This document shows, in pieces, positions 1 through 64,000 of a DNA stretch of 64,000 nucleotides (position 1 is its first letter; each line of letters starts with the position of its first letter). The notes below the pieces were generated by a model. The model worked only from the letters and a program-made list of their open reading frames with translations. It made no database searches and had not been told where the DNA came from. A program made the position numbers and the translations under genes. The stretch is taken from NCBI GenBank assembly GCA_031285625.1, contig JAITVV010000053.1, positions 35,180 through 99,179 of the forward strand, read 5' to 3'. This DNA is from Prevotella sp. (GTDB lineage Bacteria; Bacteroidota; Bacteroidia; Bacteroidales; Dysgonomonadaceae).

Positions 1-622
1 TCCTCTGTTACACGAATTGGAGCCTCAGCTCGTATTCCTCGATGTGGAAATGCCTTTCGGAAATGCTTTCGACGTACTCGAAGCCAGCAAAGATCTGTAT
101 TTTGAGACTATTTTTGTTACTGCATTTTCTGAATATTCATTGCGGGCGCTTAATCAGAGTGCTGCTTATTACCTGCTTAAGCCTGTCAGTATAGAAGAAC
201 TGATACTTGCAGTAAACAAAGTTCAGCAGCATATTCTTAACAAGGAAATATTTGATCGAAACAAAGTACTTGTCGAAAACTTCCGTGAATCCCGGCCCGA
301 AAAACAGCAGGTAATTCTACCTACATTAGAAGGCTTTGAAGTGGTGAAAATGGAAGATATTGTTCGCCTGCAAGGCAATGGTAATTTTACGGATATCTAC
401 CTGAAGGACAAAAGTAAAAAAATGGTTTGCCGTTTTCTCAAGCATTTTAATGAAATACTGCCTTATCCCTTTATACGTGTACATAAATCACATATTATCA
501 ATTTCAACTTTGTGAAATCATACCACAAAAATTCGGGTGGTTATGTAACATTACTGGATGATACCGAGATTGAAATATCCTCCAGTTATAAAGAAGATTT
601 TTTGAGGCTGTTTAAGGCATAA
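1..622 (+). CDS. LytTR-family response regulator, 5' truncated by window edge
   Basis: The reading frame is open to the first base of the window, so the N-terminus is missing; the TTG at 17 is an internal Leu codon and not a start. The visible part begins inside a CheY-like receiver domain: the phosphoacceptor Asp is in FLDVEMP, the conserved Thr lies in FVTAFSE, and the switch Lys is in LLKPVS. A LytTR DNA-binding domain follows over about the last 100 residues (EGFEVVKMEDIVRLQGNGNF through IRVHKSHIINFNFV). This is the standard architecture of cytoplasmic regulators paired with LytS/YehU-type histidine kinases, and such a kinase would be expected just upstream. It faces the PUL genes convergently, so I infer no link to them. 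Family call is secure; target genes are unknown. Confidence 0.93.
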   Translation, partial: PLLHELEPQLVFLDVEMPFGNAFDVLEASKDLYFETIFVTAFSEYSLRALNQSAAYYLLKPVSIEELILAVNKVQQHILNKEIFDRNKVLVENFRESRPEKQQVILPTLEGFEVVKMEDIVRLQGNGNFTDIYLKDKSKKMVCRFLKHFNEILPYPFIRVHKSHIINFNFVKSYHKNSGGYVTLLDDTEIEISSSYKEDFLRLFKA

Positions 623-634
623 CGATAAAAAGGA

Positions 635-791
635 AAAGAGGCTGTCCCAAAAGTAATTTTCGCTGTCTCTTTGTCATGTTGAACGGAGTGAAACATCTCG
701 TGACTGGAGGGTCGGGATTCTTCATTACATTCAGAATGACAAAGAGGGTAATACTTTGATAGTGCAGTTTTACTTTTGGGACAGCCTCTTT
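635..791. mobile_element. MITE-like element with perfect 22-bp terminal inverted repeats
   Basis: Positions 635-656 and 770-791 are perfect inverted complements and contain the core GGCTGTCCCAAAAG, which resembles insertion-sequence ends seen in Bacteroidetes. The element has no coding capacity. A copy of the dispersed palindrome (667-746) lies inside it. It sits between two convergent genes and could also end transcription from both sides. The mobile-element reading is inference from the terminal repeats. Confidence 0.6.
667..746. repeat. Dispersed palindromic repeat, copy 1
   Basis: First of 15 copies of an imperfect palindrome whose outer arms read CTTTGTCATnnTGA and its complement (TCAGAATGACAAAG). 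This copy is nested inside the MITE-like element at 635-791. Confidence 0.85.
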
Positions 792-829
792 ATGTTCTTC
801 AAGGTATTATTTGAGAAATTAATCTATTT

Positions 830-1765
830 TTACTTCCAACCTTCTTTTGTTGGCTTTACTTTCTTAATTGTTCCATCAGCGTTATAATATAGCTTATCTA
901 CACATATAGAGCGCAAGTTTCCTTTTCCCGACAAGTCGCTGTTGTGATAGAAACCGTACCACTGACCTTTATATTCTACTATCGAGCCATGATTGGTGTC
1001 GCAGTTGGTAGGATCCATATAGATACCCTGATATTTCCAAGGGCCTAACGGGCTTTTGCTCGTTGCATATTTTTTTCTGTTGGCTCCCGGATTATTATCA
1101 GAATAAGAAAGATAATAAGTATCCTTGTATTTGTGTACCCATGTGGCTTCATGAAAATCATCAAGGCCTGCCATCTCTTGTAGTTCACCGTCCAGTTCTA
1201 CCATATTTTCTTTCATTTTGGCACCTTTGCAACGGCCACCGCCACCATAGTAGAAATATGCCTGACCGTCATCATCTACAAAGACACAAGGGTCTATCAT
1301 TGCAAAGTTGTCACTACCGAGATCAAGATAACCCTGAACCTGAAAATCGCTGGCTGGCTTGTTACTTGTAGCTATTCCAACTTTCCATGTCTTATTCCAC
1401 TCTGTTCCGCTGGGGTGAGGGAAGTAGAAATAATAGGTTCCGTTCCTGTAAGCACAGTCAGGCGCCCACATGAAACCGCCTTCGGGTCTTCCCCACGACA
1501 CCTGGCTCGAACGCAGTATTTCTCCGTGGTCTACCCAGTTCACCATATCGTCTGTAGAGAATACATGGTACTGGTCCATCAGGTCGCAACCTTTTGGTGG
1601 AGCAATATCATGAGATGCATATACATACAATCGTCCATCGTCCCACACATGTGCCGAAGGGTCGGCCGTGAACATATGGCGAATAAAAGGGTTTTTCTGG
1701 CTGTAGCTATTGATAGCCATTAGGGAAAATACTAAAAAGCTTAAAGTTAATAACGTCTTTCTCAT
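830..1765 (-). CDS. Glycoside hydrolase family 43 protein, soluble paralogue
   Basis: 311 residues with a signal peptide (about 1-22, ending near NSYSQ) and a five-bladed beta-propeller. The GH43 triad can be placed: base Asp35 in TADPSAHVW, pKa-modulating Asp158 in MIDPCVFVDDDG, and acid Glu206 in FHEATWVH. GH43 enzymes are inverting alpha-L-arabinofuranosidases, beta-xylosidases or relatives; the exact specificity cannot be read here. It is very similar to the gene at 3180-4133, from which it is separated by a GH71/99-like gene, so a local duplication is likely. Unlike that paralogue its signal peptide has no lipobox Cys, which predicts a soluble periplasmic or secreted protein. It is the last gene of the leftward unit that begins at 10142. 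Confidence 0.9.
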   Translation of the reverse strand: MRKTLLTLSFLVFSLMAINSYSQKNPFIRHMFTADPSAHVWDDGRLYVYASHDIAPPKGCDLMDQYHVFSTDDMVNWVDHGEILRSSQVSWGRPEGGFMWAPDCAYRNGTYYFYFPHPSGTEWNKTWKVGIATSNKPASDFQVQGYLDLGSDNFAMIDPCVFVDDDGQAYFYYGGGGRCKGAKMKENMVELDGELQEMAGLDDFHEATWVHKYKDTYYLSYSDNNPGANRKKYATSKSPLGPWKYQGIYMDPTNCDTNHGSIVEYKGQWYGFYHNSDLSGKGNLRSICVDKLYYNADGTIKKVKPTKEGWK

Positions 1766-1817
1766 CGTTTTTTATTAATTATTTGTTTTGTGTTATATTT
1801 ATTAATTTACACATTGA

Positions 1818-3128
1818 TTACTTTCTCACAGGCATCTTTTCACTGTAGCCATTATCTCCGTTAAACCATTTGGCGGCTTCGCCTGATAGCCACAAGTAAT
1901 GGTCGCTTGGCAGGTTATCTTCTATTCCCACGAATTTAAAGCCCGAAGCGTTTTTAGGTACTTCATTCTGTCTTAGGCATTTGAATAATGCCGTGCCCTC
2001 ATCTATCTCGTCAAACATAGCCAAATATAAAGATTCAGCACCTGCTTTGCGGGCTCCCGCTATCTGCCGCCACAGGAATTCACCACCATGGCGGGGTATT
2101 TCATCATACAGTGAAGCATTTTTTCTCATATTGCCCCAACTGAATCCGGGAAATGCCAGCGGTACATAATCCACATTATTGTTTTTGCACCACTCTATGT
2201 CTTGCTGCACGGTATTGGTATTATAGTTTTTCAGGCTATAACGTCCTACAGCCCATGGCATAATAATGTCTACTGATTTTATTAATTCATGCAGTTGCGT
2301 GTCTTTTTCAGTATCGTTGCCCAGTGTCCTCCAGTAATATGGAACGCCCAGCATAATGGATACTTTGTTATTATCACCTCTCAGTTTCTTTACCAGATCG
2401 GCTATATCCTGGGTTGTATATTTTCTCCCGTCATTGAATCCTACACCCCAGATAACGACTAATGGTTTGCCATTATGCCGCAGGTAATTCGGATTCGTTT
2501 TATTGTTAAACAAGTCATAATCTTTTACCAGTTTTTCAAAGTCGTTGACAATGATATCCAATTCCGAACCTTTACTTCCCGATAGGTCATACATCACACA
2601 GATTGCCCTGTTGTACTTATTCGCTGCTTTCAGGGCGTTTTCAAAGACCTTGGTTATCTGTGCGCGTTTGTCTTTTACAGTAACGAGGAAGCGCTGCATA
2701 AAGACACCGTTCAAACCATATTCCTTCATCCATTTGAAATGCAGGTCGACAGTAGATTCATCCTGCGGACTGAATACATGTGCTTTATTCCCGTTAGGAA
2801 AAGAAAAGGGTGTTTCATATGTTTTTTCATATTCGGATACATCGGGCCAGAAATCGACAGTAGCAAAGCCCGGTTCGAATTTTCCGTTCTGATTGTAGTG
2901 CGTCCAGCCGCTATTGGCTCCGTCTCCCTGAGCAGTGAACCAACCCTGATAGCCTGCCATCGCCAATCCTTTGTAGCTTGTATAATTACAACCCGTTTCG
3001 TCATATTTTGCTTCCTCTATAGGCTGCTGAGGTTTCTCTTCCTCTGGTTTATTGTTGCCTCTGTTTGCACAAGACATTAGGGCGAAAGAAATCAGAAGTG
3101 CTGATATAAATAACTCGTATTTCTTCAT
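1818..3128 (-). CDS. GH71/GH99-like lipoprotein
   Basis: 436 residues. The N-terminus is a lipoprotein signal (lipobox LMSC, Cys19) followed by an acidic, Pro-rich tether. The body has the features of the GH71/99-like group: GLAMAGYQGWF, FWPDVSEYEKTY, STVDLHFKWMKEYGLNGVFMQRF, and an acidic DEIDEGTALFK near the C-terminus. The fold is expected to be a (beta/alpha)8 barrel. True GH99 enzymes are endo-alpha-mannosidases or mannanases and GH71 are alpha-1,3-glucanases, but this bacterial branch is poorly characterised, so I give no substrate. A paralogue lies in the other PUL arm at 36390-37652. The gene sits between two near-identical GH43 genes, about 50 nt from each. Confidence 0.8.
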   Translation of the reverse strand: MKKYELFISALLISFALMSCANRGNNKPEEEKPQQPIEEAKYDETGCNYTSYKGLAMAGYQGWFTAQGDGANSGWTHYNQNGKFEPGFATVDFWPDVSEYEKTYETPFSFPNGNKAHVFSPQDESTVDLHFKWMKEYGLNGVFMQRFLVTVKDKRAQITKVFENALKAANKYNRAICVMYDLSGSKGSELDIIVNDFEKLVKDYDLFNNKTNPNYLRHNGKPLVVIWGVGFNDGRKYTTQDIADLVKKLRGDNNKVSIMLGVPYYWRTLGNDTEKDTQLHELIKSVDIIMPWAVGRYSLKNYNTNTVQQDIEWCKNNNVDYVPLAFPGFSWGNMRKNASLYDEIPRHGGEFLWRQIAGARKAGAESLYLAMFDEIDEGTALFKCLRQNEVPKNASGFKFVGIEDNLPSDHYLWLSGEAAKWFNGDNGYSEKMPVRK

Positions 3129-3179
3129 TATTATATTGATGTTTATTTCAAGATTAACACGTTTTTTGGTAACCTGTAA

Positions 3180-4133
3180 CTATTTTGTTTGTTTTACCAT
3201 TTGTATTGTCCCATCTTCATTGTAGTAGAGCTTATCTACACAAGCAGAACGTAGCCAGTCATTAAACTCCCCGTTCTTTTCAGATAATGAACTGTCATGG
3301 TAAAAAGAATACCATTGACCTTTATATTCGACAATAGAGCCATGATTGGTATAACTGTTTGTCGGCTCCATATAAATGCCCTGATGTTTCCATGGGCCTA
3401 ACGGACTGCTACTGGTTGCATAACGCATACGGTTATCGCCTTTTACACCATCATTCCAGTTCTCATCATGGTTATCCGAATAAGAAAGGTAATAGATCCC
3501 ATTGCGTTTATGTACCCATGCCGCTTCGTGGAAATCTTCGAGGCCTTCCATCTTTTGCAGCTCGCCATCTACTTCCATCATATTGTCTTTCAGTTTACCG
3601 CCGAGGCAAGTTCCTCCGCCACCCTGATAGATATAAGCCTGACCATCATCGTCTATAAATACATTCGGATCGATATGAGATTGCATGCCCTTTACATAGC
3701 CCTGTACTACAAAGTCTTTTGCCGGATATTTGCTTGTAGCAACCCCTATTTTCCAACTTTTTCCAGTATTTGTTTCACTGGGATGAGGAAAGAAGAAATA
3801 ATATGTTCCATCTTTATACGCACAGTCCGGTGCCCACATAAAACCACCTTCGGGACGACCCCAGGGTACCTGGCTCGAACGGAGTATTTCGCCGTGGTCT
3901 ACCCAGTTGACCATATCATCCGTAGAGAATACATGATACTGATCCATCAGGTCGCAGCCGCGCGGCGGGGCTATATCATGCGAAGCGTATACATACAGGC
4001 GTCCGTCTGCCCATACACGCGCCGAAGGGTCGGCAGTGTACATATGTTGTATAAATGGATTCTTTTGGCTGTAGCTGTTACAGGATAAGAGGGTAAATAC
4101 AGCAAAACATGCTGCGAAGAGTGCTTTTTTCAT
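3180..4133 (-). CDS. Glycoside hydrolase family 43 lipoprotein
   Basis: 317 residues, close paralogue of the protein at 830-1765. The catalytic residues are Asp35 (TADPSARVW), Asp155 (HIDPNVFIDDDG) and Glu203 (FHEAAWVH), consistent with an active five-bladed GH43 propeller acting on arabinofuranosides or xylosides. The signal sequence ends TLLSC at Cys18, a plausible lipobox, so this copy is probably anchored in the outer membrane. The other copy has Ile there. The start ATG lies 19 nt after the GH35 stop codon, so co-transcription is likely. The propeller N-termini (KNPFI..H) align exactly with the paralogue. Confidence 0.9.
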   Translation of the reverse strand: MKKALFAACFAVFTLLSCNSYSQKNPFIQHMYTADPSARVWADGRLYVYASHDIAPPRGCDLMDQYHVFSTDDMVNWVDHGEILRSSQVPWGRPEGGFMWAPDCAYKDGTYYFFFPHPSETNTGKSWKIGVATSKYPAKDFVVQGYVKGMQSHIDPNVFIDDDGQAYIYQGGGGTCLGGKLKDNMMEVDGELQKMEGLEDFHEAAWVHKRNGIYYLSYSDNHDENWNDGVKGDNRMRYATSSSPLGPWKHQGIYMEPTNSYTNHGSIVEYKGQWYSFYHDSSLSEKNGEFNDWLRSACVDKLYYNEDGTIQMVKQTK

Positions 4134-4152
4134 TGAGTGTCATGTTATGTTT

Positions 4153-5826
4153 TTAATCAAATATATTTTTGTTGTTATATGTTGCGCTTTCCACAGGGAT
4201 AACTTTAATTCTTATGATAGTGACCAGATTCTGATTAGCATCTTCGCTCAGGTAAACAGGAGGTATCTTTACGCCGCCTACACCCTGCATAGCCTCATCG
4301 CCTCCCAGGTATTTTGTGGTTTTCCATTCACCGTCTTTATAGTAGCCCTCCCGGATAGTACCATAACTGATGCCCGGAAGGTTTTTATCTTTAGACTGGA
4401 AAGATACATCGGCACCATTACCCGCAATCAGAAACTCGTCTGCGGAAAGCCGTATCGCCAGTCCGTAGCCCTGGTAAGGATAATTGTAATGTATATTTAT
4501 ATCGTAATCTCCAAAATCTATTTTGTCGGACTTGTTGTCTCCCTGCTGCATAAAGCCTTTCATATTGCCGGAGCCGTGTTCTTTTGCCATTAGCGGCATC
4601 AGGTTGTCCAGCACACGGTATGCGTCTTTCAGCGGATGCTTTTCGTCATATACATCATTATCGATAGCAAAGGGAGAAAATCCAAGCGCATTGAACTCGC
4701 TCAGTGTATAGAATGCCTTTGCAGGGCCGCTCCATTTCTCGCCACGCCAGAGGGCAACAGCTTCGGGTACGAAAACCGGATTACCGTTCCTGTTGTATTG
4801 GCGTAACTGCGATACATAATCATCATTGTAGTTGTCGATAGCTAGGAAATCCACGGATGGAGCAGCCAACTGATAAATGTCGAGCATCCGGTGGTTAGGC
4901 CCTCCGCTGGGGTAATTGCCGGGATTTGGGTCTTCCGGGTAAATCGTCCATGCGTTTACGAACAGCGGTATGGGGTAATCTCGTTTTCCTTCGGCTGCCA
5001 ACTGTTCTACAAAGCGGGCATAGTACCAGCCCATAAACAGCTCATCGGCAAGCCTGTTGCTATCATTACCGAACAGTTCGAGCCAGTTACCTTTTGCCTT
5101 TTTTCCGTGAGCCTTCCACTGGTTTATTATTTCAGGTAATATCTGTTTTTCGTTCTTTTGTAGGTATTGTATCAGTTTGCCTGGAACTTCTTTCCTGAAT
5201 AGTTCTTCCGCAGTAGCAGAACGGTCGCGGCTGTCTCCCAACAACCCTATTTCGTTTTCTATCTGTACCATAAGCACGGTGTGTTCTTTGCTGTCAATCT
5301 GTTTGATGAAATTCATCAGGGCGCCGAATGCTTTGGTGTCGGCTTTTGCCAGATTTTCGCTGTAGTTAGCCAGGAACGGACGATTTTCTCCCTTATCCGT
5401 TTTCATCCGCGGGAATCTTTTGGTGTCCCTCATAATCCAGTGCGGAGCATATCCCGACGAACCGTTTTTCCAACTGCCAAACCACAGGAAGACAAGCTTC
5501 AGGTCGTGTTTACGCGCTTCTTTAATCAGCCCTTCCACAATGGAAAAGTCATACTGCCCTTCCTCCGGTTCTATTTGTTCCCAGGCAACAGTCGCCAATA
5601 CCGTATTCAGATTGAGTGTTTTGAGGCGTTCCCATTTTGGCGCCATGCTTTCCAGTGTAGAGGCACTCGAATTCATCAGTTCGCCGGCAAGCATGATATA
5701 CGGCTTATCATTTACAATAAGCTGGACTATGTTGTTTTTATTCCTTTTCAGGTGCGGAATCTGCTGACCGTATACAAATCCGGCCGAGAAAAGGAACAGA
5801 AGGATAGAAGTTATGGCTTTTTGCAT
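4153..5826 (-). CDS. GH35-type beta-galactosidase with DUF5597 C-terminus
   Basis: 557 residues with a signal peptide (about 1-20). The N-terminal (beta/alpha)8 barrel begins at LAGELMNSSAS and carries the family acid/base Glu192 in QIENEIG and the nucleophile Glu354 in FVPEAVAL. The C-terminal part (about 380-545) matches the DUF5597 region found in Caulobacter-type GH35 enzymes rather than the longer jelly-roll tail of eukaryotic GH35. Expected activity is exo-removal of beta-linked galactose, in the periplasm since no lipobox is seen. It is followed at 19 nt by GH43 and separated from the esterase gene upstream by a dispersed repeat. Confidence 0.85.
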   Translation of the reverse strand: MQKAITSILLFLFSAGFVYGQQIPHLKRNKNNIVQLIVNDKPYIMLAGELMNSSASTLESMAPKWERLKTLNLNTVLATVAWEQIEPEEGQYDFSIVEGLIKEARKHDLKLVFLWFGSWKNGSSGYAPHWIMRDTKRFPRMKTDKGENRPFLANYSENLAKADTKAFGALMNFIKQIDSKEHTVLMVQIENEIGLLGDSRDRSATAEELFRKEVPGKLIQYLQKNEKQILPEIINQWKAHGKKAKGNWLELFGNDSNRLADELFMGWYYARFVEQLAAEGKRDYPIPLFVNAWTIYPEDPNPGNYPSGGPNHRMLDIYQLAAPSVDFLAIDNYNDDYVSQLRQYNRNGNPVFVPEAVALWRGEKWSGPAKAFYTLSEFNALGFSPFAIDNDVYDEKHPLKDAYRVLDNLMPLMAKEHGSGNMKGFMQQGDNKSDKIDFGDYDINIHYNYPYQGYGLAIRLSADEFLIAGNGADVSFQSKDKNLPGISYGTIREGYYKDGEWKTTKYLGGDEAMQGVGGVKIPPVYLSEDANQNLVTIIRIKVIPVESATYNNKNIFD

Positions 5827-5882
5827 TTTATTATTTGGTTTCTTGTTATGGGAGATTTGTCATTTCTCCCTTTTTATTCCTA

Positions 5883-5957
5883 TTTGTCATTTTGAACGAA
5901 GTGAAAAATCCCGTGGCTCATGAGAAACGAGATTCTTCGTTTCACTCAGAATGACAA
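5883..5957. repeat. Dispersed palindromic repeat, copy 2
   Basis: 75-bp imperfect palindrome with the TTTGTCAT/ATGACAA arms. Its left-hand end supplies the last four codons (CHSE) and the TGA stop of the esterase gene at 5942-7348. Confidence 0.85.
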
Positions 5958-7348
5958 TTCGCTTTCAAAATAAAATCCACTATAGGCGCCGGATTCGGAA
6001 AACTATGCGGGTGATGTTTAAACCCGTGCTTCATCATCACCGTAATATTTCCGCCTGCCTCTTTTATTTTTCGTTCAAACTCTAAAGTCTGGGTAGGCGA
6101 TACGGCTTCGTCCTGGTCGGCACAAAGGATAAGTATCGGGTACTTTCCTTTCACTATTTCCTGTATCTTATCCATCGGGCTTCCTTTGAAGTTGCGGATA
6201 TCGTCCCGTGTTTTCAGTCCATACGCCGCCATAAAGTTCCTTGTCATCTCTCCCAGGTCTTCACCTTCCTTGTCAGCCAGATAGCGGCAGTCGAGCAGGG
6301 GATTGTCCACATATATACAACTCACCTTATCCGGATTGGCCGCTGCCCAGCAGAACGAATACATCGCACCGCGGCTCATGCCTTCCATTGTGCTTTTCTT
6401 TGATAAACCCGCCTTTGTCAATAGTTTATGAAAATCTGACCAGATAGACAGGGCTTCGGCGTTTCCCATCAGTTCGGCTACATCGCAGTAAACCAGATGG
6501 TATCCTCTTTCGAGTAAGGCAATATCGGTCTGTGGCTCGTGTGCCCAGAAGCGTGTACGCCATATCCACGGTTTGCCTTTAGCGGCAACTTTAGGTTTAA
6601 CTACCTTGCACTCTCTGCCTCTTAGTTTGAAGTCGGCACATGAATATCCTTTAAAATTACTGATAGTGTATGCCGTTTTTAGCTTGCTTAGTATATCGAA
6701 TCCTTTATCTGTTTTCAGTGTAACCTGGTCATATAACCTTTTGGCGATAATGCCCGAACCCTCATCATTGGGGTGTATCTTGTCCGGAAATAAATCAGGT
6801 CTGTTAATCAGTAATGAGTGCATATCCAGCACTTCCACGTTTTCATTATATGCGACTTGCTGGATTGCCGGGATAATATCGTTCACTATCACCGGATCCC
6901 ATATCTGGTTGTTATCCGTTTCGAAAGAGACAAACGGCAGCATCAGGATAATACGCGGTTTTGAAGGCAGGTCTCTGAAAGCATTTACCATATCGCTGCA
7001 ATCTTTTGCAAACTCGCTCATATGCACCCTGTTGACGGCTTTGGCATCGTTTCCGCCCAAATCGATAAAGACAATGTCGGGACTGCTGTTCAATGCTTTC
7101 TGGTAAGCTTCTGTATTCCGATACGGATGGTCACCCTTGCGCAGCATCGTGCAACTGCTTACCCCGCAATTGATTATCTGATACTTGTCTCCCAATAGGC
7201 TGCCCAGTTGCGCAGGGTAGGAATCTTTCTTCGGGTCGGTGGTCAATGCCCCTTCGGTGATACTGGCTCCTACACAGACTATTTTGGTCTGTGCGTGGGT
7301 AATTATTACCAGAAGAAAGCAGGATAAGAGAGTCAATATATATTTCAT
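5942..7348 (-). CDS. Two-domain esterase: SGNH hydrolase fused to alpha/beta hydrolase
   Basis: 468 residues from the ATG at 7348. The longer frame starting at 7405 is rejected because its first residues (MRVEILRYTQNDK) are translated dispersed repeat, whereas MKYILTLLSCFLLV is a good signal peptide. Domain 1 (about 22-210) is SGNH/GDSL: Ser29 in VGASITEG, Gly in NCGVSS, Asn100 in GGND, and Asp189/His192 in DKIHPND. Domain 2 (about 230-465) is an alpha/beta hydrolase with nucleophile Ser325 in GMSRG, an Asp near ADQDEA (411-413) and a His in KHGFKHH. Both catalytic sets appear intact. It probably removes acyl groups such as acetyl from the glycan; that role is inference from the PUL context. 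The stop codon comes from a repeat. Confidence 0.85.
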   Translation of the reverse strand: MKYILTLLSCFLLVIITHAQTKIVCVGASITEGALTTDPKKDSYPAQLGSLLGDKYQIINCGVSSCTMLRKGDHPYRNTEAYQKALNSSPDIVFIDLGGNDAKAVNRVHMSEFAKDCSDMVNAFRDLPSKPRIILMLPFVSFETDNNQIWDPVIVNDIIPAIQQVAYNENVEVLDMHSLLINRPDLFPDKIHPNDEGSGIIAKRLYDQVTLKTDKGFDILSKLKTAYTISNFKGYSCADFKLRGRECKVVKPKVAAKGKPWIWRTRFWAHEPQTDIALLERGYHLVYCDVAELMGNAEALSIWSDFHKLLTKAGLSKKSTMEGMSRGAMYSFCWAAANPDKVSCIYVDNPLLDCRYLADKEGEDLGEMTRNFMAAYGLKTRDDIRNFKGSPMDKIQEIVKGKYPILILCADQDEAVSPTQTLEFERKIKEAGGNITVMMKHGFKHHPHSFPNPAPIVDFILKANCHSE

Positions 7349-7364
7349 GTTATTTTTTATTTCT

Positions 7365-7459
7365 TCTTTGTCATTCTGAGTGTAACGAAGAATCTCGACT
7401 CTCAAAAGATAGAGTCAAACAGGAAAGAGATTCTTCACTCCGTTCAGAATGACAAAGAG
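7365..7459. repeat. Dispersed palindromic repeat, copy 3
   Basis: 95-bp copy between the GH3 gene and the esterase gene. On the minus strand it reads as an open frame into the esterase gene and produces a false N-terminal extension. Confidence 0.85.
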
Positions 7460-7469
7460 ATGAATGATT

Positions 7470-10142
7470 TTATTCTACCACATTTATTGTCTGGGTTAAA
7501 TGTATATTATTCGAAGAACTACCCACCATTATTTCAAATTCACCCGGTTCTACTACCCGTTTCATCTCCGTGTTAATCAGTGATAGATGTTCCGGCTTGA
7601 GGGTTATCGTAACCTCTTTGCTTTCTCCTGCTTTCAGAAAGACGTTGGCAAAACCTTTGAGTAGTTTTACAGGAGTAGCTACACTGCTTACCTTATCATT
7701 AATATAGAGTTGTACTACTTCCGCACCATCCACGCTGCCTGTATTCCGCAGGTTGATAGTCACGGTGATATTATCGGTTGTTTTCGCGTTTTCCGGTTGT
7801 ACACTCAGTGTTGAATAAGTGAAATTGGTATAGCTTAATCCATATCCGAATTCGTATAAAGGGTCGCCGTTTCCATCCACATACCTGCGGCTGGCAGATG
7901 GTTTCTTTGAATAATAGATAGGTAATGTTCCCTGTTCTTTCGGAAAACTGATACTTAATTTACCCGAAGGATTATAATCACCCCATATCACATCGGCTAC
8001 GGCATCACCTCCCGCTTCGCCCGGATACCACGCTTGCAGCAATGCATTTGAATTTTCAGCAATTTCGGTGAGTACCAGCGGACGGCCTGTCAACATAACT
8101 GTTACCACAGGTTTGTTTGCCTGTTTTGCCGTTTTAATGATGTTGAGGTCTGCCTGATGCGGATACAGGTTTTGCCTGTCACGGCTTTCACCCACTTCGC
8201 TGTCGGTTTCGCCAATTACGACAATAGTAACATCCGAAGCAGCGGAAGCGCGGGCTACATCCCTGAATAAGGATGATGATGTAAGCTGTGTCATTCTCCA
8301 ACGCAGATTGACAAAGGCAATGTCTTCTATCTCTGCGTATTCCAACCGGATAGGTATCTGCTTGCCACTTGTGAGGCTTATTTTTTTACTAAGCGTTTGT
8401 TTTACTTTCTCTTCACCCCAACAGTCGATAAACAACTCGTTATTTATATACACACGCGCATAATCATCCGCGTTTAGCTGAAACTCATATTCACCGGTTA
8501 CCGGAGCAGTGATATAGCCACTCCAGCGCACGGAAAAGTTATCCGAATTGACACCCGGTGCAGGGCTGAGGTTGTGCCAGTAAACCGAAAGATTATCATT
8601 TATATCCGTATAGACAGGATTTCCTTCGAAGTTAATATTGTTGAAGAATGCAATATCCAGTCCGTTCTTTTCCTTATCTGAGTCTGGCGTCAGGGCTGTA
8701 GAAGGTATATTGGCAAAGCGTTCGGAGATATCACTGTTCACGAAATTTATCTTTACATCTTCACCGAAACGCTTTTTCAGAGCCTGATAGACTGTCACCC
8801 CTTTTGCTCCGGCAGGGGAATATCCCCCGAGAGAAGACACATTTGCAAGATTGCCGACAAGGGCGATAGATTTTATATCTTTTTTCAGAGGGAGAACGCC
8901 ATCTTTGTTTTCAAGCAATACGATTGATTTGCGGGCTGCTTCGAGTGCGAGCTTCTGATGTTCCTCACTCCTGTATACTTTCGCAGCCAGTGTTTCGTCC
9001 GTATATGGATTATCGAATAGTCCGAGTTCAAATTTTACCCGTAATACTCCGGCTACTGCCCTGTTCAGGTCTTTTTCGGATAATCTACCCTCCTTAACTG
9101 CTTTTGCCACTGTGTTTTGGAAAACATCATGCGGGTAGTCGTAGAACTGCATATCCAGTCCGGCGGCTATTGATTTGATAATCGCTTCTTCTCCATCGGC
9201 AACAGTATGGTGGTCTTTATATTGTTTGGCAATGGCTCCGAGGTCGGATACTACAAAGCCGTCGAATCCCCATTCGTCCCTCAGTATTGTTTTCAACAGC
9301 CACGGGTCGGCAATAGCCGGAACGCCGTCCCTCTCGTGATAAGCAGCCATTATTCCTTTGGCTTTGGCCTCGGTAACGGCTTTTTCAAATATATACAGGT
9401 GTGTCGAACGAGCTTCGCGTTCCCCGATAAATACAGGGGCTGTGTTTACGCCGCCTTCGGGTATGCCGTGAATGGCAAAATGCTTCGGTTCGGCAACCAC
9501 TGTATTATTGTCTTTCAGGCTGTTCCCCTGCATTCCCTTGATAAGGCTGACCGCATAGCGTGATGACAGGTAAGGGTCTTCTCCAAATGTTTCTTCGGTG
9601 CGCCCCCAGCGTATATCGCGTGCCAGGTCGAGATTAGGCCCCAGAATGAAATGTACGCCATGTGCCCGGGCTTCGGCAGCGATGGCTTTACCTATATTAT
9701 TTACCAATATGGTATCCCATGAAGATGAGTTACCGATAGGGGTAGGAAACGTCGTGGCTCCCGCCCCCTGGTATCCGTGTAGTGCTTCTTCGATGAAAAT
9801 AACAGGAATCCCTAAACGTGAGTTTTCGATGGCACGTTTTTGTACGGCATTGGCTATGGCCGCTGTCTTCGGATAAAAGTCGTGAATGGATCCGATGCAC
9901 ATGGAGTCGATAAAGAAGGCTGCTTCTTTTTCTTTCAGCTTATCCGGCCCATCCAGAATATCGTTAGCCGAAAGCATGTCCAGTTGGGCGGCTTTCTCTT
10001 CCAGTGTCATTCGCGACAATAAATCATTTACCCTGTCCTCCACAGGTGCATTCGCATCTTTGTAAACCGGGTTGTCGGAACATCCCGCGCTGAAGAGCAA
10101 GAGCGATAAAAATGCCGTGCATATAAGATTCCTTTTTTTCAT
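7470..10142 (-). CDS. GH3 beta-glycosidase lipoprotein with PA14 insert
   Basis: 890 residues with a lipoprotein signal (LLFSAGC, Cys21). The N-terminal GH3 barrel contains the substrate-binding KHF motif (PKHFAIHG) and nucleophile Asp300 in GFVVSDLGAI. The (alpha/beta)6 sandwich is interrupted at about 500-620 by a PA14 domain (SVRWSGYITAPVTGEYEF and following), a common insert that shapes the substrate pocket. An Fn3-like domain ends the protein. Likely an exo-acting beta-glucosidase or beta-xylosidase. It is the first gene of the unit running left to 830 and has a TTAAT-array promoter about 150 nt upstream. Confidence 0.92.
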   Translation of the reverse strand: MKKRNLICTAFLSLLLFSAGCSDNPVYKDANAPVEDRVNDLLSRMTLEEKAAQLDMLSANDILDGPDKLKEKEAAFFIDSMCIGSIHDFYPKTAAIANAVQKRAIENSRLGIPVIFIEEALHGYQGAGATTFPTPIGNSSSWDTILVNNIGKAIAAEARAHGVHFILGPNLDLARDIRWGRTEETFGEDPYLSSRYAVSLIKGMQGNSLKDNNTVVAEPKHFAIHGIPEGGVNTAPVFIGEREARSTHLYIFEKAVTEAKAKGIMAAYHERDGVPAIADPWLLKTILRDEWGFDGFVVSDLGAIAKQYKDHHTVADGEEAIIKSIAAGLDMQFYDYPHDVFQNTVAKAVKEGRLSEKDLNRAVAGVLRVKFELGLFDNPYTDETLAAKVYRSEEHQKLALEAARKSIVLLENKDGVLPLKKDIKSIALVGNLANVSSLGGYSPAGAKGVTVYQALKKRFGEDVKINFVNSDISERFANIPSTALTPDSDKEKNGLDIAFFNNINFEGNPVYTDINDNLSVYWHNLSPAPGVNSDNFSVRWSGYITAPVTGEYEFQLNADDYARVYINNELFIDCWGEEKVKQTLSKKISLTSGKQIPIRLEYAEIEDIAFVNLRWRMTQLTSSSLFRDVARASAASDVTIVVIGETDSEVGESRDRQNLYPHQADLNIIKTAKQANKPVVTVMLTGRPLVLTEIAENSNALLQAWYPGEAGGDAVADVIWGDYNPSGKLSISFPKEQGTLPIYYSKKPSASRRYVDGNGDPLYEFGYGLSYTNFTYSTLSVQPENAKTTDNITVTINLRNTGSVDGAEVVQLYINDKVSSVATPVKLLKGFANVFLKAGESKEVTITLKPEHLSLINTEMKRVVEPGEFEIMVGSSSNNIHLTQTINVVE

Positions 10143-10171
10143 GATTAAAATTATTAAGGTTATTTTTTAGG

Positions 10172-10265
10172 TCTTTGTCATTTTGAACGGAGTGAAAAAT
10201 CTCTTTCCTCTTTGAATATAACTGTTGAGGGTCGAGATGCTTCGTTGCCTCAGCATGACAAAAAA
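10172..10265. repeat. Dispersed palindromic repeat, copy 4
   Basis: 94-bp copy lying in the untranslated leader between the array promoter (10294-10363) and the GH3 start at 10142, so it would be transcribed as a hairpin in the mRNA leader. Confidence 0.85.
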
Positions 10266-10293
10266 GTATGATACAATTAGTAATTTTTTAATT

Positions 10294-10363
10294 CAAATTT
10301 ATTTTTTCAGCATTAATAAACTCATTAAAAAACACATTAAGACCTCCTTAAAATCCTTATTAA
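10294..10363 (-). promoter_or_regulatory. TTAAT-array promoter B, upstream of GH3 (10142)
   Basis: Read on the coding strand (minus), TTAAT or TTAAG boxes lie at plus-strand positions 10312, 10324, 10336, 10347 and 10359 (spacing 12, 12, 11, 12). The proximal box is followed by exactly 10 nt and then TAAATTTG at 10301-10294, a perfect match to the Bacteroidetes -7 consensus TAnnTTTG. No TTTG -33 box is present; the array occupies that position. The array begins just after the GH31 stop codon, consistent with a new transcription unit starting here. Confidence 0.65.
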
Positions 10364-10365
10364 TA

Positions 10366-12729
10366 CTACATTTTTACATTAATCTCCTGTCCCTGATATA
10401 CAATTTGCTTGTCAGCCTGCGAAATGGTGTTTATATTCTTGCCATCTTTAATAATTGTGACATTGAAAGTGCGGTTTTTCAACATGCCCGGAAATTCTCC
10501 CTGACGCGTTCCGATAGTTAGTGTTCCGGTTTTGTCGTCCCATTTCATTTTTATGGTCGAAAAGATGCCTTTTTCGTAATTGTAGTTATCGTTTTCATCT
10601 TCATATAGTACAAACTCGGCATCAGCGCCGGGGAAAATGAAAAGGTTGAGGTTATCCCATCTCTTTTCCTCGGCATACTGTACTTTCGGACCCCACGGTA
10701 GGATACTTCCTGCTTTGATATATAGTGGAATAATATCAATAGGTGTTGCCTTACTGATTTCTTTTCCACCTTCTGTTTTCTCTCCTGTCCAGAAGTCGTA
10801 CCAGTCGGCACCTTTCGGTAAGTATACTTTATGTGATTTTAGAGTGCTGAAATCTTCAACAGCACTGCCGTTTACACGGTTCACATACATAGAGTCGGTT
10901 ACAGGGGCAACAAGAATAGATTTTCCGAACATAAACTGATTGTTTATATCATGCACTTTGGCATCGCTGGCGAAGTCCATACTTAAAGCGCGCATCATAG
11001 AGCCTGCATTGGCTGTAATGTCGTGACCGATAGAGTACATATACGGCAACAGGCTGTAACGCAGATTGATATATTTCTCTTGTGTATCGTAAGCCCAGTC
11101 ACCTTTTTGCCCGAACTGGAAAATCTCACGTGGGGTACTTGTCCCATGCGAACGCATCATCGGGGTGAATGTAGCGAACTGCATCCAGCGTACATACAAT
11201 TCATGGTAGGCTTTGTCCCTGATGCCTTCAGGATATACATGGTGTGCAAAGAACCCGCCTATATCTGTGTTCCAGTAAGGAATTCCGCAAAGTGAGAAAT
11301 TAAGACCGGCAGAAATCTGGTCACGAAGCACATCCCAGCGTGAAACGATATCACCCGACCATGAGTTTGCCCCATAGCGTTGTTGCCCGGCAAAGGCAGA
11401 ACGGGTAAGGATATACACGCGCTTATCGGAAGTAACCTGGCGTTGATAATCGTACACACTACCTACTGATACAAGAGGGAAAGCATTATATACACTACGA
11501 AGCGGTCCCAGATAAGTTTGTTGATTCAGCTCTTTTTTTCCTCCCGAGTATTCAGGTTCGGTAGCGTCCAGCCACCAGCCATCCATACCTATTGAGAAGA
11601 TATTCTTATTCATATAATCCCAGTAGATTTTGCGTGCTTCCGGATTGAAGGCATCATATACTTTCACACCGTTATTATGCGGAAATGTCTCGAAATCGAG
11701 CAACAGGTTTTTCTTTTTCAGGTCTTTATGAATATTTGTGTTTGGTCCGAAAGACGGCCATACAGATATAGCTATATGTGCATTCATCTTATGCACTTCG
11801 TCTATCATCTTTTTCGGGTTGGGGAATGTAGGATTACCAAATTCCACGGCGTTCCAATGCGTATTGTCGGTACTCCAGTATTGCCAGTCCTGCACAATAC
11901 CATCGAGCGGAATATTTAGTTCGCGGTATTTTTTTACAACATCCAACAGTTCGTCCTGTGATGTATACCGTTCGCGGCTTTGCCAGAATCCGTATGTCCA
12001 TAGCGGATACATAGGAGCCTGTCCTGTAAGTTCACGAATACGGGCGATTGTTCCATCAGCATCTTTTCCGTACATGAAGTAATAGTCGATGCAATTGCCG
12101 GCCGTAGAAGTAAATGACAAACCATCATATGAATCTTTGTAAGTAGTAGGGGAGTAGTTGTCCCAGAAAACAGCATAGCCTTTAACCGAATGGATAATCG
12201 GTATGGCTATTTCCATATTCACCTGACGGAGATGAACCTCCTGTCCGCGCTGGTTCATCTTTCCTTGTTGGTGTTGTCCCAGTCCGTAAACAGCTTCCTG
12301 CTTATCCAAAAGGAATGTTTGCTGTACTTCATACGTTTTACCGCTTTCATAATTCTTAGGAGTAAATACGGAAGAAACACTTTTCTCAGCAATAAAAGGG
12401 CGGGTATCTGTTCCATTGAAAAGCACATCCCCGGTAGTCAGGTTCAGGGTGACAATCAGGTCAGCCGTATTCAGCGTGATTACATTGTTGAACTGTTCAA
12501 TCCTGAAATCCGTATTTTCGGGTTCTTTGATAACGGACAGGCTTTTCTTATCCGGTGCTTCTTCCTGAGGATATTTCAGTACCCTGACAATCTGCGGGCT
12601 GAAAAACTGAATTTCGATACTCGTAGATTTTACATTGGTCTTTACTCCCTGCGGCGTGCGTTGGTAATTTTGTGCAACCAACTGACCGGAAAAAATAAGA
12701 ATGAGAAATGTAATAAATGCTTTTTTCAT
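10366..12729 (-). CDS. GH31 alpha-glycosidase (alpha-xylosidase or alpha-glucosidase)
   Basis: 787 residues from the ATG at 12729. The frame runs 33 nt further upstream, but the internal start gives a clean signal peptide (MKKAFITFLILIFSGQLVAQ). It has a GH31 N-terminal beta-sandwich, then a (beta/alpha)8 barrel with nucleophile Asp near 388 in GWWLDATEPE and acid/base Asp near 460 in NSWSGDI, then the C-terminal beta domains. GH31 enzymes are retaining alpha-glycosidases. In a PUL with GH35, GH95 and GH3 an alpha-xylosidase is attractive, but alpha-glucosidase cannot be excluded. It ends the unit that starts with GH92 at 20961; the next unit's promoter array begins 3 nt after its stop. Confidence 0.92.
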   Translation of the reverse strand: MKKAFITFLILIFSGQLVAQNYQRTPQGVKTNVKSTSIEIQFFSPQIVRVLKYPQEEAPDKKSLSVIKEPENTDFRIEQFNNVITLNTADLIVTLNLTTGDVLFNGTDTRPFIAEKSVSSVFTPKNYESGKTYEVQQTFLLDKQEAVYGLGQHQQGKMNQRGQEVHLRQVNMEIAIPIIHSVKGYAVFWDNYSPTTYKDSYDGLSFTSTAGNCIDYYFMYGKDADGTIARIRELTGQAPMYPLWTYGFWQSRERYTSQDELLDVVKKYRELNIPLDGIVQDWQYWSTDNTHWNAVEFGNPTFPNPKKMIDEVHKMNAHIAISVWPSFGPNTNIHKDLKKKNLLLDFETFPHNNGVKVYDAFNPEARKIYWDYMNKNIFSIGMDGWWLDATEPEYSGGKKELNQQTYLGPLRSVYNAFPLVSVGSVYDYQRQVTSDKRVYILTRSAFAGQQRYGANSWSGDIVSRWDVLRDQISAGLNFSLCGIPYWNTDIGGFFAHHVYPEGIRDKAYHELYVRWMQFATFTPMMRSHGTSTPREIFQFGQKGDWAYDTQEKYINLRYSLLPYMYSIGHDITANAGSMMRALSMDFASDAKVHDINNQFMFGKSILVAPVTDSMYVNRVNGSAVEDFSTLKSHKVYLPKGADWYDFWTGEKTEGGKEISKATPIDIIPLYIKAGSILPWGPKVQYAEEKRWDNLNLFIFPGADAEFVLYEDENDNYNYEKGIFSTIKMKWDDKTGTLTIGTRQGEFPGMLKNRTFNVTIIKDGKNINTISQADKQIVYQGQEINVKM

Positions 12730-12750
12730 GATTATATTGTTTTGTACTTG

Positions 12751-12865
12751 TCTCTTTGTCATTGACTACACTTTGTTTCGTCGAACATTGTTTCTGAACG
12801 AAGTGAAAAATCTCGTATCTCTTTGAGGGTCGAGATTCTTCGTTACACTCAGAATGACAAAGAGG
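12751..12865. repeat. Dispersed palindromic repeat, copy 5 (long variant)
   Basis: About 115 bp. It has an extra segment of about 33 bp (from 12761) inserted in one arm; the same segment occurs, inverted, in copy 9 near 36310-36345. It lies between the GH31 and GH3 genes. Confidence 0.8.
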
Positions 12866-12872
12866 GTATTTA

Positions 12873-15464
12873 TTAATTACCGACTTGTAACTCGTAACTG
12901 CCCACAGGGCGAAGTAACTTGTAACTACTTTTCAATCGGATATCGGCAGACGAAGAGCCAACCATAAATTCATAGTTGCCGTGAGGCACAATGAATTGTC
13001 CGCTCTCAGTGTCCCAATATCTTAACAGGTCTTTCCTTATTTCGATTTCGATATTTCTGGTCTCTCCCTTTTTGAGGGTATTACGCTGAAAGCCTTTGAG
13101 TTCTTTTATCGGTGTAAACTCTCCGGTATGAGGTAGTTTTACATATACCTGTGAAACTTCATCGCCATTCATTTTACCTGTGTTTTTCAGGTTGAACGAC
13201 ACTTTTACGGTGTTTCCGTTATCACTTATTTTCAGATTGTTATAAGCAAAAGTTGTATAGCTTAATCCATACCCGAAAGGATATAGTGGTTTACCTTTAA
13301 AGTATTGATACGTCCTGCCTTTAGAGATATCGTAATCATCAAATGCAGGCAGTTCATCAAGGCTATTGTAGTAGGTTATCGGCAGCCGTCCTCCGGGATT
13401 GTAGTCTCCAAATAATACTTCGGCTACCGCAGTTCCCCCTTGCTCGCCCGGGTACCAGGCATTCACTATGGCAGGGATATTCTCGTCCATCCAGTTGATA
13501 GCCAAAGAGCTACCTGCAACAAGTACTACAACAATATTAGGATTCACTTTGTATATTTCCTCTATAAATTCCATCTGGTCGACAGGCAGGTGAATGTCAT
13601 ACCTGTCTTGCCCTTCACGTTCTATTGTTTTATTGATACCCAGTACGGCAATCACACGTTCACATTCGCGCACAGCCTTGCCGGCTTCACCATACATATC
13701 GAGGCGTTCTTTTGTATCTATTGCCGGTACTTTCCAATATAATTTAGCAACTGCATTGTCGCGGTTATTGAAATACTCGGCTTTGATGTCATATTCTTTT
13801 CCGGCTTCGAGACGGAGGCTGACCGAGTCGGTCGAAATACTTCTTTCATGCCATTCATCAATCAGTTTTTTATCATCTATGAAAAGGCGGCATCCATCAT
13901 CCGCATTGAAATAAATCGTATAGTCTCCCGATACGGCAGGTTTTAATTTTCCTGTCCAGCGTATAGAAATAGGAAATGGAGGAATAAACGGGTCGGGCGC
14001 CTGATTTGCAGGCTCGAAGTTTATCCATTCTTCGGTGCGTGTTTTAGCGTTACCTGTAAGTTCCATATTGGTAAAGTATTCCGTTTTCAGTCCACCGGGA
14101 AAATGTGTTGCAGATATCATTTCTTTTCCGTCCATAGCTGATTTCCACGGGGCATAGACAATCTTCACCTTATCTCCTACCTTATCTTTTATCCCTTGCA
14201 AAACCGATACCGGAGCGTTGGCAGGTATGCCGCTATAATCTCCAAACTCAGAGTTGCCTGCATTGATACCGACAACAGCTATGGATTTTACTTTTTTAGG
14301 ATTGATAGGCAGGGCATTGTTCTTATTCTTCAACAAGACAATACTCTGGCGGGCAGACTCCAAAGCCAGTTGCTTGTGTGCTTCGGAACCGACCACAGAA
14401 GGAGAGATTTTGTTATAAGGATTTAGGGTTGGGTCGTCAAATAAACCTAAATGCATACGGGCTCTCAATACCCTGTATGCAGCCGTGTCTATATCGGCTT
14501 GCGATACCATATATTGGTTATAAGCGTTCAGCAGCGGTTGCATATATACATCATCGCCACATTCGAGGTCGAGCCCTGCCTTGATAGAAAGCGTGGCGGC
14601 GGCTTCTTTTGTTTTCACATATTTCATAGCCGACACCAAGAGGCTTGGTCCTCCACAGTCGGAAACCACATAGCCGTTAAAGCCCCAGTCGTGTCGCAGG
14701 ACTTTGGTCAGCAGCCACGGATTAGCCGTGCAAGGCACATCGTTGATAGCATTATATGCTGACATAATGGAAGCGGATTTTCCTTCCCTGACACACATTT
14801 CGAATGCAGGGAAATAGTATTCCCGCAGTTGCTTTTCTGAAATCTGCGGATTGCAGACAAAGCGGTTATGCTCCTCGTTATTGGCGGCGAAATGCTTCGG
14901 TGTGGAAACGATTTTCAGGTAGCGAGGGTCATTGCCTTGCAGCCCTTTTACAAAGGCTGTTCCTAATACACCCGATAGGTAAGGGTCTTCTCCGTATGTC
15001 TCGGGTGTGCGTCCCCAACGCGGGTCGCGTGCCATATTAACGGTCGGTGACCAGAAGGTAAGCAGGTCGGTAAAACGCTGTGTTTGCAGCCTACCTTGTT
15101 CCAGTTCGTTCCAACGTCCGCGCGCCTCATCCGAAATAGCTGTGGCTATCCGGTAATGCAGGTCGGGATTCCACATACTGGCAAGTCCTATAGCCTGCGG
15201 AAATACGGTAAAGCGTCCCGGGCGTACTACGCCGTGCAGGGACTCGTTGCCGTGGTAATATTTGGGTATTTGCAGGCGCTCTATACCAGGAGAGGTTGCT
15301 CTTAGTAAACTGATTTTTTCCTCTATGGTTAATTGGGACAATAAGTCCATGATACGGTCGTGCGTAGGCGCACTCTCGTCCAGATAAATGTCTTTCTTTT
15401 GAGCATTTGCTGATGATAAGACAAATAGAAAGCAAATAAGTATGATTCCCTTGTATATTTTCAT
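12873..15464 (-). CDS. GH3 beta-glycosidase with PA14 domain (beta-xylosidase/glucosidase type)
   Basis: 863 residues from the ATG at 15464. The extension to 15521 (MRVEILRCTQNDK) is translated dispersed repeat and is rejected; MKIYKGIILICFLFVLSSANAQ is a normal signal peptide. Barrel motifs include NMARDPRWGR, PKHFAANNE and nucleophile Asp269 in GYVVSDCGG. A PA14 domain spans about residues 455-600, followed by the second GH3 domain and an Fn3-like C-terminus. The sequence style resembles bacterial beta-xylosidases or beta-glucosidases. The last 17 or so residues (SYKLLRPVGSYELQVGN) are encoded by a second dispersed repeat at 12883-12926, which has evidently become the natural C-terminus. 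Confidence 0.92.
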   Translation of the reverse strand: MKIYKGIILICFLFVLSSANAQKKDIYLDESAPTHDRIMDLLSQLTIEEKISLLRATSPGIERLQIPKYYHGNESLHGVVRPGRFTVFPQAIGLASMWNPDLHYRIATAISDEARGRWNELEQGRLQTQRFTDLLTFWSPTVNMARDPRWGRTPETYGEDPYLSGVLGTAFVKGLQGNDPRYLKIVSTPKHFAANNEEHNRFVCNPQISEKQLREYYFPAFEMCVREGKSASIMSAYNAINDVPCTANPWLLTKVLRHDWGFNGYVVSDCGGPSLLVSAMKYVKTKEAAATLSIKAGLDLECGDDVYMQPLLNAYNQYMVSQADIDTAAYRVLRARMHLGLFDDPTLNPYNKISPSVVGSEAHKQLALESARQSIVLLKNKNNALPINPKKVKSIAVVGINAGNSEFGDYSGIPANAPVSVLQGIKDKVGDKVKIVYAPWKSAMDGKEMISATHFPGGLKTEYFTNMELTGNAKTRTEEWINFEPANQAPDPFIPPFPISIRWTGKLKPAVSGDYTIYFNADDGCRLFIDDKKLIDEWHERSISTDSVSLRLEAGKEYDIKAEYFNNRDNAVAKLYWKVPAIDTKERLDMYGEAGKAVRECERVIAVLGINKTIEREGQDRYDIHLPVDQMEFIEEIYKVNPNIVVVLVAGSSLAINWMDENIPAIVNAWYPGEQGGTAVAEVLFGDYNPGGRLPITYYNSLDELPAFDDYDISKGRTYQYFKGKPLYPFGYGLSYTTFAYNNLKISDNGNTVKVSFNLKNTGKMNGDEVSQVYVKLPHTGEFTPIKELKGFQRNTLKKGETRNIEIEIRKDLLRYWDTESGQFIVPHGNYEFMVGSSSADIRLKSSYKLLRPVGSYELQVGN
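12883..12926. repeat. Second dispersed repeat (ACTTGTAACT family), coding copy
   Basis: 44-bp imperfect palindrome, from ACTTGTAACTCG through GCCCACAGGGC to GTAACTTGTAACT. A near-identical copy lies at 50009-50053. Here it is translated as the C-terminus of the GH3 enzyme. Confidence 0.8.
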
Positions 15465-15479
15465 TGTTATTGTATTATT

Positions 15480-15562
15480 CTCTTTGTCATTCTGAGTGCA
15501 ACGAAGAATCTCGACCCTCAAAGAGATAAGAGATTCTTCACTTCGTTCAGAATGACAAAGAG
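15480..15562. repeat. Dispersed palindromic repeat, copy 6
   Basis: 83-bp copy between the beta-helix gene and the GH3 gene; source of the false N-terminal extension of the GH3 reading frame. A further repeat-like stretch (GTTAACTG...GTTAACTGTC) follows at about 15570-15595 and runs into the next stop codon. Confidence 0.85.
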
Positions 15563-15593
15563 GGTTTTATTGTTAACTGATGATTGTTAACTG

Positions 15594-16901
15594 TCACTCT
15601 GTTCCTAAATTTCCGTTTATATAACTACTCTTTGCATTATTGTTGATGCGTACCTTTCCTTTAATAGTGTTTTCGCTGACAATGGCACGGTCTACATTGC
15701 TGCCGATGGATATTTGCGGGCTGTCGTGCATAAAGTCGCATCCACGGACAGATACAGAGCCGCTGTTGACCTGTATGGCGCTCCGGTTTTCTTTGTCCCT
15801 GTCCCACTGAACGAAGATACAGTCAGAGAAACCGACTGTGCCCTGTCCGTTGATTTTGGCTATCTGCTCGCATGGCCCCCAGAAAGCACTGTTTACAAAG
15901 CGTACATTTCCTTTATTAGCATCCGTAACCACTACCATTGTAGGGTCGTCGCCATGCATCGCAACAAATTCGCCGTTGGTAATAAGTATTCCATAAGCAG
16001 CACTCTGATCTACTTTAACAGCAGTGTGGCATGCATCGGCTCCGATGCCTAAGAAGTTCCCGTTGCAGGAGCCGGTGCTACCCTGGCTTGCTCCAAACTT
16101 ATAACCAACATTGTATCCGAAGCAGAATGTGTTGAGTACATAGTGCCAGTCGGTGCGCTCGAAGATAAATGCTTCGCCGTGTTCCCTTTGCCAGTTGTAA
16201 AGGGTAGGCTTCATGCTCCACCATGGGTTCCAGTGTACATTTTCTATTCTGCCTATATCATAAATTGCATCCACATAAATTCCCCTGCGCAATGGCTGTC
16301 CACTGATATTGCGGATGAGCGCGCGTTCGTTATGCGAGGCATCGATTGCGTTGTAAGGGTTCAGCATTTCCACATCGAGCAAAGCCGGGTTTTTTCCTTT
16401 CATAGCTACTCCCCACGGATATGCATCAGGCACTTTGTCTGGGTCTTGCAGTGGCCAGTACATCACTACTCCGCGTAGCGTACTGTTTGTATTGATTGTG
16501 ATAGCCGGAGTAGCATCAATATCTTTTCCTTTGCCTCCTGTAATTAGCAGGGTAGTGCCATCTTCGCCGGGTTTAGGGAGTCCTGCATTGCGGATTCCAT
16601 TGTGTGAAGGAACGGATTCGAAAGCCCCTTTCAGGGTAACAGCCTGGGGTATATTCAGTGAACCAGCGATGAGATATGTACCATTTGGTATATATACCGT
16701 TCCGCCCCTTTTCCCAAAAGAGTCCATTGCTTTCTGGATAGCATTGGTATCATCCGTTTTTCCATCGGCTTTTGCCCCGAAATCAAGAACCGAAACTATG
16801 TCTTTAGATTCGGGATGTGGCTTGATATCTGCATTTCTTTGTTGTGCAGTAAGGCTGGCCATTACAAGAAACAGTAATGGTAAAATGAATAATTTTTTCA
16901 T
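15594..16901 (-). CDS. Secreted right-handed beta-helix protein, Pectate_lyase_3 type
   Basis: 435 residues with a signal peptide (MKKLFILPLLFLVMASLTAQ). The opening segment VLDFGAKADGKTDDTNAIQKA and then GGTVYIPNGTYLI are hallmarks of the pectate-lyase-3/GH55-like parallel beta-helix superfamily, followed by many short coils with Asn- and Gly-rich turns. Members include polygalacturonases, epimerases, lyases and beta-1,3-glucanases. No family-specific catalytic pair is obvious to me, so the reaction is left open. Its place between GH3 and GH43 suggests action on a side chain or backbone of the same glycan. It might be the only candidate for an endo-acting enzyme in this arm apart from the GH71/99-like proteins. 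Confidence 0.75.
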   Translation of the reverse strand: MKKLFILPLLFLVMASLTAQQRNADIKPHPESKDIVSVLDFGAKADGKTDDTNAIQKAMDSFGKRGGTVYIPNGTYLIAGSLNIPQAVTLKGAFESVPSHNGIRNAGLPKPGEDGTTLLITGGKGKDIDATPAITINTNSTLRGVVMYWPLQDPDKVPDAYPWGVAMKGKNPALLDVEMLNPYNAIDASHNERALIRNISGQPLRRGIYVDAIYDIGRIENVHWNPWWSMKPTLYNWQREHGEAFIFERTDWHYVLNTFCFGYNVGYKFGASQGSTGSCNGNFLGIGADACHTAVKVDQSAAYGILITNGEFVAMHGDDPTMVVVTDANKGNVRFVNSAFWGPCEQIAKINGQGTVGFSDCIFVQWDRDKENRSAIQVNSGSVSVRGCDFMHDSPQISIGSNVDRAIVSENTIKGKVRINNNAKSSYINGNLGTE

Positions 16902-16911
16902 GATAATATAT

Positions 16912-16990
16912 ATTAGCGAATTAGCGAATTAGCAGATTAGCAGATTCATTCTTACATTTCCGAATCTGCTAATTTTCGAATTTGCTAATT
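16912..16990. repeat. Intergenic inverted repeat built from TTAGC units
   Basis: An imperfect palindrome with arms at about 16912-16946 and 16963-16990, made of repeated ATTAGC/GCTAAT words. The TAG stop codon of the GH43 gene (16985-16987) lies inside the right arm. It may form a hairpin in the polycistronic mRNA. Confidence 0.7.
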
Positions 16991-18697
16991 ACCAGTTATT
17001 CCATTTTCATTGAAAGCATCTATCGAAAAATAGTAATTTGAATCCCTGTTGAAGAATCGTCCTTCGAATGAGTTATCATAAACCATAATAGCGTTTTTCA
17101 GCTGGCCGGGTTTTACTCCCCAGCGAAGGATATATCCGTTGGCATTCTCTATTTTATTCCATGTGATTCTGAAAATACGGCTGTCATCCTTATCTCTTTC
17201 AATCTGTAGCTCTGGTGTTCTTTTTGGCACTTTTCCTTGTCCGTGACCAAATACACGAAGGTCGTACAGCGAAAACTTGCCTTCCATATCTTTTGTGTTC
17301 AGGATACGGATGTACCTTGCTTTAACAGGTTTGTCCAAAACGGCCAACTCATGGGGCATATCTTTGGCGTTTGAAGTTTTGTCTATAATTGTTTTCCAAT
17401 TACTACCATCATCAGAGCATTCGATATAATATTGGTAGATTGGAGGTGTATCAGTTCGTTTAGTTGTAAAATCGTGGTCTGCAAAATTAATTTGTATGGC
17501 ATTTACTTTCATTTTTTTACCTAGGTCTATCTGGTACCATTCGCCTTTGTTTCCGGAAATGGCTGCCCACCATGTTTCCACCTTCTCATCAGTAGCCTTT
17601 TCGGGCTCATATCCGGTAAGAAAAGATGAGGCGGTTGCTTTCTTACTATATGAAAGCATATTCCACGACATAGAGCAATCATTATTCTCCAAGTCTGTTT
17701 TCCTGTCGGGAATGCTGAATGGATAGTCTGTGAGCACGGTGTGAGCATGCAGGTTGTCCCCGGCTGTCATATAGGTGGGAAACAGTCCTATCCTCCGCTC
17801 AAACATATGGCGTACAGATATTGTCATTGTAGCCACATGCCAGTAGTTGCCATATTTGTCTTTGAATGTATGTCCATGTCCTGAGCCTCCTATAAAACCT
17901 CCCGGTTTGAAAGAGAACGGACTGCTTTCGACATAGGTGTATGGCCCCAGAGGTTTATCGGAGATATATAAACCATCGCCATAGTTGCGGTATTCTGTTC
18001 CGGGAGCGGCATATTGCAGGTAATACATTCCCTTGTGCTTCACAATACAAGGACCTTCATTATAACCTGCTTTTCCGGACTGATTATCTTTCCCCTGAAC
18101 TTCCCATCCATACTTGTCTGGATTGTGTTCGATCAATACTTTGGCTTCTCCTATTACTTTAAATTTGTCTTTAGGATCTACTTCCACACCGATGATAGGG
18201 TCTTTGTCCGAACAGCCCCAATACAGATATACCCGTCCATCATCGTCAAGAAAGAAAGCGGGGTCTACAGATCCTGCTATCTGAAATTCAAACTTGGAGC
18301 CTATGTCTTCCCAGGCATCAATGTCCGGATTTGTATTTCTGAAAATTTTGGGTTCACTCGAACTCATAAAATACATAGTATCATCCATAATTAACACCGT
18401 TGGTGCATAATGCTCTATGGTACTGATTGTCTTAATAGGGACGAAAGTCCATTCGACTAAATCGGGGGAGCTCCAATAGCCCCCTGATTTAGATGCGAAT
18501 AAGTAATACTTACCCTTAAAATATTCAATAACCGGATCGGCAGCCTCTCTTCTGCTCTCTCCATCCAACTGAAAGCGGTAATTCAGATTCAGGGGATTGG
18601 CTATTATGCGCTTATCTCCGGTCTGACTATTTAGGTAAAGGTTACTCAAGAAAAATAAACCTAAAAGAATTATTTTAAATATGGATGTTTTTTGCAT
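16985..18697 (-). CDS. GH43-family enzyme with F5/8C (CBM32-like) and Fn3 domains
   Basis: 570 residues with a signal peptide (about 1-24). The GH43-type propeller has base Asp54 in REAADPVIEY, Asp145 in SVDPAFFLDDDG and acid Glu214 in YNEGPCIV. A discoidin-type F5/8C domain follows (about 350-485: ATASSFLTGYEPEKATDEKVETWW through ARYIRIL), normally a galactose- or pectin-related carbohydrate binder, and then an Fn3-like segment to the end. It is much more distant from the two other GH43 proteins here than they are from each other, so a different GH43 subfamily is likely. The start codon lies 2 nt after the GH92 stop, which implies tight translational coupling. Confidence 0.87.
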   Translation of the reverse strand: MQKTSIFKIILLGLFFLSNLYLNSQTGDKRIIANPLNLNYRFQLDGESRREAADPVIEYFKGKYYLFASKSGGYWSSPDLVEWTFVPIKTISTIEHYAPTVLIMDDTMYFMSSSEPKIFRNTNPDIDAWEDIGSKFEFQIAGSVDPAFFLDDDGRVYLYWGCSDKDPIIGVEVDPKDKFKVIGEAKVLIEHNPDKYGWEVQGKDNQSGKAGYNEGPCIVKHKGMYYLQYAAPGTEYRNYGDGLYISDKPLGPYTYVESSPFSFKPGGFIGGSGHGHTFKDKYGNYWHVATMTISVRHMFERRIGLFPTYMTAGDNLHAHTVLTDYPFSIPDRKTDLENNDCSMSWNMLSYSKKATASSFLTGYEPEKATDEKVETWWAAISGNKGEWYQIDLGKKMKVNAIQINFADHDFTTKRTDTPPIYQYYIECSDDGSNWKTIIDKTSNAKDMPHELAVLDKPVKARYIRILNTKDMEGKFSLYDLRVFGHGQGKVPKRTPELQIERDKDDSRIFRITWNKIENANGYILRWGVKPGQLKNAIMVYDNSFEGRFFNRDSNYYFSIDAFNENGITGN

Positions 18698-18699
18698 GA

Positions 18700-20961
18700 T
18701 TACAATTTTTCGGCAGATGGTGGTGCATCATTTGCCCCCCATGCCTTGTTTGCTTTGTTACCCATTACCAGTACAAGCTTAGCTCCGTTTTCAATATCGG
18801 AATGGCTGAACCAGGGTTTGTTCCATTCCTGGCCATTGAGAGTGGCTGACTGGATATATTTATTATCATCAGAATAATTCTGAGCTTCTATTTCAAATAC
18901 TTTTCCGTTACTCATTGTCATTTGTGAATGAGCAAAGAAAGGACTTCCTATATTATAGACAGGCATACCAGGTGTTACAGGATAGATCCCCATCATAGAG
19001 AATACAACGAAAGCCGATGTACCACCTCCGTCTTCATCGCCGGGAAGACCCATCAAGTCGTTTCTGAACCATTGGTTTATGAGAGTATGGATACGTTTCT
19101 GGGTTTTCCAAGGTTGTCCTGCATAATTGTACAGGTATGGAATGTGCAGGCTTGGTTCGTTTGCCATAGAGAACTGTCCTACATTACCTGTATGATCCGG
19201 TAAATGAGAGTAGAATGTATATTTACCTTCACCTAATGGTTCTACAAACATCTGGTTCAGGTTATTGATAAACTGTTCGTTCCCGCCCATCAGGCTGATC
19301 AGGTCGGCTACATTGTGAGGAACATCCCAGCGATAAACCCAACCATTGTTTTCTCCGTAGTACTCACGTGCACCCATGCCTCCATCGAAGCGGTAGTCGA
19401 ACGGTTCTATGAATTTGCCGTCTTTGTCTTTAGGGTGAAAGAAAGCTGTTTCAGGATTGTAAACATTGCGGTAGTTGTATGAACATTTCAGATAATAATC
19501 TGCTTCTTCATTTTTACCAAGTGCTTTTGCTATTTGTCCCAGACACCATTGGTCGTATGCTGTACCCAGTGTAACTGCAATCGGTTGTCTTTTTTCGAAA
19601 GAGTTTACATTGGCTACAGTTTCTTTTTCTCCAGGATATAGTGCCGGAATGTAACCTTTTTCTTTATAGAATTCGTCCAACCATCCTGCAGGAGCACCCG
19701 ACCAAGGAATCAGTGTTTTTTCTTCCATTCCTTTTTTACATGCGATGTATGCTTTTTCCAGGTCAAATCCTTTCAAGCCTTTTACATAACCATCGATAAC
19801 GGTAGCAACAGCATGATTCGAATTCATCCGACGCGAGTCTCCTGTTACTTCGGGGAATGTAGGCATCCAGTTGGTACCCATTTGTTCTGCCATCAGCAGG
19901 AATGAGTTGATAATATTTACTTCTTCTTCGGCATCGATCATCACTCGCAATGGGTGAGTTGCACGATAGGTATCCCATATCCAGTCGTCGGTGTAGAACG
20001 GTTTACCTCCGTCTTCATGTACTTTTCCGTCGAATGCGCTGAAATAACGTCCGTTTTCGCTGATGCACACAGGGCGTTCAAAACAACGATACAGAGATGT
20101 ATAGAATACAGTCTTGTCTGTATCGTTGTCTCCACCAACTTTGATCTTACCTAAAGCCTCATTCCATATAGTCCGGCCTTTTTCAGCCAGTTGTTTCACA
20201 TTATAATCTTTTTGTTCGCGTTGCAGATTATTTTTTGCTTGTTCTTCGCTAATAAATGAGATACCATAACGGATATTGATTGTTTGTGGTTTATCCCCAT
20301 AATACAGGGCTACACAAGCATTTTTACCCTCTAAGTTTTTTTCATTTTCGACGATCACATTGTCTCTTAGTACACCGGATTGAACAGGTGTTTGTTCTGT
20401 TTCCAGATATATATAAACATTGGTATTATTTGCTAGTTTTTGGAATCCGCTCACTGTGTTTCCTTCCACTTTCATTCCTCCGTTGCGGGAGTTGAGTATA
20501 AGGTAAACCGGTGTTTCAGGCAGGGTATAATCTATCTGATAGATTGCGGATTGGTGAGATAGTGCATATGTAACATGCGTTTGCTGGTCGTCCAGATCTA
20601 CTTCATAGCTGTACGGTGTCAGTTTTTCCCTGTCATAACTGTACGATACAACCGGGGTTATTTTACTTTTGTCTCCCTGGTACGGGCTGAGGTTGAAAGC
20701 AGAACTTCCTCTGTGGCTTGTAACTATTAGGGGCAATCCTTTAATTACATCTCCCGTAAAATCGCCACGTTCGGGATATACCCTCAACATACTGTTCGGC
20801 ATGTGGATAGTAGGGTAGGTTGGTACCAAAAGGTGACTTATGTTTCCCATGTATGGGTTCACATAATCAACCGGAGCTTTGTCTGTTCTACTCTTATCGG
20901 TCGCTGTACAAGCCGATAAAATAAGAATACAAATAAAAAAGAATACTTTACTGAGTTTCAT
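18700..20961 (-). CDS. GH92 alpha-mannosidase lipoprotein
   Basis: 753 residues with a lipoprotein signal (LILSAC, Cys18). Sequence is typical of GH92 throughout: VDYVNPYMGN at the start of the mature protein, TDDWIWDTYRATHPL, GDSRRMNSNHAVATVIDGY, and the conserved GDEDGGGTSAFVVFSMMGIYPVTPG segment that contributes the catalytic base region. GH92 enzymes are calcium-dependent inverting exo-alpha-mannosidases with varied linkage preference, and some members act on other sugars. It is the first gene of the unit running to 10366 and has its own TTAAT-array promoter at 21000-21045. A second, different GH92 lies at 51479-53767 outside the PUL. Confidence 0.93.
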   Translation of the reverse strand: MKLSKVFFFICILILSACTATDKSRTDKAPVDYVNPYMGNISHLLVPTYPTIHMPNSMLRVYPERGDFTGDVIKGLPLIVTSHRGSSAFNLSPYQGDKSKITPVVSYSYDREKLTPYSYEVDLDDQQTHVTYALSHQSAIYQIDYTLPETPVYLILNSRNGGMKVEGNTVSGFQKLANNTNVYIYLETEQTPVQSGVLRDNVIVENEKNLEGKNACVALYYGDKPQTINIRYGISFISEEQAKNNLQREQKDYNVKQLAEKGRTIWNEALGKIKVGGDNDTDKTVFYTSLYRCFERPVCISENGRYFSAFDGKVHEDGGKPFYTDDWIWDTYRATHPLRVMIDAEEEVNIINSFLLMAEQMGTNWMPTFPEVTGDSRRMNSNHAVATVIDGYVKGLKGFDLEKAYIACKKGMEEKTLIPWSGAPAGWLDEFYKEKGYIPALYPGEKETVANVNSFEKRQPIAVTLGTAYDQWCLGQIAKALGKNEEADYYLKCSYNYRNVYNPETAFFHPKDKDGKFIEPFDYRFDGGMGAREYYGENNGWVYRWDVPHNVADLISLMGGNEQFINNLNQMFVEPLGEGKYTFYSHLPDHTGNVGQFSMANEPSLHIPYLYNYAGQPWKTQKRIHTLINQWFRNDLMGLPGDEDGGGTSAFVVFSMMGIYPVTPGMPVYNIGSPFFAHSQMTMSNGKVFEIEAQNYSDDNKYIQSATLNGQEWNKPWFSHSDIENGAKLVLVMGNKANKAWGANDAPPSAEKL

Positions 20962-20999
20962 AATAGGTTAATTTATTAATTTGAATTTATTCACAAATA

Positions 21000-21045
21000 C
21001 AAAGTAAACCTCATTCAATTAATAGTTAGATTAATTCTGTATTAA
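21000..21045 (-). promoter_or_regulatory. TTAAT-array promoter D, upstream of GH92 (20961)
   Basis: On the minus strand, TTAAT boxes lie at plus positions 21018, 21030 and 21041 (spacing 12, 11). The proximal box is followed by exactly 10 nt and then TTACTTTG (21007-21000), 7 of 8 matches to TAnnTTTG. Predicted leader is about 35 nt. Confidence 0.6.
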
Positions 21046-21067
21046 TATTCAGAAAAAAGTAGAATAA

Positions 21068-21108
21068 ATTTCACTAATCCGGAGTATACTATTCCGGATT
21101 AGTGAAAT
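21068..21108 (-). terminator. Hairpin after the SusC-SusD-DUF3823 operon
   Basis: Perfect 16-bp inverted repeat (21068-21083 with 21093-21108, 9-nt loop) 10 bp beyond the stop of the DUF3823 gene, followed in the minus direction by an AT-rich stretch including TTTTTT. It separates the SusCD operon from the GH92 promoter and could act as a terminator or an mRNA 3' stabiliser. Confidence 0.65.
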
Positions 21109-21118
21109 GTTTAATCAG

Positions 21119-21898
21119 TTATTCGCACTTAAATTCGATTATTTCAGAATAATTATATTTCTGACTAGCATCATTTACATTGGCACCAATTCTCGCGCGG
21201 TAGGTATAGCCTGAATTCTTAATAAGTCCAAGTTTAAATCTATACGTATCACGCCCGATACCAGTGGTCATATCGCCTATATCCGCCCAAGTTTTATTCA
21301 ATTCAATCTTGTTCGCATTATTGTTCTGCTCACTAATTTCGCCGATGTTGGCGCTTGCTCCACAGAATGGTGTCCAACTGATGAATGGTTTGATTTCTCT
21401 CACGTTAGGTAGACCTTCGGTAATAGGCGCTTTCAATTTACAACTCATATGGAGGGTATCTACCTTAGTACCATTATCTTTCGTCGTAGTAACCACTTCC
21501 CATGTGAGATCTGTAATCTGTAAATAAGGAGTTACCTCAAAGTCATGGTTCAGTGTACCTTTAAGTACATGGCCCTCTGTTCTTTCCACCGGCCAGAAAG
21601 GCCCATTGAAAGGTTGCATCGCATACGTTGCGTCAAAGAGCCGGATATCCTGATAAGTACCATCTTGCTTCACTGGAATGTCTTGTGGCGAAACTGCATC
21701 ACCCCAGCTTGTTTCCCATATCCGAATTTGGAAATCATCCGTACTGGTAAGAAGATTCTGACCGGCAGTCTTATCTTTCACATTTCCCTTCATAGCCGAA
21801 GAGGGAGCATCGTAGTTGTCGACATCGGTAAAGCAAGATGACAACATCAAGGTTGATCCTACTACCACCAACAATTTATATAATAATTTTCGTTTCAT
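21119..21898 (-). CDS. DUF3823 lipoprotein, SusE-position surface glycan-binding protein
   Basis: 259 residues from the ATG at 21898. A longer frame to 21925 overlaps the SusD stop and lacks a signal peptide, so the inner start is chosen. Lipobox LSSC (Cys22) is followed by FTDVDNYDAPSSAMKGNV, the start expected for the DUF3823 group: a short carboxypeptidase-like beta-sandwich and a second beta domain. Proteins in this position after SusC/SusD are usually outer-membrane, surface-exposed glycan binders that help capture the substrate. No catalytic residues are evident. It ends the operon; a strong hairpin follows. Confidence 0.82.
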   Translation of the reverse strand: MKRKLLYKLLVVVGSTLMLSSCFTDVDNYDAPSSAMKGNVKDKTAGQNLLTSTDDFQIRIWETSWGDAVSPQDIPVKQDGTYQDIRLFDATYAMQPFNGPFWPVERTEGHVLKGTLNHDFEVTPYLQITDLTWEVVTTTKDNGTKVDTLHMSCKLKAPITEGLPNVREIKPFISWTPFCGASANIGEISEQNNNANKIELNKTWADIGDMTTGIGRDTYRFKLGLIKNSGYTYRARIGANVNDASQKYNYSEIIEFKCE

Positions 21899-21918
21899 AT
21901 CTGTTATTTTATTAATTG

Positions 21919-23964
21919 TTACCATAGGGGATTTTGGATCAGATTCGGATTTATATTTATCTCACCGCCAGGTATACTTTCGTAGTACGCTTTTTTCTCG
22001 AAAGTAAACTGCTTCCAGTCTGTAGTGTATTCACGGATAAAAATATATTTTCCTTCACTGAGTACAAAGTAAGGATAGAATGCGTGTGGGCGGAATTGCT
22101 GGAGGGCAAAGGAAAAACCTTTAGCTCCTGTTATAGGATCCACAGCATCACCACCATCGAGCCTCCTAAGCTGATCGGCCACTCTCCACCGACGGATATC
22201 AAACCAGCGATGGTTTTCTATCAGCAATTCTCTGGCACGTTCTTCGCGTATGTATTCCAGGTTTTCATCTACTGTCTGGCCATTGATAATATATGTAGCT
22301 ACCGGAGATGCCTTAGGAGTCCATGCAACGCCGCCGGCGCGGTTACGGATACGGACTATATTCTGGTAAGCCAGGTCTTTTTGTCCCAGTTCGTAAGCGG
22401 CTTCCGCTTCGTTCAGCAAGATTTCGGCAAAGCGAAACACTTTCCATGGATGATAACATGTGTTTGCAGCAGCCATTGCTATGCTCAGTTTATAATCTAC
22501 ATATTTGCGCATAAAGGCGCCTGTAAGGCTGTTGTTCTCATTTCCGCCCCAGCAGCCATGAAAATCGGAAATCAACTTATCCGGGCTTTTTGACCAATCC
22601 CATGCTGTCTGATACGAATTATTCGGGTCGAATGTCCATCGTTTACCTCCACCTACAGCACGGTTGGTCAGTGCATTTATACCGCTTGGAGCATTGATGT
22701 CTCCCTGTCCGGCATCGAGCATTATTCCTGTATAGGTATTGTAAACACCTCTTTGTACTGCAAATTTGTTTCCGCGTAGTTCTTGTCCCGAGAAGAAGAA
22801 GTTGGCCCTCATACGTGGCTCGAAGTCGGTGGTTTGCCACAATTCTTCGCGCGTATTGAAGCGGCGCGGAGTACCGTCCGGATTTTCAAGTGGCAATTTC
22901 TGGTACAACTCCAATGTTTCTACCGAAGGATACCATAGCGAGCCGGGCCACTGTGCCATACCGTCTATATTTCCGTTTTGATATTGCGGAGAAGCAGCAC
23001 CATCGTAGCTGTGGTAAAGTTGTGCATCCTGATTCGCACTTTGGCTATATTGCTTTACAAAAATATCTTCTTTATTAATTGTCAGGAACAGGTCGACATA
23101 ATTTTGCTCTTTCTGATCTCGCGGAAGATTTTCACCCACCAATTCATAAGGGCCTTCTTTCACCATTTTGCTACCTTTCAGCGATTCTTCGAAGAAATAG
23201 TTGGCCTTGTCTATAGGAATACCTACCAAACCGGCTGCCGCGGCAGGGTCGGATGAAGCTGTAGTATAGTCTCCATACTTGGCAATGGTACCTGCATACA
23301 GCATGGCGCGTGACATCAGGGCAGCAGCTACATATTTATTGCCTCGTCCTATATCCGATTTGTCCGTCATGTTGGCCATAGCAAATTCCAGATCGTCGTG
23401 TATAAATTGCCATGTTTCCAACTCGGTGGCACGGGGTACCATCAATTCTTCTCTAGGAGCTGTTGGATTCTGCACGGTGGTGACGATAGGTACGCCGCCA
23501 TAACGCTTCGCTAATCCGAAGTAATAGAATGCTCTCAGGAAACGGGCTTCACCCATTAATTCATTATAAACCCCTTCTTCAAAATTAGCCTGAACAGTAG
23601 GTAGTGTCTCGATCACGGTATTGACATAGCGTATACGGTCGTAGGGCCAATAATTGAATCCTCCGGCTTCGTCTACGTTACCCCGGCCGCCTACAAGTTC
23701 GCCGTTCACCGTACTCTGGTAATCTTTTGGAATATCCCATTTGTTACCACCATTAAAACCATATCCGGGATCGTTTATTTTATAGTTGAAATCTTCGATA
23801 GGCAGCATCTGATAAGCAAGCACAAAGTATGATTTAATACCTGCCTCACTTCCTAACAAAACGGAAGAATCCATTTGCCCTTTCGGTTCCAAATCCAAAT
23901 CGCTACAGGAAGCCAGTACCAACGCTGCCAGTCCTGAAAGTAATATGTATTTTATCTTTTTCAT
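21919..23964 (-). CDS. susD: SusD/RagB-family glycan-binding lipoprotein
   Basis: 681 residues with lipobox LASC (Cys20) followed by SDLDLEPKGQ, the usual SusD mature N-terminus. The TPR-rich fold is suggested by ARFLRAFYYFGLAKRYGGVP, by FRFAEILLNEAEAAYELGQ and by the conserved IREERARELLIENHRWFDIRRW segment near the C-terminus. It acts as the lid of the SusC transporter at the cell surface, binding oligosaccharides for import. At 681 residues it is longer than the usual 500-600, with extra material mid-protein. The start is 14 nt after the SusC stop, so the two are co-transcribed. Confidence 0.95.
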   Translation of the reverse strand: MKKIKYILLSGLAALVLASCSDLDLEPKGQMDSSVLLGSEAGIKSYFVLAYQMLPIEDFNYKINDPGYGFNGGNKWDIPKDYQSTVNGELVGGRGNVDEAGGFNYWPYDRIRYVNTVIETLPTVQANFEEGVYNELMGEARFLRAFYYFGLAKRYGGVPIVTTVQNPTAPREELMVPRATELETWQFIHDDLEFAMANMTDKSDIGRGNKYVAAALMSRAMLYAGTIAKYGDYTTASSDPAAAAGLVGIPIDKANYFFEESLKGSKMVKEGPYELVGENLPRDQKEQNYVDLFLTINKEDIFVKQYSQSANQDAQLYHSYDGAASPQYQNGNIDGMAQWPGSLWYPSVETLELYQKLPLENPDGTPRRFNTREELWQTTDFEPRMRANFFFSGQELRGNKFAVQRGVYNTYTGIMLDAGQGDINAPSGINALTNRAVGGGKRWTFDPNNSYQTAWDWSKSPDKLISDFHGCWGGNENNSLTGAFMRKYVDYKLSIAMAAANTCYHPWKVFRFAEILLNEAEAAYELGQKDLAYQNIVRIRNRAGGVAWTPKASPVATYIINGQTVDENLEYIREERARELLIENHRWFDIRRWRVADQLRRLDGGDAVDPITGAKGFSFALQQFRPHAFYPYFVLSEGKYIFIREYTTDWKQFTFEKKAYYESIPGGEININPNLIQNPLW

Positions 23965-23978
23965 AATTATGAATCTCT

Positions 23979-26900
23979 TTAAAATTTAATAGTTGCACCA
24001 ATGTTCCATGTACGGTTTAGAGGATATCGGTAATTACCTGTTACATCATTACTGTTTTTGTCAGTATTACCATCTATCGCACCACCCTGTCCTCCGGGAT
24101 GTTCCGGATCCATGCCGTCCAAACCTGTGAAGGTAAGCAGGTTGTATCCACTCACATACACTCGCACATTTTTCGCTCCTACTTTTGATACTAATTTTTT
24201 AGGAAGGGTATATCCTATTTCCAAAGATTTCAAGCGCAGATAAGAAGCACTCTCGATGCGTGTCGATCCGTCAGGGTCATATTCGGCGCCTGTAGTAACC
24301 GGGAATTTTCCAGGTATCCATTTAGAGTTTGGATCGTACATTTTAGACGGGTCTTCCGGATGCCATCTATCCCAGAATTTAATGTTTGTACCTCCATCAT
24401 CCCATCCAAGAGGCTGGGCGTACGTTTCAGTATATCTGTAATGTATACCGGCTGCTCCCTGGAAACTAGCATTCAGGTCGAAGCCTTTATAGGCCGCACC
24501 AATGTTGAATCCATAGTTGAACAAAGGCATACCGAAAGTAGCCAGTGCCTGCATATCTTTGTCGTTGATTACACCGTCACCGTTCCAGTCTTGGTAATAG
24601 TAATCACCAGGGCGCATGCCACCGCCTCCGCCGAGGCGATACGAGTCGAAATTATAGATTTGGTCGAAGCTTTGGAATTGTCCCAATGTCTTCCGTACAA
24701 ACCAAATATCTTTGTAGCGATTCGTATTATCTCTACGTTTCCAGTTCTCGAAAGAGTTACCTGCCGGGCCTTGATCCAGCTTGTTCCTCCATTCGTTGCG
24801 GGTAGCGAACATATTAGCACTGATATTGTATTCAAAACCACCTATATTATTGCGGTGATATATCGACATATCGTATCCGAAAGTACGGTCTGTGTTCATG
24901 TTTTCCTCAGGCATATCGGCACCTACTGTTTTTGGGAGTGCCTCCGTTGATCTGCCTATAAGCCCGTCCCTGTTTCGTACATAGTATTCGAAGCTACCGC
25001 CCAACAGGCCGTTCCACATTTCTGCTTCGATACCTACATTGAGCATTTTGGCTGTATACCATGTGAGGTCGGGATTAGGTAATGAAGTCGGCTTCAATCC
25101 AGATTCCACGCCTCCGTTAGCACCATATATCCAGGCTATTTCCTGAGCTATTTGATACGCTGCACTCACTGTCGGATAATTGGATGCGGCACCGTCATCT
25201 CCCATCACACCATACGAACCTTTCAATTTGAGGTTGTTGATAAACGACAGAGGCGATTCTTTGAAGAACGTTTCTTCGCTGATGCGCCAGCCTGCCGAAA
25301 CCGAACCGAACATCCCCCATTGGGATTCTTTCGGGAACTTGGATGAACCATCATAACGCCCGGCAACTTCCAACAAGTATTTACCTGCATAGTCGTAGTT
25401 GAATTTACCTACAAAAGCCTGGCTCGATCTGTCCCAAGGAGAGCCTGAGTTCATAGAGCCTATTTGGCCGAGCGCGTCGCCGGCAAACAAGTATTCGGAA
25501 TTCAACGACAAATATCTTTTCGCATAAAAGTTATCACCTGTGCTGTATCCGTCTTCGAAGAGTATCAAGGCAGCCACATTGTGCACGTTGTTGAATGTAC
25601 GGTTGTAGTTCAATGAGAGCTGTAAGTTACGGTTTTCCCATTTCTCGTCCATTCGCTGGACTGATCGTTTCGATGGCGTACCACCGTCTCCCATTATAGC
25701 TCCTCCTGATTTATAGGTATCAGTGGCTTCATCATAATTATAGAGGCTATATCCTCTTTTTAGCCACCTGGAATCTTTGTCGCGGAAATCGTAATAGTAC
25801 GAAGCCTTAGCTGATAATCCTTTGATGCCGGGAATGTCGTAAGTGAGAGACAACTGTCCGTTAAATTTACGGTTGATGTACTTATTTTCTCCTACATACT
25901 TGGAATCAGTGTTAGCCAAAGGATGTCCGTCTATCAAACGATTATATTTCTCACCGGGAGAGGCGTTCAGATAGTTCGGGTTATTATTGGCATACACGGG
26001 AACATGAGGTTGTTGTACAAATACATTCTTATAAACGGTCCAAATATCTATACCAGGTTCTACCATATCATCCATGTATCCACCCAAAGAGACTGAAGCC
26101 TTGAGACGCTTGGTGATATTTACATCGACATTGGAACGGAAATTCCAACGGTCGTAGTTCATGGAATTGCTCCTGAGGGCAGATTCCTGATCCATATAAC
26201 CCAAGCTGAAGAAATAACGAACCGTTTCGGAAGCGCCATTCATGGTGATATTATGTTGCTGCTGCATAGCATTATTCCTAAAGGTTGCTCCCAGCCAATC
26301 GGTTGTTTTGCGTGTACCATCCCGGTAGGGTTGGTAGTCTGCATCCGTAAACTGAGGCACTGTGTTACCTGTCAGTGTATTGAACCAGTTTCCGGCATAT
26401 ATTTTTTCATTTACTAGATCCATATATTGTGTCGCATTTACATTATCGGGTACATACAAAAATTGCTGCCAACCGAAGTTCACTCCATATTCAATCTCAA
26501 AAGCTTTACCTCCGGTTGCCCCTCTTTTAGTGGTTACCAGTACAACACCGTTAGCCGAACGCAACCCGTAAATAGCGGCAGAGGCATCTTTCAGTATGGA
26601 AACACTTTCGATTTCGGAAGCATCCATGCGTTGGAAGGTATCGTTGTCAGAAGGAACACCATCGATGATAATCAGCGGAGAGCCTAATCCGCGAATATCG
26701 AATTTGGACTCGAATGCTCCCGGACGGCTACTGGTCTGTGTTACACGTAATCCTGGCAGTTTACCGGCAAGCATGTTCACTACGTTTTCGTTCTTTGTTA
26801 CTGTAATTTCCTTGCTTGCTACACTTGATACCGAACCCGTTAGAGTAGCTCTCTTCTGTGTGCCGTATCCTACTACAACTACATCATCCAATTCGGTTAA

Positions 26901-27239
26901 GTTCTCTTGCAATGTAATTGTAAAATCGGTGTTGTTATCCACCGGAACTTCTTTTTTGATATATCCGATAAATGAAACTATCAGCTTATTGTTAGCAGAA
27001 GCTTCAATGTTGAATTTACCGTCAATATCAGTCAGGGTTCCCCGCTGAGTGCCACTGATAGTGATCGATGCCCCGGGTATAGGTTCTCCCTGAGTGTCTG
27101 TAACTGTACCTCTGACTGTCTTTGTCTGCGAGAATGCGATAAGAGGCATCATCAGGCAAAGTAAAAGAAGTCCGGTGTACCGCCATATAATATGGCTACG
27201 CTCTTTTTTTCTTTTAATTTCTTGGTTGTGATTTTCCAT
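23979..27239 (-). CDS. susC: SusC/RagA-family TonB-dependent outer-membrane transporter
   Basis: 1086 residues. After a positively charged start and a signal segment (WRYTGLLLLCLMMPLIAFS) comes a carboxypeptidase-like beta-sandwich (TVRGTVTDTQGEPIPGASI), then the plug domain (VVVGYGTQKRATLTGSVSSV, LIIIDGVP, SILKDASAAIYG) and a 22-stranded barrel ending in an aromatic-rich strand (TWNIGATIKF). No extra N-terminal sigma/anti-sigma signalling (STN) domain is visible, so it should be a pure transporter. It moves oligosaccharides across the outer membrane using TonB energy with its SusD partner. It is the only SusCD pair in the window and so defines the PUL. Confidence 0.96.
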   Translation of the reverse strand: MENHNQEIKRKKERSHIIWRYTGLLLLCLMMPLIAFSQTKTVRGTVTDTQGEPIPGASITISGTQRGTLTDIDGKFNIEASANNKLIVSFIGYIKKEVPVDNNTDFTITLQENLTELDDVVVVGYGTQKRATLTGSVSSVASKEITVTKNENVVNMLAGKLPGLRVTQTSSRPGAFESKFDIRGLGSPLIIIDGVPSDNDTFQRMDASEIESVSILKDASAAIYGLRSANGVVLVTTKRGATGGKAFEIEYGVNFGWQQFLYVPDNVNATQYMDLVNEKIYAGNWFNTLTGNTVPQFTDADYQPYRDGTRKTTDWLGATFRNNAMQQQHNITMNGASETVRYFFSLGYMDQESALRSNSMNYDRWNFRSNVDVNITKRLKASVSLGGYMDDMVEPGIDIWTVYKNVFVQQPHVPVYANNNPNYLNASPGEKYNRLIDGHPLANTDSKYVGENKYINRKFNGQLSLTYDIPGIKGLSAKASYYYDFRDKDSRWLKRGYSLYNYDEATDTYKSGGAIMGDGGTPSKRSVQRMDEKWENRNLQLSLNYNRTFNNVHNVAALILFEDGYSTGDNFYAKRYLSLNSEYLFAGDALGQIGSMNSGSPWDRSSQAFVGKFNYDYAGKYLLEVAGRYDGSSKFPKESQWGMFGSVSAGWRISEETFFKESPLSFINNLKLKGSYGVMGDDGAASNYPTVSAAYQIAQEIAWIYGANGGVESGLKPTSLPNPDLTWYTAKMLNVGIEAEMWNGLLGGSFEYYVRNRDGLIGRSTEALPKTVGADMPEENMNTDRTFGYDMSIYHRNNIGGFEYNISANMFATRNEWRNKLDQGPAGNSFENWKRRDNTNRYKDIWFVRKTLGQFQSFDQIYNFDSYRLGGGGGMRPGDYYYQDWNGDGVINDKDMQALATFGMPLFNYGFNIGAAYKGFDLNASFQGAAGIHYRYTETYAQPLGWDDGGTNIKFWDRWHPEDPSKMYDPNSKWIPGKFPVTTGAEYDPDGSTRIESASYLRLKSLEIGYTLPKKLVSKVGAKNVRVYVSGYNLLTFTGLDGMDPEHPGGQGGAIDGNTDKNSNDVTGNYRYPLNRTWNIGATIKF

Positions 27240-27450
27240 AATATACTTCTTAAATAAAGTAATTAATAATAAAATTTAAGTTTTGTGTGAATTGTCTTAC
27301 CTGAATGTTTTATAGTATTAATATTTCCAAATTCTATTCACACATCTCAATAGCATCTTATTCCTGTGAGTCAGGAAGAGTTAATAGGGTTCGTTTTCAT
27401 GATTGATTATTGGTTAAATGGTAAATGTTTTTAGGTGTGTGTATTTTTAG

Positions 27451-27544
27451 CTAATGTATATAACATATATTAATAATTTTGTAAAAAAATCATTAATAGG
27501 TTCATTAAAATTTCTATAATATTGTCTTTTAAATCATTTATTAA
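27451..27544 (-). promoter_or_regulatory. TTAAT-array promoter C, upstream of susC
   Basis: On the minus strand, TTAAT boxes lie at plus positions 27469, 27492, 27504 and 27540, with weaker in-phase words at about 27516 (TTATA) and 27528 (TTAAA); the register is close to 12 bp across the array, with one unit position (about 27480) degenerate. Ten nt after the proximal box is TACATTAG (27458-27451), 7 of 8 matches to TAnnTTTG. This would give a leader of about 200 nt. Confidence 0.55.
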
Positions 27545-27604
27545 TGCGGTTTTTGCATTTTGAGAGGAAATAATGCTTTATCTGTATTTGGAATTATCTT
27601 TATT

Positions 27605-27699
27605 CTCTTTGTCATGCTGAGGAACGAAGGATCTTTCTTCATTATTCCATGAATAAGTGGAAGTGGGTCGGGATGCTTCCTTCGTCAGCATGACAAAGA
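27605..27699. repeat. Dispersed palindromic repeat, copy 7
   Basis: 95-bp copy of the variant with GCTGAGG/CCTCAGC-like arms, downstream of the GH3 gene at 27717 and upstream of the susC array. Confidence 0.8.
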
Positions 27700-27716
27700 C
27701 AGTATAACCTAATATC

Positions 27717-30563
27717 TTAATTAATGAGACTTTTGTATTTAGTCATAAACTGTAAAGATTTGGAGCCCTCCTTAACTTTAAACCTGAATTGTTTCTCTTC
27801 ACCCGGATCAAGCTCATAATGGCGGTCGTCTCCTGTTTTTATCCCGTCAATGAATAATGATAATTTACCTGTATCTGTTATGTTTCCGGTATTGGTAACC
27901 AGTACATTGGCTGCACCATCTTCTACCGTTACCACAGTGATTGCAAAATCGGCAGCAAACTCCATAGGGTAATAGATCTCTCCATTTACTCCGTCTTTGC
28001 TGTTCTCGAAGCCTACGCTGTCTTTTATTTTGTCAGCAGCAATATATGCCGGGCTTTTTCCTCCAACCATAATCTTGAATGTGCCTTTTTCAACTACACG
28101 GTCCATTTGGTCGTTCAGTAACGATAATTGATAAGGAGTCAACATAAACGATACGGTTTTGGATTCTCCCGGATTCAGGTGTACACGGTCAAAGTCTTTC
28201 AGTTCCATTACACGTGTTTTTACGCTGGCATACATATCTGTTACATATAATTGTGCAACTTCGTCTCCGGCTTTTGTACCGGTATTTGTTACTGTAGCTT
28301 GTACAGAAACATTCCCATATTTATCTATAGAAGTTTTCAGGTCTGAGTAGCTGAATGAAGTATAGCTTAATCCATATCCGAAGCGGTATAGAGGATAATA
28401 AGGCATATCTTCGTATTGATAGACACGTCCGGATGTTTTGAAGTTGTAATATAATGGTAGTTGTGCTACATCTCTGGGGAAGGTCATAGGAAGACGTCCG
28501 GCAGGATTATAATCTCCAAAGATGACATCAGCGGTTGCATGCCCTCCTTCCTGGCCCGGTAGCCAGTTTACAAGAATTGCCTTGCAGTTCTTTGATGCAT
28601 AAGTGAGGTTGTAGGGACGTCCGGCTTGGAGAACCAATATCACAGGCTTTCCTGTCTTGCATACGGCTTCTAATAGCTTTTGCTGATCGCCTGGTAATAC
28701 TAATGTAGCATAATCATGGTTTTCACCCGATGTATTGCGGATACCTTTTAAGGCTTCGCTGGTAGAACAATCTCCCAGAACAAGAACTGCTACCTCTGCA
28801 CTCATAGCTGCTTTTACAGCTTTCTCTATTTCCGATCCCTCCGATCCTGTAAAATTACAACCTTTTTCATAAATGACTTTTGTACTGTTTCCTAATGTTG
28901 CTTTTATTCCGGTAAGAACAGATTTCAACTGGTTTGGCTGCGGTTTTGATGTATAATCTCCGGGCTGCAGGTTATCTGCTCCGGGACCTATAACTGCTAT
29001 TGTCTTTATTGTTTTAGATAATGGGAGCATGTTGTCTCTATTTTCTAATAATACGATTGACTCGCGTGCAACCCTAAGAGCTACTTCCTGATGTTCGGGA
29101 GAATTCCATCCCGGATAAATCTTGTTCCAGTCAAGGGCTTTAGATGGGTTATGCTCAAATAGTCCGTTTCTGAACAAGGTGCGTAGCATTGTTTTACATG
29201 TAAAGTTGAGGTCTTCCATATCCAGTTCACCTCTTACGGCTGCAGCTATTACTTCCGGATCGTTGTATGTATCTCCACAGTTTGTAGCTATTCCGGCTGC
29301 TAATGCCTGTCTGGCAGCTTCTATCCTATCCTTTGCAGTATAGTGTTTGCGGCTGGTAAGATTTCCCAGTGCGCCACAGTCGCTGACAATAAATCCATCA
29401 AATCCCCATTCGTCGCGTAAGATACCTTTCAGTAGTTCTTTACTTTTGGCTACCGGCACTCCCATGTAATCAGAATATGCCATCATGATAGACTGGCATT
29501 TGTACTTCTTTATCACATGGCGGAATGGTACAAGGTGTACTTCGCGCATTTCTCTTTCACTCAATCCTATATCATGTGAGTCGCGTCCACCGAGTGGTGC
29601 CCCATGAGCTGCAAAATGCTTGGGAGTTGTCATCAGCCCTCTCGACTGGTATCCTTTTATCCACGCACCACCTATTTCCGATACCAATACAGGGTCTTCA
29701 CCGTATGTTTCTTCGCAGCGGCCCCAGCGTGCGTCCTGTGCTACATCGAGTACCGGAGACCATGCCTGTATAGCATTGGCGCTTTTTGTTTCGTCTGCTA
29801 TTATCTGTGCAGCTTCTTCTATCAGTTTTTTGTTCCATGTAGCTCCCATGCCTATCGATTGCGGGAAGATAGTGGCTCCGCTACCATACGAAAATCCGTG
29901 GATTGCTTCTACTTTCATTACAGCAGGAATCCCCAGGTGCGGTACCCCCGGTATTCCCCATCCTTCGCGCAGTAGCTCCATCTTATCTTCTGTTGTCATT
30001 GCCGAAAGCAAGCTTTCAACACGTAGTTCTAACGGAAGGTCGGGATTCATGTATGGTCTGTTGTTCAGGTCAGAACTTGTTTTTCCTGTTTTAGAATCGG
30101 ATAAGAATACACGAAGTTCTTTTATTGATAGTTTACTAAAAGCCTGTGCTTTGATATTTATTTTTATATGTGCCCCATATTTAGGAGAAAAAGACAATAT
30201 ATATGTATCATCGTTTTCCGGTTTAACGGAGTACTGAACAACATTACCCGGGTTCATAGGATCATAAGTGATAAATATATCCAATGCATTCTGAAGACTT
30301 TGTAACGAAGCTCCGTCTGCTTGTAGTATTATTCTTTCCACATCGCCCGACTGCTGTAGGGTAAGAGTCAGCGTTTGCCCTTTTTTCAGGTCATTTGCTG
30401 ACAGGCTCCAGCCCGTTTTAGCGTCTTTGTCAAATATGTTTTTTGCAGATGCCTGATTAACTGAGGTTACTGCAGAAGCAATGTTTGTTTCCTGAGCTAT
30501 ACACAGATAACTAAAGAAAAAACAAAATATTAAAAAAATGCCTGTTCTTATTGATTTTTTCAT
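27717..30563 (-). CDS. GH3 beta-glycosidase with N-terminal F5/8C-like domain
   Basis: 948 residues with a signal peptide (about 1-24). Residues about 25-155 look like a discoidin-type sandwich (AKNIFDKDAKTGWSLS ... LSIKELRVFLSD), probably carbohydrate binding. The GH3 barrel follows, with KVEAIHGF, QDARWGRCEETYGEDP, TPKHFAAHG and nucleophile Asp395 in GFIVSDCGAL; then the alpha/beta sandwich and Fn3-like domain. A further C-terminal beta domain of about 100 residues makes it longer than the other two GH3 enzymes here, and it lacks their PA14 insert. It forms a single-gene unit divergent from the regulator, with its own TTAAT-array promoter. Confidence 0.92.
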   Translation of the reverse strand: MKKSIRTGIFLIFCFFFSYLCIAQETNIASAVTSVNQASAKNIFDKDAKTGWSLSANDLKKGQTLTLTLQQSGDVERIILQADGASLQSLQNALDIFITYDPMNPGNVVQYSVKPENDDTYILSFSPKYGAHIKINIKAQAFSKLSIKELRVFLSDSKTGKTSSDLNNRPYMNPDLPLELRVESLLSAMTTEDKMELLREGWGIPGVPHLGIPAVMKVEAIHGFSYGSGATIFPQSIGMGATWNKKLIEEAAQIIADETKSANAIQAWSPVLDVAQDARWGRCEETYGEDPVLVSEIGGAWIKGYQSRGLMTTPKHFAAHGAPLGGRDSHDIGLSEREMREVHLVPFRHVIKKYKCQSIMMAYSDYMGVPVAKSKELLKGILRDEWGFDGFIVSDCGALGNLTSRKHYTAKDRIEAARQALAAGIATNCGDTYNDPEVIAAAVRGELDMEDLNFTCKTMLRTLFRNGLFEHNPSKALDWNKIYPGWNSPEHQEVALRVARESIVLLENRDNMLPLSKTIKTIAVIGPGADNLQPGDYTSKPQPNQLKSVLTGIKATLGNSTKVIYEKGCNFTGSEGSEIEKAVKAAMSAEVAVLVLGDCSTSEALKGIRNTSGENHDYATLVLPGDQQKLLEAVCKTGKPVILVLQAGRPYNLTYASKNCKAILVNWLPGQEGGHATADVIFGDYNPAGRLPMTFPRDVAQLPLYYNFKTSGRVYQYEDMPYYPLYRFGYGLSYTSFSYSDLKTSIDKYGNVSVQATVTNTGTKAGDEVAQLYVTDMYASVKTRVMELKDFDRVHLNPGESKTVSFMLTPYQLSLLNDQMDRVVEKGTFKIMVGGKSPAYIAADKIKDSVGFENSKDGVNGEIYYPMEFAADFAITVVTVEDGAANVLVTNTGNITDTGKLSLFIDGIKTGDDRHYELDPGEEKQFRFKVKEGSKSLQFMTKYKSLIN

Positions 30564-30864
30564 CGGTATTATTGTTATTTGGGTTAAATATTTTTTCAGA
30601 AAATTTCAGGAAATGTGTTTTTCCGTTCGTTAAATTATATTTACAAAATAAAGAGCAGGTTATTAAAAAAACTGGAAATCAGGACTTAATAAGATCATTA
30701 AAATTTGATTAATTTGTAATATTAATGAGGGTTTTCATTAAAAAAAGGAGTTTTAATATAAATCAGATATTATTTTGTTGGATTAAAAAAAGAAATAAAG
30801 TATTTTTACATTCGTTAGCTTATTTCGTATTGTGAAAATTATTTGGCTTACTACATAAATTCAG
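30564..30864. other. Divergent 301-bp control region between GH3 and the Kelch-SARP regulator
   Basis: AT-rich. Holds array promoter E on the minus strand (30644-30712) and a perfect 7-bp inverted repeat TTAATGA/TCATTAA (30722-30728 and 30735-30741). For the rightward regulator gene only a weak -7-like word TACATTCG at 30807-30814 is seen, with no -33 partner. Confidence 0.65.
30644..30712 (-). promoter_or_regulatory. TTAAT-array promoter E, upstream of GH3 (30563)
   Basis: On the minus strand, TTAAT/TTAAG boxes lie at plus positions 30662, 30685, 30697 and 30708 (spacing 23, 12, 11; one unit position empty). The proximal box is followed by exactly 10 nt and then TTATTTTG (30651-30644), 7 of 8 matches to TAnnTTTG. 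Predicted leader about 75 nt. Confidence 0.55.
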
Positions 30865-33432
30865 ATGAGAAAACTTCAGCTTACTGTATTATTCGTATTT
30901 GTTTCCGTATTGCTAAATACTGTACATGCCGATGATATAGACTATGGCTTGTTTATTAAGGCATTTCCTTTTAGCGACCATGAAAAGACATCTCTTGTTT
31001 TGGAGAATAACCAGCCTGTAAAACTGGGGAAAGAGACGGCTATGTCATTTGAGATGAATGTGCGTAAAGACAATGTCTTCGGAATTGTATTCCGGATGAT
31101 AACTAACAAGAAAGACAATATAGACCTGTTGTTTACCGTAGGAGAGAATGACAAACGTTATCCTATGCTTGTGGTAAACGAATCGGTGTTTATGATTACG
31201 CAGGAAATAAGTTGTAATCAGTGGGTTCCTGTGAGTATAACGTTTTCCTCTGCAAAAAATGAAATCACATTAAATTACGGGGAGTCAAAACTATCGGTTC
31301 CGTATCCTGTGTCACAGGTTAATAACGCAATGATTTCATTTGGGCTTTGTCCCTTCGAAGGGTATACCCTTTATGATATTGCCTCCGTTAATATAAGGAA
31401 TATAAAGCTAACAGAAGGAGGGAATACAACCCGTCTTTGGACACTGGAAAAACATGAAGGGAACAATAGTTTCGATTCGGTGTCGCAAGTACCTGCTATT
31501 GCTGCCAATCCATTATGGATAACTGATATTTATGCATCATGGGAAAAGATATATTCCAAACCTGTAAAAGAGAATGCATTATTTGCCTTTAATCCCGAAC
31601 AGAGTACTATATATATTGCGTCACCCGATTCTAAAGAAGTTATTGCATTTGATGCCGTACAGAAAAAGGAAAACCTGCTTCAGGTGAGAGATGGTATTAT
31701 AGCTGCAAATGCACCTAATCAACTGTTCTATGATCCACGTCGCAACCAGTTGGTATCTTATAATCTGGATGAAAATATTATCTCCCGTTTTTCATTTACC
31801 AGCAGCACGTGGGATAGCCATATAAAGCCTTTACTGGAACATGGGTATTGGAACAATTCAGTTTCTTATTCACCTTCCGATTCCACACTTATCTCTTTTG
31901 GTGGATATGGCTTTTATAAATACAATAATGACCTGATTCGCTTAGATATAGACAGGAAATCTATAAAGAAATCGAATCTTCCGGAAATCCCCCCCCGCTA
32001 TTCTACATCAACAGTTATCGTAAATAAGGTATTATATGTATTCGGCGGAAGAGGTAACAAGTCGGGTAGGCAGGAGTTATCACCGCGCAACTTCTATGAC
32101 TTTTATTCAGTAAATCTGCTTACCGAGCAAACAAATAAGCTATGGGAACTGGATAGTATAGACAGTGATTTTCTTCCAAGCGAAAATATGGTTTTTGACG
32201 AGAAAGAAAATTGTTTCTATGTTTTTACGTCTAAAGATGGCGGGACACTGCTAAGGATAAGAAAAGACAACAGTGGGTATGAGCAGGCATCTTATCCTAT
32301 ATATGAAGATCTGACCTCACATTATTTATATACTAACCTGTATTATTCTCCCGGTCAAAAGAAATTCTATGCGTTGGTAAACAAGATCAAGACAGATAAG
32401 TCGGCAGAGGTTTCCATATATTCGCTCAATTATCCTCCTGTAACAATAAAGATGGTAGACCCTGCCCTTGTACAGGCAGAAGATACCCAATCTTTATCGA
32501 AGTGGATAATGATAATAGGTATTATAACCGGACTTATCATTGCAGCATTGGTTTTATACTATCTGGTGAAGAAGCAGATGTCGCATAGGCGTACAGACCG
32601 TGTGGCAAATAATGTTTCAGATTATGTAGCTATTGCCGCCAATAAAGTAGAAAAAAGTAAAGAACCGGAGCAGCTTTATTATGATTTTTCTAAAAAATCC
32701 GTTTGCTTCCTCGGAGGCTTTAATGTGATGGATAAGAACGGGCAGAATATTACAGGGCAGTTTACCCCTATGCTCAAATACCTGCTTGTACTATTAATAT
32801 TGTCTACAGAGAAAGACGAAAAAGGTATATCCGGCAAAAAGCTGATCCAGTTATTATGGTACGATAAGAACGAAGAATCTGCAAAGAATAACCGCAATGT
32901 GTACCTGAGCAAACTACGTTCGGTTCTCGAGAATGTGGGTAATGCTGAGATAATCAACCAGAGTGGTTTCTGGACAATAAAGTTTAACGATATAGCTTGT
33001 GACTATGTTGAAGCAATGCGCTTATTCTCGGCAATAAAAGATAATAATGATTCAGAACAATCTGATATAGATCATCTACTTGAGCTGCTGTTGCGTGGCG
33101 TATTGTTACCAAACACAGAAGCCGACTGGGTAGACGGGTTTAAAAGTGATTTTTCGAATATGACGATAGATATACTCACCGAGCTGTCTCAGAGTAATTA
33201 CAATAAATTGACTGACGACCTTAAACTGAAAATTGCCGACACACTATTTTTGCACGATTTTATAAATGAGGAAGCATTATACCTGAAATGTTCTATTTTC
33301 TTTAACTCGGGGAAGAAAGGTATTGCAAAAACTATTTATGATAATTTCAGCAAAGAGTACTTCAATCTGCTGGGTACAAAGTATAAATATTCACTGACGG
33401 ATGTAGTAGAGAGGAAGAATTTAGAGCAATAG
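30865..33432 (+). CDS. Transmembrane Kelch-SARP transcriptional regulator of the PUL
   Basis: 855 residues. Signal peptide about 1-22; a LamG/concanavalin-like sandwich about 35-200 (SFEMNVRKDNVFGIVFRM and following); a Kelch-like propeller about 230-530, with motifs such as YSTSTVIVNKVLYVFGGRG. A single membrane helix lies at about 547-569 (WIMIIGIITGLIIAALVLYYL), followed by positive residues. The cytoplasmic part has an OmpR/SARP-type winged helix about 608-708 (GISGKKLIQLLW, NVYLSKLRSVLE, INQSGFWTIKF) and a helical BTAD/TPR-like tail. It has no kinase, receiver or AraC domain, so it is not a classical hybrid two-component sensor or SusR. I infer a one-component sensor that reads glycan in the periplasm and acts on the TTAAT arrays. 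Confidence 0.8.
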   Translation: MRKLQLTVLFVFVSVLLNTVHADDIDYGLFIKAFPFSDHEKTSLVLENNQPVKLGKETAMSFEMNVRKDNVFGIVFRMITNKKDNIDLLFTVGENDKRYPMLVVNESVFMITQEISCNQWVPVSITFSSAKNEITLNYGESKLSVPYPVSQVNNAMISFGLCPFEGYTLYDIASVNIRNIKLTEGGNTTRLWTLEKHEGNNSFDSVSQVPAIAANPLWITDIYASWEKIYSKPVKENALFAFNPEQSTIYIASPDSKEVIAFDAVQKKENLLQVRDGIIAANAPNQLFYDPRRNQLVSYNLDENIISRFSFTSSTWDSHIKPLLEHGYWNNSVSYSPSDSTLISFGGYGFYKYNNDLIRLDIDRKSIKKSNLPEIPPRYSTSTVIVNKVLYVFGGRGNKSGRQELSPRNFYDFYSVNLLTEQTNKLWELDSIDSDFLPSENMVFDEKENCFYVFTSKDGGTLLRIRKDNSGYEQASYPIYEDLTSHYLYTNLYYSPGQKKFYALVNKIKTDKSAEVSIYSLNYPPVTIKMVDPALVQAEDTQSLSKWIMIIGIITGLIIAALVLYYLVKKQMSHRRTDRVANNVSDYVAIAANKVEKSKEPEQLYYDFSKKSVCFLGGFNVMDKNGQNITGQFTPMLKYLLVLLILSTEKDEKGISGKKLIQLLWYDKNEESAKNNRNVYLSKLRSVLENVGNAEIINQSGFWTIKFNDIACDYVEAMRLFSAIKDNNDSEQSDIDHLLELLLRGVLLPNTEADWVDGFKSDFSNMTIDILTELSQSNYNKLTDDLKLKIADTLFLHDFINEEALYLKCSIFFNSGKKGIAKTIYDNFSKEYFNLLGTKYKYSLTDVVERKNLEQ

Positions 33433-33460
33433 TGAATATAAAATATAATCTTTTTTCATT

Positions 33461-33518
33461 TTAATAGTATATTAAGTGGTGTGTTAATAGTCTTATTAAT
33501 ATACATCACTTTTCTTTG
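33461..33518 (+). promoter_or_regulatory. TTAAT-array promoter A, upstream of GH95
   Basis: TTAAT, TTAAG, TTAAT and TTAAT start at 33461, 33472, 33484 and 33496 (spacing 11, 12, 12). The last box is followed by exactly 10 nt and then TTTCTTTG at 33511-33518, 7 of 8 matches to TAnnTTTG. The GH95 start codon is 31 nt further on. This copy is on the plus strand, so the array is oriented with respect to transcription. Confidence 0.65.
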
Positions 33519-33549
33519 TGTAAAATGAAAAACGTTATCTGTTAATACC

Positions 33550-35991
33550 ATGAAAAAATATTTTCTATTCTTTTCGCTTTTTGTTTTTAGTGTCCTTATC
33601 TCGAAAGCCGACGATACCAGACTCTGGTATAAGCGTCCGGCTAAAGAGTGGGTAGAAGCATTACCACTGGGTAATTCACGCCTCGGTGCAATGGTTTTTG
33701 GAAATCCTGCCAGAGAGCAAATCCAGTTGAATGAGGAAACGATGTGGGGTGGGGGACCTCATCGGAATGATAGCCCTAATATGTTAAAGGTGCTGAACGA
33801 AGTACGTTCGTTGATTTTCAGTGGAAAAGAAAAGGAAGCCGAAAACCTGCTGGATAAGAATATGCGCACACCGCACAATGGTATGCCTTACCAGACAATA
33901 GGTAACCTGTTTCTGGACTTTGCAGGACATAACAATTATTCCGGTTATTCGAGGCAGCTTGACCTGAAAACGGCAGTTGCTACAACAAAATATACAGTAG
34001 ATGGCATCACCTTTACCCGTGAGGCTTTTACTTCATTCACCGATAATGTAATTATTATCCGCATTACAGCCGACAGGGCTAACAGCATCAACTTTACTGC
34101 AGGGTACGATTCTCCTGTTGAGGGCTATACTGTATCAGCCAAAGGAGACAAACTTATACTGAAAGGGATGGGTTCGGAACATGAAGGGATAAAAGGTGTA
34201 ATCCGTTTCGAAAACCAGACACAGATTAAAGCGGAAGGCGGAAGCGTAAAAGCGGAAGGCAATAAGCTAACAGTTAAAGGAGCTAATTCGGCTACCCTTT
34301 ATATCTCCATAGCCACCAACTTTATAAACTATAAAGATGTAAGCGCCAATGAATCGAAAAAGGCTGCCGATTATCTGAAATCAGCTATCAGCAAGCCTTA
34401 TGCCGCTACATTAGCTGACCATATAAACTATTATCAAAAACAATTCAACCGTGTACAGTTCAATTTAGGCACATCTGCCGCTTCAAACGAAGAAACCGAT
34501 GTAAGGGTACGGAATTTCAAAGAAGGAAAAGACCAGAGTCTGGTGACATTGCTTTTCCAGTTTGGGCGTTACCTGCTTATCAGTTCTTCCCAGCCGGGCG
34601 GGCAGCCATCTACATTGCAGGGCATATGGAACGACCAGCTTGTTCCGCCGTGGGACAGCAAGTACACTATCAATATAAACACGGAGATGAACTACTGGCC
34701 GGCAGAGGTTACCAACCTGAGCGAAACGCATCAGCCGTTGTTTCAGATGCTACAGGAGCTCGCAGTAGCCGGACAGGAAACAGCGAAGGTAATGTATAAT
34801 GCCGGAGGCTGGGTAACACATCATAATACAGACCTTTGGCGCACTACCGGGCCTGTAGATGGTCCATTCTACGGTATGTGGCCAAATGGCGGGGCATGGC
34901 TCAGCCAGCATATGTGGCAACATTATTTATATACGGGAGATAAGGTTTTCCTGAAAGAAGCCTATCCTGTACTGAAAGGTGCAGCCGATTTCTTCCTCGA
35001 TTTCCTCACTGAGCATCCGACATATAAATGGATGGTGTCGGCTCCTTCCACTTCGCCCGAACAAGGCCCTCCGGGAAAAGATACAAGCATCACGGCTGGC
35101 TCTACAATGGACAACCAGATTGTTTTTGATGTGCTGAATAATGCGCTGGATGCTTCTAAGGCCTTAGGCTTAAATGATAATGCCTATGAGCAAAAATTGC
35201 AAAATATGATATCCCGTCTGGCGCCTATGCAGATAGGACGGCATAGTCAGTTGCAGGAGTGGCTGGGCGATTTTGATGACCCTAAGAACGACCATCGCCA
35301 TGTGTCACATCTCTACGGATTGTATCCAAGTAACCAGATATCTCCTTATTCGCACCCTACGCTTTTTCAGGCAGCTAAGAACTCCCTGCTTTACCGTGGC
35401 GACATGGCTACAGGCTGGTCGATAGGTTGGAAAATTAATTTCTGGGCGCGTCTGCTGGATGGAAACCATGTTCAGAAGATAATCACCAATATGTTATCAT
35501 TGGTAGAACCGGGAAATAATGACGGACGTACTTATCCTAACCTGTTCGATGCACATCCGCCGTTCCAGATTGACGGAAACTTCGGATTTACGGCGGGAGT
35601 TGCTGAAATGCTTCTCCAAAGCCATGACGGAGCTATTCATCTGTTGCCTGCCCTACCTGATAACTGGAAAAATGGAAGTATCAAAGGACTGATGGCACGC
35701 GGCGGTTTCGAAGTCACGTCTTTGGAATGGGATGGGGGAGAAATATCTTCTGTAACCATTACTTCTAAACTTGGTGGTAATATGCGCCTGCGTTCTTATA
35801 TACCTCTAAATGGCTCTGGGTTGCAACAGGCAAAAGGTATAAACCCTAACCCTTTATATAAAACAGCAAATATTAAGGAGCCATTAATATCTAAAGAGGT
35901 CAATCCTCAATACCCGCTATTGTATAAGGTATATGAGTATGACTTAGACACTCAGCCAAATCAATCATATACGTTCAGGAGGGGTAAGTAG
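33550..35991 (+). CDS. GH95 alpha-L-fucosidase (or alpha-L-galactosidase)
   Basis: 813 residues with a signal peptide (about 1-20). The N-terminal beta-sandwich starts [26 protein letters not shown], the standard GH95 opening, and an (alpha/alpha)6 barrel follows. Residues corresponding to the known catalytic set are visible: the Asn pair in NTEMNYW (377 and 381), the general acid Glu504 in STSPEQGPP and Asp675 in [10 protein letters not shown]95 enzymes are inverting; most cleave alpha-1,2-linked L-fucose from galactose, and some prefer L-galactose. It is the first gene of the rightward arm, directly behind array promoter A. Confidence 0.94.
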
Positions 35992-36110
35992 TTAATTCTC
36001 TTATTTATAAATCTGAAATGGTATTGCTCATGGCGGGCAGTACAGGGGATTGTTTGCTCTTTTTACATACGCTTCGCTCCTGTAACCATTGGTTGCAATG
36101 TAGTTAATAC

Positions 36111-36206
36111 TCTCTTTGTCATGCTGAGGTACGAAGCATCTCGACTCTCAAAAGTTGGATACAAAGAGGAATGAGATTCTTCACTATCGTTCAGAATGAC
36201 AAAGAG
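36111..36206. repeat. Dispersed palindromic repeat, copy 8
   Basis: 96-bp copy, 21 bp upstream of copy 9. Confidence 0.85.
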
Positions 36207-36227
36207 GAAAAAATAACGAGGTATTAC

Positions 36228-36350
36228 TCTCTTTGTCATACTGAGTGCAACGAAGTATCTTGACTCTCAAAAGATAGATACAAAGAGAAAAGAGATTCTT
36301 CACTCCGTTCAGAAACAACGTCCGACGGAACGAAGTGTAGTCAATGACAA
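36228..36350. repeat. Dispersed palindromic repeat, copy 9 (long variant)
   Basis: About 123 bp, carrying in its right arm the same 33-bp extra segment as copy 5, in inverted orientation. Confidence 0.8.
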
Positions 36351-36389
36351 TACTAGACTTTAAATACAGAATTTTAAATAATATATAAT

Positions 36390-37652
36390 ATGAATCTTAA
36401 AGCTATTCTTTTACTATTATCCATTGCATGTTCTGTCTGTCTGACGGCACAGACCCGCAAACATGCAACCACAACCCAGTATCCCAGCTATAAAGGTCTG
36501 ATTATGGCAGGTTATCAGGGTTGGTTCATCGCTCCATCCGATGGTGTGATGCATGCCGATGAAAAACAGGTCAGGCTCGATATGTGGCCTGATGTAAGCG
36601 AATATGAAAAGACGTACCCAACAGGCTTGAAACTGGCGGATGGTTCCACTGCCCGCTTTTTCAGTTCTACCGATAAAAGTACGATTGACTTGCATTTCAA
36701 ATGGATGCAGCAATACGGTATAGATGGTGTATTTATGCAGCGTTTCTGGCATACTGCCCAACCTCAGGCACGTAATAGTGTTCGCACTGAAGTGATAAAA
36801 AACGGCTTTGAGGCGGCTTCCAAATATGGACGTGCTGCGGCTGTTATGTACGACCTTTCAGGATTGAAAGCATCGGGCGAAGATTGCTCAAGCCTTATCG
36901 AGGATTGGAAATTCCTGGTGGATGAACTAAAGGTCACTAACCAGTCAGGAAATAAAACCTATTTGCACCACAACGGAAAACCCCTTGTCGCTATCTGGGG
37001 CATAGGCTTTCCCGACAGGCCTTATAATATACGTAATATTGGTATAGAGCGTTTTATAGACTTCCTGAAAAACGATCCCGTGTATGGAGGATGCAGTGTG
37101 ATGCTGGGTGTGCCTACTTTCTGGCGCGATTTGAATTCAGATTGTATCAACGATCCTTATCTGCATACGGTTATCAGGCAGGCGGATATTGTTCTGCCAT
37201 GGACTGTGCAGCGATTTACCCCACTGTTGCACAACGATATGGATCGTTTCAGGGACTTGATTGTAGGCGATATAGAATGGTGTAAGCAAAACAATATAGA
37301 CTATGTGCCTTGTGTTACTCCGGGTTTCAGTTGGCACAACCTCAGCCGTTTTGAGTTTCCTGATGATGTAAAACCATCGGGTTCTATTCCTCGTCAGGGC
37401 GGACGTTTCTATTGGCAGCAATTATACACGGCAATCAATGCAGGAGCTTCGATGGTCTATGTTGCCATGTTTGACGAAGTGAACGAGGGCACAGCGATTT
37501 TCAAGGTAAGCGATAATCCTCCGGTAAGCGACATTGCTAAGTTTGTAGGTATGGATGGCATGCCTTCCGACCATTACTTGTGGCTCACAGGCGAGGCAAC
37601 GAAGATGATACGAAGGGAAATTCCATTGAGTTTTAAAATGCCAAAACGGTAG
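36390..37652 (+). CDS. GH71/GH99-like secreted protein, paralogue of 1818-3128
   Basis: 420 residues with a signal peptide (about 1-20) and no lipobox. Key words are shared with the other copy: GLIMAGYQGWF, MWPDVSEYEKTYP, STIDLHFKWMQQYGIDGVFMQRFW, VAIWGIGF, SVMLGVPTFWRD and FDEVNEGTAIFK. The conserved acidic residues in the last motif and the barrel-end tryptophans are candidates for the active site. GH99 relatives cleave internal alpha-mannosidic bonds, but I cannot assign that here. Having one copy in each PUL arm, one lipidated and one soluble, suggests surface and periplasmic steps on the same linkage (inference). Confidence 0.8.
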   Translation: MNLKAILLLLSIACSVCLTAQTRKHATTTQYPSYKGLIMAGYQGWFIAPSDGVMHADEKQVRLDMWPDVSEYEKTYPTGLKLADGSTARFFSSTDKSTIDLHFKWMQQYGIDGVFMQRFWHTAQPQARNSVRTEVIKNGFEAASKYGRAAAVMYDLSGLKASGEDCSSLIEDWKFLVDELKVTNQSGNKTYLHHNGKPLVAIWGIGFPDRPYNIRNIGIERFIDFLKNDPVYGGCSVMLGVPTFWRDLNSDCINDPYLHTVIRQADIVLPWTVQRFTPLLHNDMDRFRDLIVGDIEWCKQNNIDYVPCVTPGFSWHNLSRFEFPDDVKPSGSIPRQGGRFYWQQLYTAINAGASMVYVAMFDEVNEGTAIFKVSDNPPVSDIAKFVGMDGMPSDHYLWLTGEATKMIRREIPLSFKMPKR

Positions 37653-37675
37653 GCAAATATAAAGAAGGATAAAAA

Positions 37676-39928
37676 ATGAAAAGAATACAAATCATTATAT
37701 TTACCCTGATTGGGTGTCTAGGATTCATAAACACAATCTCTGCCAAAGATCGGCTACCCGCGGATGTTCTCAGGCAGTTGAATCAATATAATGTAACATG
37801 GAATACGCTGAGTACGACAGGCTCAATGGAATCCATGCCTTTGGGCAATGGCGACCTTACCGCTAATGTCTGGGTAGAAAAAGGCGGCGACCTGATGTTC
37901 TATATCGGTAAGTCGGATACATGGAGCGAAGCCACGCGGCTGCTCAAAGTGGGCAGGGTAAGAATAAGCCTTTCCCCGAATCCGTTTACAGAGGATACAC
38001 ATTATGTGCAGAAGCTCAACCTGCATAAGGGGGAAATAAATATCTCGGCAGGTGAAAAAGGAAATAAGGTTAATCTCAAAATATGGATAGATGCCAACGA
38101 GCCTGTGGTGCGGGTTGAGGCGACTTCCGACAAGAATATTTCTATTGCCTGTACTACCGAACTAATGCGTCCGAAGCCGTTTACACTGCCATCGTCAGAC
38201 CATCCGCTGGCATCCAGTTTCAGGGGATTGATGGATAGCCCTGTCAGGCCTTCCGAAAGTGCTGATGTACTGATGAAAAAGCCGGACAGGATACAGTGGT
38301 ATCACCGCAACGAAAGTTCATTTTTTGAAACGATTCTGACAAAGCAGAATGTAAGCCAGCTTATCGGAAAATATCCAGACCCGTACCTTCACCGTACCTT
38401 TGGGGCTGCCATAAAGGGGAACGGGATGATTCCCCGGAATGACAGTACGCTCGTTTCTGAGAAAGAAGGAAAGCAGTTTACACTTTCCGTTTATGCCCTT
38501 ACAGCACAGACCCCTACAATAAACGGCTGGGATGAGCAACTTGAAGCCTGGATTTCTGCTATCGAAAAGAACAAGATTGACATTGCCCGGAACAATCATT
38601 ATGCATGGTGGGACGGATTCTGGGACAGAAGCTGGATATTCCTGACCGGGGACGCGGATGCCGAAAAGGTAACAAGAGCCTATCTGCTGCAACGTTTTAT
38701 GATGGCTTGCCAAAGCCGGGGCGCTTATCCGGTGAAGTTCAACGGGGGAAATCTTACATTCGATTATAAAGGGCAAAACGGCGATTACCGTACATGGGGG
38801 CCGGGATACTGGTATCAGAATTGCCGCCTCTATTACTGGCCGTTAGCGGCTTCGGGCGATTACGACCTGAAAATGCCGTGGTTTGATATGTACAAAAATA
38901 TGCTGGCGTTACAGACTGATGTTACAAAGATTTATTACGGGCACGATGGCGCTTTCTATCCCGAAACCCTGAACTTCTTCGGAATGTATATACAGGATGA
39001 CTGGGGGTGGAACAATCCGGGAAAGGCTTCGCAAACCAGATGGATACGTTACCATTATTCCGGTACACTGGAAATGTTGTCCGAAATGCTCGATTATTAT
39101 GACTATACGCGTGATGAAGCTTTTGCAAGGGAGTATATTGTTCCGTTTGCCACACAAGTTATCCGATTCTTTGACCAGCATTGGCCGCGTATCAATCATA
39201 CAATAAACTTTATCCCTGCCAATGCGCTTGAGCAGTTCTGGGACTGCCTCAACCCTGTTGATTATATTGCAGGGCTGAAATATACCATTACAAAACTGAA
39301 CGCCATGCCGGAAGGCTTTATAGATAAACCGCTTCTCGATGAGTGGAATAACTGTCTGCAATCTTTACCGCCTATACCAATGACAGGGGACAGGAAGAAA
39401 ATCCTTCCTGCAGAGGAATTCGGGCAACCGCGCAACTTTGAAAATCCGGAATGTTATGTTATTTTCCCGTTCAAGCTTTACGGACTCGAACGCCCTGATA
39501 TAGATGTGGCTATCAATACGTTCAACGACCGCATTTTCAAGCAAAGCAACTGCTGGACACAGGATGTGGTACAGGCTCCGCTTTTGGGGCTGACAGACGA
39601 ATCGAAACAATACCTGATGAAAAATATCAATTCATTGGAGCCGGATGTGCGTTTCCCTGCTTTCTGGAAACCGGGCAGCGATTATATCCCGGACTTTGAC
39701 AATGGTGGGGCTTTTGCCATCGGCTTACAGAATATGATGTTGCAGAATGTTGACGAAAAGATTCTGGTATTGCCTGCATTCCCCGAATCGTGGAATGTCG
39801 ATTTTAAGTTGCATGCTTTTGGCAATACGACTGTGCGTGTTGTAAGCAAAGGGACTGCTGTATCGAAAATGGATGTTCTCCCGGCTTCGCGGAAAAATGA
39901 TATTGTATATAAAGAGAATATAAAATAA
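37676..39928 (+). CDS. DUF5703-domain (alpha/alpha)6-barrel putative glycosidase
   Basis: 750 residues with a signal peptide (about 1-23). The N-terminal beta-sandwich has the DUF5703 signature region (WNTLSTTGSMESMPLGNGDL ... GDLMFYIGKSDTWSE), which resembles the start of GH95 and GH65-type enzymes. The central part is rich in aromatic helix motifs of an (alpha/alpha)6 toroid (NNHYAWWDGFWDRSW, YRTWGPGYWYQNCRLYYWPL, IQDDWGWNNPG), and it ends with a GH95-like tail (ILVLPAFPESWNVDFKL). It is probably a glycosidase with uncharacterised specificity. It begins 23 nt after the GH71/99-like stop, so it is co-transcribed. Confidence 0.75.
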   Translation: MKRIQIIIFTLIGCLGFINTISAKDRLPADVLRQLNQYNVTWNTLSTTGSMESMPLGNGDLTANVWVEKGGDLMFYIGKSDTWSEATRLLKVGRVRISLSPNPFTEDTHYVQKLNLHKGEINISAGEKGNKVNLKIWIDANEPVVRVEATSDKNISIACTTELMRPKPFTLPSSDHPLASSFRGLMDSPVRPSESADVLMKKPDRIQWYHRNESSFFETILTKQNVSQLIGKYPDPYLHRTFGAAIKGNGMIPRNDSTLVSEKEGKQFTLSVYALTAQTPTINGWDEQLEAWISAIEKNKIDIARNNHYAWWDGFWDRSWIFLTGDADAEKVTRAYLLQRFMMACQSRGAYPVKFNGGNLTFDYKGQNGDYRTWGPGYWYQNCRLYYWPLAASGDYDLKMPWFDMYKNMLALQTDVTKIYYGHDGAFYPETLNFFGMYIQDDWGWNNPGKASQTRWIRYHYSGTLEMLSEMLDYYDYTRDEAFAREYIVPFATQVIRFFDQHWPRINHTINFIPANALEQFWDCLNPVDYIAGLKYTITKLNAMPEGFIDKPLLDEWNNCLQSLPPIPMTGDRKKILPAEEFGQPRNFENPECYVIFPFKLYGLERPDIDVAINTFNDRIFKQSNCWTQDVVQAPLLGLTDESKQYLMKNINSLEPDVRFPAFWKPGSDYIPDFDNGGAFAIGLQNMMLQNVDEKILVLPAFPESWNVDFKLHAFGNTTVRVVSKGTAVSKMDVLPASRKNDIVYKENIK

Positions 39929-39934
39929 CAGATT

Positions 39935-41209
39935 ATGAAAAACATTATAGTAGTTTTAGTCTTGTGTACCTTTGTTTTTTGTGATAGGTCTCTTGCCGCC
40001 GAAGGTCAACTCATGGCGGGAACGGCAAAGATAAATATCACTCCCAAAAATGTACTTCCGCTTCACGACTCGGTGTTTGCACGGGCTCTTGTGCTGGAAG
40101 TGGGTGATTTACGCATTGCGCAGGTATCAGTCGATTTAGTAAATTTTGCAAGTCAACGAGTTGTAGATGTTTGTAAGGAAAAATATGGTATCTCGCAGGT
40201 GCTTATCAGCGCTTCGCATTCACACGAGTGCCCTATTGCGTTGGCTATGTTCGATCGCAGCAAAACGTATCCTTCAAATACCACTTACTTCGAAGACCGC
40301 ATCATTCAAATTGTGGGCGAAGCTGTAAACAGCATGTTCCCGGCACGTATCTCGGCAGGAAATCGTTCTTTTCCCCAATTGGGATTCAATCGCCTGATAA
40401 TTCGTGAAGACGGGCGTGCCCGTGAGTCTTGGATAGGTGACGAACACTATAATGTAGAAAATCCAGAGCGGATACCTTTCGGCCCTGTAGACCCCGAAGT
40501 AGGCGTAATCAAAATAGAAGACATGAACGGCAATGCACGTGCCATCGTGATGAGTTATGCTATGCATGCAGATATAGCCTGCTTCAGCCACGAAATATCA
40601 GCCGATTATCCGGGTGTGGCCTCACGAAAGGTGGAAGAAGCGTTTGACAACAAAGCTATTTGCCTTTTTGTAGCCGGAGGCGGTGGTAATGTGGAGTCAC
40701 TGATGATCAGCCGTCGCCGTACAGGACCGGACGATCCTGTCAGAACAGACTATACTCCGGTAAACCGTACCGGTGAATTACTGGCCTTTGAGGTCATCAA
40801 ACAGGCTAAACAGCTTCGTGCCGGTAGTGACCAAACATCGATGAAGATGCGTACCGATTCGTTACAGTTTTCATCCCGCGAGAATAAGGCACAGTCATTC
40901 AGTGTGCATATTGCTACAATCCTTATCAACGACATTGTGATAGCTGTTTGTCCGGGTGAAATGTTTGTACAGCTTCAGCTCGAATGGAAAGAAAAAGCCA
41001 GGCTGGCCGATGTCACACCATTATTTTTTGGCTATACATGGACTAAAGGCCGGTCGCCGGGATATGTCGCCGATGTGCGTTCGGCAGCACTGGGCGGCTA
41101 TGGAGCCGAAGGAGGAAACCGCATACAGGTGGGCGCCGGTGAAGCTATTATAAACAAGCATTTGGAAAACCTCTATATTCTGAATGGGCTGATGAACAAA
41201 TATCCATAA
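39935..41209 (+). CDS. Neutral/alkaline ceramidase-like secreted hydrolase
   Basis: 424 residues with a signal peptide (about 1-22). The opening MAGTAKINITP, VLISASHSHECP, VMSYAMHAD and AGGGGNVES resemble the N-terminal zinc-dependent amidase domain of the neutral/alkaline non-lysosomal ceramidase family, including His residues suited to metal binding. At 424 residues it lacks the C-terminal immunoglobulin-like domain of true ceramidases (usually over 600 residues). Many bacterial proteins of this shorter type occur in PULs with unknown substrates; an amide or ester deacylation is possible. It begins 6 nt after the DUF5703 stop. Confidence 0.75.
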   Translation: MKNIIVVLVLCTFVFCDRSLAAEGQLMAGTAKINITPKNVLPLHDSVFARALVLEVGDLRIAQVSVDLVNFASQRVVDVCKEKYGISQVLISASHSHECPIALAMFDRSKTYPSNTTYFEDRIIQIVGEAVNSMFPARISAGNRSFPQLGFNRLIIREDGRARESWIGDEHYNVENPERIPFGPVDPEVGVIKIEDMNGNARAIVMSYAMHADIACFSHEISADYPGVASRKVEEAFDNKAICLFVAGGGGNVESLMISRRRTGPDDPVRTDYTPVNRTGELLAFEVIKQAKQLRAGSDQTSMKMRTDSLQFSSRENKAQSFSVHIATILINDIVIAVCPGEMFVQLQLEWKEKARLADVTPLFFGYTWTKGRSPGYVADVRSAALGGYGAEGGNRIQVGAGEAIINKHLENLYILNGLMNKYP

Positions 41210-41216
41210 CAAATAA

Positions 41217-41266
41217 TTAGCCTATAGCCATTAGCAAGATTTATCTTGCTAATGGCTATAGGCTAA
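41217..41266. repeat. Perfect 24-bp-arm palindrome between ceramidase-like and GH2 genes
   Basis: Arms 41217-41240 and 41243-41266 are exact inverted complements around a 2-nt centre and contain TTAGC/GCTAA words. There is no T-run after it, so it is more likely an mRNA-processing hairpin or a repeat-family member than a terminator. Confidence 0.8.
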
Positions 41267-41284
41267 AAGCTTAGAAAAATAATT

Positions 41285-44200
41285 ATGAAAAAATATCTTA
41301 TAACATTTATACTTACCCTGTCTGTACTTTTTGCATGCGCTCAAACTACAGATAGAATAAACTATCCCTATCCTTTCAATCCTGTAAAAGGATTGGTGAA
41401 TGATACCGAAAAACCTTTCCGGCAGGAGATATGCCTCAATGGAAAATGGGATTTTATGCCCATATATAATGCAAAAGCAGCAGATTTTAAATTACCTGCT
41501 TCTTTCAAAAAAGAGAGTACTTCTATAAAAATCCCTTCACCGTGGAATGTAAATAATTTTACGGATGGACAAGGAGGAGACTTTATTGCTTATCCGAGCT
41601 ACCCTAAGGAGTGGGAAAAAGCTAAAATAGGCTGGATGCGAAAGAGTGTTTCTGTGCCTTCCGGCTGGAACGGGAAGCAGATAATTCTCCACTTTGAGGG
41701 AGTGATGGGCAAAACACTGGTATATGTAAACGGTGAAAAAGTAGCTGAAAATTTCGAACTGTTCCTTCCTTTTGAAGTAGATGTAACCCGCTATATGAAA
41801 GCCGGACAGGAAAACGAAATACTTGTAGGTGTGGCCAAAGGCGACTTGTTCGATGCCCGCGGAAAATACGGACGCCGTACTTATGTAGGAGGTTCGATGT
41901 GGGGTATAGAGATGGCCGGTATATGGCAGGACGTGTATTTGTTTGCTTACAATCAGGTGTATGTACAGGATGTATTTATCAAACCTGATGTACAGAATAA
42001 GAAACTGAAAATAGAACTGGAAATAAATAATACCACTGCTCAGAAAAGATCAGTTAATATAGATACCGAAGTAAAGAAATGGTATAATCTAGCAGGACGT
42101 ACTGTCAACGAAAGTCCTGAAGAAAAAAGCGAACTGGCAGGACAAGCCTCTCTTGTTTTCCCTCAAGAAAAGAAAGTTTCGTTACCAGCCAATACAGTTA
42201 CAAAGGTGGTAATAGAAAAGGCTGTTTCCGGCGAACTGGTATACTGGACACCGGAAACTCCGAATCTGTACGGCGCGGTTATCTCCCTGAAAGAAAACAA
42301 TGCAATTACAGATAAAAAATACGAACGTTTCGGATGGCGGCAATTTACTATATTGGGCGACCGTCTGTTGCTGAATGGTAAAGAAATACACCTGAAAGGC
42401 GATTCGTGGCATTTTATGGGCGTGCCGCAGATGACACGCCGTTATCCGTGGGCATGGTTCAGTATGTTGAAAGATGCGAATGCGAATGCCGTACGTTTCC
42501 ATGCGCAGCCTTTCCCGCGTTTCTACCTCGATGTAGCGGACGAAATGGGTATCTGTGTATTGGACGAAACAGGTATCTGGTCGAGCGATGGCGGCCCGAA
42601 AATCGATAGTGACGATTATTGGGAAAGCTGTGCCGAACATCTTCGCCGTCTGATTAAAAGGGATAAAAACCATGCTTCGGTATTTGGATGGAGTGTGTGT
42701 AACGAGACTGTTCCTGTTGCAGTGCATGTATTCAAAGCACCGGAAGAACTGGTGCAGAAGCAACTGGATGAAATAAACCGCTGGGTAAAAATCACTTCTG
42801 AGCTTGACCCTACACGCCCGTGGATATCGGGTGATGGAGAAACAGACCGCCCTACCAACCTGCCTACAATCATCGGGCACTATGGAGGTATGGACGGCAT
42901 GAAAAAATGGTCGTCGGAAGGTAAACCGTGGGGAATAGGTGAGCAAAGTATGGCCTATTACGGTACGCCTAAACAAGCGTCGGAATATAATGGAAACCGT
43001 GCTTATGAGAGCATGCTGGGACGTATGGAAGGCGTTGCTATCGAAAGCTACGACCTGATAAAGACACAACGCGAACTGAACGCTTCTTATAGCTGTATCT
43101 TCAATCTGGCATGGTATGCCCTGCAACCGCTTAACCTGGGTCTGAAAGATACAAGCCGTGCACCTCTTGCCACAGATGGAATATTCTTCGGTTTTGAAGA
43201 AGGTGCCTATGGTATGCAGCCCGAAAGGCTTGGCCCATATACCACTACACTCAATCCGGGATACGATGCTTCTTTACCGCTCTATCGTACATGGCCTTTG
43301 TTCGATGCTGTGCGCAATGCCAATGCAACGCCTGTATTACCCTATAGTGGTAAAGTTACCGATAAGCCGAAAATACAAAAAACCGTTACGCCAGCCGATG
43401 CTATTTACTTGTATGCGCCTGCCAATTCAGGACTAAAGGAACAATTAGAAAATCTGGGACTGAAAATACTGACTGATGGAAAAGTGACAGCCGGCAGCCT
43501 TGTTATAATAGATGGAAATACCCTGCCTGAAAATAACAGCACTCAATCAGCCAAAATAAAGAAGGCGATAGATGCCGGAGCGCGTATCTTCATCATGGGA
43601 GTAACCCCTCAGACAAAAGATTTTGTAAATACACTGTTGCCTTATCCTGTTTCGCTGGAAGAAAGAAAAGCTACTTCTTTTATCAAACAGGGAAGTTCTT
43701 TGCTGTTGCAAGGTTTACAGAATGCTGACTTCTATTTCTCCGAACTTATCCCAAGGGGTAAAACAGCTATGAATTATGGTCTGGCAGGAGACTTTGTAAT
43801 GAAATCCGATATATTGTTGAAGGCGTGTAATGCAGACTGGCAACGCTGGAACTATCAGGCGGAAACCTCCAAAACAGGAAACGTTTTCCGTAGCGAACAA
43901 GAGGCAAAAGGCGCCGATGTTGTAATCGCATCGATAAAAGCTGGTAAAGCAGAAATTATACTTTCTACGCTCGACCTGTCGGGAATAACATTGGAGACAC
44001 AGCCCTTACTGACCAGGATGCTATCTAATATGGGAGCTGTGATATCGAATGATAATATAAAGACTATGCAGGCTCTGGATGCAAAGGCTCAATTACAAAG
44101 AGCACTGGTTCTGGGCCCGTTGAGTAAAAATTCGCAGCCAACAGAAAGCCTTCTGTCTACCGACTTTATAAATGGAGAGTCGGCAATAGAGCCTCAACTG

Positions 44201-44611
44201 AATACGGTTTCTGATAAACAGTCGTGGAAAGTAATAACAGCCGAGAAAGACATATTCAGTCTTTCAAAACCCGAGAGAGACAGAGTTCCGGTCGCTTACA
44301 TGAGTTTCTGGGTATATAGTCCGCGCTCATTGAGCAACCTGCTCGCCGAACCCGATATGCCAAGTCTGGATATGTATATAAGTGTGGATGGAGGTTTTGC
44401 TTTCTATCTGAACAAAAATAAGGTGACTTCGCAGGAAATATCAGGTGAAAAAGAGGTGAAAGTGTCTAATGTGATGCTGGATAAGGGCTGGAACCATGTA
44501 ATTATAAAACTGGTGAATCCTCAAAACAATTCCCAGTTGAAGACGAATATTCGTTTCGAGTCTGCGGATAAGAATTTTATGAAACAGATTCTATCCTCTG
44601 TGGTGAGGTGA
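41285..44611 (+). CDS. GH2-family glycosidase with long C-terminal extension
   Basis: 1108 residues with a signal peptide (about 1-19; the C in LFACAQ is a possible lipobox). Jelly-roll and Ig-like GH2 domains come first (LNGKWDFMP, IPSPWNVNNF), then the (beta/alpha)8 barrel with acid/base Glu474 in SVCNETVP and nucleophile Glu553 in GIGEQSM. About 400 residues beyond the barrel contain a flavodoxin-like or GATase-like segment (LVIIDGNTLPE ... GARIFIMGVTP) and a terminal beta domain. GH2 covers beta-galactosidases, beta-mannosidases, beta-glucuronidases and others; the specificity is not evident. It is the last gene of the rightward arm; a strong terminator follows. Confidence 0.9.
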   Translation: MKKYLITFILTLSVLFACAQTTDRINYPYPFNPVKGLVNDTEKPFRQEICLNGKWDFMPIYNAKAADFKLPASFKKESTSIKIPSPWNVNNFTDGQGGDFIAYPSYPKEWEKAKIGWMRKSVSVPSGWNGKQIILHFEGVMGKTLVYVNGEKVAENFELFLPFEVDVTRYMKAGQENEILVGVAKGDLFDARGKYGRRTYVGGSMWGIEMAGIWQDVYLFAYNQVYVQDVFIKPDVQNKKLKIELEINNTTAQKRSVNIDTEVKKWYNLAGRTVNESPEEKSELAGQASLVFPQEKKVSLPANTVTKVVIEKAVSGELVYWTPETPNLYGAVISLKENNAITDKKYERFGWRQFTILGDRLLLNGKEIHLKGDSWHFMGVPQMTRRYPWAWFSMLKDANANAVRFHAQPFPRFYLDVADEMGICVLDETGIWSSDGGPKIDSDDYWESCAEHLRRLIKRDKNHASVFGWSVCNETVPVAVHVFKAPEELVQKQLDEINRWVKITSELDPTRPWISGDGETDRPTNLPTIIGHYGGMDGMKKWSSEGKPWGIGEQSMAYYGTPKQASEYNGNRAYESMLGRMEGVAIESYDLIKTQRELNASYSCIFNLAWYALQPLNLGLKDTSRAPLATDGIFFGFEEGAYGMQPERLGPYTTTLNPGYDASLPLYRTWPLFDAVRNANATPVLPYSGKVTDKPKIQKTVTPADAIYLYAPANSGLKEQLENLGLKILTDGKVTAGSLVIIDGNTLPENNSTQSAKIKKAIDAGARIFIMGVTPQTKDFVNTLLPYPVSLEERKATSFIKQGSSLLLQGLQNADFYFSELIPRGKTAMNYGLAGDFVMKSDILLKACNADWQRWNYQAETSKTGNVFRSEQEAKGADVVIASIKAGKAEIILSTLDLSGITLETQPLLTRMLSNMGAVISNDNIKTMQALDAKAQLQRALVLGPLSKNSQPTESLLSTDFINGESAIEPQLNTVSDKQSWKVITAEKDIFSLSKPERDRVPVAYMSFWVYSPRSLSNLLAEPDMPSLDMYISVDGGFAFYLNKNKVTSQEISGEKEVKVSNVMLDKGWNHVIIKLVNPQNNSQLKTNIRFESADKNFMKQILSSVVR

Positions 44612-44635
44612 TTTAGGTAGACTTTAGTGATTGTG

Positions 44636-44670
44636 AAACGGCTGATTCCTAAAAATCAGCCGTTTTTGTT
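44636..44670 (+). terminator. Rho-independent terminator of the rightward PUL arm
   Basis: Stem AAACGGCTGATT/AATCAGCCGTTT with a 6-nt loop followed by a T-rich tail, 25 bp after the GH2 stop. The convergent NTF2-like genes begin on its other side. Confidence 0.85.
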
Positions 44671-44681
44671 TGTACTGATTT

Positions 44682-45155
44682 TCATTCATAAAATGAATAA
44701 TGCTGCGCTACAGCGTACCATCTGCCATTTTCGTAAATCAATGTGTACATATCTTTACAACGAAAACTCTGAATATCTCCATCCTGTGTTTTTATCTTTA
44801 AGTCATTGTAATAAGTCACAATCGCTGTTTTATTATCATTGTATAACTGTACCAGAGGTTCGGTTTCTTCCATACTGATGGTCTCCGCATATTGGGTATA
44901 TTTCCTGTACGATTGCAGAATAGAATCTTTGCCTACCAGCCGTTCTTTTCTATCCGGATAAAATATAACCATTTCATTATGAAGGCACAAAGCCAGGCTG
45001 TCCATATTTTCTGTAATAGCCCAATGCCGGTTAATCTCTTTTACTGTATTCCATACTTCCAGATTTGTTCTATCAATAAAGTTTACCTCCTTGTAATCAT
45101 TGTATTGGGTAAAGCCGGAAAATATGGAAAGAGTAAAAATAAAAATAACTTTCAT
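44682..45155 (-). CDS. Secreted NTF2/SnoaL-like protein
   Basis: 157 residues. The first 16 or so form a short signal peptide (MKVIFIFTLSIFSGFT). The rest has the helix-then-beta pattern of the SnoaL/NTF2-like fold (HWAITENMDSLALCLHNEMVIFYPD; TYYNDLKIKTQDGD; YTLIYENGRWYAVAQHYS). Members are small ligand binders or isomerases, and function cannot be read. Its ATG follows the stop codon of the upstream gene directly (TAAATG), so the two are translationally coupled. They are paralogous in fold. Confidence 0.7.
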   Translation of the reverse strand: MKVIFIFTLSIFSGFTQYNDYKEVNFIDRTNLEVWNTVKEINRHWAITENMDSLALCLHNEMVIFYPDRKERLVGKDSILQSYRKYTQYAETISMEETEPLVQLYNDNKTAIVTYYNDLKIKTQDGDIQSFRCKDMYTLIYENGRWYAVAQHYSFYE

Positions 45156-45545
45156 TTATCCCAGAGGCTTGATTAACGACCAATGATTATGCACTATTTT
45201 CCATTGATTATCACTTATTAACTGGTATACTTCCGTACAATTCCATTTATAAACATCATCACCTGAATAAGATATCAGGTTATAAGTCAGTACAGCCGTA
45301 CTTTGAGATAATTGTACAACCGGATTTATCATTTCGTATCGTTCTACAGAGCCTTTACCTCTCAGGCTTTCATACAATTCTTTTATCTTTTCAAAACCGT
45401 CGAGCCTTCTTTCCTGAAACGGATCAAAGTATGTAAAGTCAGGAGAATAAATGTCAAGGTAACCGTCCGGATTCCCTTTGTTCCACTTCTCTAATGCAGC
45501 TATCTCCATTTCAATAATTTGCTTTTTGATACTTTCTTTGTCCAT
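45156..45545 (-). CDS. DUF4440/SnoaL-like cytoplasmic protein
   Basis: 129 residues with no signal peptide. NTF2-like fold: EMEIAALEKWNKGNPDGYLDIYSPDFTYFDP, the RLDGFEKIKELYESL helix, and C-terminal strands ending WKIVHNHWS. Homologues are usually annotated as nuclear-transport-factor-2-like or ketosteroid-isomerase-like. It precedes, and abuts, the exported version at 44682-45155. The AraC regulator upstream is transcribed in the same direction but is separated by repeat copy 10. Confidence 0.75.
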   Translation of the reverse strand: MDKESIKKQIIEMEIAALEKWNKGNPDGYLDIYSPDFTYFDPFQERRLDGFEKIKELYESLRGKGSVERYEMINPVVQLSQSTAVLTYNLISYSGDDVYKWNCTEVYQLISDNQWKIVHNHWSLIKPLG

Positions 45546-45575
45546 ATTTTTAATTATAAATTGTAATTTACACTA

Positions 45576-45652
45576 CTCTCTTGTCATTCTGAGTGTAACG
45601 AAGAATCCCGACCTTTAAGAAATGAGATTCTTCGCTACACTCAGAATGACAA
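45576..45652. repeat. Dispersed palindromic repeat, copy 10
   Basis: 77-bp copy between the AraC gene and the NTF2-like pair. Confidence 0.85.
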
Positions 45653-45724
45653 ATATTCCATAAGCAAAAATAGGATGAATCAGATATTCATACAGAATAC
45701 AAACTATGGAGAAAATAGCACTTT

Positions 45725-46594
45725 TCAACGTTTTGTGCTATTTCTGTATTGCAGGGGAGTATAACCTGTGTGTCTTCGGAAGGAACGGATAAAGTAAGAT
45801 GAGGAATCGAAGTTGAGATTTTCGGCAATTTCAGATATGGAGAGGCTGGTATAAGCCAGCAACCTTTTTGCTTCCGAAAGTATCTTATTCTGTATATATA
45901 GTTTTGCATTTACACTTGTTGCTTTTTTAACTATCTCATTCAGGTAATTAGGTGTAATGCATAACTTATCAGCATAATACCCCGTATCGTGATGCTGCTT
46001 AAAGTCTTTGTTCACTAACTCTATAAATGAATTTACGTGCCTGTTTGTTATTTTTTCTGTCCCTTTTCTATTCGTGTTTTGTTTCCTGTATTCACGGTCG
46101 AGCAGCATTAGTATTTCGTATAGCAAGGCTCTGAGTATATGCTTGTCTTTAGATTCATAGTTGTTTATCTCTGCAGTGATATTCTGAAGAAGGTAATCGG
46201 TACGCTGTTTTATTTCAGAAATATTTATTACTGGTGTTTCCCGTTCGGCACTGAAATAAGATAAGTTCTGAATAAACCGGGAATCATTGAAAAAGGAGAG
46301 CAGGAATTCTTCTTCGAAAATGAGAGCAAGTCCATCGAGATTACTGCTTTCTGTTTCCCATGCCCGCACTTGTCCGGGTTTTGAGAAGATTACATCGTTT
46401 GTCTGTAATTCATAACATTTGTTGTCTATACTAAATGTTGCAGTGCTTTTTATAAATGTAATATCGAAATAAGACAATGTATGTACAGGATCTTTGTGTA
46501 TATACTTTTGTATATCTTTTAATTTGACGATATCGATAAGAAGTTCTTCACCGTATTTCGTCTTATGAAAGTAATATTGTGGTATAGATTTCAT
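45725..46594 (-). CDS. AraC-family transcriptional regulator
   Basis: 289 residues. The N-terminal half is a cupin-like sensing domain (LSYFDITFIKSTATFSIDNKCYELQTNDVIFSKPGQVRAWE). The C-terminal 100 residues are the double helix-turn-helix (YYADKLCITPNYLNEIVKK; LSISEIAENLNFDSSSYFIRSFRRHTGYTPLQYR). Activators of this class respond to small molecules in the cytoplasm. Targets are not evident; the NTF2-like genes downstream and the divergent amidase are candidates. A perfect -7 word lies just upstream on the minus strand (46612-46619). Confidence 0.92.
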   Translation of the reverse strand: MKSIPQYYFHKTKYGEELLIDIVKLKDIQKYIHKDPVHTLSYFDITFIKSTATFSIDNKCYELQTNDVIFSKPGQVRAWETESSNLDGLALIFEEEFLLSFFNDSRFIQNLSYFSAERETPVINISEIKQRTDYLLQNITAEINNYESKDKHILRALLYEILMLLDREYRKQNTNRKGTEKITNRHVNSFIELVNKDFKQHHDTGYYADKLCITPNYLNEIVKKATSVNAKLYIQNKILSEAKRLLAYTSLSISEIAENLNFDSSSYFIRSFRRHTGYTPLQYRNSTKR

Positions 46595-46611
46595 CTAAAT
46601 AATATGATGTA

Positions 46612-46619
46612 CAAATCTA
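46612..46619 (-). promoter_or_regulatory. -7 promoter element for the AraC gene
   Basis: TAGATTTG on the minus strand matches TAnnTTTG exactly, 18 bp before the start codon. No TTTG -33 box is found at the usual 19-21 bp spacing, so this is tentative. Confidence 0.35.
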
Positions 46620-46742
46620 ATAAAAAACACACTAAAAGATTCGTTTATAAAATTAATGATACTTTTACAAATTGTCATTTTTTTCTTTTCAAGAAAATCT
46701 TTATCTTCGAAGCTTATACTATCTAGCGAATATCTGATACAC

Positions 46743-47504
46743 ATGAATATTATCTTACTACAAACTGATATAGCATGGCAGGAACCTGAAAAGAACAGGC
46801 TTCATGTGGAAGATCTTATAGATCCTTTGCCGGATAATACCGATCTTATCGTCCTTCCGGAGATGTTTACTACCGGATTTTGTACCTCTCCAAAAGGTGT
46901 AGCTGAAAAAGCAGATACCGACACGCTTATATGGATGCAATCCGTAGCCTTGAGGCGAAATATGGCTCTGGCCGGAAGTGTGGCTACCGAAGAAGATGGA
47001 AAGTATTATAATCGCTTTTATTTTGTAAAGCCGGATGGAAGCTATGTTACTTATAATAAAAGGCATCTGTTTACCTATGCCGGAGAAGATAAGGAATATG
47101 CTGCCGGAGGGGATAGGGTGATTGTGGAATACAACGGATTCAGAATCCTTTTACAGATTTGTTACGACCTGCGTTTCCCGGTTTATTCACGCAACCGTGG
47201 TGATTATGATATGATATTGTACATTGCCAGTTGGCCTACAGTACGCCTTTATGCATGGAATACACTGGTACGCGCACGCGCCATAGAAAACGTATGCTAT
47301 GTAGCAGCAGTAAACCGTACAGGTAACGACCCGGGTAATGAATATAGCGGAGGTACAGCATTATACGACTTTATGGGAAAACCGATTGCCGAAGTAGGCA
47401 CCGGAGAAGAAGCCGTAAGCGGCATTATCAGTATGCAGGAGCTAACCGATTTCAGAAAGAAATTCCCTGCATTGCAGGACGCAGATAAATTTGAACTAAT
47501 ATAA
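46743..47504 (+). CDS. Nitrilase-superfamily omega-amidase (YafV/Nit2-like)
   Basis: 253 residues from the ATG at 46743; the longer frame to 46656 adds a non-conserved hydrophobic stretch and is rejected because the family begins with MNIILLQTDI-type sequence. The catalytic triad is complete: Glu40 in VLPEMFTTGF, Lys106 in YNKRHLF and Cys140 in LQICYDLRFP. It is expected to hydrolyse alpha-keto acid amides such as alpha-ketoglutaramate and ketosuccinamate in the cytoplasm, a repair step linked to transamination. That fits the neighbouring aminotransferase cluster, although the repeat between them makes co-transcription uncertain. Confidence 0.88.
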   Translation: MNIILLQTDIAWQEPEKNRLHVEDLIDPLPDNTDLIVLPEMFTTGFCTSPKGVAEKADTDTLIWMQSVALRRNMALAGSVATEEDGKYYNRFYFVKPDGSYVTYNKRHLFTYAGEDKEYAAGGDRVIVEYNGFRILLQICYDLRFPVYSRNRGDYDMILYIASWPTVRLYAWNTLVRARAIENVCYVAAVNRTGNDPGNEYSGGTALYDFMGKPIAEVGTGEEAVSGIISMQELTDFRKKFPALQDADKFELI

Positions 47505-47513
47505 TGATATATT

Positions 47514-47592
47514 CTCTTTGTCATGTTGAACGAAGTGAAACATCTCGACTCTCAAGAGACACGAGATCCTTCATTCCATTCAGGATGACAAA
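47514..47592. repeat. Dispersed palindromic repeat, copy 11
   Basis: 79-bp copy between the amidase gene and iorA. Confidence 0.85.
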
Positions 47593-47614
47593 TGTATCCA
47601 AACTAATATAATTA

Positions 47615-49192
47615 ATGAGAGATAAACTACTGATGTTAGGCGATCAGGCCATTGCACTTGGTGCTATACATGCAGGGATAACCGGAGTTTACGCCTATCC
47701 CGGCACTCCCTCTACCGAAATAACAGAATATATACAAGAGTCTCCTCTTGCTAAGGAGAGGAACGTACACAGCCAATGGTGTACCAACGAGAAAACAGCG
47801 ATGGAAGCCGCTCTTGGTGTTTCCTATATAGGGAAAAGGGCTTTGGTATGTATGAAACATGTAGGGCTGAATGTGGCTGCTGATGCTTTTGTCAACTCGT
47901 CTATGACTGGGACTAACGGAGGTTTGGTAGTGCTTGTTGCGGACGATCCTTCGATGCACTCTTCCCAGAATGAGCAGGACTCCCGCTATTATGGTAAGTT
48001 TGCTTTTATGCCGATATTCGAGCCTTCCTCTCAGCAGGAAGCTTACGATATGATCAGATATGCTTTCGATGTTTCCGAACAATTCGAATTGCCTGTCCTG
48101 ATGCGCCTGACTACGCGCATGGCACACTCACGCGCCGAAGTGCGGATTTCTGAAATAAGGGAACAGAACAAAATAAGATTCCCCGAAGACAAATCACGCT
48201 GGGTATTACTACCTGTAAATGCACGGAGACGTTACAATGAGTTGCTTGCAGCTCAGCCTGCACTTGAAAAATTAGCCACAGAATCAATTTATAATAAATA
48301 CACTTCAGGAAACAAAAAAGGGGTTATAGCCTGCGGATTAGGTTATAATTACCTGATGGAAAACTTTCCCGATGGTTGCGACCGTACGGTATTAAAGATA
48401 TCACAATACCCATTGCCTAAAGAGCTAATCCGTAAGGTAATGAATGAATGTGACGAAGTACTGGTACTCGAAGACGGACAACCATTTGTGGAAGAACAAC
48501 TACGCGGACTACTCGACGAAAGCGGTAAGGTAAAAGGGCGTCTGACCGGGGAACTTCCCCGCGTTGGAGAACTCACGCCCGATAATGTACGTAATGCCCT
48601 TGGTTTTGCAGAGCAGCCGAAATTCAATCCAAGTACCAATGTGGTTCCACGTCCACCGGCTTTATGCACAGGATGCGGACACATAGATGTGTACAAGGCA
48701 TTGAACGAAGTAGTTGCAGAATATAAAGATGCAAAAGTATTCAGTGATATAGGATGCTATACACTAGGGGCATTACCTCCATTCCGTGCCATAGATACAT
48801 GTGTAGATATGGGTGCTTCTATAACAATGGCAAAAGGTGCGGCAGATGGAGGTTTATTCCCCTCTATAGCGGTGATTGGGGATTCTACATTCACTCATTC
48901 GGGTATTACAGGCCTGTTGGATGCTGTAAACTCAGGGGTGAATATTACTGTGGTTATTTCGGATAACCTGACTACGGCAATGACCGGAGGGCAGGATTCC
49001 GCAGGAACAGAACGCCTCGAAGATATATGCTCGGGCGTGGGCGTAGAAAAGGAACATATACGTGTCATTATCCCGCTGCCTAAAAATATGGAAGAGGCTA
49101 AGAATGTAATCAGAGAGGAAATAGAATACAACGGTGTTTCAGTTATCATCCCGCGCAGGGAATGTATTCAGACATTGAAAAGGAAAAAATAA
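47615..49192 (+). CDS. iorA: Indolepyruvate:ferredoxin oxidoreductase alpha subunit, without ferredoxin domain
   Basis: 525 residues. The N-terminal pyrimidine-binding half begins LLMLGDQAIALGAIHAGITGVYAYPGTPSTEI. The C-terminal TPP half has PALCTGCGHIDVYKAL and the GDSTFTHSG ... VISDN Mg-TPP motif. With IorB it oxidatively decarboxylates aryl pyruvates (indolepyruvate, phenylpyruvate, hydroxyphenylpyruvate) to aryl-acetyl-CoA and reduced ferredoxin. The protein stops at RRECIQTLKRKK and lacks the two C-terminal CxxCxxC 4Fe-4S motifs of archaeal-type IorA (about 600 or more residues). Electrons must therefore leave through another iron-sulfur protein, not encoded nearby. Confidence 0.92.
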   Translation: MRDKLLMLGDQAIALGAIHAGITGVYAYPGTPSTEITEYIQESPLAKERNVHSQWCTNEKTAMEAALGVSYIGKRALVCMKHVGLNVAADAFVNSSMTGTNGGLVVLVADDPSMHSSQNEQDSRYYGKFAFMPIFEPSSQQEAYDMIRYAFDVSEQFELPVLMRLTTRMAHSRAEVRISEIREQNKIRFPEDKSRWVLLPVNARRRYNELLAAQPALEKLATESIYNKYTSGNKKGVIACGLGYNYLMENFPDGCDRTVLKISQYPLPKELIRKVMNECDEVLVLEDGQPFVEEQLRGLLDESGKVKGRLTGELPRVGELTPDNVRNALGFAEQPKFNPSTNVVPRPPALCTGCGHIDVYKALNEVVAEYKDAKVFSDIGCYTLGALPPFRAIDTCVDMGASITMAKGAADGGLFPSIAVIGDSTFTHSGITGLLDAVNSGVNITVVISDNLTTAMTGGQDSAGTERLEDICSGVGVEKEHIRVIIPLPKNMEEAKNVIREEIEYNGVSVIIPRRECIQTLKRKK

Positions 49193-49195
49193 CAG

Positions 49196-49293
49196 TTTGT
49201 CATTCTGAACGGAGTGAAGAATCTCGCGTATCCAAAGTAAATCTCTGATTCAAGAGGGTTGGGATGCTTCGTTACCTCAGCATGACAAAGAGA
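49196..49293. repeat. Dispersed palindromic repeat, copy 12
   Basis: 98-bp copy separating iorA from iorB, and thus inside what is otherwise an operon. Confidence 0.85.
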
Positions 49294-49304
49294 GAATAAA
49301 AAAT

Positions 49305-49892
49305 ATGAAACTAGATATAATACTATCAGGTGTAGGCGGGCAGGGAATCCTTTCCATAGCTGCCATCATAGGTGAGGCAGCCTTAGAAGAAGGCCTGCAT
49401 ATCAAACAGGCCGAAGTGCATGGAATGAGTCAGCGGGGCGGTGACGTACAGTCCAACCTGCGCATCTCATCCACAGAGATATATTCCGACCTTATAGCCA
49501 AAGGCACTGCCGACGCCATCATATCATTAGAGCCAATGGAGGCATTGCGCTATCTGCCTTACCTTTCGCAACAGGGATGGATTGTAGCTAATTCGGCACC
49601 ATATGTAAATATAGGTAACTATCCCGAGTTGGATACAGTATTAAAAGAATTGTCGTCACTGCCAAACGTGATCTTGCTTGATGTAGATGCATTGGCAAAA
49701 GAAGGTGGGGTAGGGCGTTCTACTAATATGGTACTGCTGGGTGCCGCCTCGGTTATACTGGGTATAGATTATGATAAGCTCGAAGATGCTATTGCCCGTG
49801 TATTTATGCGTAAAGGCGAGAATGTAGTAGAGATGAATAAGAAAGCATTAAGTATAGGGCGAGAAGCAGGAAAAGAACAGTTGAAGAAATAA
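49305..49892 (+). CDS. iorB: Indolepyruvate:ferredoxin oxidoreductase beta subunit
   Basis: 195 residues of the pyruvate-ferredoxin oxidoreductase gamma-type domain. It starts with the conserved IILSGVGGQGILSIAAIIGEAA and then HGMSQRGGDVQSNLRIS, which bind the CoA-side substrate. It forms the cytoplasmic heteromer with IorA. Length is normal for the family. The gene follows iorA after 112 nt filled mainly by a dispersed repeat. Confidence 0.93.
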   Translation: MKLDIILSGVGGQGILSIAAIIGEAALEEGLHIKQAEVHGMSQRGGDVQSNLRISSTEIYSDLIAKGTADAIISLEPMEALRYLPYLSQQGWIVANSAPYVNIGNYPELDTVLKELSSLPNVILLDVDALAKEGGVGRSTNMVLLGAASVILGIDYDKLEDAIARVFMRKGENVVEMNKKALSIGREAGKEQLKK

Positions 49893-49902
49893 AAGGCTGT
49901 AC

Positions 49903-49997
49903 TCTCTTTGTCATACTGAGTGCAACGAAGCATCTCGACCCTGAAAAGATAGAGACAAAGAGGAAAGAGATTCTTCACTATCGTTCAGAATGACAAA
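49903..49997. repeat. Dispersed palindromic repeat, copy 13
   Basis: 95-bp copy starting 11 bp after the iorB stop. Confidence 0.85.
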
Positions 49998-50008
49998 AAT
50001 GTTTAAAA

Positions 50009-50053
50009 ACTTGTAACTCGTAACAGCCCACAGGGCAAAGTAACTTGTAACTA
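50009..50053. repeat. Second dispersed repeat (ACTTGTAACT family), leader copy
   Basis: 45-bp copy almost identical to 12883-12926, ending 7 bp before the aminotransferase ATG. It would be part of the ribosome-loading region, unlike the coding copy in the GH3 gene. Confidence 0.8.
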
Positions 50054-50060
50054 AAAATAT

Positions 50061-51371
50061 ATGCAACACCAAGTATTCACACAACAGCTCGTAAATCAGG
50101 TAGTGGACGAACTAAAGATCACCAATCTTGAGAAAGCGACCATTGGAGAGGTCTTATTGCTAGCTTCACGTCTCGAGCAGATCACAGGTATTCCTTTCAT
50201 CCGTATGGATCAGGGTGTGCCGGGACTTAAACCATGTCAAATTGGTATAGATGCGGAGAAAAAAGCGCTCGATAGTGGTATCGCATCCATGTATCCGGCA
50301 GCAGAAGGTATCCCTGTGTTGAAGAGTGAAGCATCCCGCTTTGTGAAAGCTTTTCTCGATGTGGATATCTTACCTGCATCCTGTATCCCTGTTACCGGAT
50401 CTGTAGCGGGTTCGTTCGGCTCATTCATAGCATGTAATCAACGCGATTTGCAAAAGGATACTGTTCTGTTTATCGACCCCGGATTTCCTATTCAGAAATC
50501 GCAACTGAAAATACTGGGTGTGAAATACGAAGAATTTGATGTGTACAAATACAGAGGCGCTCCCCTGAAAGATAAACTCGAAAGCTTCCTTTCTAAAGGC
50601 AATATATCCACCATCGTTTATTCCAATCCGAATAATCCGGCGTGGATCAGTTTCACCGAAGAGGAGTTGAAGGTTATTGGCGGGTTGGCTACCAAATATG
50701 ATGTTATTGTGATGGAAGATCTAGCGTATTTTGGCATGGATTTCCGTACCGATTTTGGTAAGCCGTTTCAGCCGCCTTATGTTCCGACTGTGGCACGTTA
50801 TACAGACAACTATATACTGATGCTTTCCTCATCCAAGATATTTAGCTATGCCGGACAACGTGCGGCTGTGCTTTGTGTTTCGGACAAACTGTTTTCGCGG
50901 AAGTTTGATGCTTTTGCTCAGCGCTATTCCGGAGCAGGTATTTTTGGGCCTACATTTATAGGTTCTATTTTATATATGATCACCTCAGGCATCACGCATT
51001 CCACGCAGTACGGATATGCTGCTATGCTGAAAGCAGCCTCAGACGGCGAGCTCGACTTTGTGAAAGAAACAAGCGAATATGCACGGCGTGCACACAGAAT
51101 GAAGGAGTCATTCGGAAAATATGGATTCAATGTGGTGTACGATAAGGATATAGACCGCGATATTTCGGACGGCTTTTTCTTCACCATCGGCTATAAAGAT
51201 ATGACCTGTGCCGAACTGATGCGCGAACTGCTTTATTATGGTATAAGCTCCATTGCCTTGTCCACCACAGGCAGCGACCAGCAAGGTGTCAGGGCGTGTT
51301 GCTCGCGTATGAGTGAAGACCTCTATGGTGTATTGGATGAGCGGTTGAAGGCGTTTAGCCTCGACCATTAA
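50061..51371 (+). CDS. PLP-dependent class I/II aminotransferase
   Basis: 436 residues of the fold-type I aspartate-aminotransferase superfamily. It shows VYSNPNNPAW (PLP-ring contact region), MEDLAYFGMDF (Asp for the pyridine nitrogen and Tyr) and the Schiff-base Lys259 in LSSSKIFSYAGQR. It is cytoplasmic. Given iorAB immediately upstream and paaK downstream, I infer that it converts aromatic amino acids to the aryl pyruvates used by IorAB. The substrate is not provable from sequence. Confidence 0.85.
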   Translation: MQHQVFTQQLVNQVVDELKITNLEKATIGEVLLLASRLEQITGIPFIRMDQGVPGLKPCQIGIDAEKKALDSGIASMYPAAEGIPVLKSEASRFVKAFLDVDILPASCIPVTGSVAGSFGSFIACNQRDLQKDTVLFIDPGFPIQKSQLKILGVKYEEFDVYKYRGAPLKDKLESFLSKGNISTIVYSNPNNPAWISFTEEELKVIGGLATKYDVIVMEDLAYFGMDFRTDFGKPFQPPYVPTVARYTDNYILMLSSSKIFSYAGQRAAVLCVSDKLFSRKFDAFAQRYSGAGIFGPTFIGSILYMITSGITHSTQYGYAAMLKAASDGELDFVKETSEYARRAHRMKESFGKYGFNVVYDKDIDRDISDGFFFTIGYKDMTCAELMRELLYYGISSIALSTTGSDQQGVRACCSRMSEDLYGVLDERLKAFSLDH

Positions 51372-51478
51372 TAATAAAATTAATATATGGAAATGAATAT
51401 AAGAGTGTGACAATGGTAAAAAAGAAAGAGTGAGTATGAGGAAGATTAAATTATTAACTTTTTTACCCTAAAATTTTT

Positions 51479-53767
51479 ATGCAAAGAGTAGCGTTTTTTA
51501 TTATTTGTTGTTTTATGTTTTTGTCCGGTTGTCTTTCAACAATCGGTGCACAAATGAATTTAGAACCTGTAGACTATGTAAATCCATTAACAGGAACATT
51601 GTCGAAGTTCGAATTGTCTACAGGAAATAACTATCCTGTAATAGCCCGTCCATGGGGAATGAATTTCTGGTCGCCCCAAACCGGCGAGATGGGAAACGGA
51701 TGGATGTATACGTATACCGCCGACAAGATCAGAGGCTTTAAGCAAACACTCCAGCCTAGTCCGTGGATGAACGATTACGGGCAATTCTCACTAATGCCTA
51801 TCACGGGCAAAGTAACATTCGATCAGGATAAACGTGCAAGTTGGTTTTCGCACAAGGCCGAAATTGCTAAGCCATACTATTATAAGGTATATCTGGCAGA
51901 TTATGACATAACTACCGAGATAACACCGACTTCGCGTGCAGCTGTATTCCGGTTTACCTTTCCCGAAAATGATAAGTCGTATGTTATAATCGATGCATTT
52001 GACAGAGGGTCATATGTAAAGATAGTACCTGAAGAAAATAAAATAATAGGCTATACAACACGCAATAGCGGGGGAGTTCCTGACAATTTCAAGAACTATT
52101 TTGTGATCAAGTTTGACAAGCCGTTTACATATACAGCAACAGCAGGTGACGGCGAAATACGTAAGAATGAATTGGAAGCACAGGAAGATCATGCCGGAGC
52201 TATTATCGGATTCAAAACCGTCAGGGGAGAAGTTGTTCATGCACGGGTTGCATCTTCATTCATAAGTTACGAACAGGCTGAACTCAACCTGAAAGAACTG
52301 GGTGCGGATTCGTTTGACACTGTGGCACAAAAAGGACGTCAGGAATGGAATGAAGTATTAGGTAAAATTACCGTAGAGGATGAGAATGTAAATAATCTGC
52401 AAACATTTTATTCTTGCCTGTACCGTTCAGTGCAGTTTCCACGTAGTTTCTATGAAATAAATGCACAGGGTGAAGTGGTGCATTACAGCCCTTTTAATGG
52501 TCAGGTACTACCAGGCTATATGTTTACCGATACCGGATTCTGGGATACTTTCCGTTGTTTGTTCCCGTTCCTGAATCTTGTATATCCATCTATAAATGAA
52601 AAAATACAGGCAGGACTTGTGAATGCCTACAAAGAAAGTGGTTTCCTCCCTGAATGGGGTAGCCCCGGACACAGGAATATTATGATCGGTCAAAACTCGG
52701 CTTCTGTGGTCTCGGATGCGTATGTCAAAGGATTGAAAAACTACGATATAGAAGAATTGTGGAAAGCTGTCACCCGTGGTGCAAACGACCATCTTAAAGG
52801 CACAGCTTCGGGCAGGGTAGGATATGAGTTTTACAACAAGTATGGCTATGTGCCCAATAATGTAAATATTGGCCAGAATGCAGCCCGTACCCTCGAATAC
52901 GCTTATAACGACTGGGCGATTTATAAACTGGGCAAAACATTAGGAAAGCCGGAAAGCGAACTGGCACAATACAAGAAGCATGCACTCAATTATAAAAATG
53001 TATTCAATCCTAAAAACAGGGTGATGTCCGGCAAGGACGATCAGGGAGTATTCAATCCGAAGTTCAAACCGGAAGACTGGAGTACAGAGTTCTGTGAAGG
53101 CAACAGCTGGCACTGGAGTTTTTGTGTTTTCCACGATCCTAAAGGGCTTATCGAACTGATGGGAGGAAAGCAAGGATTCAACCAGATGATGGATTCCGTA
53201 TTTATCATTCCTAGCTATCAGGGTATGAACAGCCGCAGGATGATCCATGAAATGCGTGAAATGCAGGTGATGGACATGGGGCAATATGCCCACGGAAACC
53301 AGCCTATACAGCATATGGTGTATATGTATAACTATTCGGGCCAGCCATGGAAAGCTCAGTACTGGGCACGCGAAATAATGGATAAGCTTTATAATCCTTA
53401 TGCTGATGCATATTGCGGCGATGAAGACAATGGCCAGACTTCGGCATGGTATGTTTTCTCTGCGATGGGCTTTTATACGGTTTGTCCCGGTACCAATGAG
53501 TATATACTGGGTTCACCTTTATTTAAAGGTATGAAAGTGAAGCTCGAAAACGGTAAAACGATTTCGATACAGTCTACGAATAATAATAAGAACAATCGTT
53601 ATGTGAAATCAGTGAAACTGAACGGAAAGATCTATTCGAAGAATTATTTCACACACGAAGATCTGCTAAAAGGAGCAAATATCGTATATGATATGTCATC
53701 TACTCCGAATATGAGCAGGGGCGTGAATGAAGCAGACTTCCCGTATTCTTTCAGTAACGAGAAATAA
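51479..53767 (+). CDS. GH92 alpha-mannosidase, second copy outside the PUL
   Basis: 762 residues. The signal sequence ends FLSGC (Cys18), a probable lipobox. GH92 landmarks are present: VDYVNPLTGT, TDTGFWDTFRCLFPFLNLV, NSASVVSDAYVKGL and CGDEDNGQTSAWYVFSAMGFYTVCPG. It differs clearly from the PUL copy (TDTGFWDT in place of TDDWIWDT; Gln in place of Gly in GDEDNGQT), so linkage preference probably differs. It is an exo-alpha-mannosidase acting outside the inner membrane. It interrupts the aromatic fermentation cluster and has no TTAAT array. Confidence 0.92.
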   Translation: MQRVAFFIICCFMFLSGCLSTIGAQMNLEPVDYVNPLTGTLSKFELSTGNNYPVIARPWGMNFWSPQTGEMGNGWMYTYTADKIRGFKQTLQPSPWMNDYGQFSLMPITGKVTFDQDKRASWFSHKAEIAKPYYYKVYLADYDITTEITPTSRAAVFRFTFPENDKSYVIIDAFDRGSYVKIVPEENKIIGYTTRNSGGVPDNFKNYFVIKFDKPFTYTATAGDGEIRKNELEAQEDHAGAIIGFKTVRGEVVHARVASSFISYEQAELNLKELGADSFDTVAQKGRQEWNEVLGKITVEDENVNNLQTFYSCLYRSVQFPRSFYEINAQGEVVHYSPFNGQVLPGYMFTDTGFWDTFRCLFPFLNLVYPSINEKIQAGLVNAYKESGFLPEWGSPGHRNIMIGQNSASVVSDAYVKGLKNYDIEELWKAVTRGANDHLKGTASGRVGYEFYNKYGYVPNNVNIGQNAARTLEYAYNDWAIYKLGKTLGKPESELAQYKKHALNYKNVFNPKNRVMSGKDDQGVFNPKFKPEDWSTEFCEGNSWHWSFCVFHDPKGLIELMGGKQGFNQMMDSVFIIPSYQGMNSRRMIHEMREMQVMDMGQYAHGNQPIQHMVYMYNYSGQPWKAQYWAREIMDKLYNPYADAYCGDEDNGQTSAWYVFSAMGFYTVCPGTNEYILGSPLFKGMKVKLENGKTISIQSTNNNKNNRYVKSVKLNGKIYSKNYFTHEDLLKGANIVYDMSSTPNMSRGVNEADFPYSFSNEK

Positions 53768-53826
53768 ATAACTGAGTCTGTCCGGATGGTATTTTGCTGT
53801 CCGGGCAAGCTTTGTTAGTTTGTGAT

Positions 53827-54492
53827 ATGAATAAAAAGCAGATTGAAGTTTTCTTTAAGACAATTCGTGCTTTTAACTATGCAGAAGTGAAATCGCTGGT
53901 TGAAAGTGATAGCGAATACCTTACAGTATGCCGTTCGGCTCCGCCCAAAAAAGATGACGGGCAATCGGGGCTTCAGGTGGCGTTTAAGGTTGGCACATTC
54001 GATATTGCAGAATATCTGATAGACAAGGGAGCAAATGTAAATTTTATAGAAGAATCGGAAATAAACGAATGGCGTGCACCGGTACTGCACGATTGTATCA
54101 GAGCTGCATTTTATCAGATGAATATAATGAAGAAAGACTTGGACAGATTCGAAAAAGCTTTTCTTCTACTCAAATTGATGTTGGCAAAGGGAGCAGATCC
54201 TAACGCAACGGATTCTTATGGAAATAGTTGTTTGATCTGGGCTTTTCTGGATGCCCATCAGTTTATAGATCATCCTGCTGCTACACCGAGAACCGTTGAA
54301 CGGTCACGGCAGATTTTTCGTGAACTTATCAGGGCAGGCGCAGATATAAATTATTCGAACGACAAACGTGAGAGCATACACTATTTTATAGCTAATTATA
54401 AATATGAAAAATATAAGCTCCTTGATTTTGAAGGTCTTCCGGAATTCAATACAGAGAGCAAGCCTAAGAGTTTTTGGAAAAGGTTATTTTGA
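53827..54492 (+). CDS. Ankyrin-repeat protein
   Basis: 221 residues from the ATG at 53827. A frame from a TTG at 53794 adds 11 residues and is less likely. No signal peptide. Ankyrin repeats are visible as SGLQVAFKVGTFDIAEYLIDKGANVN, then LKLMLAKGADPNATDSYGNSCLIWAFLDA, and IFRELIRAGADINYSNDKRESIHYF. These are protein-protein interaction modules with no catalytic residues. The partner is unknown. It lies between the GH92 and an Imm11-like gene; ankyrin proteins often accompany toxin-immunity islands, but that link is only suggestive here. Confidence 0.8.
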   Translation: MNKKQIEVFFKTIRAFNYAEVKSLVESDSEYLTVCRSAPPKKDDGQSGLQVAFKVGTFDIAEYLIDKGANVNFIEESEINEWRAPVLHDCIRAAFYQMNIMKKDLDRFEKAFLLLKLMLAKGADPNATDSYGNSCLIWAFLDAHQFIDHPAATPRTVERSRQIFRELIRAGADINYSNDKRESIHYFIANYKYEKYKLLDFEGLPEFNTESKPKSFWKRLF

Positions 54493-54516
54493 GAGTGGAG
54501 AATTATTTCAGACTTT

Positions 54517-54604
54517 ATTTGTCATGTTGAGTAACCGAATATCCCGACTCTAGGAACTAGAATTTAAGAGGCAAGAGATTCTTCACTATGTTCAGAATGA
54601 CAGG
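54517..54604. repeat. Dispersed palindromic repeat, copy 14
   Basis: 88-bp copy, more diverged than the others, between the ankyrin and Imm11-like genes. Confidence 0.75.
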
Positions 54605-54702
54605 GAAAAGAGGAATTTAGCTTACCTATTTATTTTGATAAATTTATCTTATATTAGAACTATAAGAATAAAACTAACAGCTAAAAAAAACATACAAATA
54701 AT

Positions 54703-54733
54703 TGTCACCTTTGTCACTTTTTTATAAAAAATA
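54703..54733 (+). promoter_or_regulatory. GTCAC direct-repeat leader in front of the Imm11-like gene
   Basis: Two GTCAC words (54704 and 54713, 9 bp apart) followed by a T/A-rich run to TAGAA, directly before the start codon. The same 30-bp arrangement occurs at 55424-55454 in front of paaK. Confidence 0.5.
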
Positions 54734-54735
54734 GA

Positions 54736-55302
54736 ATGAATTATTTTCTCAAAATAACAAGTAAACCCAACTATCCTTTAGTATATGATGCGCAGCATAA
54801 TAATACAAACGGAAGTTACTTTGCCGTGGGAAAATATATAAACGAAGAAATAAGCGATCCGTTGATCTACAACGATGCGCAGAATAGTGATATCGGATAT
54901 GAAAAACTGATAACATACAGCGCCTTGGAAACGGTAGGAGGTGGCGTATTATATTCCCGGCAGTTTGTAGACTTCCTTTATAAGAATGGCTTTGATAAAG
55001 ATGTACAGATCTTTGACGCACGGTTCAATTATAAAGGAAATTCCTGTGATAATTATTATGTAGTTAACATATACAATAAGGTAGAATGCTATGATATGGA
55101 TCAGTCTGTTTATCAGGTGCATCCTGTAGATAAATCGTATAAGTTCAGCAAAACGGTGTTGAAAGAAGAACCTCTGGAAGAATACGGATATATTTACAAT
55201 ATTGCACGAAGTGTGTACGATAATAAAATAATTGTTTCGGGAGAATTCAGGGAATTACTGAAAACAGAAAAGATGAATAGTATAAGTTTTTCAACGAAAT
55301 AA
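54736..55302 (+). CDS. Imm11/DUF1629-like protein, possible orphan immunity protein
   Basis: 188 residues, no signal peptide, cytoplasmic. The centre (LYSRQFVDFLYKNGFDKDVQ ... NYYVVNIYNKVECYDMDQSVYQV) resembles the pattern of the DUF1629/Imm11 family: a chain end with 'sekl..lLe..g', then 'yyvlNv...vdclD...S.y'. Proteins of that family protect against polymorphic toxins. No toxin gene with an Rhs, LXG or PAAR part is adjacent, so it would be an orphan. The family assignment is by eye and moderate. Flanking repeats suggest recent insertion. Confidence 0.5.
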   Translation: MNYFLKITSKPNYPLVYDAQHNNTNGSYFAVGKYINEEISDPLIYNDAQNSDIGYEKLITYSALETVGGGVLYSRQFVDFLYKNGFDKDVQIFDARFNYKGNSCDNYYVVNIYNKVECYDMDQSVYQVHPVDKSYKFSKTVLKEEPLEEYGYIYNIARSVYDNKIIVSGEFRELLKTEKMNSISFSTK

Positions 55303-55307
55303 AAGTA

Positions 55308-55382
55308 TTTTGTCATGCTGACGGAGGAAGCATCCCGATTCATTTATTCATGGAAAAAGGGAAGATTCTTCAGGATGACAAT
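55308..55382. repeat. Dispersed palindromic repeat, copy 15
   Basis: 75-bp copy immediately after the Imm11-like gene. Confidence 0.75.
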
Positions 55383-55423
55383 TGGATCATAAAGAATAAA
55401 TCTAACTAATAACATAAAATACC

Positions 55424-55454
55424 TGTCACTTTTGTCACTTTTTATAAAATAGAA
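55424..55454 (+). promoter_or_regulatory. GTCAC direct-repeat leader in front of paaK
   Basis: GTCAC words at 55425 and 55434 (9 bp apart) plus the same T/A run and TAGAA as at 54703-54733. It lies 26 bp before the paaK start and may be an operator or a duplicated leader. Confidence 0.5.
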
Positions 55455-55479
55455 ACAACTAATAAAACGAACATATACC

Positions 55480-56781
55480 ATGATTTGGAACAAACCTAAA
55501 GAATGTATGAACCCCGAAGATAAACGCCGGATGCAGGGCGAGCGTCTTCGCAAACTTGTTGAGAGGGTTTATCATTGCACACCATTCTACCGTCAGAAGA
55601 TGCAGGAAATGGATATAACACCTGACGATATTCAGTCGATAGACGATATTGTAAAGTTGCCATTCACCACCAAGCAGGATTTGAGGGATAATTACCCTTA
55701 CGGACTGTTTGCTGTACCCATGTCGGAGATTATCCGCCTGCATGCCTCATCGGGCACTACCGGACTGCCTACTGTGGTAGGATATACCCGCCGCGACTTG
55801 TCCATATGGTCGGAGATGATAGCACGATGCCTGAGTGCCTACGGGGCAACCAGTAACGATATATTTACAGTGGCGTATGGCTACGGACTATTTACCGGTG
55901 GTCTGGGTGTTCATTATGGTGTCGAGCATCTTGGAGGTACGGTTATACCTATGTCGAGCGGAAATACAGCCAAACAGATTCAGCTGATGCATGACTTTGG
56001 ACCTACAGCTATTGCCTGTACGCCATCTTATGCCCTCTATCTGGCAGAGGCAATGGCTAAGACAGGAATTCCCCGTGAAGAGTTTAAGCTCCGTATTGGT
56101 ATCTTTGGAGCTGAGCCATGGACAGACAATATGCGCAAAGAGATAGAAGTAAAAATGGGTATCAATGCCTATAATATATACGGACTGAGTGAAGTGATGG
56201 GTCCCGGTGTAGCCTATGAATGTGAATGCAAAGACGGGTCGCACATTGTAGACGATCATTTCTATCCTGAGATTGTTTCTCCCGATACTTTGCAGCCGTT
56301 GCCATATGGGGAGCAGGGCGAATTAGTATTTACTACATTAACCAAAGAAGGCTTGCCATTGCTACGGTACAGGACTAAAGACCTGTGTACACTTACCGAT
56401 GAGCAATGCAAATGTGGCCGTACAAATGTCCGTATGGGACGTATAGTAGGACGTAGCGATGATATGTTGATTATCCGTGGAGTAAATGTATTCCCGTCGC
56501 AGATAGAAAGTGTGATACTGGAAATGGAAGAGTTCGAAGCACATTATCTGCTGATAGTAGACAGGATTAATAATCTGGATATACTGGAGGTACAGGTAGA
56601 GGTGCGTGACGGCTACTATTCCGATGAGATAAGCAAGATGCTGGCATTGAAGAAAAGACTAGGGCAACGCCTGCAGAGTGTGCTGGGCATCAGTGCCGAT
56701 ATTAAACTGGTAGAGCCTTTCAGTATTAAGCGTAGCGAAGGTAAAGCGCAGAGGGTAATAGATAAACGTATACTCAATTGA
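55480..56781 (+). CDS. paaK: Phenylacetate-CoA ligase
   Basis: 433 residues, the normal PaaK length. The ATP-binding P-loop-like motif SSGTTGLPTVVGYT is at about 90-103; YGLSEVMGPGVAYEC, RTKDLC and GRSDDMLIIRGVNVFPSQIE are the usual PaaK hinge and C-terminal domain motifs. It interconverts aryl acetates and aryl-acetyl-CoA with ATP/AMP in the cytoplasm. Next to iorAB it is more likely to handle the IOR product (arylacetyl-CoA to arylacetate, or the reverse for anabolism) than aerobic phenylacetate breakdown, as no paaABCDE is present. Its TGA stop falls inside a short intergenic repeat. Confidence 0.94.
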   Translation: MIWNKPKECMNPEDKRRMQGERLRKLVERVYHCTPFYRQKMQEMDITPDDIQSIDDIVKLPFTTKQDLRDNYPYGLFAVPMSEIIRLHASSGTTGLPTVVGYTRRDLSIWSEMIARCLSAYGATSNDIFTVAYGYGLFTGGLGVHYGVEHLGGTVIPMSSGNTAKQIQLMHDFGPTAIACTPSYALYLAEAMAKTGIPREEFKLRIGIFGAEPWTDNMRKEIEVKMGINAYNIYGLSEVMGPGVAYECECKDGSHIVDDHFYPEIVSPDTLQPLPYGEQGELVFTTLTKEGLPLLRYRTKDLCTLTDEQCKCGRTNVRMGRIVGRSDDMLIIRGVNVFPSQIESVILEMEEFEAHYLLIVDRINNLDILEVQVEVRDGYYSDEISKMLALKKRLGQRLQSVLGISADIKLVEPFSIKRSEGKAQRVIDKRILN

Positions 56782-56845
56782 CAGTGGAAAATGGACAATG
56801 GTTAATGAATTTCCAAACTGTCAACTGTCAATTATCAACTATTAA
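56777..56845. repeat. Third intergenic repeat type (TTGACAGT...AACTGTCAA)
   Basis: Imperfect palindrome containing TTGACAGT and AACTGTCAACTGTCAATT words between paaK and the ACT gene. A related stretch (GTTAACTG...GTTAACTGTC) is seen near 15570-15595. The paaK stop lies in its left end. Confidence 0.65.
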
Positions 56846-56856
56846 TTTTTTAAATT

Positions 56857-57279
56857 ATGACCATAAAACAACTTTCAGTTTTCATAGAAAACAAAACAGG
56901 CAGAATAAATGAAGTGACCCGTATACTGGGGCAGAACGGAATAAATATGACAGCCTTTAGCCTGGCCGAAAGCGCTGATTTCGGAATATTGCGTATGGTG
57001 GTGTCCGATGTAGAGTTGGCTAAGCGTGTGCTGAAAGAGGCTCACTTTGGGGTAACAGTAACCGATGTGGTATGTTTTAGCTGCCCTAATACACCCGGAT
57101 CATTGGCTACAGTACTAGAATATCTGGCTAAGGAAAATATTTTTATAGAATATATGTATGCCTTCTCGAAAGGCGATACAGCCAATGTCGTTATTCGTCC
57201 GACAGATGTGAACAGATGTATCGAAATTCTTACATTCTATAAATGTGATCTACTAAACAGAACTAACCTCAGTCAATAG
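56857..57279 (+). CDS. Tandem ACT-domain protein
   Basis: 140 residues made of two ACT domains (about 1-70: KQLSVFIENKTGRINEVTRILGQNGINMTAFSLAESADFGILRMVV; about 71-140: SCPNTPGSLATVLEYLAKENIFIEYMYAFS). Stand-alone tandem ACT proteins bind amino acids and regulate enzymes or transcription. Following paaK, it probably senses aromatic or branched amino acids for this cluster. No DNA-binding domain is attached. Confidence 0.9.
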   Translation: MTIKQLSVFIENKTGRINEVTRILGQNGINMTAFSLAESADFGILRMVVSDVELAKRVLKEAHFGVTVTDVVCFSCPNTPGSLATVLEYLAKENIFIEYMYAFSKGDTANVVIRPTDVNRCIEILTFYKCDLLNRTNLSQ

Positions 57280-57306
57280 TATTGATTTTGGTTGTGACAA
57301 TAATAA

Positions 57307-57338
57307 AAAAGACCTGAAGGTTAAACTTCAGGTCTTTT
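57307..57338. terminator. Bidirectional rho-independent terminator
   Basis: Perfect 13-bp stem AAAAGACCTGAAG/CTTCAGGTCTTTT with a 6-nt loop between convergent genes; each strand ends in a T-run. Confidence 0.93.
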
Positions 57339-57354
57339 CTATCTGATGAATGTT

Positions 57355-59277
57355 CTATTTTTTACTGAATACTCTCAGTTCTTTTTTATGAACAAAGTAT
57401 AAGTTGTAGTTATAGCCATCAACCTTGAATATTGGAGCTGTACCCTCTACAGATACTTTATCAACTTCCTCTCCATCCTCTTTTCTTATTTTCACTATTT
57501 CAGTGCCCTCTTTACCTTTGTTTAGCACAAAAGCGTAATCAGCATTAGCCTGCATGGCGTTTACACGTTGGGTCATTCGTTCTGCGTATCCAGAGTTTGC
57601 CAGTTCTGAAGCGAATGCACCTCCATAGATACTAGCCGCAGCACCCGTCGTGCTGCCTCCCGAAAAAGCAGAAGACATGAGATTGGCCGTTCCTAATTGC
57701 ATTGCAAATTCGCCACCTACTGATGCCGCTATACGTCCAGCCATAGCCCAGTTGCGTTTCTTAGCTCCCGGATCTTTATATGTATTATGATATTTTACAT
57801 TGCCATCAAAGTCTACACCAATAACATCCTCCTCGCCAACAAGTGAAATTCCCCAGTCGAACAATTCTATGTCTGCCATAGTATCATCACTCTTCACATC
57901 TTTCAATCTGGCAAACGATTCATTCTTTTTCTCATCCTTTCCGTTGGGGTCGAAGCGGTAAATTTTCTTGTCATTATAAGCAATGTATATATTTTTTGCT
58001 TTATCAAATTTGAATAGTAAAGGACGATCTCTATTAAATTTCACATCTTTTTTCCACACCTTTTTTCCGGTTGTATAATCTACCATATTTCCGTAAGAAT
58101 CGGAAAGATAGAATACTCTATTGTTATCTATCTTGTTGAGGTGGTAAACCAAATCTTCATCTTTGTCACAGATTTCTACAAATTTTTTCCACTTATTCTG
58201 TCCATCCTTATCTATAAGGTTCATTTCCTTGTCTGCGATATAGAGATAATCGCCATCAATAGGGATTACTTGCTTTATTTTGTTGCCCTTAGCATCTTTT
58301 TTCCATATTTTTTTACCGTCAGAGTAGTTATAGAAATTAAATCCCGATTCGTGAGCTACCAGAACTTTATCACCCGAGTCTTCTATGTAAGATACATATT
58401 TTGTAGTGACATCGTCTTTCCATACCTTCGATCCATCCGATATATTCATCAGGTTTAGGGATACTCTCGACCGTAGAATATTCCCCGATTTGCGTATTCC
58501 AATAAGATGCGTATTTGCATTGTTCACCAGGAATTCCGTTATTTTATCTTCAGATTTCCATGCAATGTCTCCGTTCTCTTTATTTATTCTAAACAGAGCT
58601 CCGCTTATCGTCACAAAGATGTCTTTGTCTGTGGTTTTCACCATGTCGCGTGTCTGATCGCTTGTTCCGAAAACACTCAGAAGCCCTTTTAGGGAACTGA
58701 AAAATGACTCGGTAGGAGAAAGCGCCGAAATCCATTTTTCTTGTTTATTCTTCAGATCATAATATACACAGCTATAATTTTTATCATCAATAACGGTAAG
58801 TAACAACGCATGCTCATCGGGCATATATTCCGACGATAGCAAGCGATAGCCCAACTCGCGCGAGTTGTACAATAATTCGCCTGTAATGATGTCGATAATA
58901 ATGTCAGAATTATTGAGAGTTAATGTAAGATAAGGGCTTCCCGGAATTAATTCTATCAAATTAGCTTTTTTATCCAGAAAAGAAAGAAAGTCTCCACGTT
59001 CTACTGTTTTCAGTGCATTGTCTGCTTTCTGTAGTTTGTCTTTGTTAGTTTTCTTTACTAACTCATCTTCGGTAATTTTCCAATTTAATGCATTTTTATC
59101 AGGATTGTAAGAAGATATGGCCTTGCTGTCCTTTATCAGAACATTACCTGAATACTCGTCGACTAGAATGTTTTGAATATCGTTGTCAAATTTTACAACA
59201 ATGTCGGCTTGTCTCTGAGCCAAGCATATGCCATACGAGCATAAAGTGAGCACAGTTCCAATTAGAATTTTTCTCAT
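57355..59277 (-). CDS. Exported PQQ-like beta-propeller protein with internal Gly/Ala-rich segment
   Basis: 640 residues with a signal peptide (about 1-20). Repeated blades of the type GDIAWKSED, DGSKVWKDDV, DGKKIWKKDA, DGQNKWKKFV and TGKKVWKKDV mark a quinoprotein-like WD/PQQ propeller, as in BamB-like scaffolds; no PQQ-binding residues are evident. At about 511-565 the propeller is interrupted by a Gly/Ala/Ser-rich, weakly hydrophobic stretch (AASVGG ... SGGSTTGAAASIYGGAF) resembling an amphipathic or membrane-inserting segment. The function is unknown. It is a single-gene unit with its own consensus promoter. Confidence 0.8.
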   Translation of the reverse strand: MRKILIGTVLTLCSYGICLAQRQADIVVKFDNDIQNILVDEYSGNVLIKDSKAISSYNPDKNALNWKITEDELVKKTNKDKLQKADNALKTVERGDFLSFLDKKANLIELIPGSPYLTLTLNNSDIIIDIITGELLYNSRELGYRLLSSEYMPDEHALLLTVIDDKNYSCVYYDLKNKQEKWISALSPTESFFSSLKGLLSVFGTSDQTRDMVKTTDKDIFVTISGALFRINKENGDIAWKSEDKITEFLVNNANTHLIGIRKSGNILRSRVSLNLMNISDGSKVWKDDVTTKYVSYIEDSGDKVLVAHESGFNFYNYSDGKKIWKKDAKGNKIKQVIPIDGDYLYIADKEMNLIDKDGQNKWKKFVEICDKDEDLVYHLNKIDNNRVFYLSDSYGNMVDYTTGKKVWKKDVKFNRDRPLLFKFDKAKNIYIAYNDKKIYRFDPNGKDEKKNESFARLKDVKSDDTMADIELFDWGISLVGEEDVIGVDFDGNVKYHNTYKDPGAKKRNWAMAGRIAASVGGEFAMQLGTANLMSSAFSGGSTTGAAASIYGGAFASELANSGYAERMTQRVNAMQANADYAFVLNKGKEGTEIVKIRKEDGEEVDKVSVEGTAPIFKVDGYNYNLYFVHKKELRVFSKK

Positions 59278-59336
59278 AGTTTAGGAATTTGTTTAAGAAT
59301 AGTTTGCGTTTGCACCTTGTTTTTAGTGTGTGCTTG

Positions 59337-59367
59337 CAAAGATATAATATATATTAATAATAGCAAA
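59337..59367 (-). promoter_or_regulatory. Consensus Bacteroidetes promoter for the propeller gene
   Basis: Read on the minus strand: TTTG (59367-59364), exactly 19 nt, then TATCTTTG (59344-59337). This is a full match to the TTTG/TAnnTTTG consensus of the primary sigma factor in this phylum. Predicted leader about 55 nt. It is a useful contrast with the array promoters, which lack the TTTG box. Confidence 0.8.
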
Positions 59368-59687
59368 AATACGATTAATATTATTTAAATATTGATAATA
59401 CATGTATATACAACCTTGTTCTGCTTTTTGTTAAATTTGAAGAGATTGAATTATGTCTCAGTATGGCTATTGAAGTTATAATCAAAGGATAAAATATGTT
59501 GTTTAACATATAAATATCACCCTGAATTTTAAGAGATCCCTGTTAAATTAACATTTAGTAGGAGGTCTCTGTTATTTTTCCTTAAATATGGTTTGTGAGG
59601 AAAATAAATTGAGTGAAAAAGAGGTGAAAAAGAATTAGATTTTGTAAATTCAAGACAATTTTGATTTTGGAGCGGAAAACTGATGTG

Positions 59688-59729
59688 CAAACATATTTTC
59701 AGTTGGTACTTAGGGAGAGAATATGTTTG
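59688..59729 (+). promoter_or_regulatory. Inverted repeat overlapping a -7 element upstream of hppA
   Basis: CAAACATATTTTC (59688-59700) and GAGAATATGTTTG (59717-59729) are inverted complements at 12 of 13 positions. The right arm ends in TATGTTTG (59722-59729), a perfect TAnnTTTG. A regulator bound here would cover the promoter. The start codon is 27 bp downstream. Confidence 0.5.
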
Positions 59730-59756
59730 TAATTGTCTATCTAAATACTATTTACC

Positions 59757-62240
59757 ATGAAAAAAATTAAAAGTGTTGGTCTACTGATTTGTCTGCTTCT
59801 TGGTTTTGGTTTAACGGTGCATGCTAGTGAAGCTGACTTAGCGATTCCTGATCTCCATGAGGGTACCTTCCACATCTTCGGAAGTGTTATTACTTCATGG
59901 GATTTTTTATTTTACGGTGCTCTGATCATTGCTGGAACATTGGGTTTCAGTTTACTTCTCTTCCAACAGGTAAAGAAACTACCTGCTCACGAATCTATGC
60001 AGAAAGTAGCTGCAACAATTTATACAACTTGCCGTACATACCTGATTCAGCAAGGTAAATTCCTATTGATGTTATTTGCATTGATTGCCCTCGTGCTCTG
60101 CATTTACTTCTTTGGGCTGGTCGGACAAAGCTTCGGCGTAGTTATACAGGTTTTGCTATTCTCCATTGTGGGGATGGCCGGATCATACATTGTTGCATGG
60201 TTTGGTATCAGAGTGAATACCTATGCTAATGCACGTACTGCTTTTGCTTCTCTCAAAGGACGTCCGCTGGATGTTGTTAATATACCGATGAAGGCAGGGA
60301 TGAGCGTTGGGCTCTTCCTTATCTCTCTCGAACTTGTGCTCATGGTAGTTATCCTTCTGTTTGTGCCTCGCGATATAGTTGGAATCTGTTTCCTCGGATT
60401 TGCCATTGGTGAATCTTTAGGGGCCAGTGCCTTGCGTATTGCAGGAGGTATCTTTACCAAGATTGCCGATATAGGTTCCGACCTTATGAAAGTTGTTTTC
60501 AAAGTAAAAGAAGACGACCCTCGTAATCCGGGTGTAATTGCCGACTGTACCGGAGACAATGCCGGCGACAGTGTGGGCCCTACAGCCGATGGTTTTGAAA
60601 CATATGGTGTAACGGGTGTAGCCCTGATTACATTTATCACTTTAGCTGTTCCTGATCCGCATATACAAGCTAAACTGATCGTATGGATATTTGGTATGCG
60701 TTTCTTGATGGACTTTTTATCGGGCTGTGCATTCTTTATCAATCAGGGTATCTCCAAAAAAATGTACGGAGATAAAAAAGAATTTGACTTTGAATCTCCT
60801 TTGATGCGCCTGATTGTGATTGCTGCTATTCTTTGTATATCTGCAAGTTTCTTTATGAGTCATCTGCTGTTAGGTGATATGACAGATACTACATTATGGT
60901 GGAAACTGGCTATAATAATAAGTTGTGGAACACTTGCCGCGGTGTTAATCCCTGAATTTACCAAGTTCTTTACCAGTTCTAAGTCAAAACATGTAAAAGA
61001 GATTGTTACAGCATCCCGTGAAGGTGGTCCGTCCCTGAATATTCTTTCGGGTATTGTAGCCGGTTACTTTGGTGCTTTCTGGACAGGATTGCTTATTGTA
61101 GGCCTTATGACAGTGGCCTTCTTTACTGCCCAAATGGGATTGGATACTATATTAGGCCCTCATGCATCTATCTTTGCATTTGGATTGGTCGCTTTCGGAT
61201 TCTTGTGTATGGGACCGGTAACCATTGCCGTAGACAGTTATGGCCCTGTAACAGATAATGCACAGTCGGTATTTGAATTATCACAGATCGAAGAAATACC
61301 TAATATAAGTGAATCTATTGAAAAAGAATATGGTTTCAAACCTGATTTCCAAAGGGGAAAACATTATCTGGAAGCAAATGACTCTGCCGGAAATACCTTT
61401 AAGGCTACAGCTAAACCTGTATTGATAGGTACTGCTGTGGTAGGGGCTACCACTATGATATTCTCCATTATCTTATTATTGGAAAAAGTGGGATTGTTAC
61501 AACTTTCACTGACTGACGCTCCTGTTCTTCTCGGATTGATTTGTGGTGGTGCGGTTATATTCTGGTTTAGCGGAGCCTCTATGCAGGCGGTTACTACCGG
61601 AGCTTATCGCGCAGTGGAGTTTATAAAGAAGACATTTGACATAAATAAGAAAGAAGCTGATATAGAAGATTCTAAGGCCGTGGTGAAAATTTGTACACAG
61701 TATGCACAAAAGGGTATGTGGAATATCTTTATTGCATTAATATCTCTAACACTTGCATTTGCATTCCTCGACCCTAACTTCTTTGTGGCTTATCTGGTGT
61801 CTATTGCTGTATTCGGATTGTTCCAGGCTATTTATATGGCGAATGCCGGAGGTAGCTGGGATAATGCAAAGAAAGTAGTGGAAGTGGATCTGAAGGAAAA
61901 AAATACACCTTTGCATGAAGCTGCCGTAATAGGTGATACAGTGGGTGACCCATTCAAGGATACCTCATCTGTATCGCTAAACCCTATCATCAAATTCTCT
62001 ACGCTATTCGGACTGTTGGCTACAGAGATCTGTATAGAGATGAGGGCGAATCCAGACAGCGACTATTCAGTGTATATTGCAATACCTTTCCTTATTCTGG
62101 GGCTGATATTTGTATGGCGCTCGTTCTACAGGATGAGGATACCTGAAAATGAAGGCGGTCTTCAAGGTACAGTTCCTATTGTTGAAGGGCCTGTGATTGA
62201 GGTCGTAGAAGAGATTGTAATAGAAGAAAGAAAAGATTAA
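59757..62240 (+). CDS. hppA: Membrane-bound ion-pumping pyrophosphatase
   Basis: 827 residues with about 16 membrane helices after a signal-like N-terminus. It hydrolyses pyrophosphate in the cytoplasm and pumps H+ and/or Na+ outward. The substrate site is clear: EDDPRNPGVIAD, then GDNAGDSVGPTADGFETYG, and the late VIGDTVGDPFKDTSSVSLNPIIKF. The motif GNTFKAT has Lys549 at the position where K+-dependent enzymes carry Ala, so by that rule it should be K+-independent. It is longer than most (660-760), with a loop after IEEIPNISESIEKEYG and an acidic tail. GDSVGPTADGF is unlike the usual GD(C/V)AGM-type sequence, suggesting a divergent subclass. Confidence 0.92.
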   Translation: MKKIKSVGLLICLLLGFGLTVHASEADLAIPDLHEGTFHIFGSVITSWDFLFYGALIIAGTLGFSLLLFQQVKKLPAHESMQKVAATIYTTCRTYLIQQGKFLLMLFALIALVLCIYFFGLVGQSFGVVIQVLLFSIVGMAGSYIVAWFGIRVNTYANARTAFASLKGRPLDVVNIPMKAGMSVGLFLISLELVLMVVILLFVPRDIVGICFLGFAIGESLGASALRIAGGIFTKIADIGSDLMKVVFKVKEDDPRNPGVIADCTGDNAGDSVGPTADGFETYGVTGVALITFITLAVPDPHIQAKLIVWIFGMRFLMDFLSGCAFFINQGISKKMYGDKKEFDFESPLMRLIVIAAILCISASFFMSHLLLGDMTDTTLWWKLAIIISCGTLAAVLIPEFTKFFTSSKSKHVKEIVTASREGGPSLNILSGIVAGYFGAFWTGLLIVGLMTVAFFTAQMGLDTILGPHASIFAFGLVAFGFLCMGPVTIAVDSYGPVTDNAQSVFELSQIEEIPNISESIEKEYGFKPDFQRGKHYLEANDSAGNTFKATAKPVLIGTAVVGATTMIFSIILLLEKVGLLQLSLTDAPVLLGLICGGAVIFWFSGASMQAVTTGAYRAVEFIKKTFDINKKEADIEDSKAVVKICTQYAQKGMWNIFIALISLTLAFAFLDPNFFVAYLVSIAVFGLFQAIYMANAGGSWDNAKKVVEVDLKEKNTPLHEAAVIGDTVGDPFKDTSSVSLNPIIKFSTLFGLLATEICIEMRANPDSDYSVYIAIPFLILGLIFVWRSFYRMRIPENEGGLQGTVPIVEGPVIEVVEEIVIEERKD

Positions 62241-62258
62241 AACATTAAAACATTTATA

Positions 62259-62300
62259 AACAAGAGGTAAAGATAACTTTACCTCTTGTTGTTTTATTTA
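62259..62300 (+). terminator. Rho-independent terminator after hppA
   Basis: Stem AACAAGAGGTAAAG/CTTTACCTCTTGTT with a 4-nt loop followed by a GTTTTATTT tail, 19 bp beyond the stop codon. Confidence 0.88.
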
Positions 62301-62433
62301 GGATCAGTTACAAACTTTCCACTATTCGTCATTAAAAAGCTTTTTTTACTATCTGGTCGGGATCATAATATTGGAATCTCCCTTTAAACTAAAAAGATAG
62401 AAAGATTTGTGTGTATTCGATTAGTTTTTTTAT

Positions 62434-62441
62434 TACCTTTG
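62434..62441 (+). promoter_or_regulatory. -7 promoter element of the infC-rpmI-rplT operon
   Basis: TACCTTTG matches TAnnTTTG exactly, 65 bp before the infC ATG. A TTTG lies at 62406-62409, but the 24-bp gap is longer than usual. Confidence 0.5.
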
Positions 62442-62506
62442 CACCCGGCTTTAATTATAAATAAAAGTATAAATTAAAAAATACAAGGAATTCTAACAGT
62501 TTTTGA

Positions 62507-63127
62507 ATGAGGAACAACAGATTTAATAATCGTAAAGAAGAGTTACATAAAATAAACGGAAATATTCGGGCCAGAGAGGTTCGTTTAGTCGGTGACAATG
62601 TAGAACCGGGAGTTTATTCCATAAATGAAGCATTGCGCTTGGCTGATGATCTTGAACTCGATTTAGTTGAAATCTCCCCGACAGCAGAACCACCTGTCTG
62701 TAGAATAACTGATTATCAGAAATTCCTTTATCAGCAAAAAAAGAAACAGAAAGAAGCTAAAGCTAAATCAGTGAAAGTGGTTGTAAAAGAAATACGTTTC
62801 GGACCGCAAACTGATGATCATGACTTTAACTTTAAGCTGAAACACGCCAAAAGTTTCCTTGAAGAAGGTTCTAAGGTTAAGGCTTTTGTATTCTTTAAAG
62901 GACGCTCTATCCTGTTTAAGGAACAAGGTGAAGTGTTGTTGCTTCGGTTTGCTACCGAGTTGGAAGACTACGGAAAAGTAGACCAGTTGCCTGCACTTGA
63001 AGGTAAAAAGATGATTATGATGATGTCTCCTAAGAAAACTCCGGTAAAAGCAGCTGCCAAGCCGAAGGATGTGGAGAAAAAGGTAAAAGTGGAAAAACCA
63101 CAGGAGCCTAAGAAAGAGGAAGAATAA
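62507..63127 (+). CDS. infC: Translation initiation factor IF-3
   Basis: 206 residues. N-terminal domain with [12 protein letters not shown] and [41 protein letters not shown]-terminal domain with [41 protein letters not shown], the 30S-binding part. A Lys/Pro/Glu-rich tail of about 30 residues follows, typical of Bacteroidetes. It starts with ATG, not the rare AUU used by enterobacteria for autoregulation. First gene of the classical infC-rpmI-rplT operon. Confidence 0.97.
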
Positions 63128-63174
63128 ACAATTATATAAATTGTATTCGTTAATAATTTAATTAATAAACTGAG

Positions 63175-63372
63175 ATGCCAAAAAAGAAGACTAATTCCGG
63201 TGCCAAAAAGAGGTTCGCCCTTACCGGATCAGGAAAAATCAAAAGAAAACATGCTTTCAAAAGTCACATCCTGACTAAGAAAACGAAAAAACAAAAGAGA
63301 AATCTTACTCACTCTTCACTTGTTCACAAAGTAGACGAGAAAGCGGTGAAAAAATTATTAGCTCTTAAATAA
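63175..63372 (+). CDS. rpmI: 50S ribosomal protein L35
   Basis: 65 residues, highly basic: [31 protein letters not shown], then a [10 protein letters not shown] segment. Normal length and the normal place between infC and rplT, 47 nt after infC. Confidence 0.97.
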
Positions 63373-63478
63373 TCTATTTCGTTTTACAAAAGCAAGTTTT
63401 AAAGATTTATTAACCGGATGTATGCACCAAAGAGTTCCCAAACGAAGGGAGCCGCTGACATTCAAAACAATGTAAATT

Positions 63479-63823
63479 ATGCCAAGATCAGTCAATCATG
63501 TTGCTTCGCGCAACCGCAGAAAAAAAGTACTAAAACTAACAAGAGGTTATTATGGAGCCCGCAAAAATGTGTGGACAGTAGCCAAAAACACATGGGAAAA
63601 AGGTCTTACCTATGCATTCCGTGACCGTCGTGCTAAAAAACGCAACTTCCGCGCACTGTGGATACAACGTATCAACGCTGCTGCACGCCTTGAAGGAATG
63701 TCTTATTCCCGCCTGATGGGAGCTCTTCACAAAAACGGAGTGGAAATCAATCGCAAAGTTCTTGCCGACCTTGCTATGAACCATCCTGAAGCGTTCAAAG
63801 CAATTGTAGATAAAGTAAAATAA
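63479..63823 (+). CDS. rplT: 50S ribosomal protein L20
   Basis: 114 residues with the full L20 signature ([79 protein letters not shown]). It follows rpmI after a 106-nt spacer, long for this operon, which contains a small hairpin and may hold an L20 control element. A strong terminator closes the operon. Confidence 0.97.
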
Positions 63824-63841
63824 ATCACTTTACTATATAAG

Positions 63842-63874
63842 AAAGACCTGACAAAATTGTCCGGTCTTTTTTTA
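63842..63874 (+). terminator. Rho-independent terminator of infC-rpmI-rplT
   Basis: Stem AAGACC.GACA/TGTC.GGTCTT with an AAAT loop and a long T-run, 19 bp after the rplT stop. Confidence 0.93.
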
Positions 63875-63929
63875 TTTAATCCGGATAATAATTTCTTGAA
63901 ATTCTTATATCTAATTGTTAAAAAAGAGA

Positions 63930-63937
63930 TACATTTG
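63930..63937 (+). promoter_or_regulatory. -7 element before the gene at the window end
   Basis: TACATTTG, a perfect TAnnTTTG, 44 bp before an ATG at 63982. No TTTG partner is seen at 19-21 bp. Confidence 0.4.
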
Positions 63938-63981
63938 TTCACCTTATGATTTATTTAAATGTATTACTAAAAACAAATGCC

Positions 63982-64000
63982 ATGAAACGTATCTTTTTAA
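63982..64000 (+). CDS. Start of a further gene, truncated by the window end
   Basis: ATG at 63982 opens MKRIFL..., which looks like the beginning of a signal peptide, behind a -7 element at 63930. Only six codons are visible, so the product cannot be named. Confidence 0.4.

Follow-up and report, generated by a model that had tools for sequence, protein, structure and literature searches.

Which protein may read the phased TTAA boxes that stand in front of the promoters of a Bacteroidales PUL, and to what effect? The window analysed here, a stretch of 64,000 nucleotides from a Prevotella sp. (family Dysgonomonadaceae in GTDB), contains a PUL with GH95, GH92, GH43, GH31 and three GH3 genes together with susC/susD and DUF3823; from the GH families one may guess at glycans rich in mannose, fucose or xylose as its substrates. 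Comparing the boxes and the nearby regulator with their counterparts in other genomes, we came to the view that the arrays are probably operators through which a regulator encoded within the PUL itself (30865-33432) acts in activation. The presumed targets are the following.

33550..35991, + strand: GH95, presumed target
23979..27239, - strand: SusC-like transporter, heading the susC/susD/DUF3823 genes (to 21119); presumed target
27717..30563, - strand: GH3, presumed target
7470..10142, - strand: GH3 (PA14), presumed target
10366..20961, - strand: GH92, GH43, pectate-lyase-like, GH3 and GH31 genes, taken as one unit, of presumed operon extent, behind the GH92 promoter

Promoters of the PUL

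All five PUL promoters present TTAAT-like boxes on the coding strand, mostly at steps of 11-12 bp, and in each the final box ends exactly 10 nt (N10) before a -10-like octamer, the arrays and their coordinates being as an earlier note on this DNA had described them. The positions are, in window coordinates:

33461..33500, + strand: TTAA array before GH95, four boxes (33461, 33472, 33484, 33496); strict whole-genome match (defined below)
33511..33518, + strand: -10-like octamer TTTCTTTG (GH95), N10 from the final box
10312..10363, - strand: array before GH3 7470-10142, five boxes (10363, 10351, 10340, 10328, 10316); strict match
10294..10301, - strand: -10-like octamer TAAATTTG (GH3 7470-10142), N10 from the final box
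21018..21045, - strand: array before GH92, three boxes (21045, 21034, 21022); strict match
21000..21007, - strand: -10-like octamer TTACTTTG (GH92), N10 from the final box
27469..27544, - strand: array before susC, seven boxes, from 27544 to 27473
27451..27458, - strand: -10-like octamer TACATTAG (susC), N10 from the final box
30662..30725, - strand: array before GH3 27717-30563, boxes at 30725, 30712, 30701, 30689 and 30666
30644..30651, - strand: -10-like octamer TTATTTTG (GH3 27717-30563), N10 from the final box

The spacing of 11-12 bp described earlier holds for most steps, in which 11 and 12 are mixed, but not for two steps of 13 bp and one of 23 bp. These exceptions lie in the two arrays that are longer than the others and imperfect: that of susC has two imperfect boxes (TTATA, TTACA) and one 13-bp step, and that of GH3 27717-30563 runs in steps of 13, 11, 12 and then 23 bp. 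Arrays like that of susC, also with N10, are found in the orthologous loci L041-L045. Because TTAA is palindromic, an array can be read as a chain on either strand and its direction is set by the octamer.

The promoter consensus reported for Bacteroides fragilis combines TAnnTTTG at -7 with TTTG near -33 (PMC7366714). The description of the octamers as resembling TAnnTTTG is right for all five as a likeness, but only one is a full match to the six fixed positions, and the remaining four each miss one of them. The absence of the -33 box was upheld, with no TTTG within the 30 bp upstream of the octamer at any of the five promoters; lacking this partner, the PUL promoters look activator-dependent.

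We defined a strict pattern as three TTAA at 11/12 bp, N10 and TnnnTTTG. It occurs at three of the five promoters, while susC and GH3 27717-30563 fit only if box degeneracy or a double step is allowed. The genome (4.84 Mb in 96 contigs) contains three strict matches, all inside this PUL, and none of the backwards pattern; in the intergenic sequence of the window there are three matches versus none in 400 dinucleotide shuffles. The scan against shuffled intergenic sequence that the earlier note had envisaged thus gave three matches and empty controls. The pattern was defined post hoc from the window arrays, so the tests in relatives carry more weight.

The candidate regulator

The candidate regulator and its SARP-like part are encoded at these positions:

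30865..33432, + strand: candidate regulator, with signal-like N-terminus, kelch-like region, TM, and cytoplasmic wHTH plus BTA-like domain
32560..33429, + strand: SARP-like region, the last 290 residues of the regulator, used in alignment A1

The hydrophobic span taken as TM covers about residues 550-568, and the recognition helix reads NNRNVYLSKLR. Searched against Pfam at E up to 10, the protein gave hits of kelch type, a weak one to Trans_reg_C and two further weak ones to unrelated models, and no kinase, receiver or AraC domain. Its nearest named relatives are from Dysgonomonas sp. 521 (76%) and Prevotella sp. 10(H) (72%), followed by other Dysgonomonas.

The SARP-likeness supposed for this system was borne out by profile comparison, in which the cytoplasmic domain matches Streptomyces SARP/BTAD proteins: aligning 62 homologues with 10 such proteins, hhalign gave 94.1% (P 1.3e-7, 222 columns, both subdomains), and 0.1% for an unrelated SusD used as control. 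The curated Pfam models respond weakly at E up to 0.1, Trans_reg_C in 15 of the 62 members and BTAD in 7. In the organism's own genome, BTAD at E up to 1 gave four matches, all of which fell short of the cut-off and lay elsewhere than the three regulators, and there was no SARP among the eight matches of a PDB profile search. Judged from these profiles, the cytoplasmic domain is predicted to work like a SARP; we do not claim SARP identity, because the curated models and the architecture do not show the features of that family.

The same genome encodes two paralogues of the regulator, each adjoining a susC gene. Upstream of the susC of the first (L007), boxes follow at steps of 12 and 12, with N10 and CATTTTTG; at the second (L009) the steps are 11, 11 and 12, two of the four boxes are ATAA, and N11 precedes TAGATTTA. 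Homologues are found in 42 of the 101 genomes of the bacterial family. When 393 genomes were sampled across the order, at least 29 proved to have one, and the domain profile found at least 42 homologues in at least 23 genomes of other families, where the order-wide profile scan scored at most six first-look candidates in the listed genomes and homologues may therefore have been missed.

For the comparisons below, the family set consists of 63 loci (the window, the two paralogues and, from other genomes, 60 of 66 matches, the six omitted ones including two short fragments), and a SusC-like gene is present in 50 of them. The out-of-family set holds 40 of the 42 homologues, two of genome G474 being left out. 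Regulators were clustered by single linkage at 50% identity, which gave 20 clusters among the family loci.

Arrays in related genomes

Within the family, the strict pattern is concentrated around the regulator. Of its 40 matches in the 101 genomes (the backwards pattern has 4), 24 lie less than 3 kb and 32 less than 30 kb from a homologue, the 3-kb surroundings of homologues making up about 0.17% of family sequence (linkage expectations, here and outside the family, assume 3.4 Mb per genome). A strict match is present in 23 of the 42 regulator-bearing genomes versus 2 of the 59 without (Fisher p 2.4e-9). The intergenic sequence of the 63 loci (132.8 kb) contains 26 strict matches; shuffled 60 times it gave 0.03 on average, and reversed it gave none. 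With relaxed criteria, chosen post hoc from the family arrays, the matches rise to 46, distributed over 40 of the 63 loci and 11 of the 20 clusters, versus 0.45 in shuffles and none reversed; 23 of the 63 loci have no array by the criteria used.

The same geometry appears when less is presupposed. A word-free count of 5-mer pairs at 11/12 bp in 49 susC upstream regions placed TTAAT and ATTAA at the top and TTAAC next, and in these regions TTAA pairs number 19 at 11 bp and 20 at 12 bp, versus 2, 2, 3 and 2 at 9, 10, 13 and 14 bp. A promoter-blind search for chains of at least three TTAA returned 104, of which 67, intergenic and with a downstream gene, were kept. TTTG follows at N10 in 29 of the 67, which represent nine regulator clusters; N11 accounts for 3, and each of the other offsets from 0 to 32 for 0 to 3. 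Since TTAA is palindromic, many of the remaining chains represent an array read from the opposite strand. Some regulator subfamilies have N11 in place of N10, and a 12-bp step is contained in 39 of the 40 strict family matches.

The order-wide scan, the linkage to homologues and the out-of-family loci served as out-of-sample data, with criteria kept as fixed on the family. Outside the family, 9 of 131 strict matches lie less than 10 kb from a homologue, for about 0.09 expected. The out-of-family loci (86.7 kb intergenic) contain 18 arrays in 15 of the 40, versus a shuffled mean of 0.3 and none reversed, the other 25 coming out without an array under these criteria. Two regulator-bearing genomes supplied 20 control stretches (77.8 kb intergenic), which have none, with a shuffled mean of 0.1 and one reversed. 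When seven named loci were inspected with no intergenic filter, an array was found in L128, L129, L133 and L134 and none in L130, L131 and L132. Tabulated over the order outside the family, 11 of 23 regulator-bearing genomes contain a strict match, and so do 81 of 364 with no detected homologue (Fisher p 0.0097); this presence/absence table is weak, and the out-of-sample weight rests on the linkage test.

In those genomes of the order that are regulator-negative, 69 of 106 matches are spaced 11+11, as are 3 of the 9 that are linked to the regulator outside the family. As the strict pattern occurs in so many homologue-negative genomes, often as 11+11, some of the motif class is to be ascribed to other regulators or to chance; as a guess, the 11+11 matches could be operators of the PHO type. 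Together, the genome scan and the out-of-family test support, at the level of sequence, the SARP-like operator class shared by PULs that the earlier note had put forward.

Box letters and the recognition helix

The letters following TTAA vary with the regulator's recognition helix, and more precisely with the residue directly after its R-x-V. When this residue is T, CC follows TTAA in 37 of 45 boxes (19 loci); with Y it does so in 0 of 54 (14 loci), with N in 2 of 66 (17 loci) and with S in 2 of 14 (4 loci). There are two exceptions, L236 and L237, in which T is present and the boxes are not mainly CC. The helix was located by script in all but two of 56 loci (L214 and L224), and the counts include one out-of-family locus, L220, beyond the 15 with arrays given above, because no minimum length was applied to intergenic stretches here.

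A tree was made from 55 of the 56 array-bearing regulators, all but L065. With box classes assigned by hand, the class changes twice on it, versus a mean of 16 after shuffling. One change defines a large clade and the other the own-genome paralogue L007. Box class follows the regulator tree, which ties the boxes to the regulator, and the co-variation counts as two events only. The proposal that the 30865 protein is the one concerned gains from both observations: its homologues co-occur with arrays and its recognition helix co-varies with box letters. In AfsR, the corresponding helix is described as inserting into the major groove (PMC10936776).

A proposed model for activation

The arrays, their fixed N10 (N11 in some subfamilies), their linkage to the regulator, the co-variation with the helix and the domain relationship are what was computed. 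In relatives the arrays travel with the regulator family, so they are probably its landing strips, and from this we infer binding, activation, ligand, topology, sigma contact and stoichiometry in the following way. The regulator would belong to a membrane-anchored one-component family present in many Bacteroidales. Its periplasmic kelch-like region would sense a glycan and the signal would pass through the single membrane span; in the cytoplasm, the winged helix and the BTA-like bundle would bind the boxes head-to-tail, with one protomer per TTAA. The protomer on the final box would then substitute for the -33 element and recruit RNA polymerase to the weak -10, a step modelled on AfsR at afsS.

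The arrays might also be operators of this regulator that serve for repression, or for anchoring the DNA to the membrane, which we hold to be unlikely. A predicted membrane anchor would suit the second function, and the first could use the final box, which overlaps the -33 position and might block polymerase. However, octamers without a -33 partner make the promoters look activator-dependent, and the fixed N10/N11 suits a contact with polymerase, AfsR activating from a similar place.

It is quite improbable that the arrays are PHO-box-like and bound by a PhoB/OmpR-type response regulator, the kelch regulator being nearby by coincidence. Operators of the PhoB type are reported to be 11-nt direct repeats bound head-to-tail as well (PMC4415409), and in homologue-negative genomes of the order 11+11 triples of TTAA with a -10 are numerous, some having the form TTAACATTnnn. 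Against this, the 12-bp step found in nearly all family matches (39/40) contrasts with the 11+11 prevalence in regulator-negative ones (69/106), the linkage and the co-variation connect the arrays to the kelch regulator, and a Pfam scan covering 27 proteins of the window detected no response regulator. We have kept this explanation, lowered because of the 12-bp steps.

An intrinsic effect of DNA shape, in which phased AT tracts would bend the promoter and aid polymerase without a dedicated protein, is very improbable: the boxes are AT-rich and roughly in helical phase, but the steps are of 11-12 and not 10.5 bp, the box core contains a TpA step, and box letters 5-6 vary with the regulator (TTAAT versus TTAACC), which bending alone leaves unexplained. 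Incidental phasing in TTAA-rich intergenic DNA is scarcely credible, for despite the AT-richness of such DNA and the backwards matches seen in many genomes order-wide, the shuffles (0.03 versus 26 real), the reversed pattern (0), the controls (0 in 77.8 kb) and the single peak at N10 led us to reject chance for the regulator-linked set, although single arrays could be due to it.

Beyond the activation proposed here there is a broader reading, towards which we lean on balance. The kelch sensors would constitute a further class of PUL control besides HTCS, SusR-like and ECF-sigma systems, aligning on tandem boxes, with 11 and 12 bp steps mixed, three to seven SARP-like protomers that replace the -33 contact at N10/N11, and their recognition code would be readable: Y or N after R-x-V would go with mostly TTAAT-type boxes, and T with TTAACC. 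Given such a code, the PUL targets of each paralogue should be predictable from sequence. If true, this regulator family would acquire a sequence-readable operator with its cognate sensor, the SARP-type promoter layout would be seen to serve glycan genes outside Actinomycetota, and how a membrane-bound protein reaches several promoters simultaneously would become testable.

Relation to known regulatory systems

Known PUL regulators described in the literature include SusR-like proteins and HTCS (PMC3878776, PMC11253607), and hemicellulase genes are reported to be controlled by HTCS and by ECF-sigma/anti-sigma systems (PMC10766802). Among the matches listed from open-licence PMC titles and abstract starts, there was no SARP-like or kelch-type PUL regulator, and one may exist in print. 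SusR-like motifs are said to extend over six or seven turns of the helix, and the average distance between HTCS sites to be 21 bp (PMC3878776). The present system resembles both in having a membrane-spanning sensor linked to its own PUL and direct-repeat operators. It differs from SusR-like systems by its tandem 11/12 steps, with no spacer of six or seven turns, and from HTCS by a regulator in which no kinase, receiver or AraC domain was detected.

The PHO box, with its two 11-nt direct repeats bound head-to-tail (PMC4415409), is alike in its repeats of 11 nt. PhoB is a two-component activator, whereas no receiver domain was detected in the 30865 protein, the arrays include 12-bp steps and the box letters follow the kelch regulator subfamily.

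SARPs are reported to recognise direct repeats set at a distance of 11 or 22 bp, of which the 3' one lies 8 bp from the -10, and among them AfsR forms a side-by-side dimer over the -35 and contacts sigma region 4 (PMC10936776). In these proteins the SARP domain is N-terminal, whereas here it would correspond to the C-terminal 290 residues, behind a membrane span and a kelch-like region; the PUL arrays also differ in having three to seven boxes, beside PUL genes, in Bacteroidales, and their steps, a mixture of 11 and 12 (a 12 in 39/40 strict family matches), coincide only partly with the SARP spacing. The OmpR-type winged helix and the BTA domain are alike (hhalign 94.1%), and so is the layout of the afs box, with direct repeats about one turn apart, a short fixed gap to the -10 and an overlapped -35. 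The distance of about 8 bp to the -10 in SARPs is comparable with N10 after a 5-nt core, a fit that varies with the point chosen as the end of the repeat.

TTAA arrays outside the window

In the order-wide scan, 69 of the 106 matches to a TTAA triple with a -10 element found in genomes without a detected homologue of the candidate regulator (window 30865-33432) present the 11+11 spacing, and these triples are possibly operators of another OmpR-type regulator. At L050, one of the loci around homologues of the candidate regulator, a single TTAA array of seven boxes (13799-13910) sits between two divergent genes and is flanked on each side by an N10 octamer, the TAnnTTTG-like -10 candidate.

Other features of the window

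The intergenic repeat TTTGTCATGCTGAGGnACGAAGnATCT is dispersed in the window, where four copies were found at up to 3 mismatches each, versus a mean of 0 in 100 shuffles:

27608-27634, repeat copy
27671-27697, repeat copy
36115-36141, repeat copy
55309-55335, repeat copy

Judged by eye, additional partial copies appear to be present in the gap that separates GH95 from 36390.

Another GH92 gene (51479-53767) lies apart from the five TTAA arrays. An AraC-type regulator (45725-46594) adjoins two SnoaL/DUF4440-like genes, and the gene at 54736-55302, which matches the immunity-protein families Imm43 and Imm11 barely over the cut-offs, adjoins an ankyrin-repeat gene.
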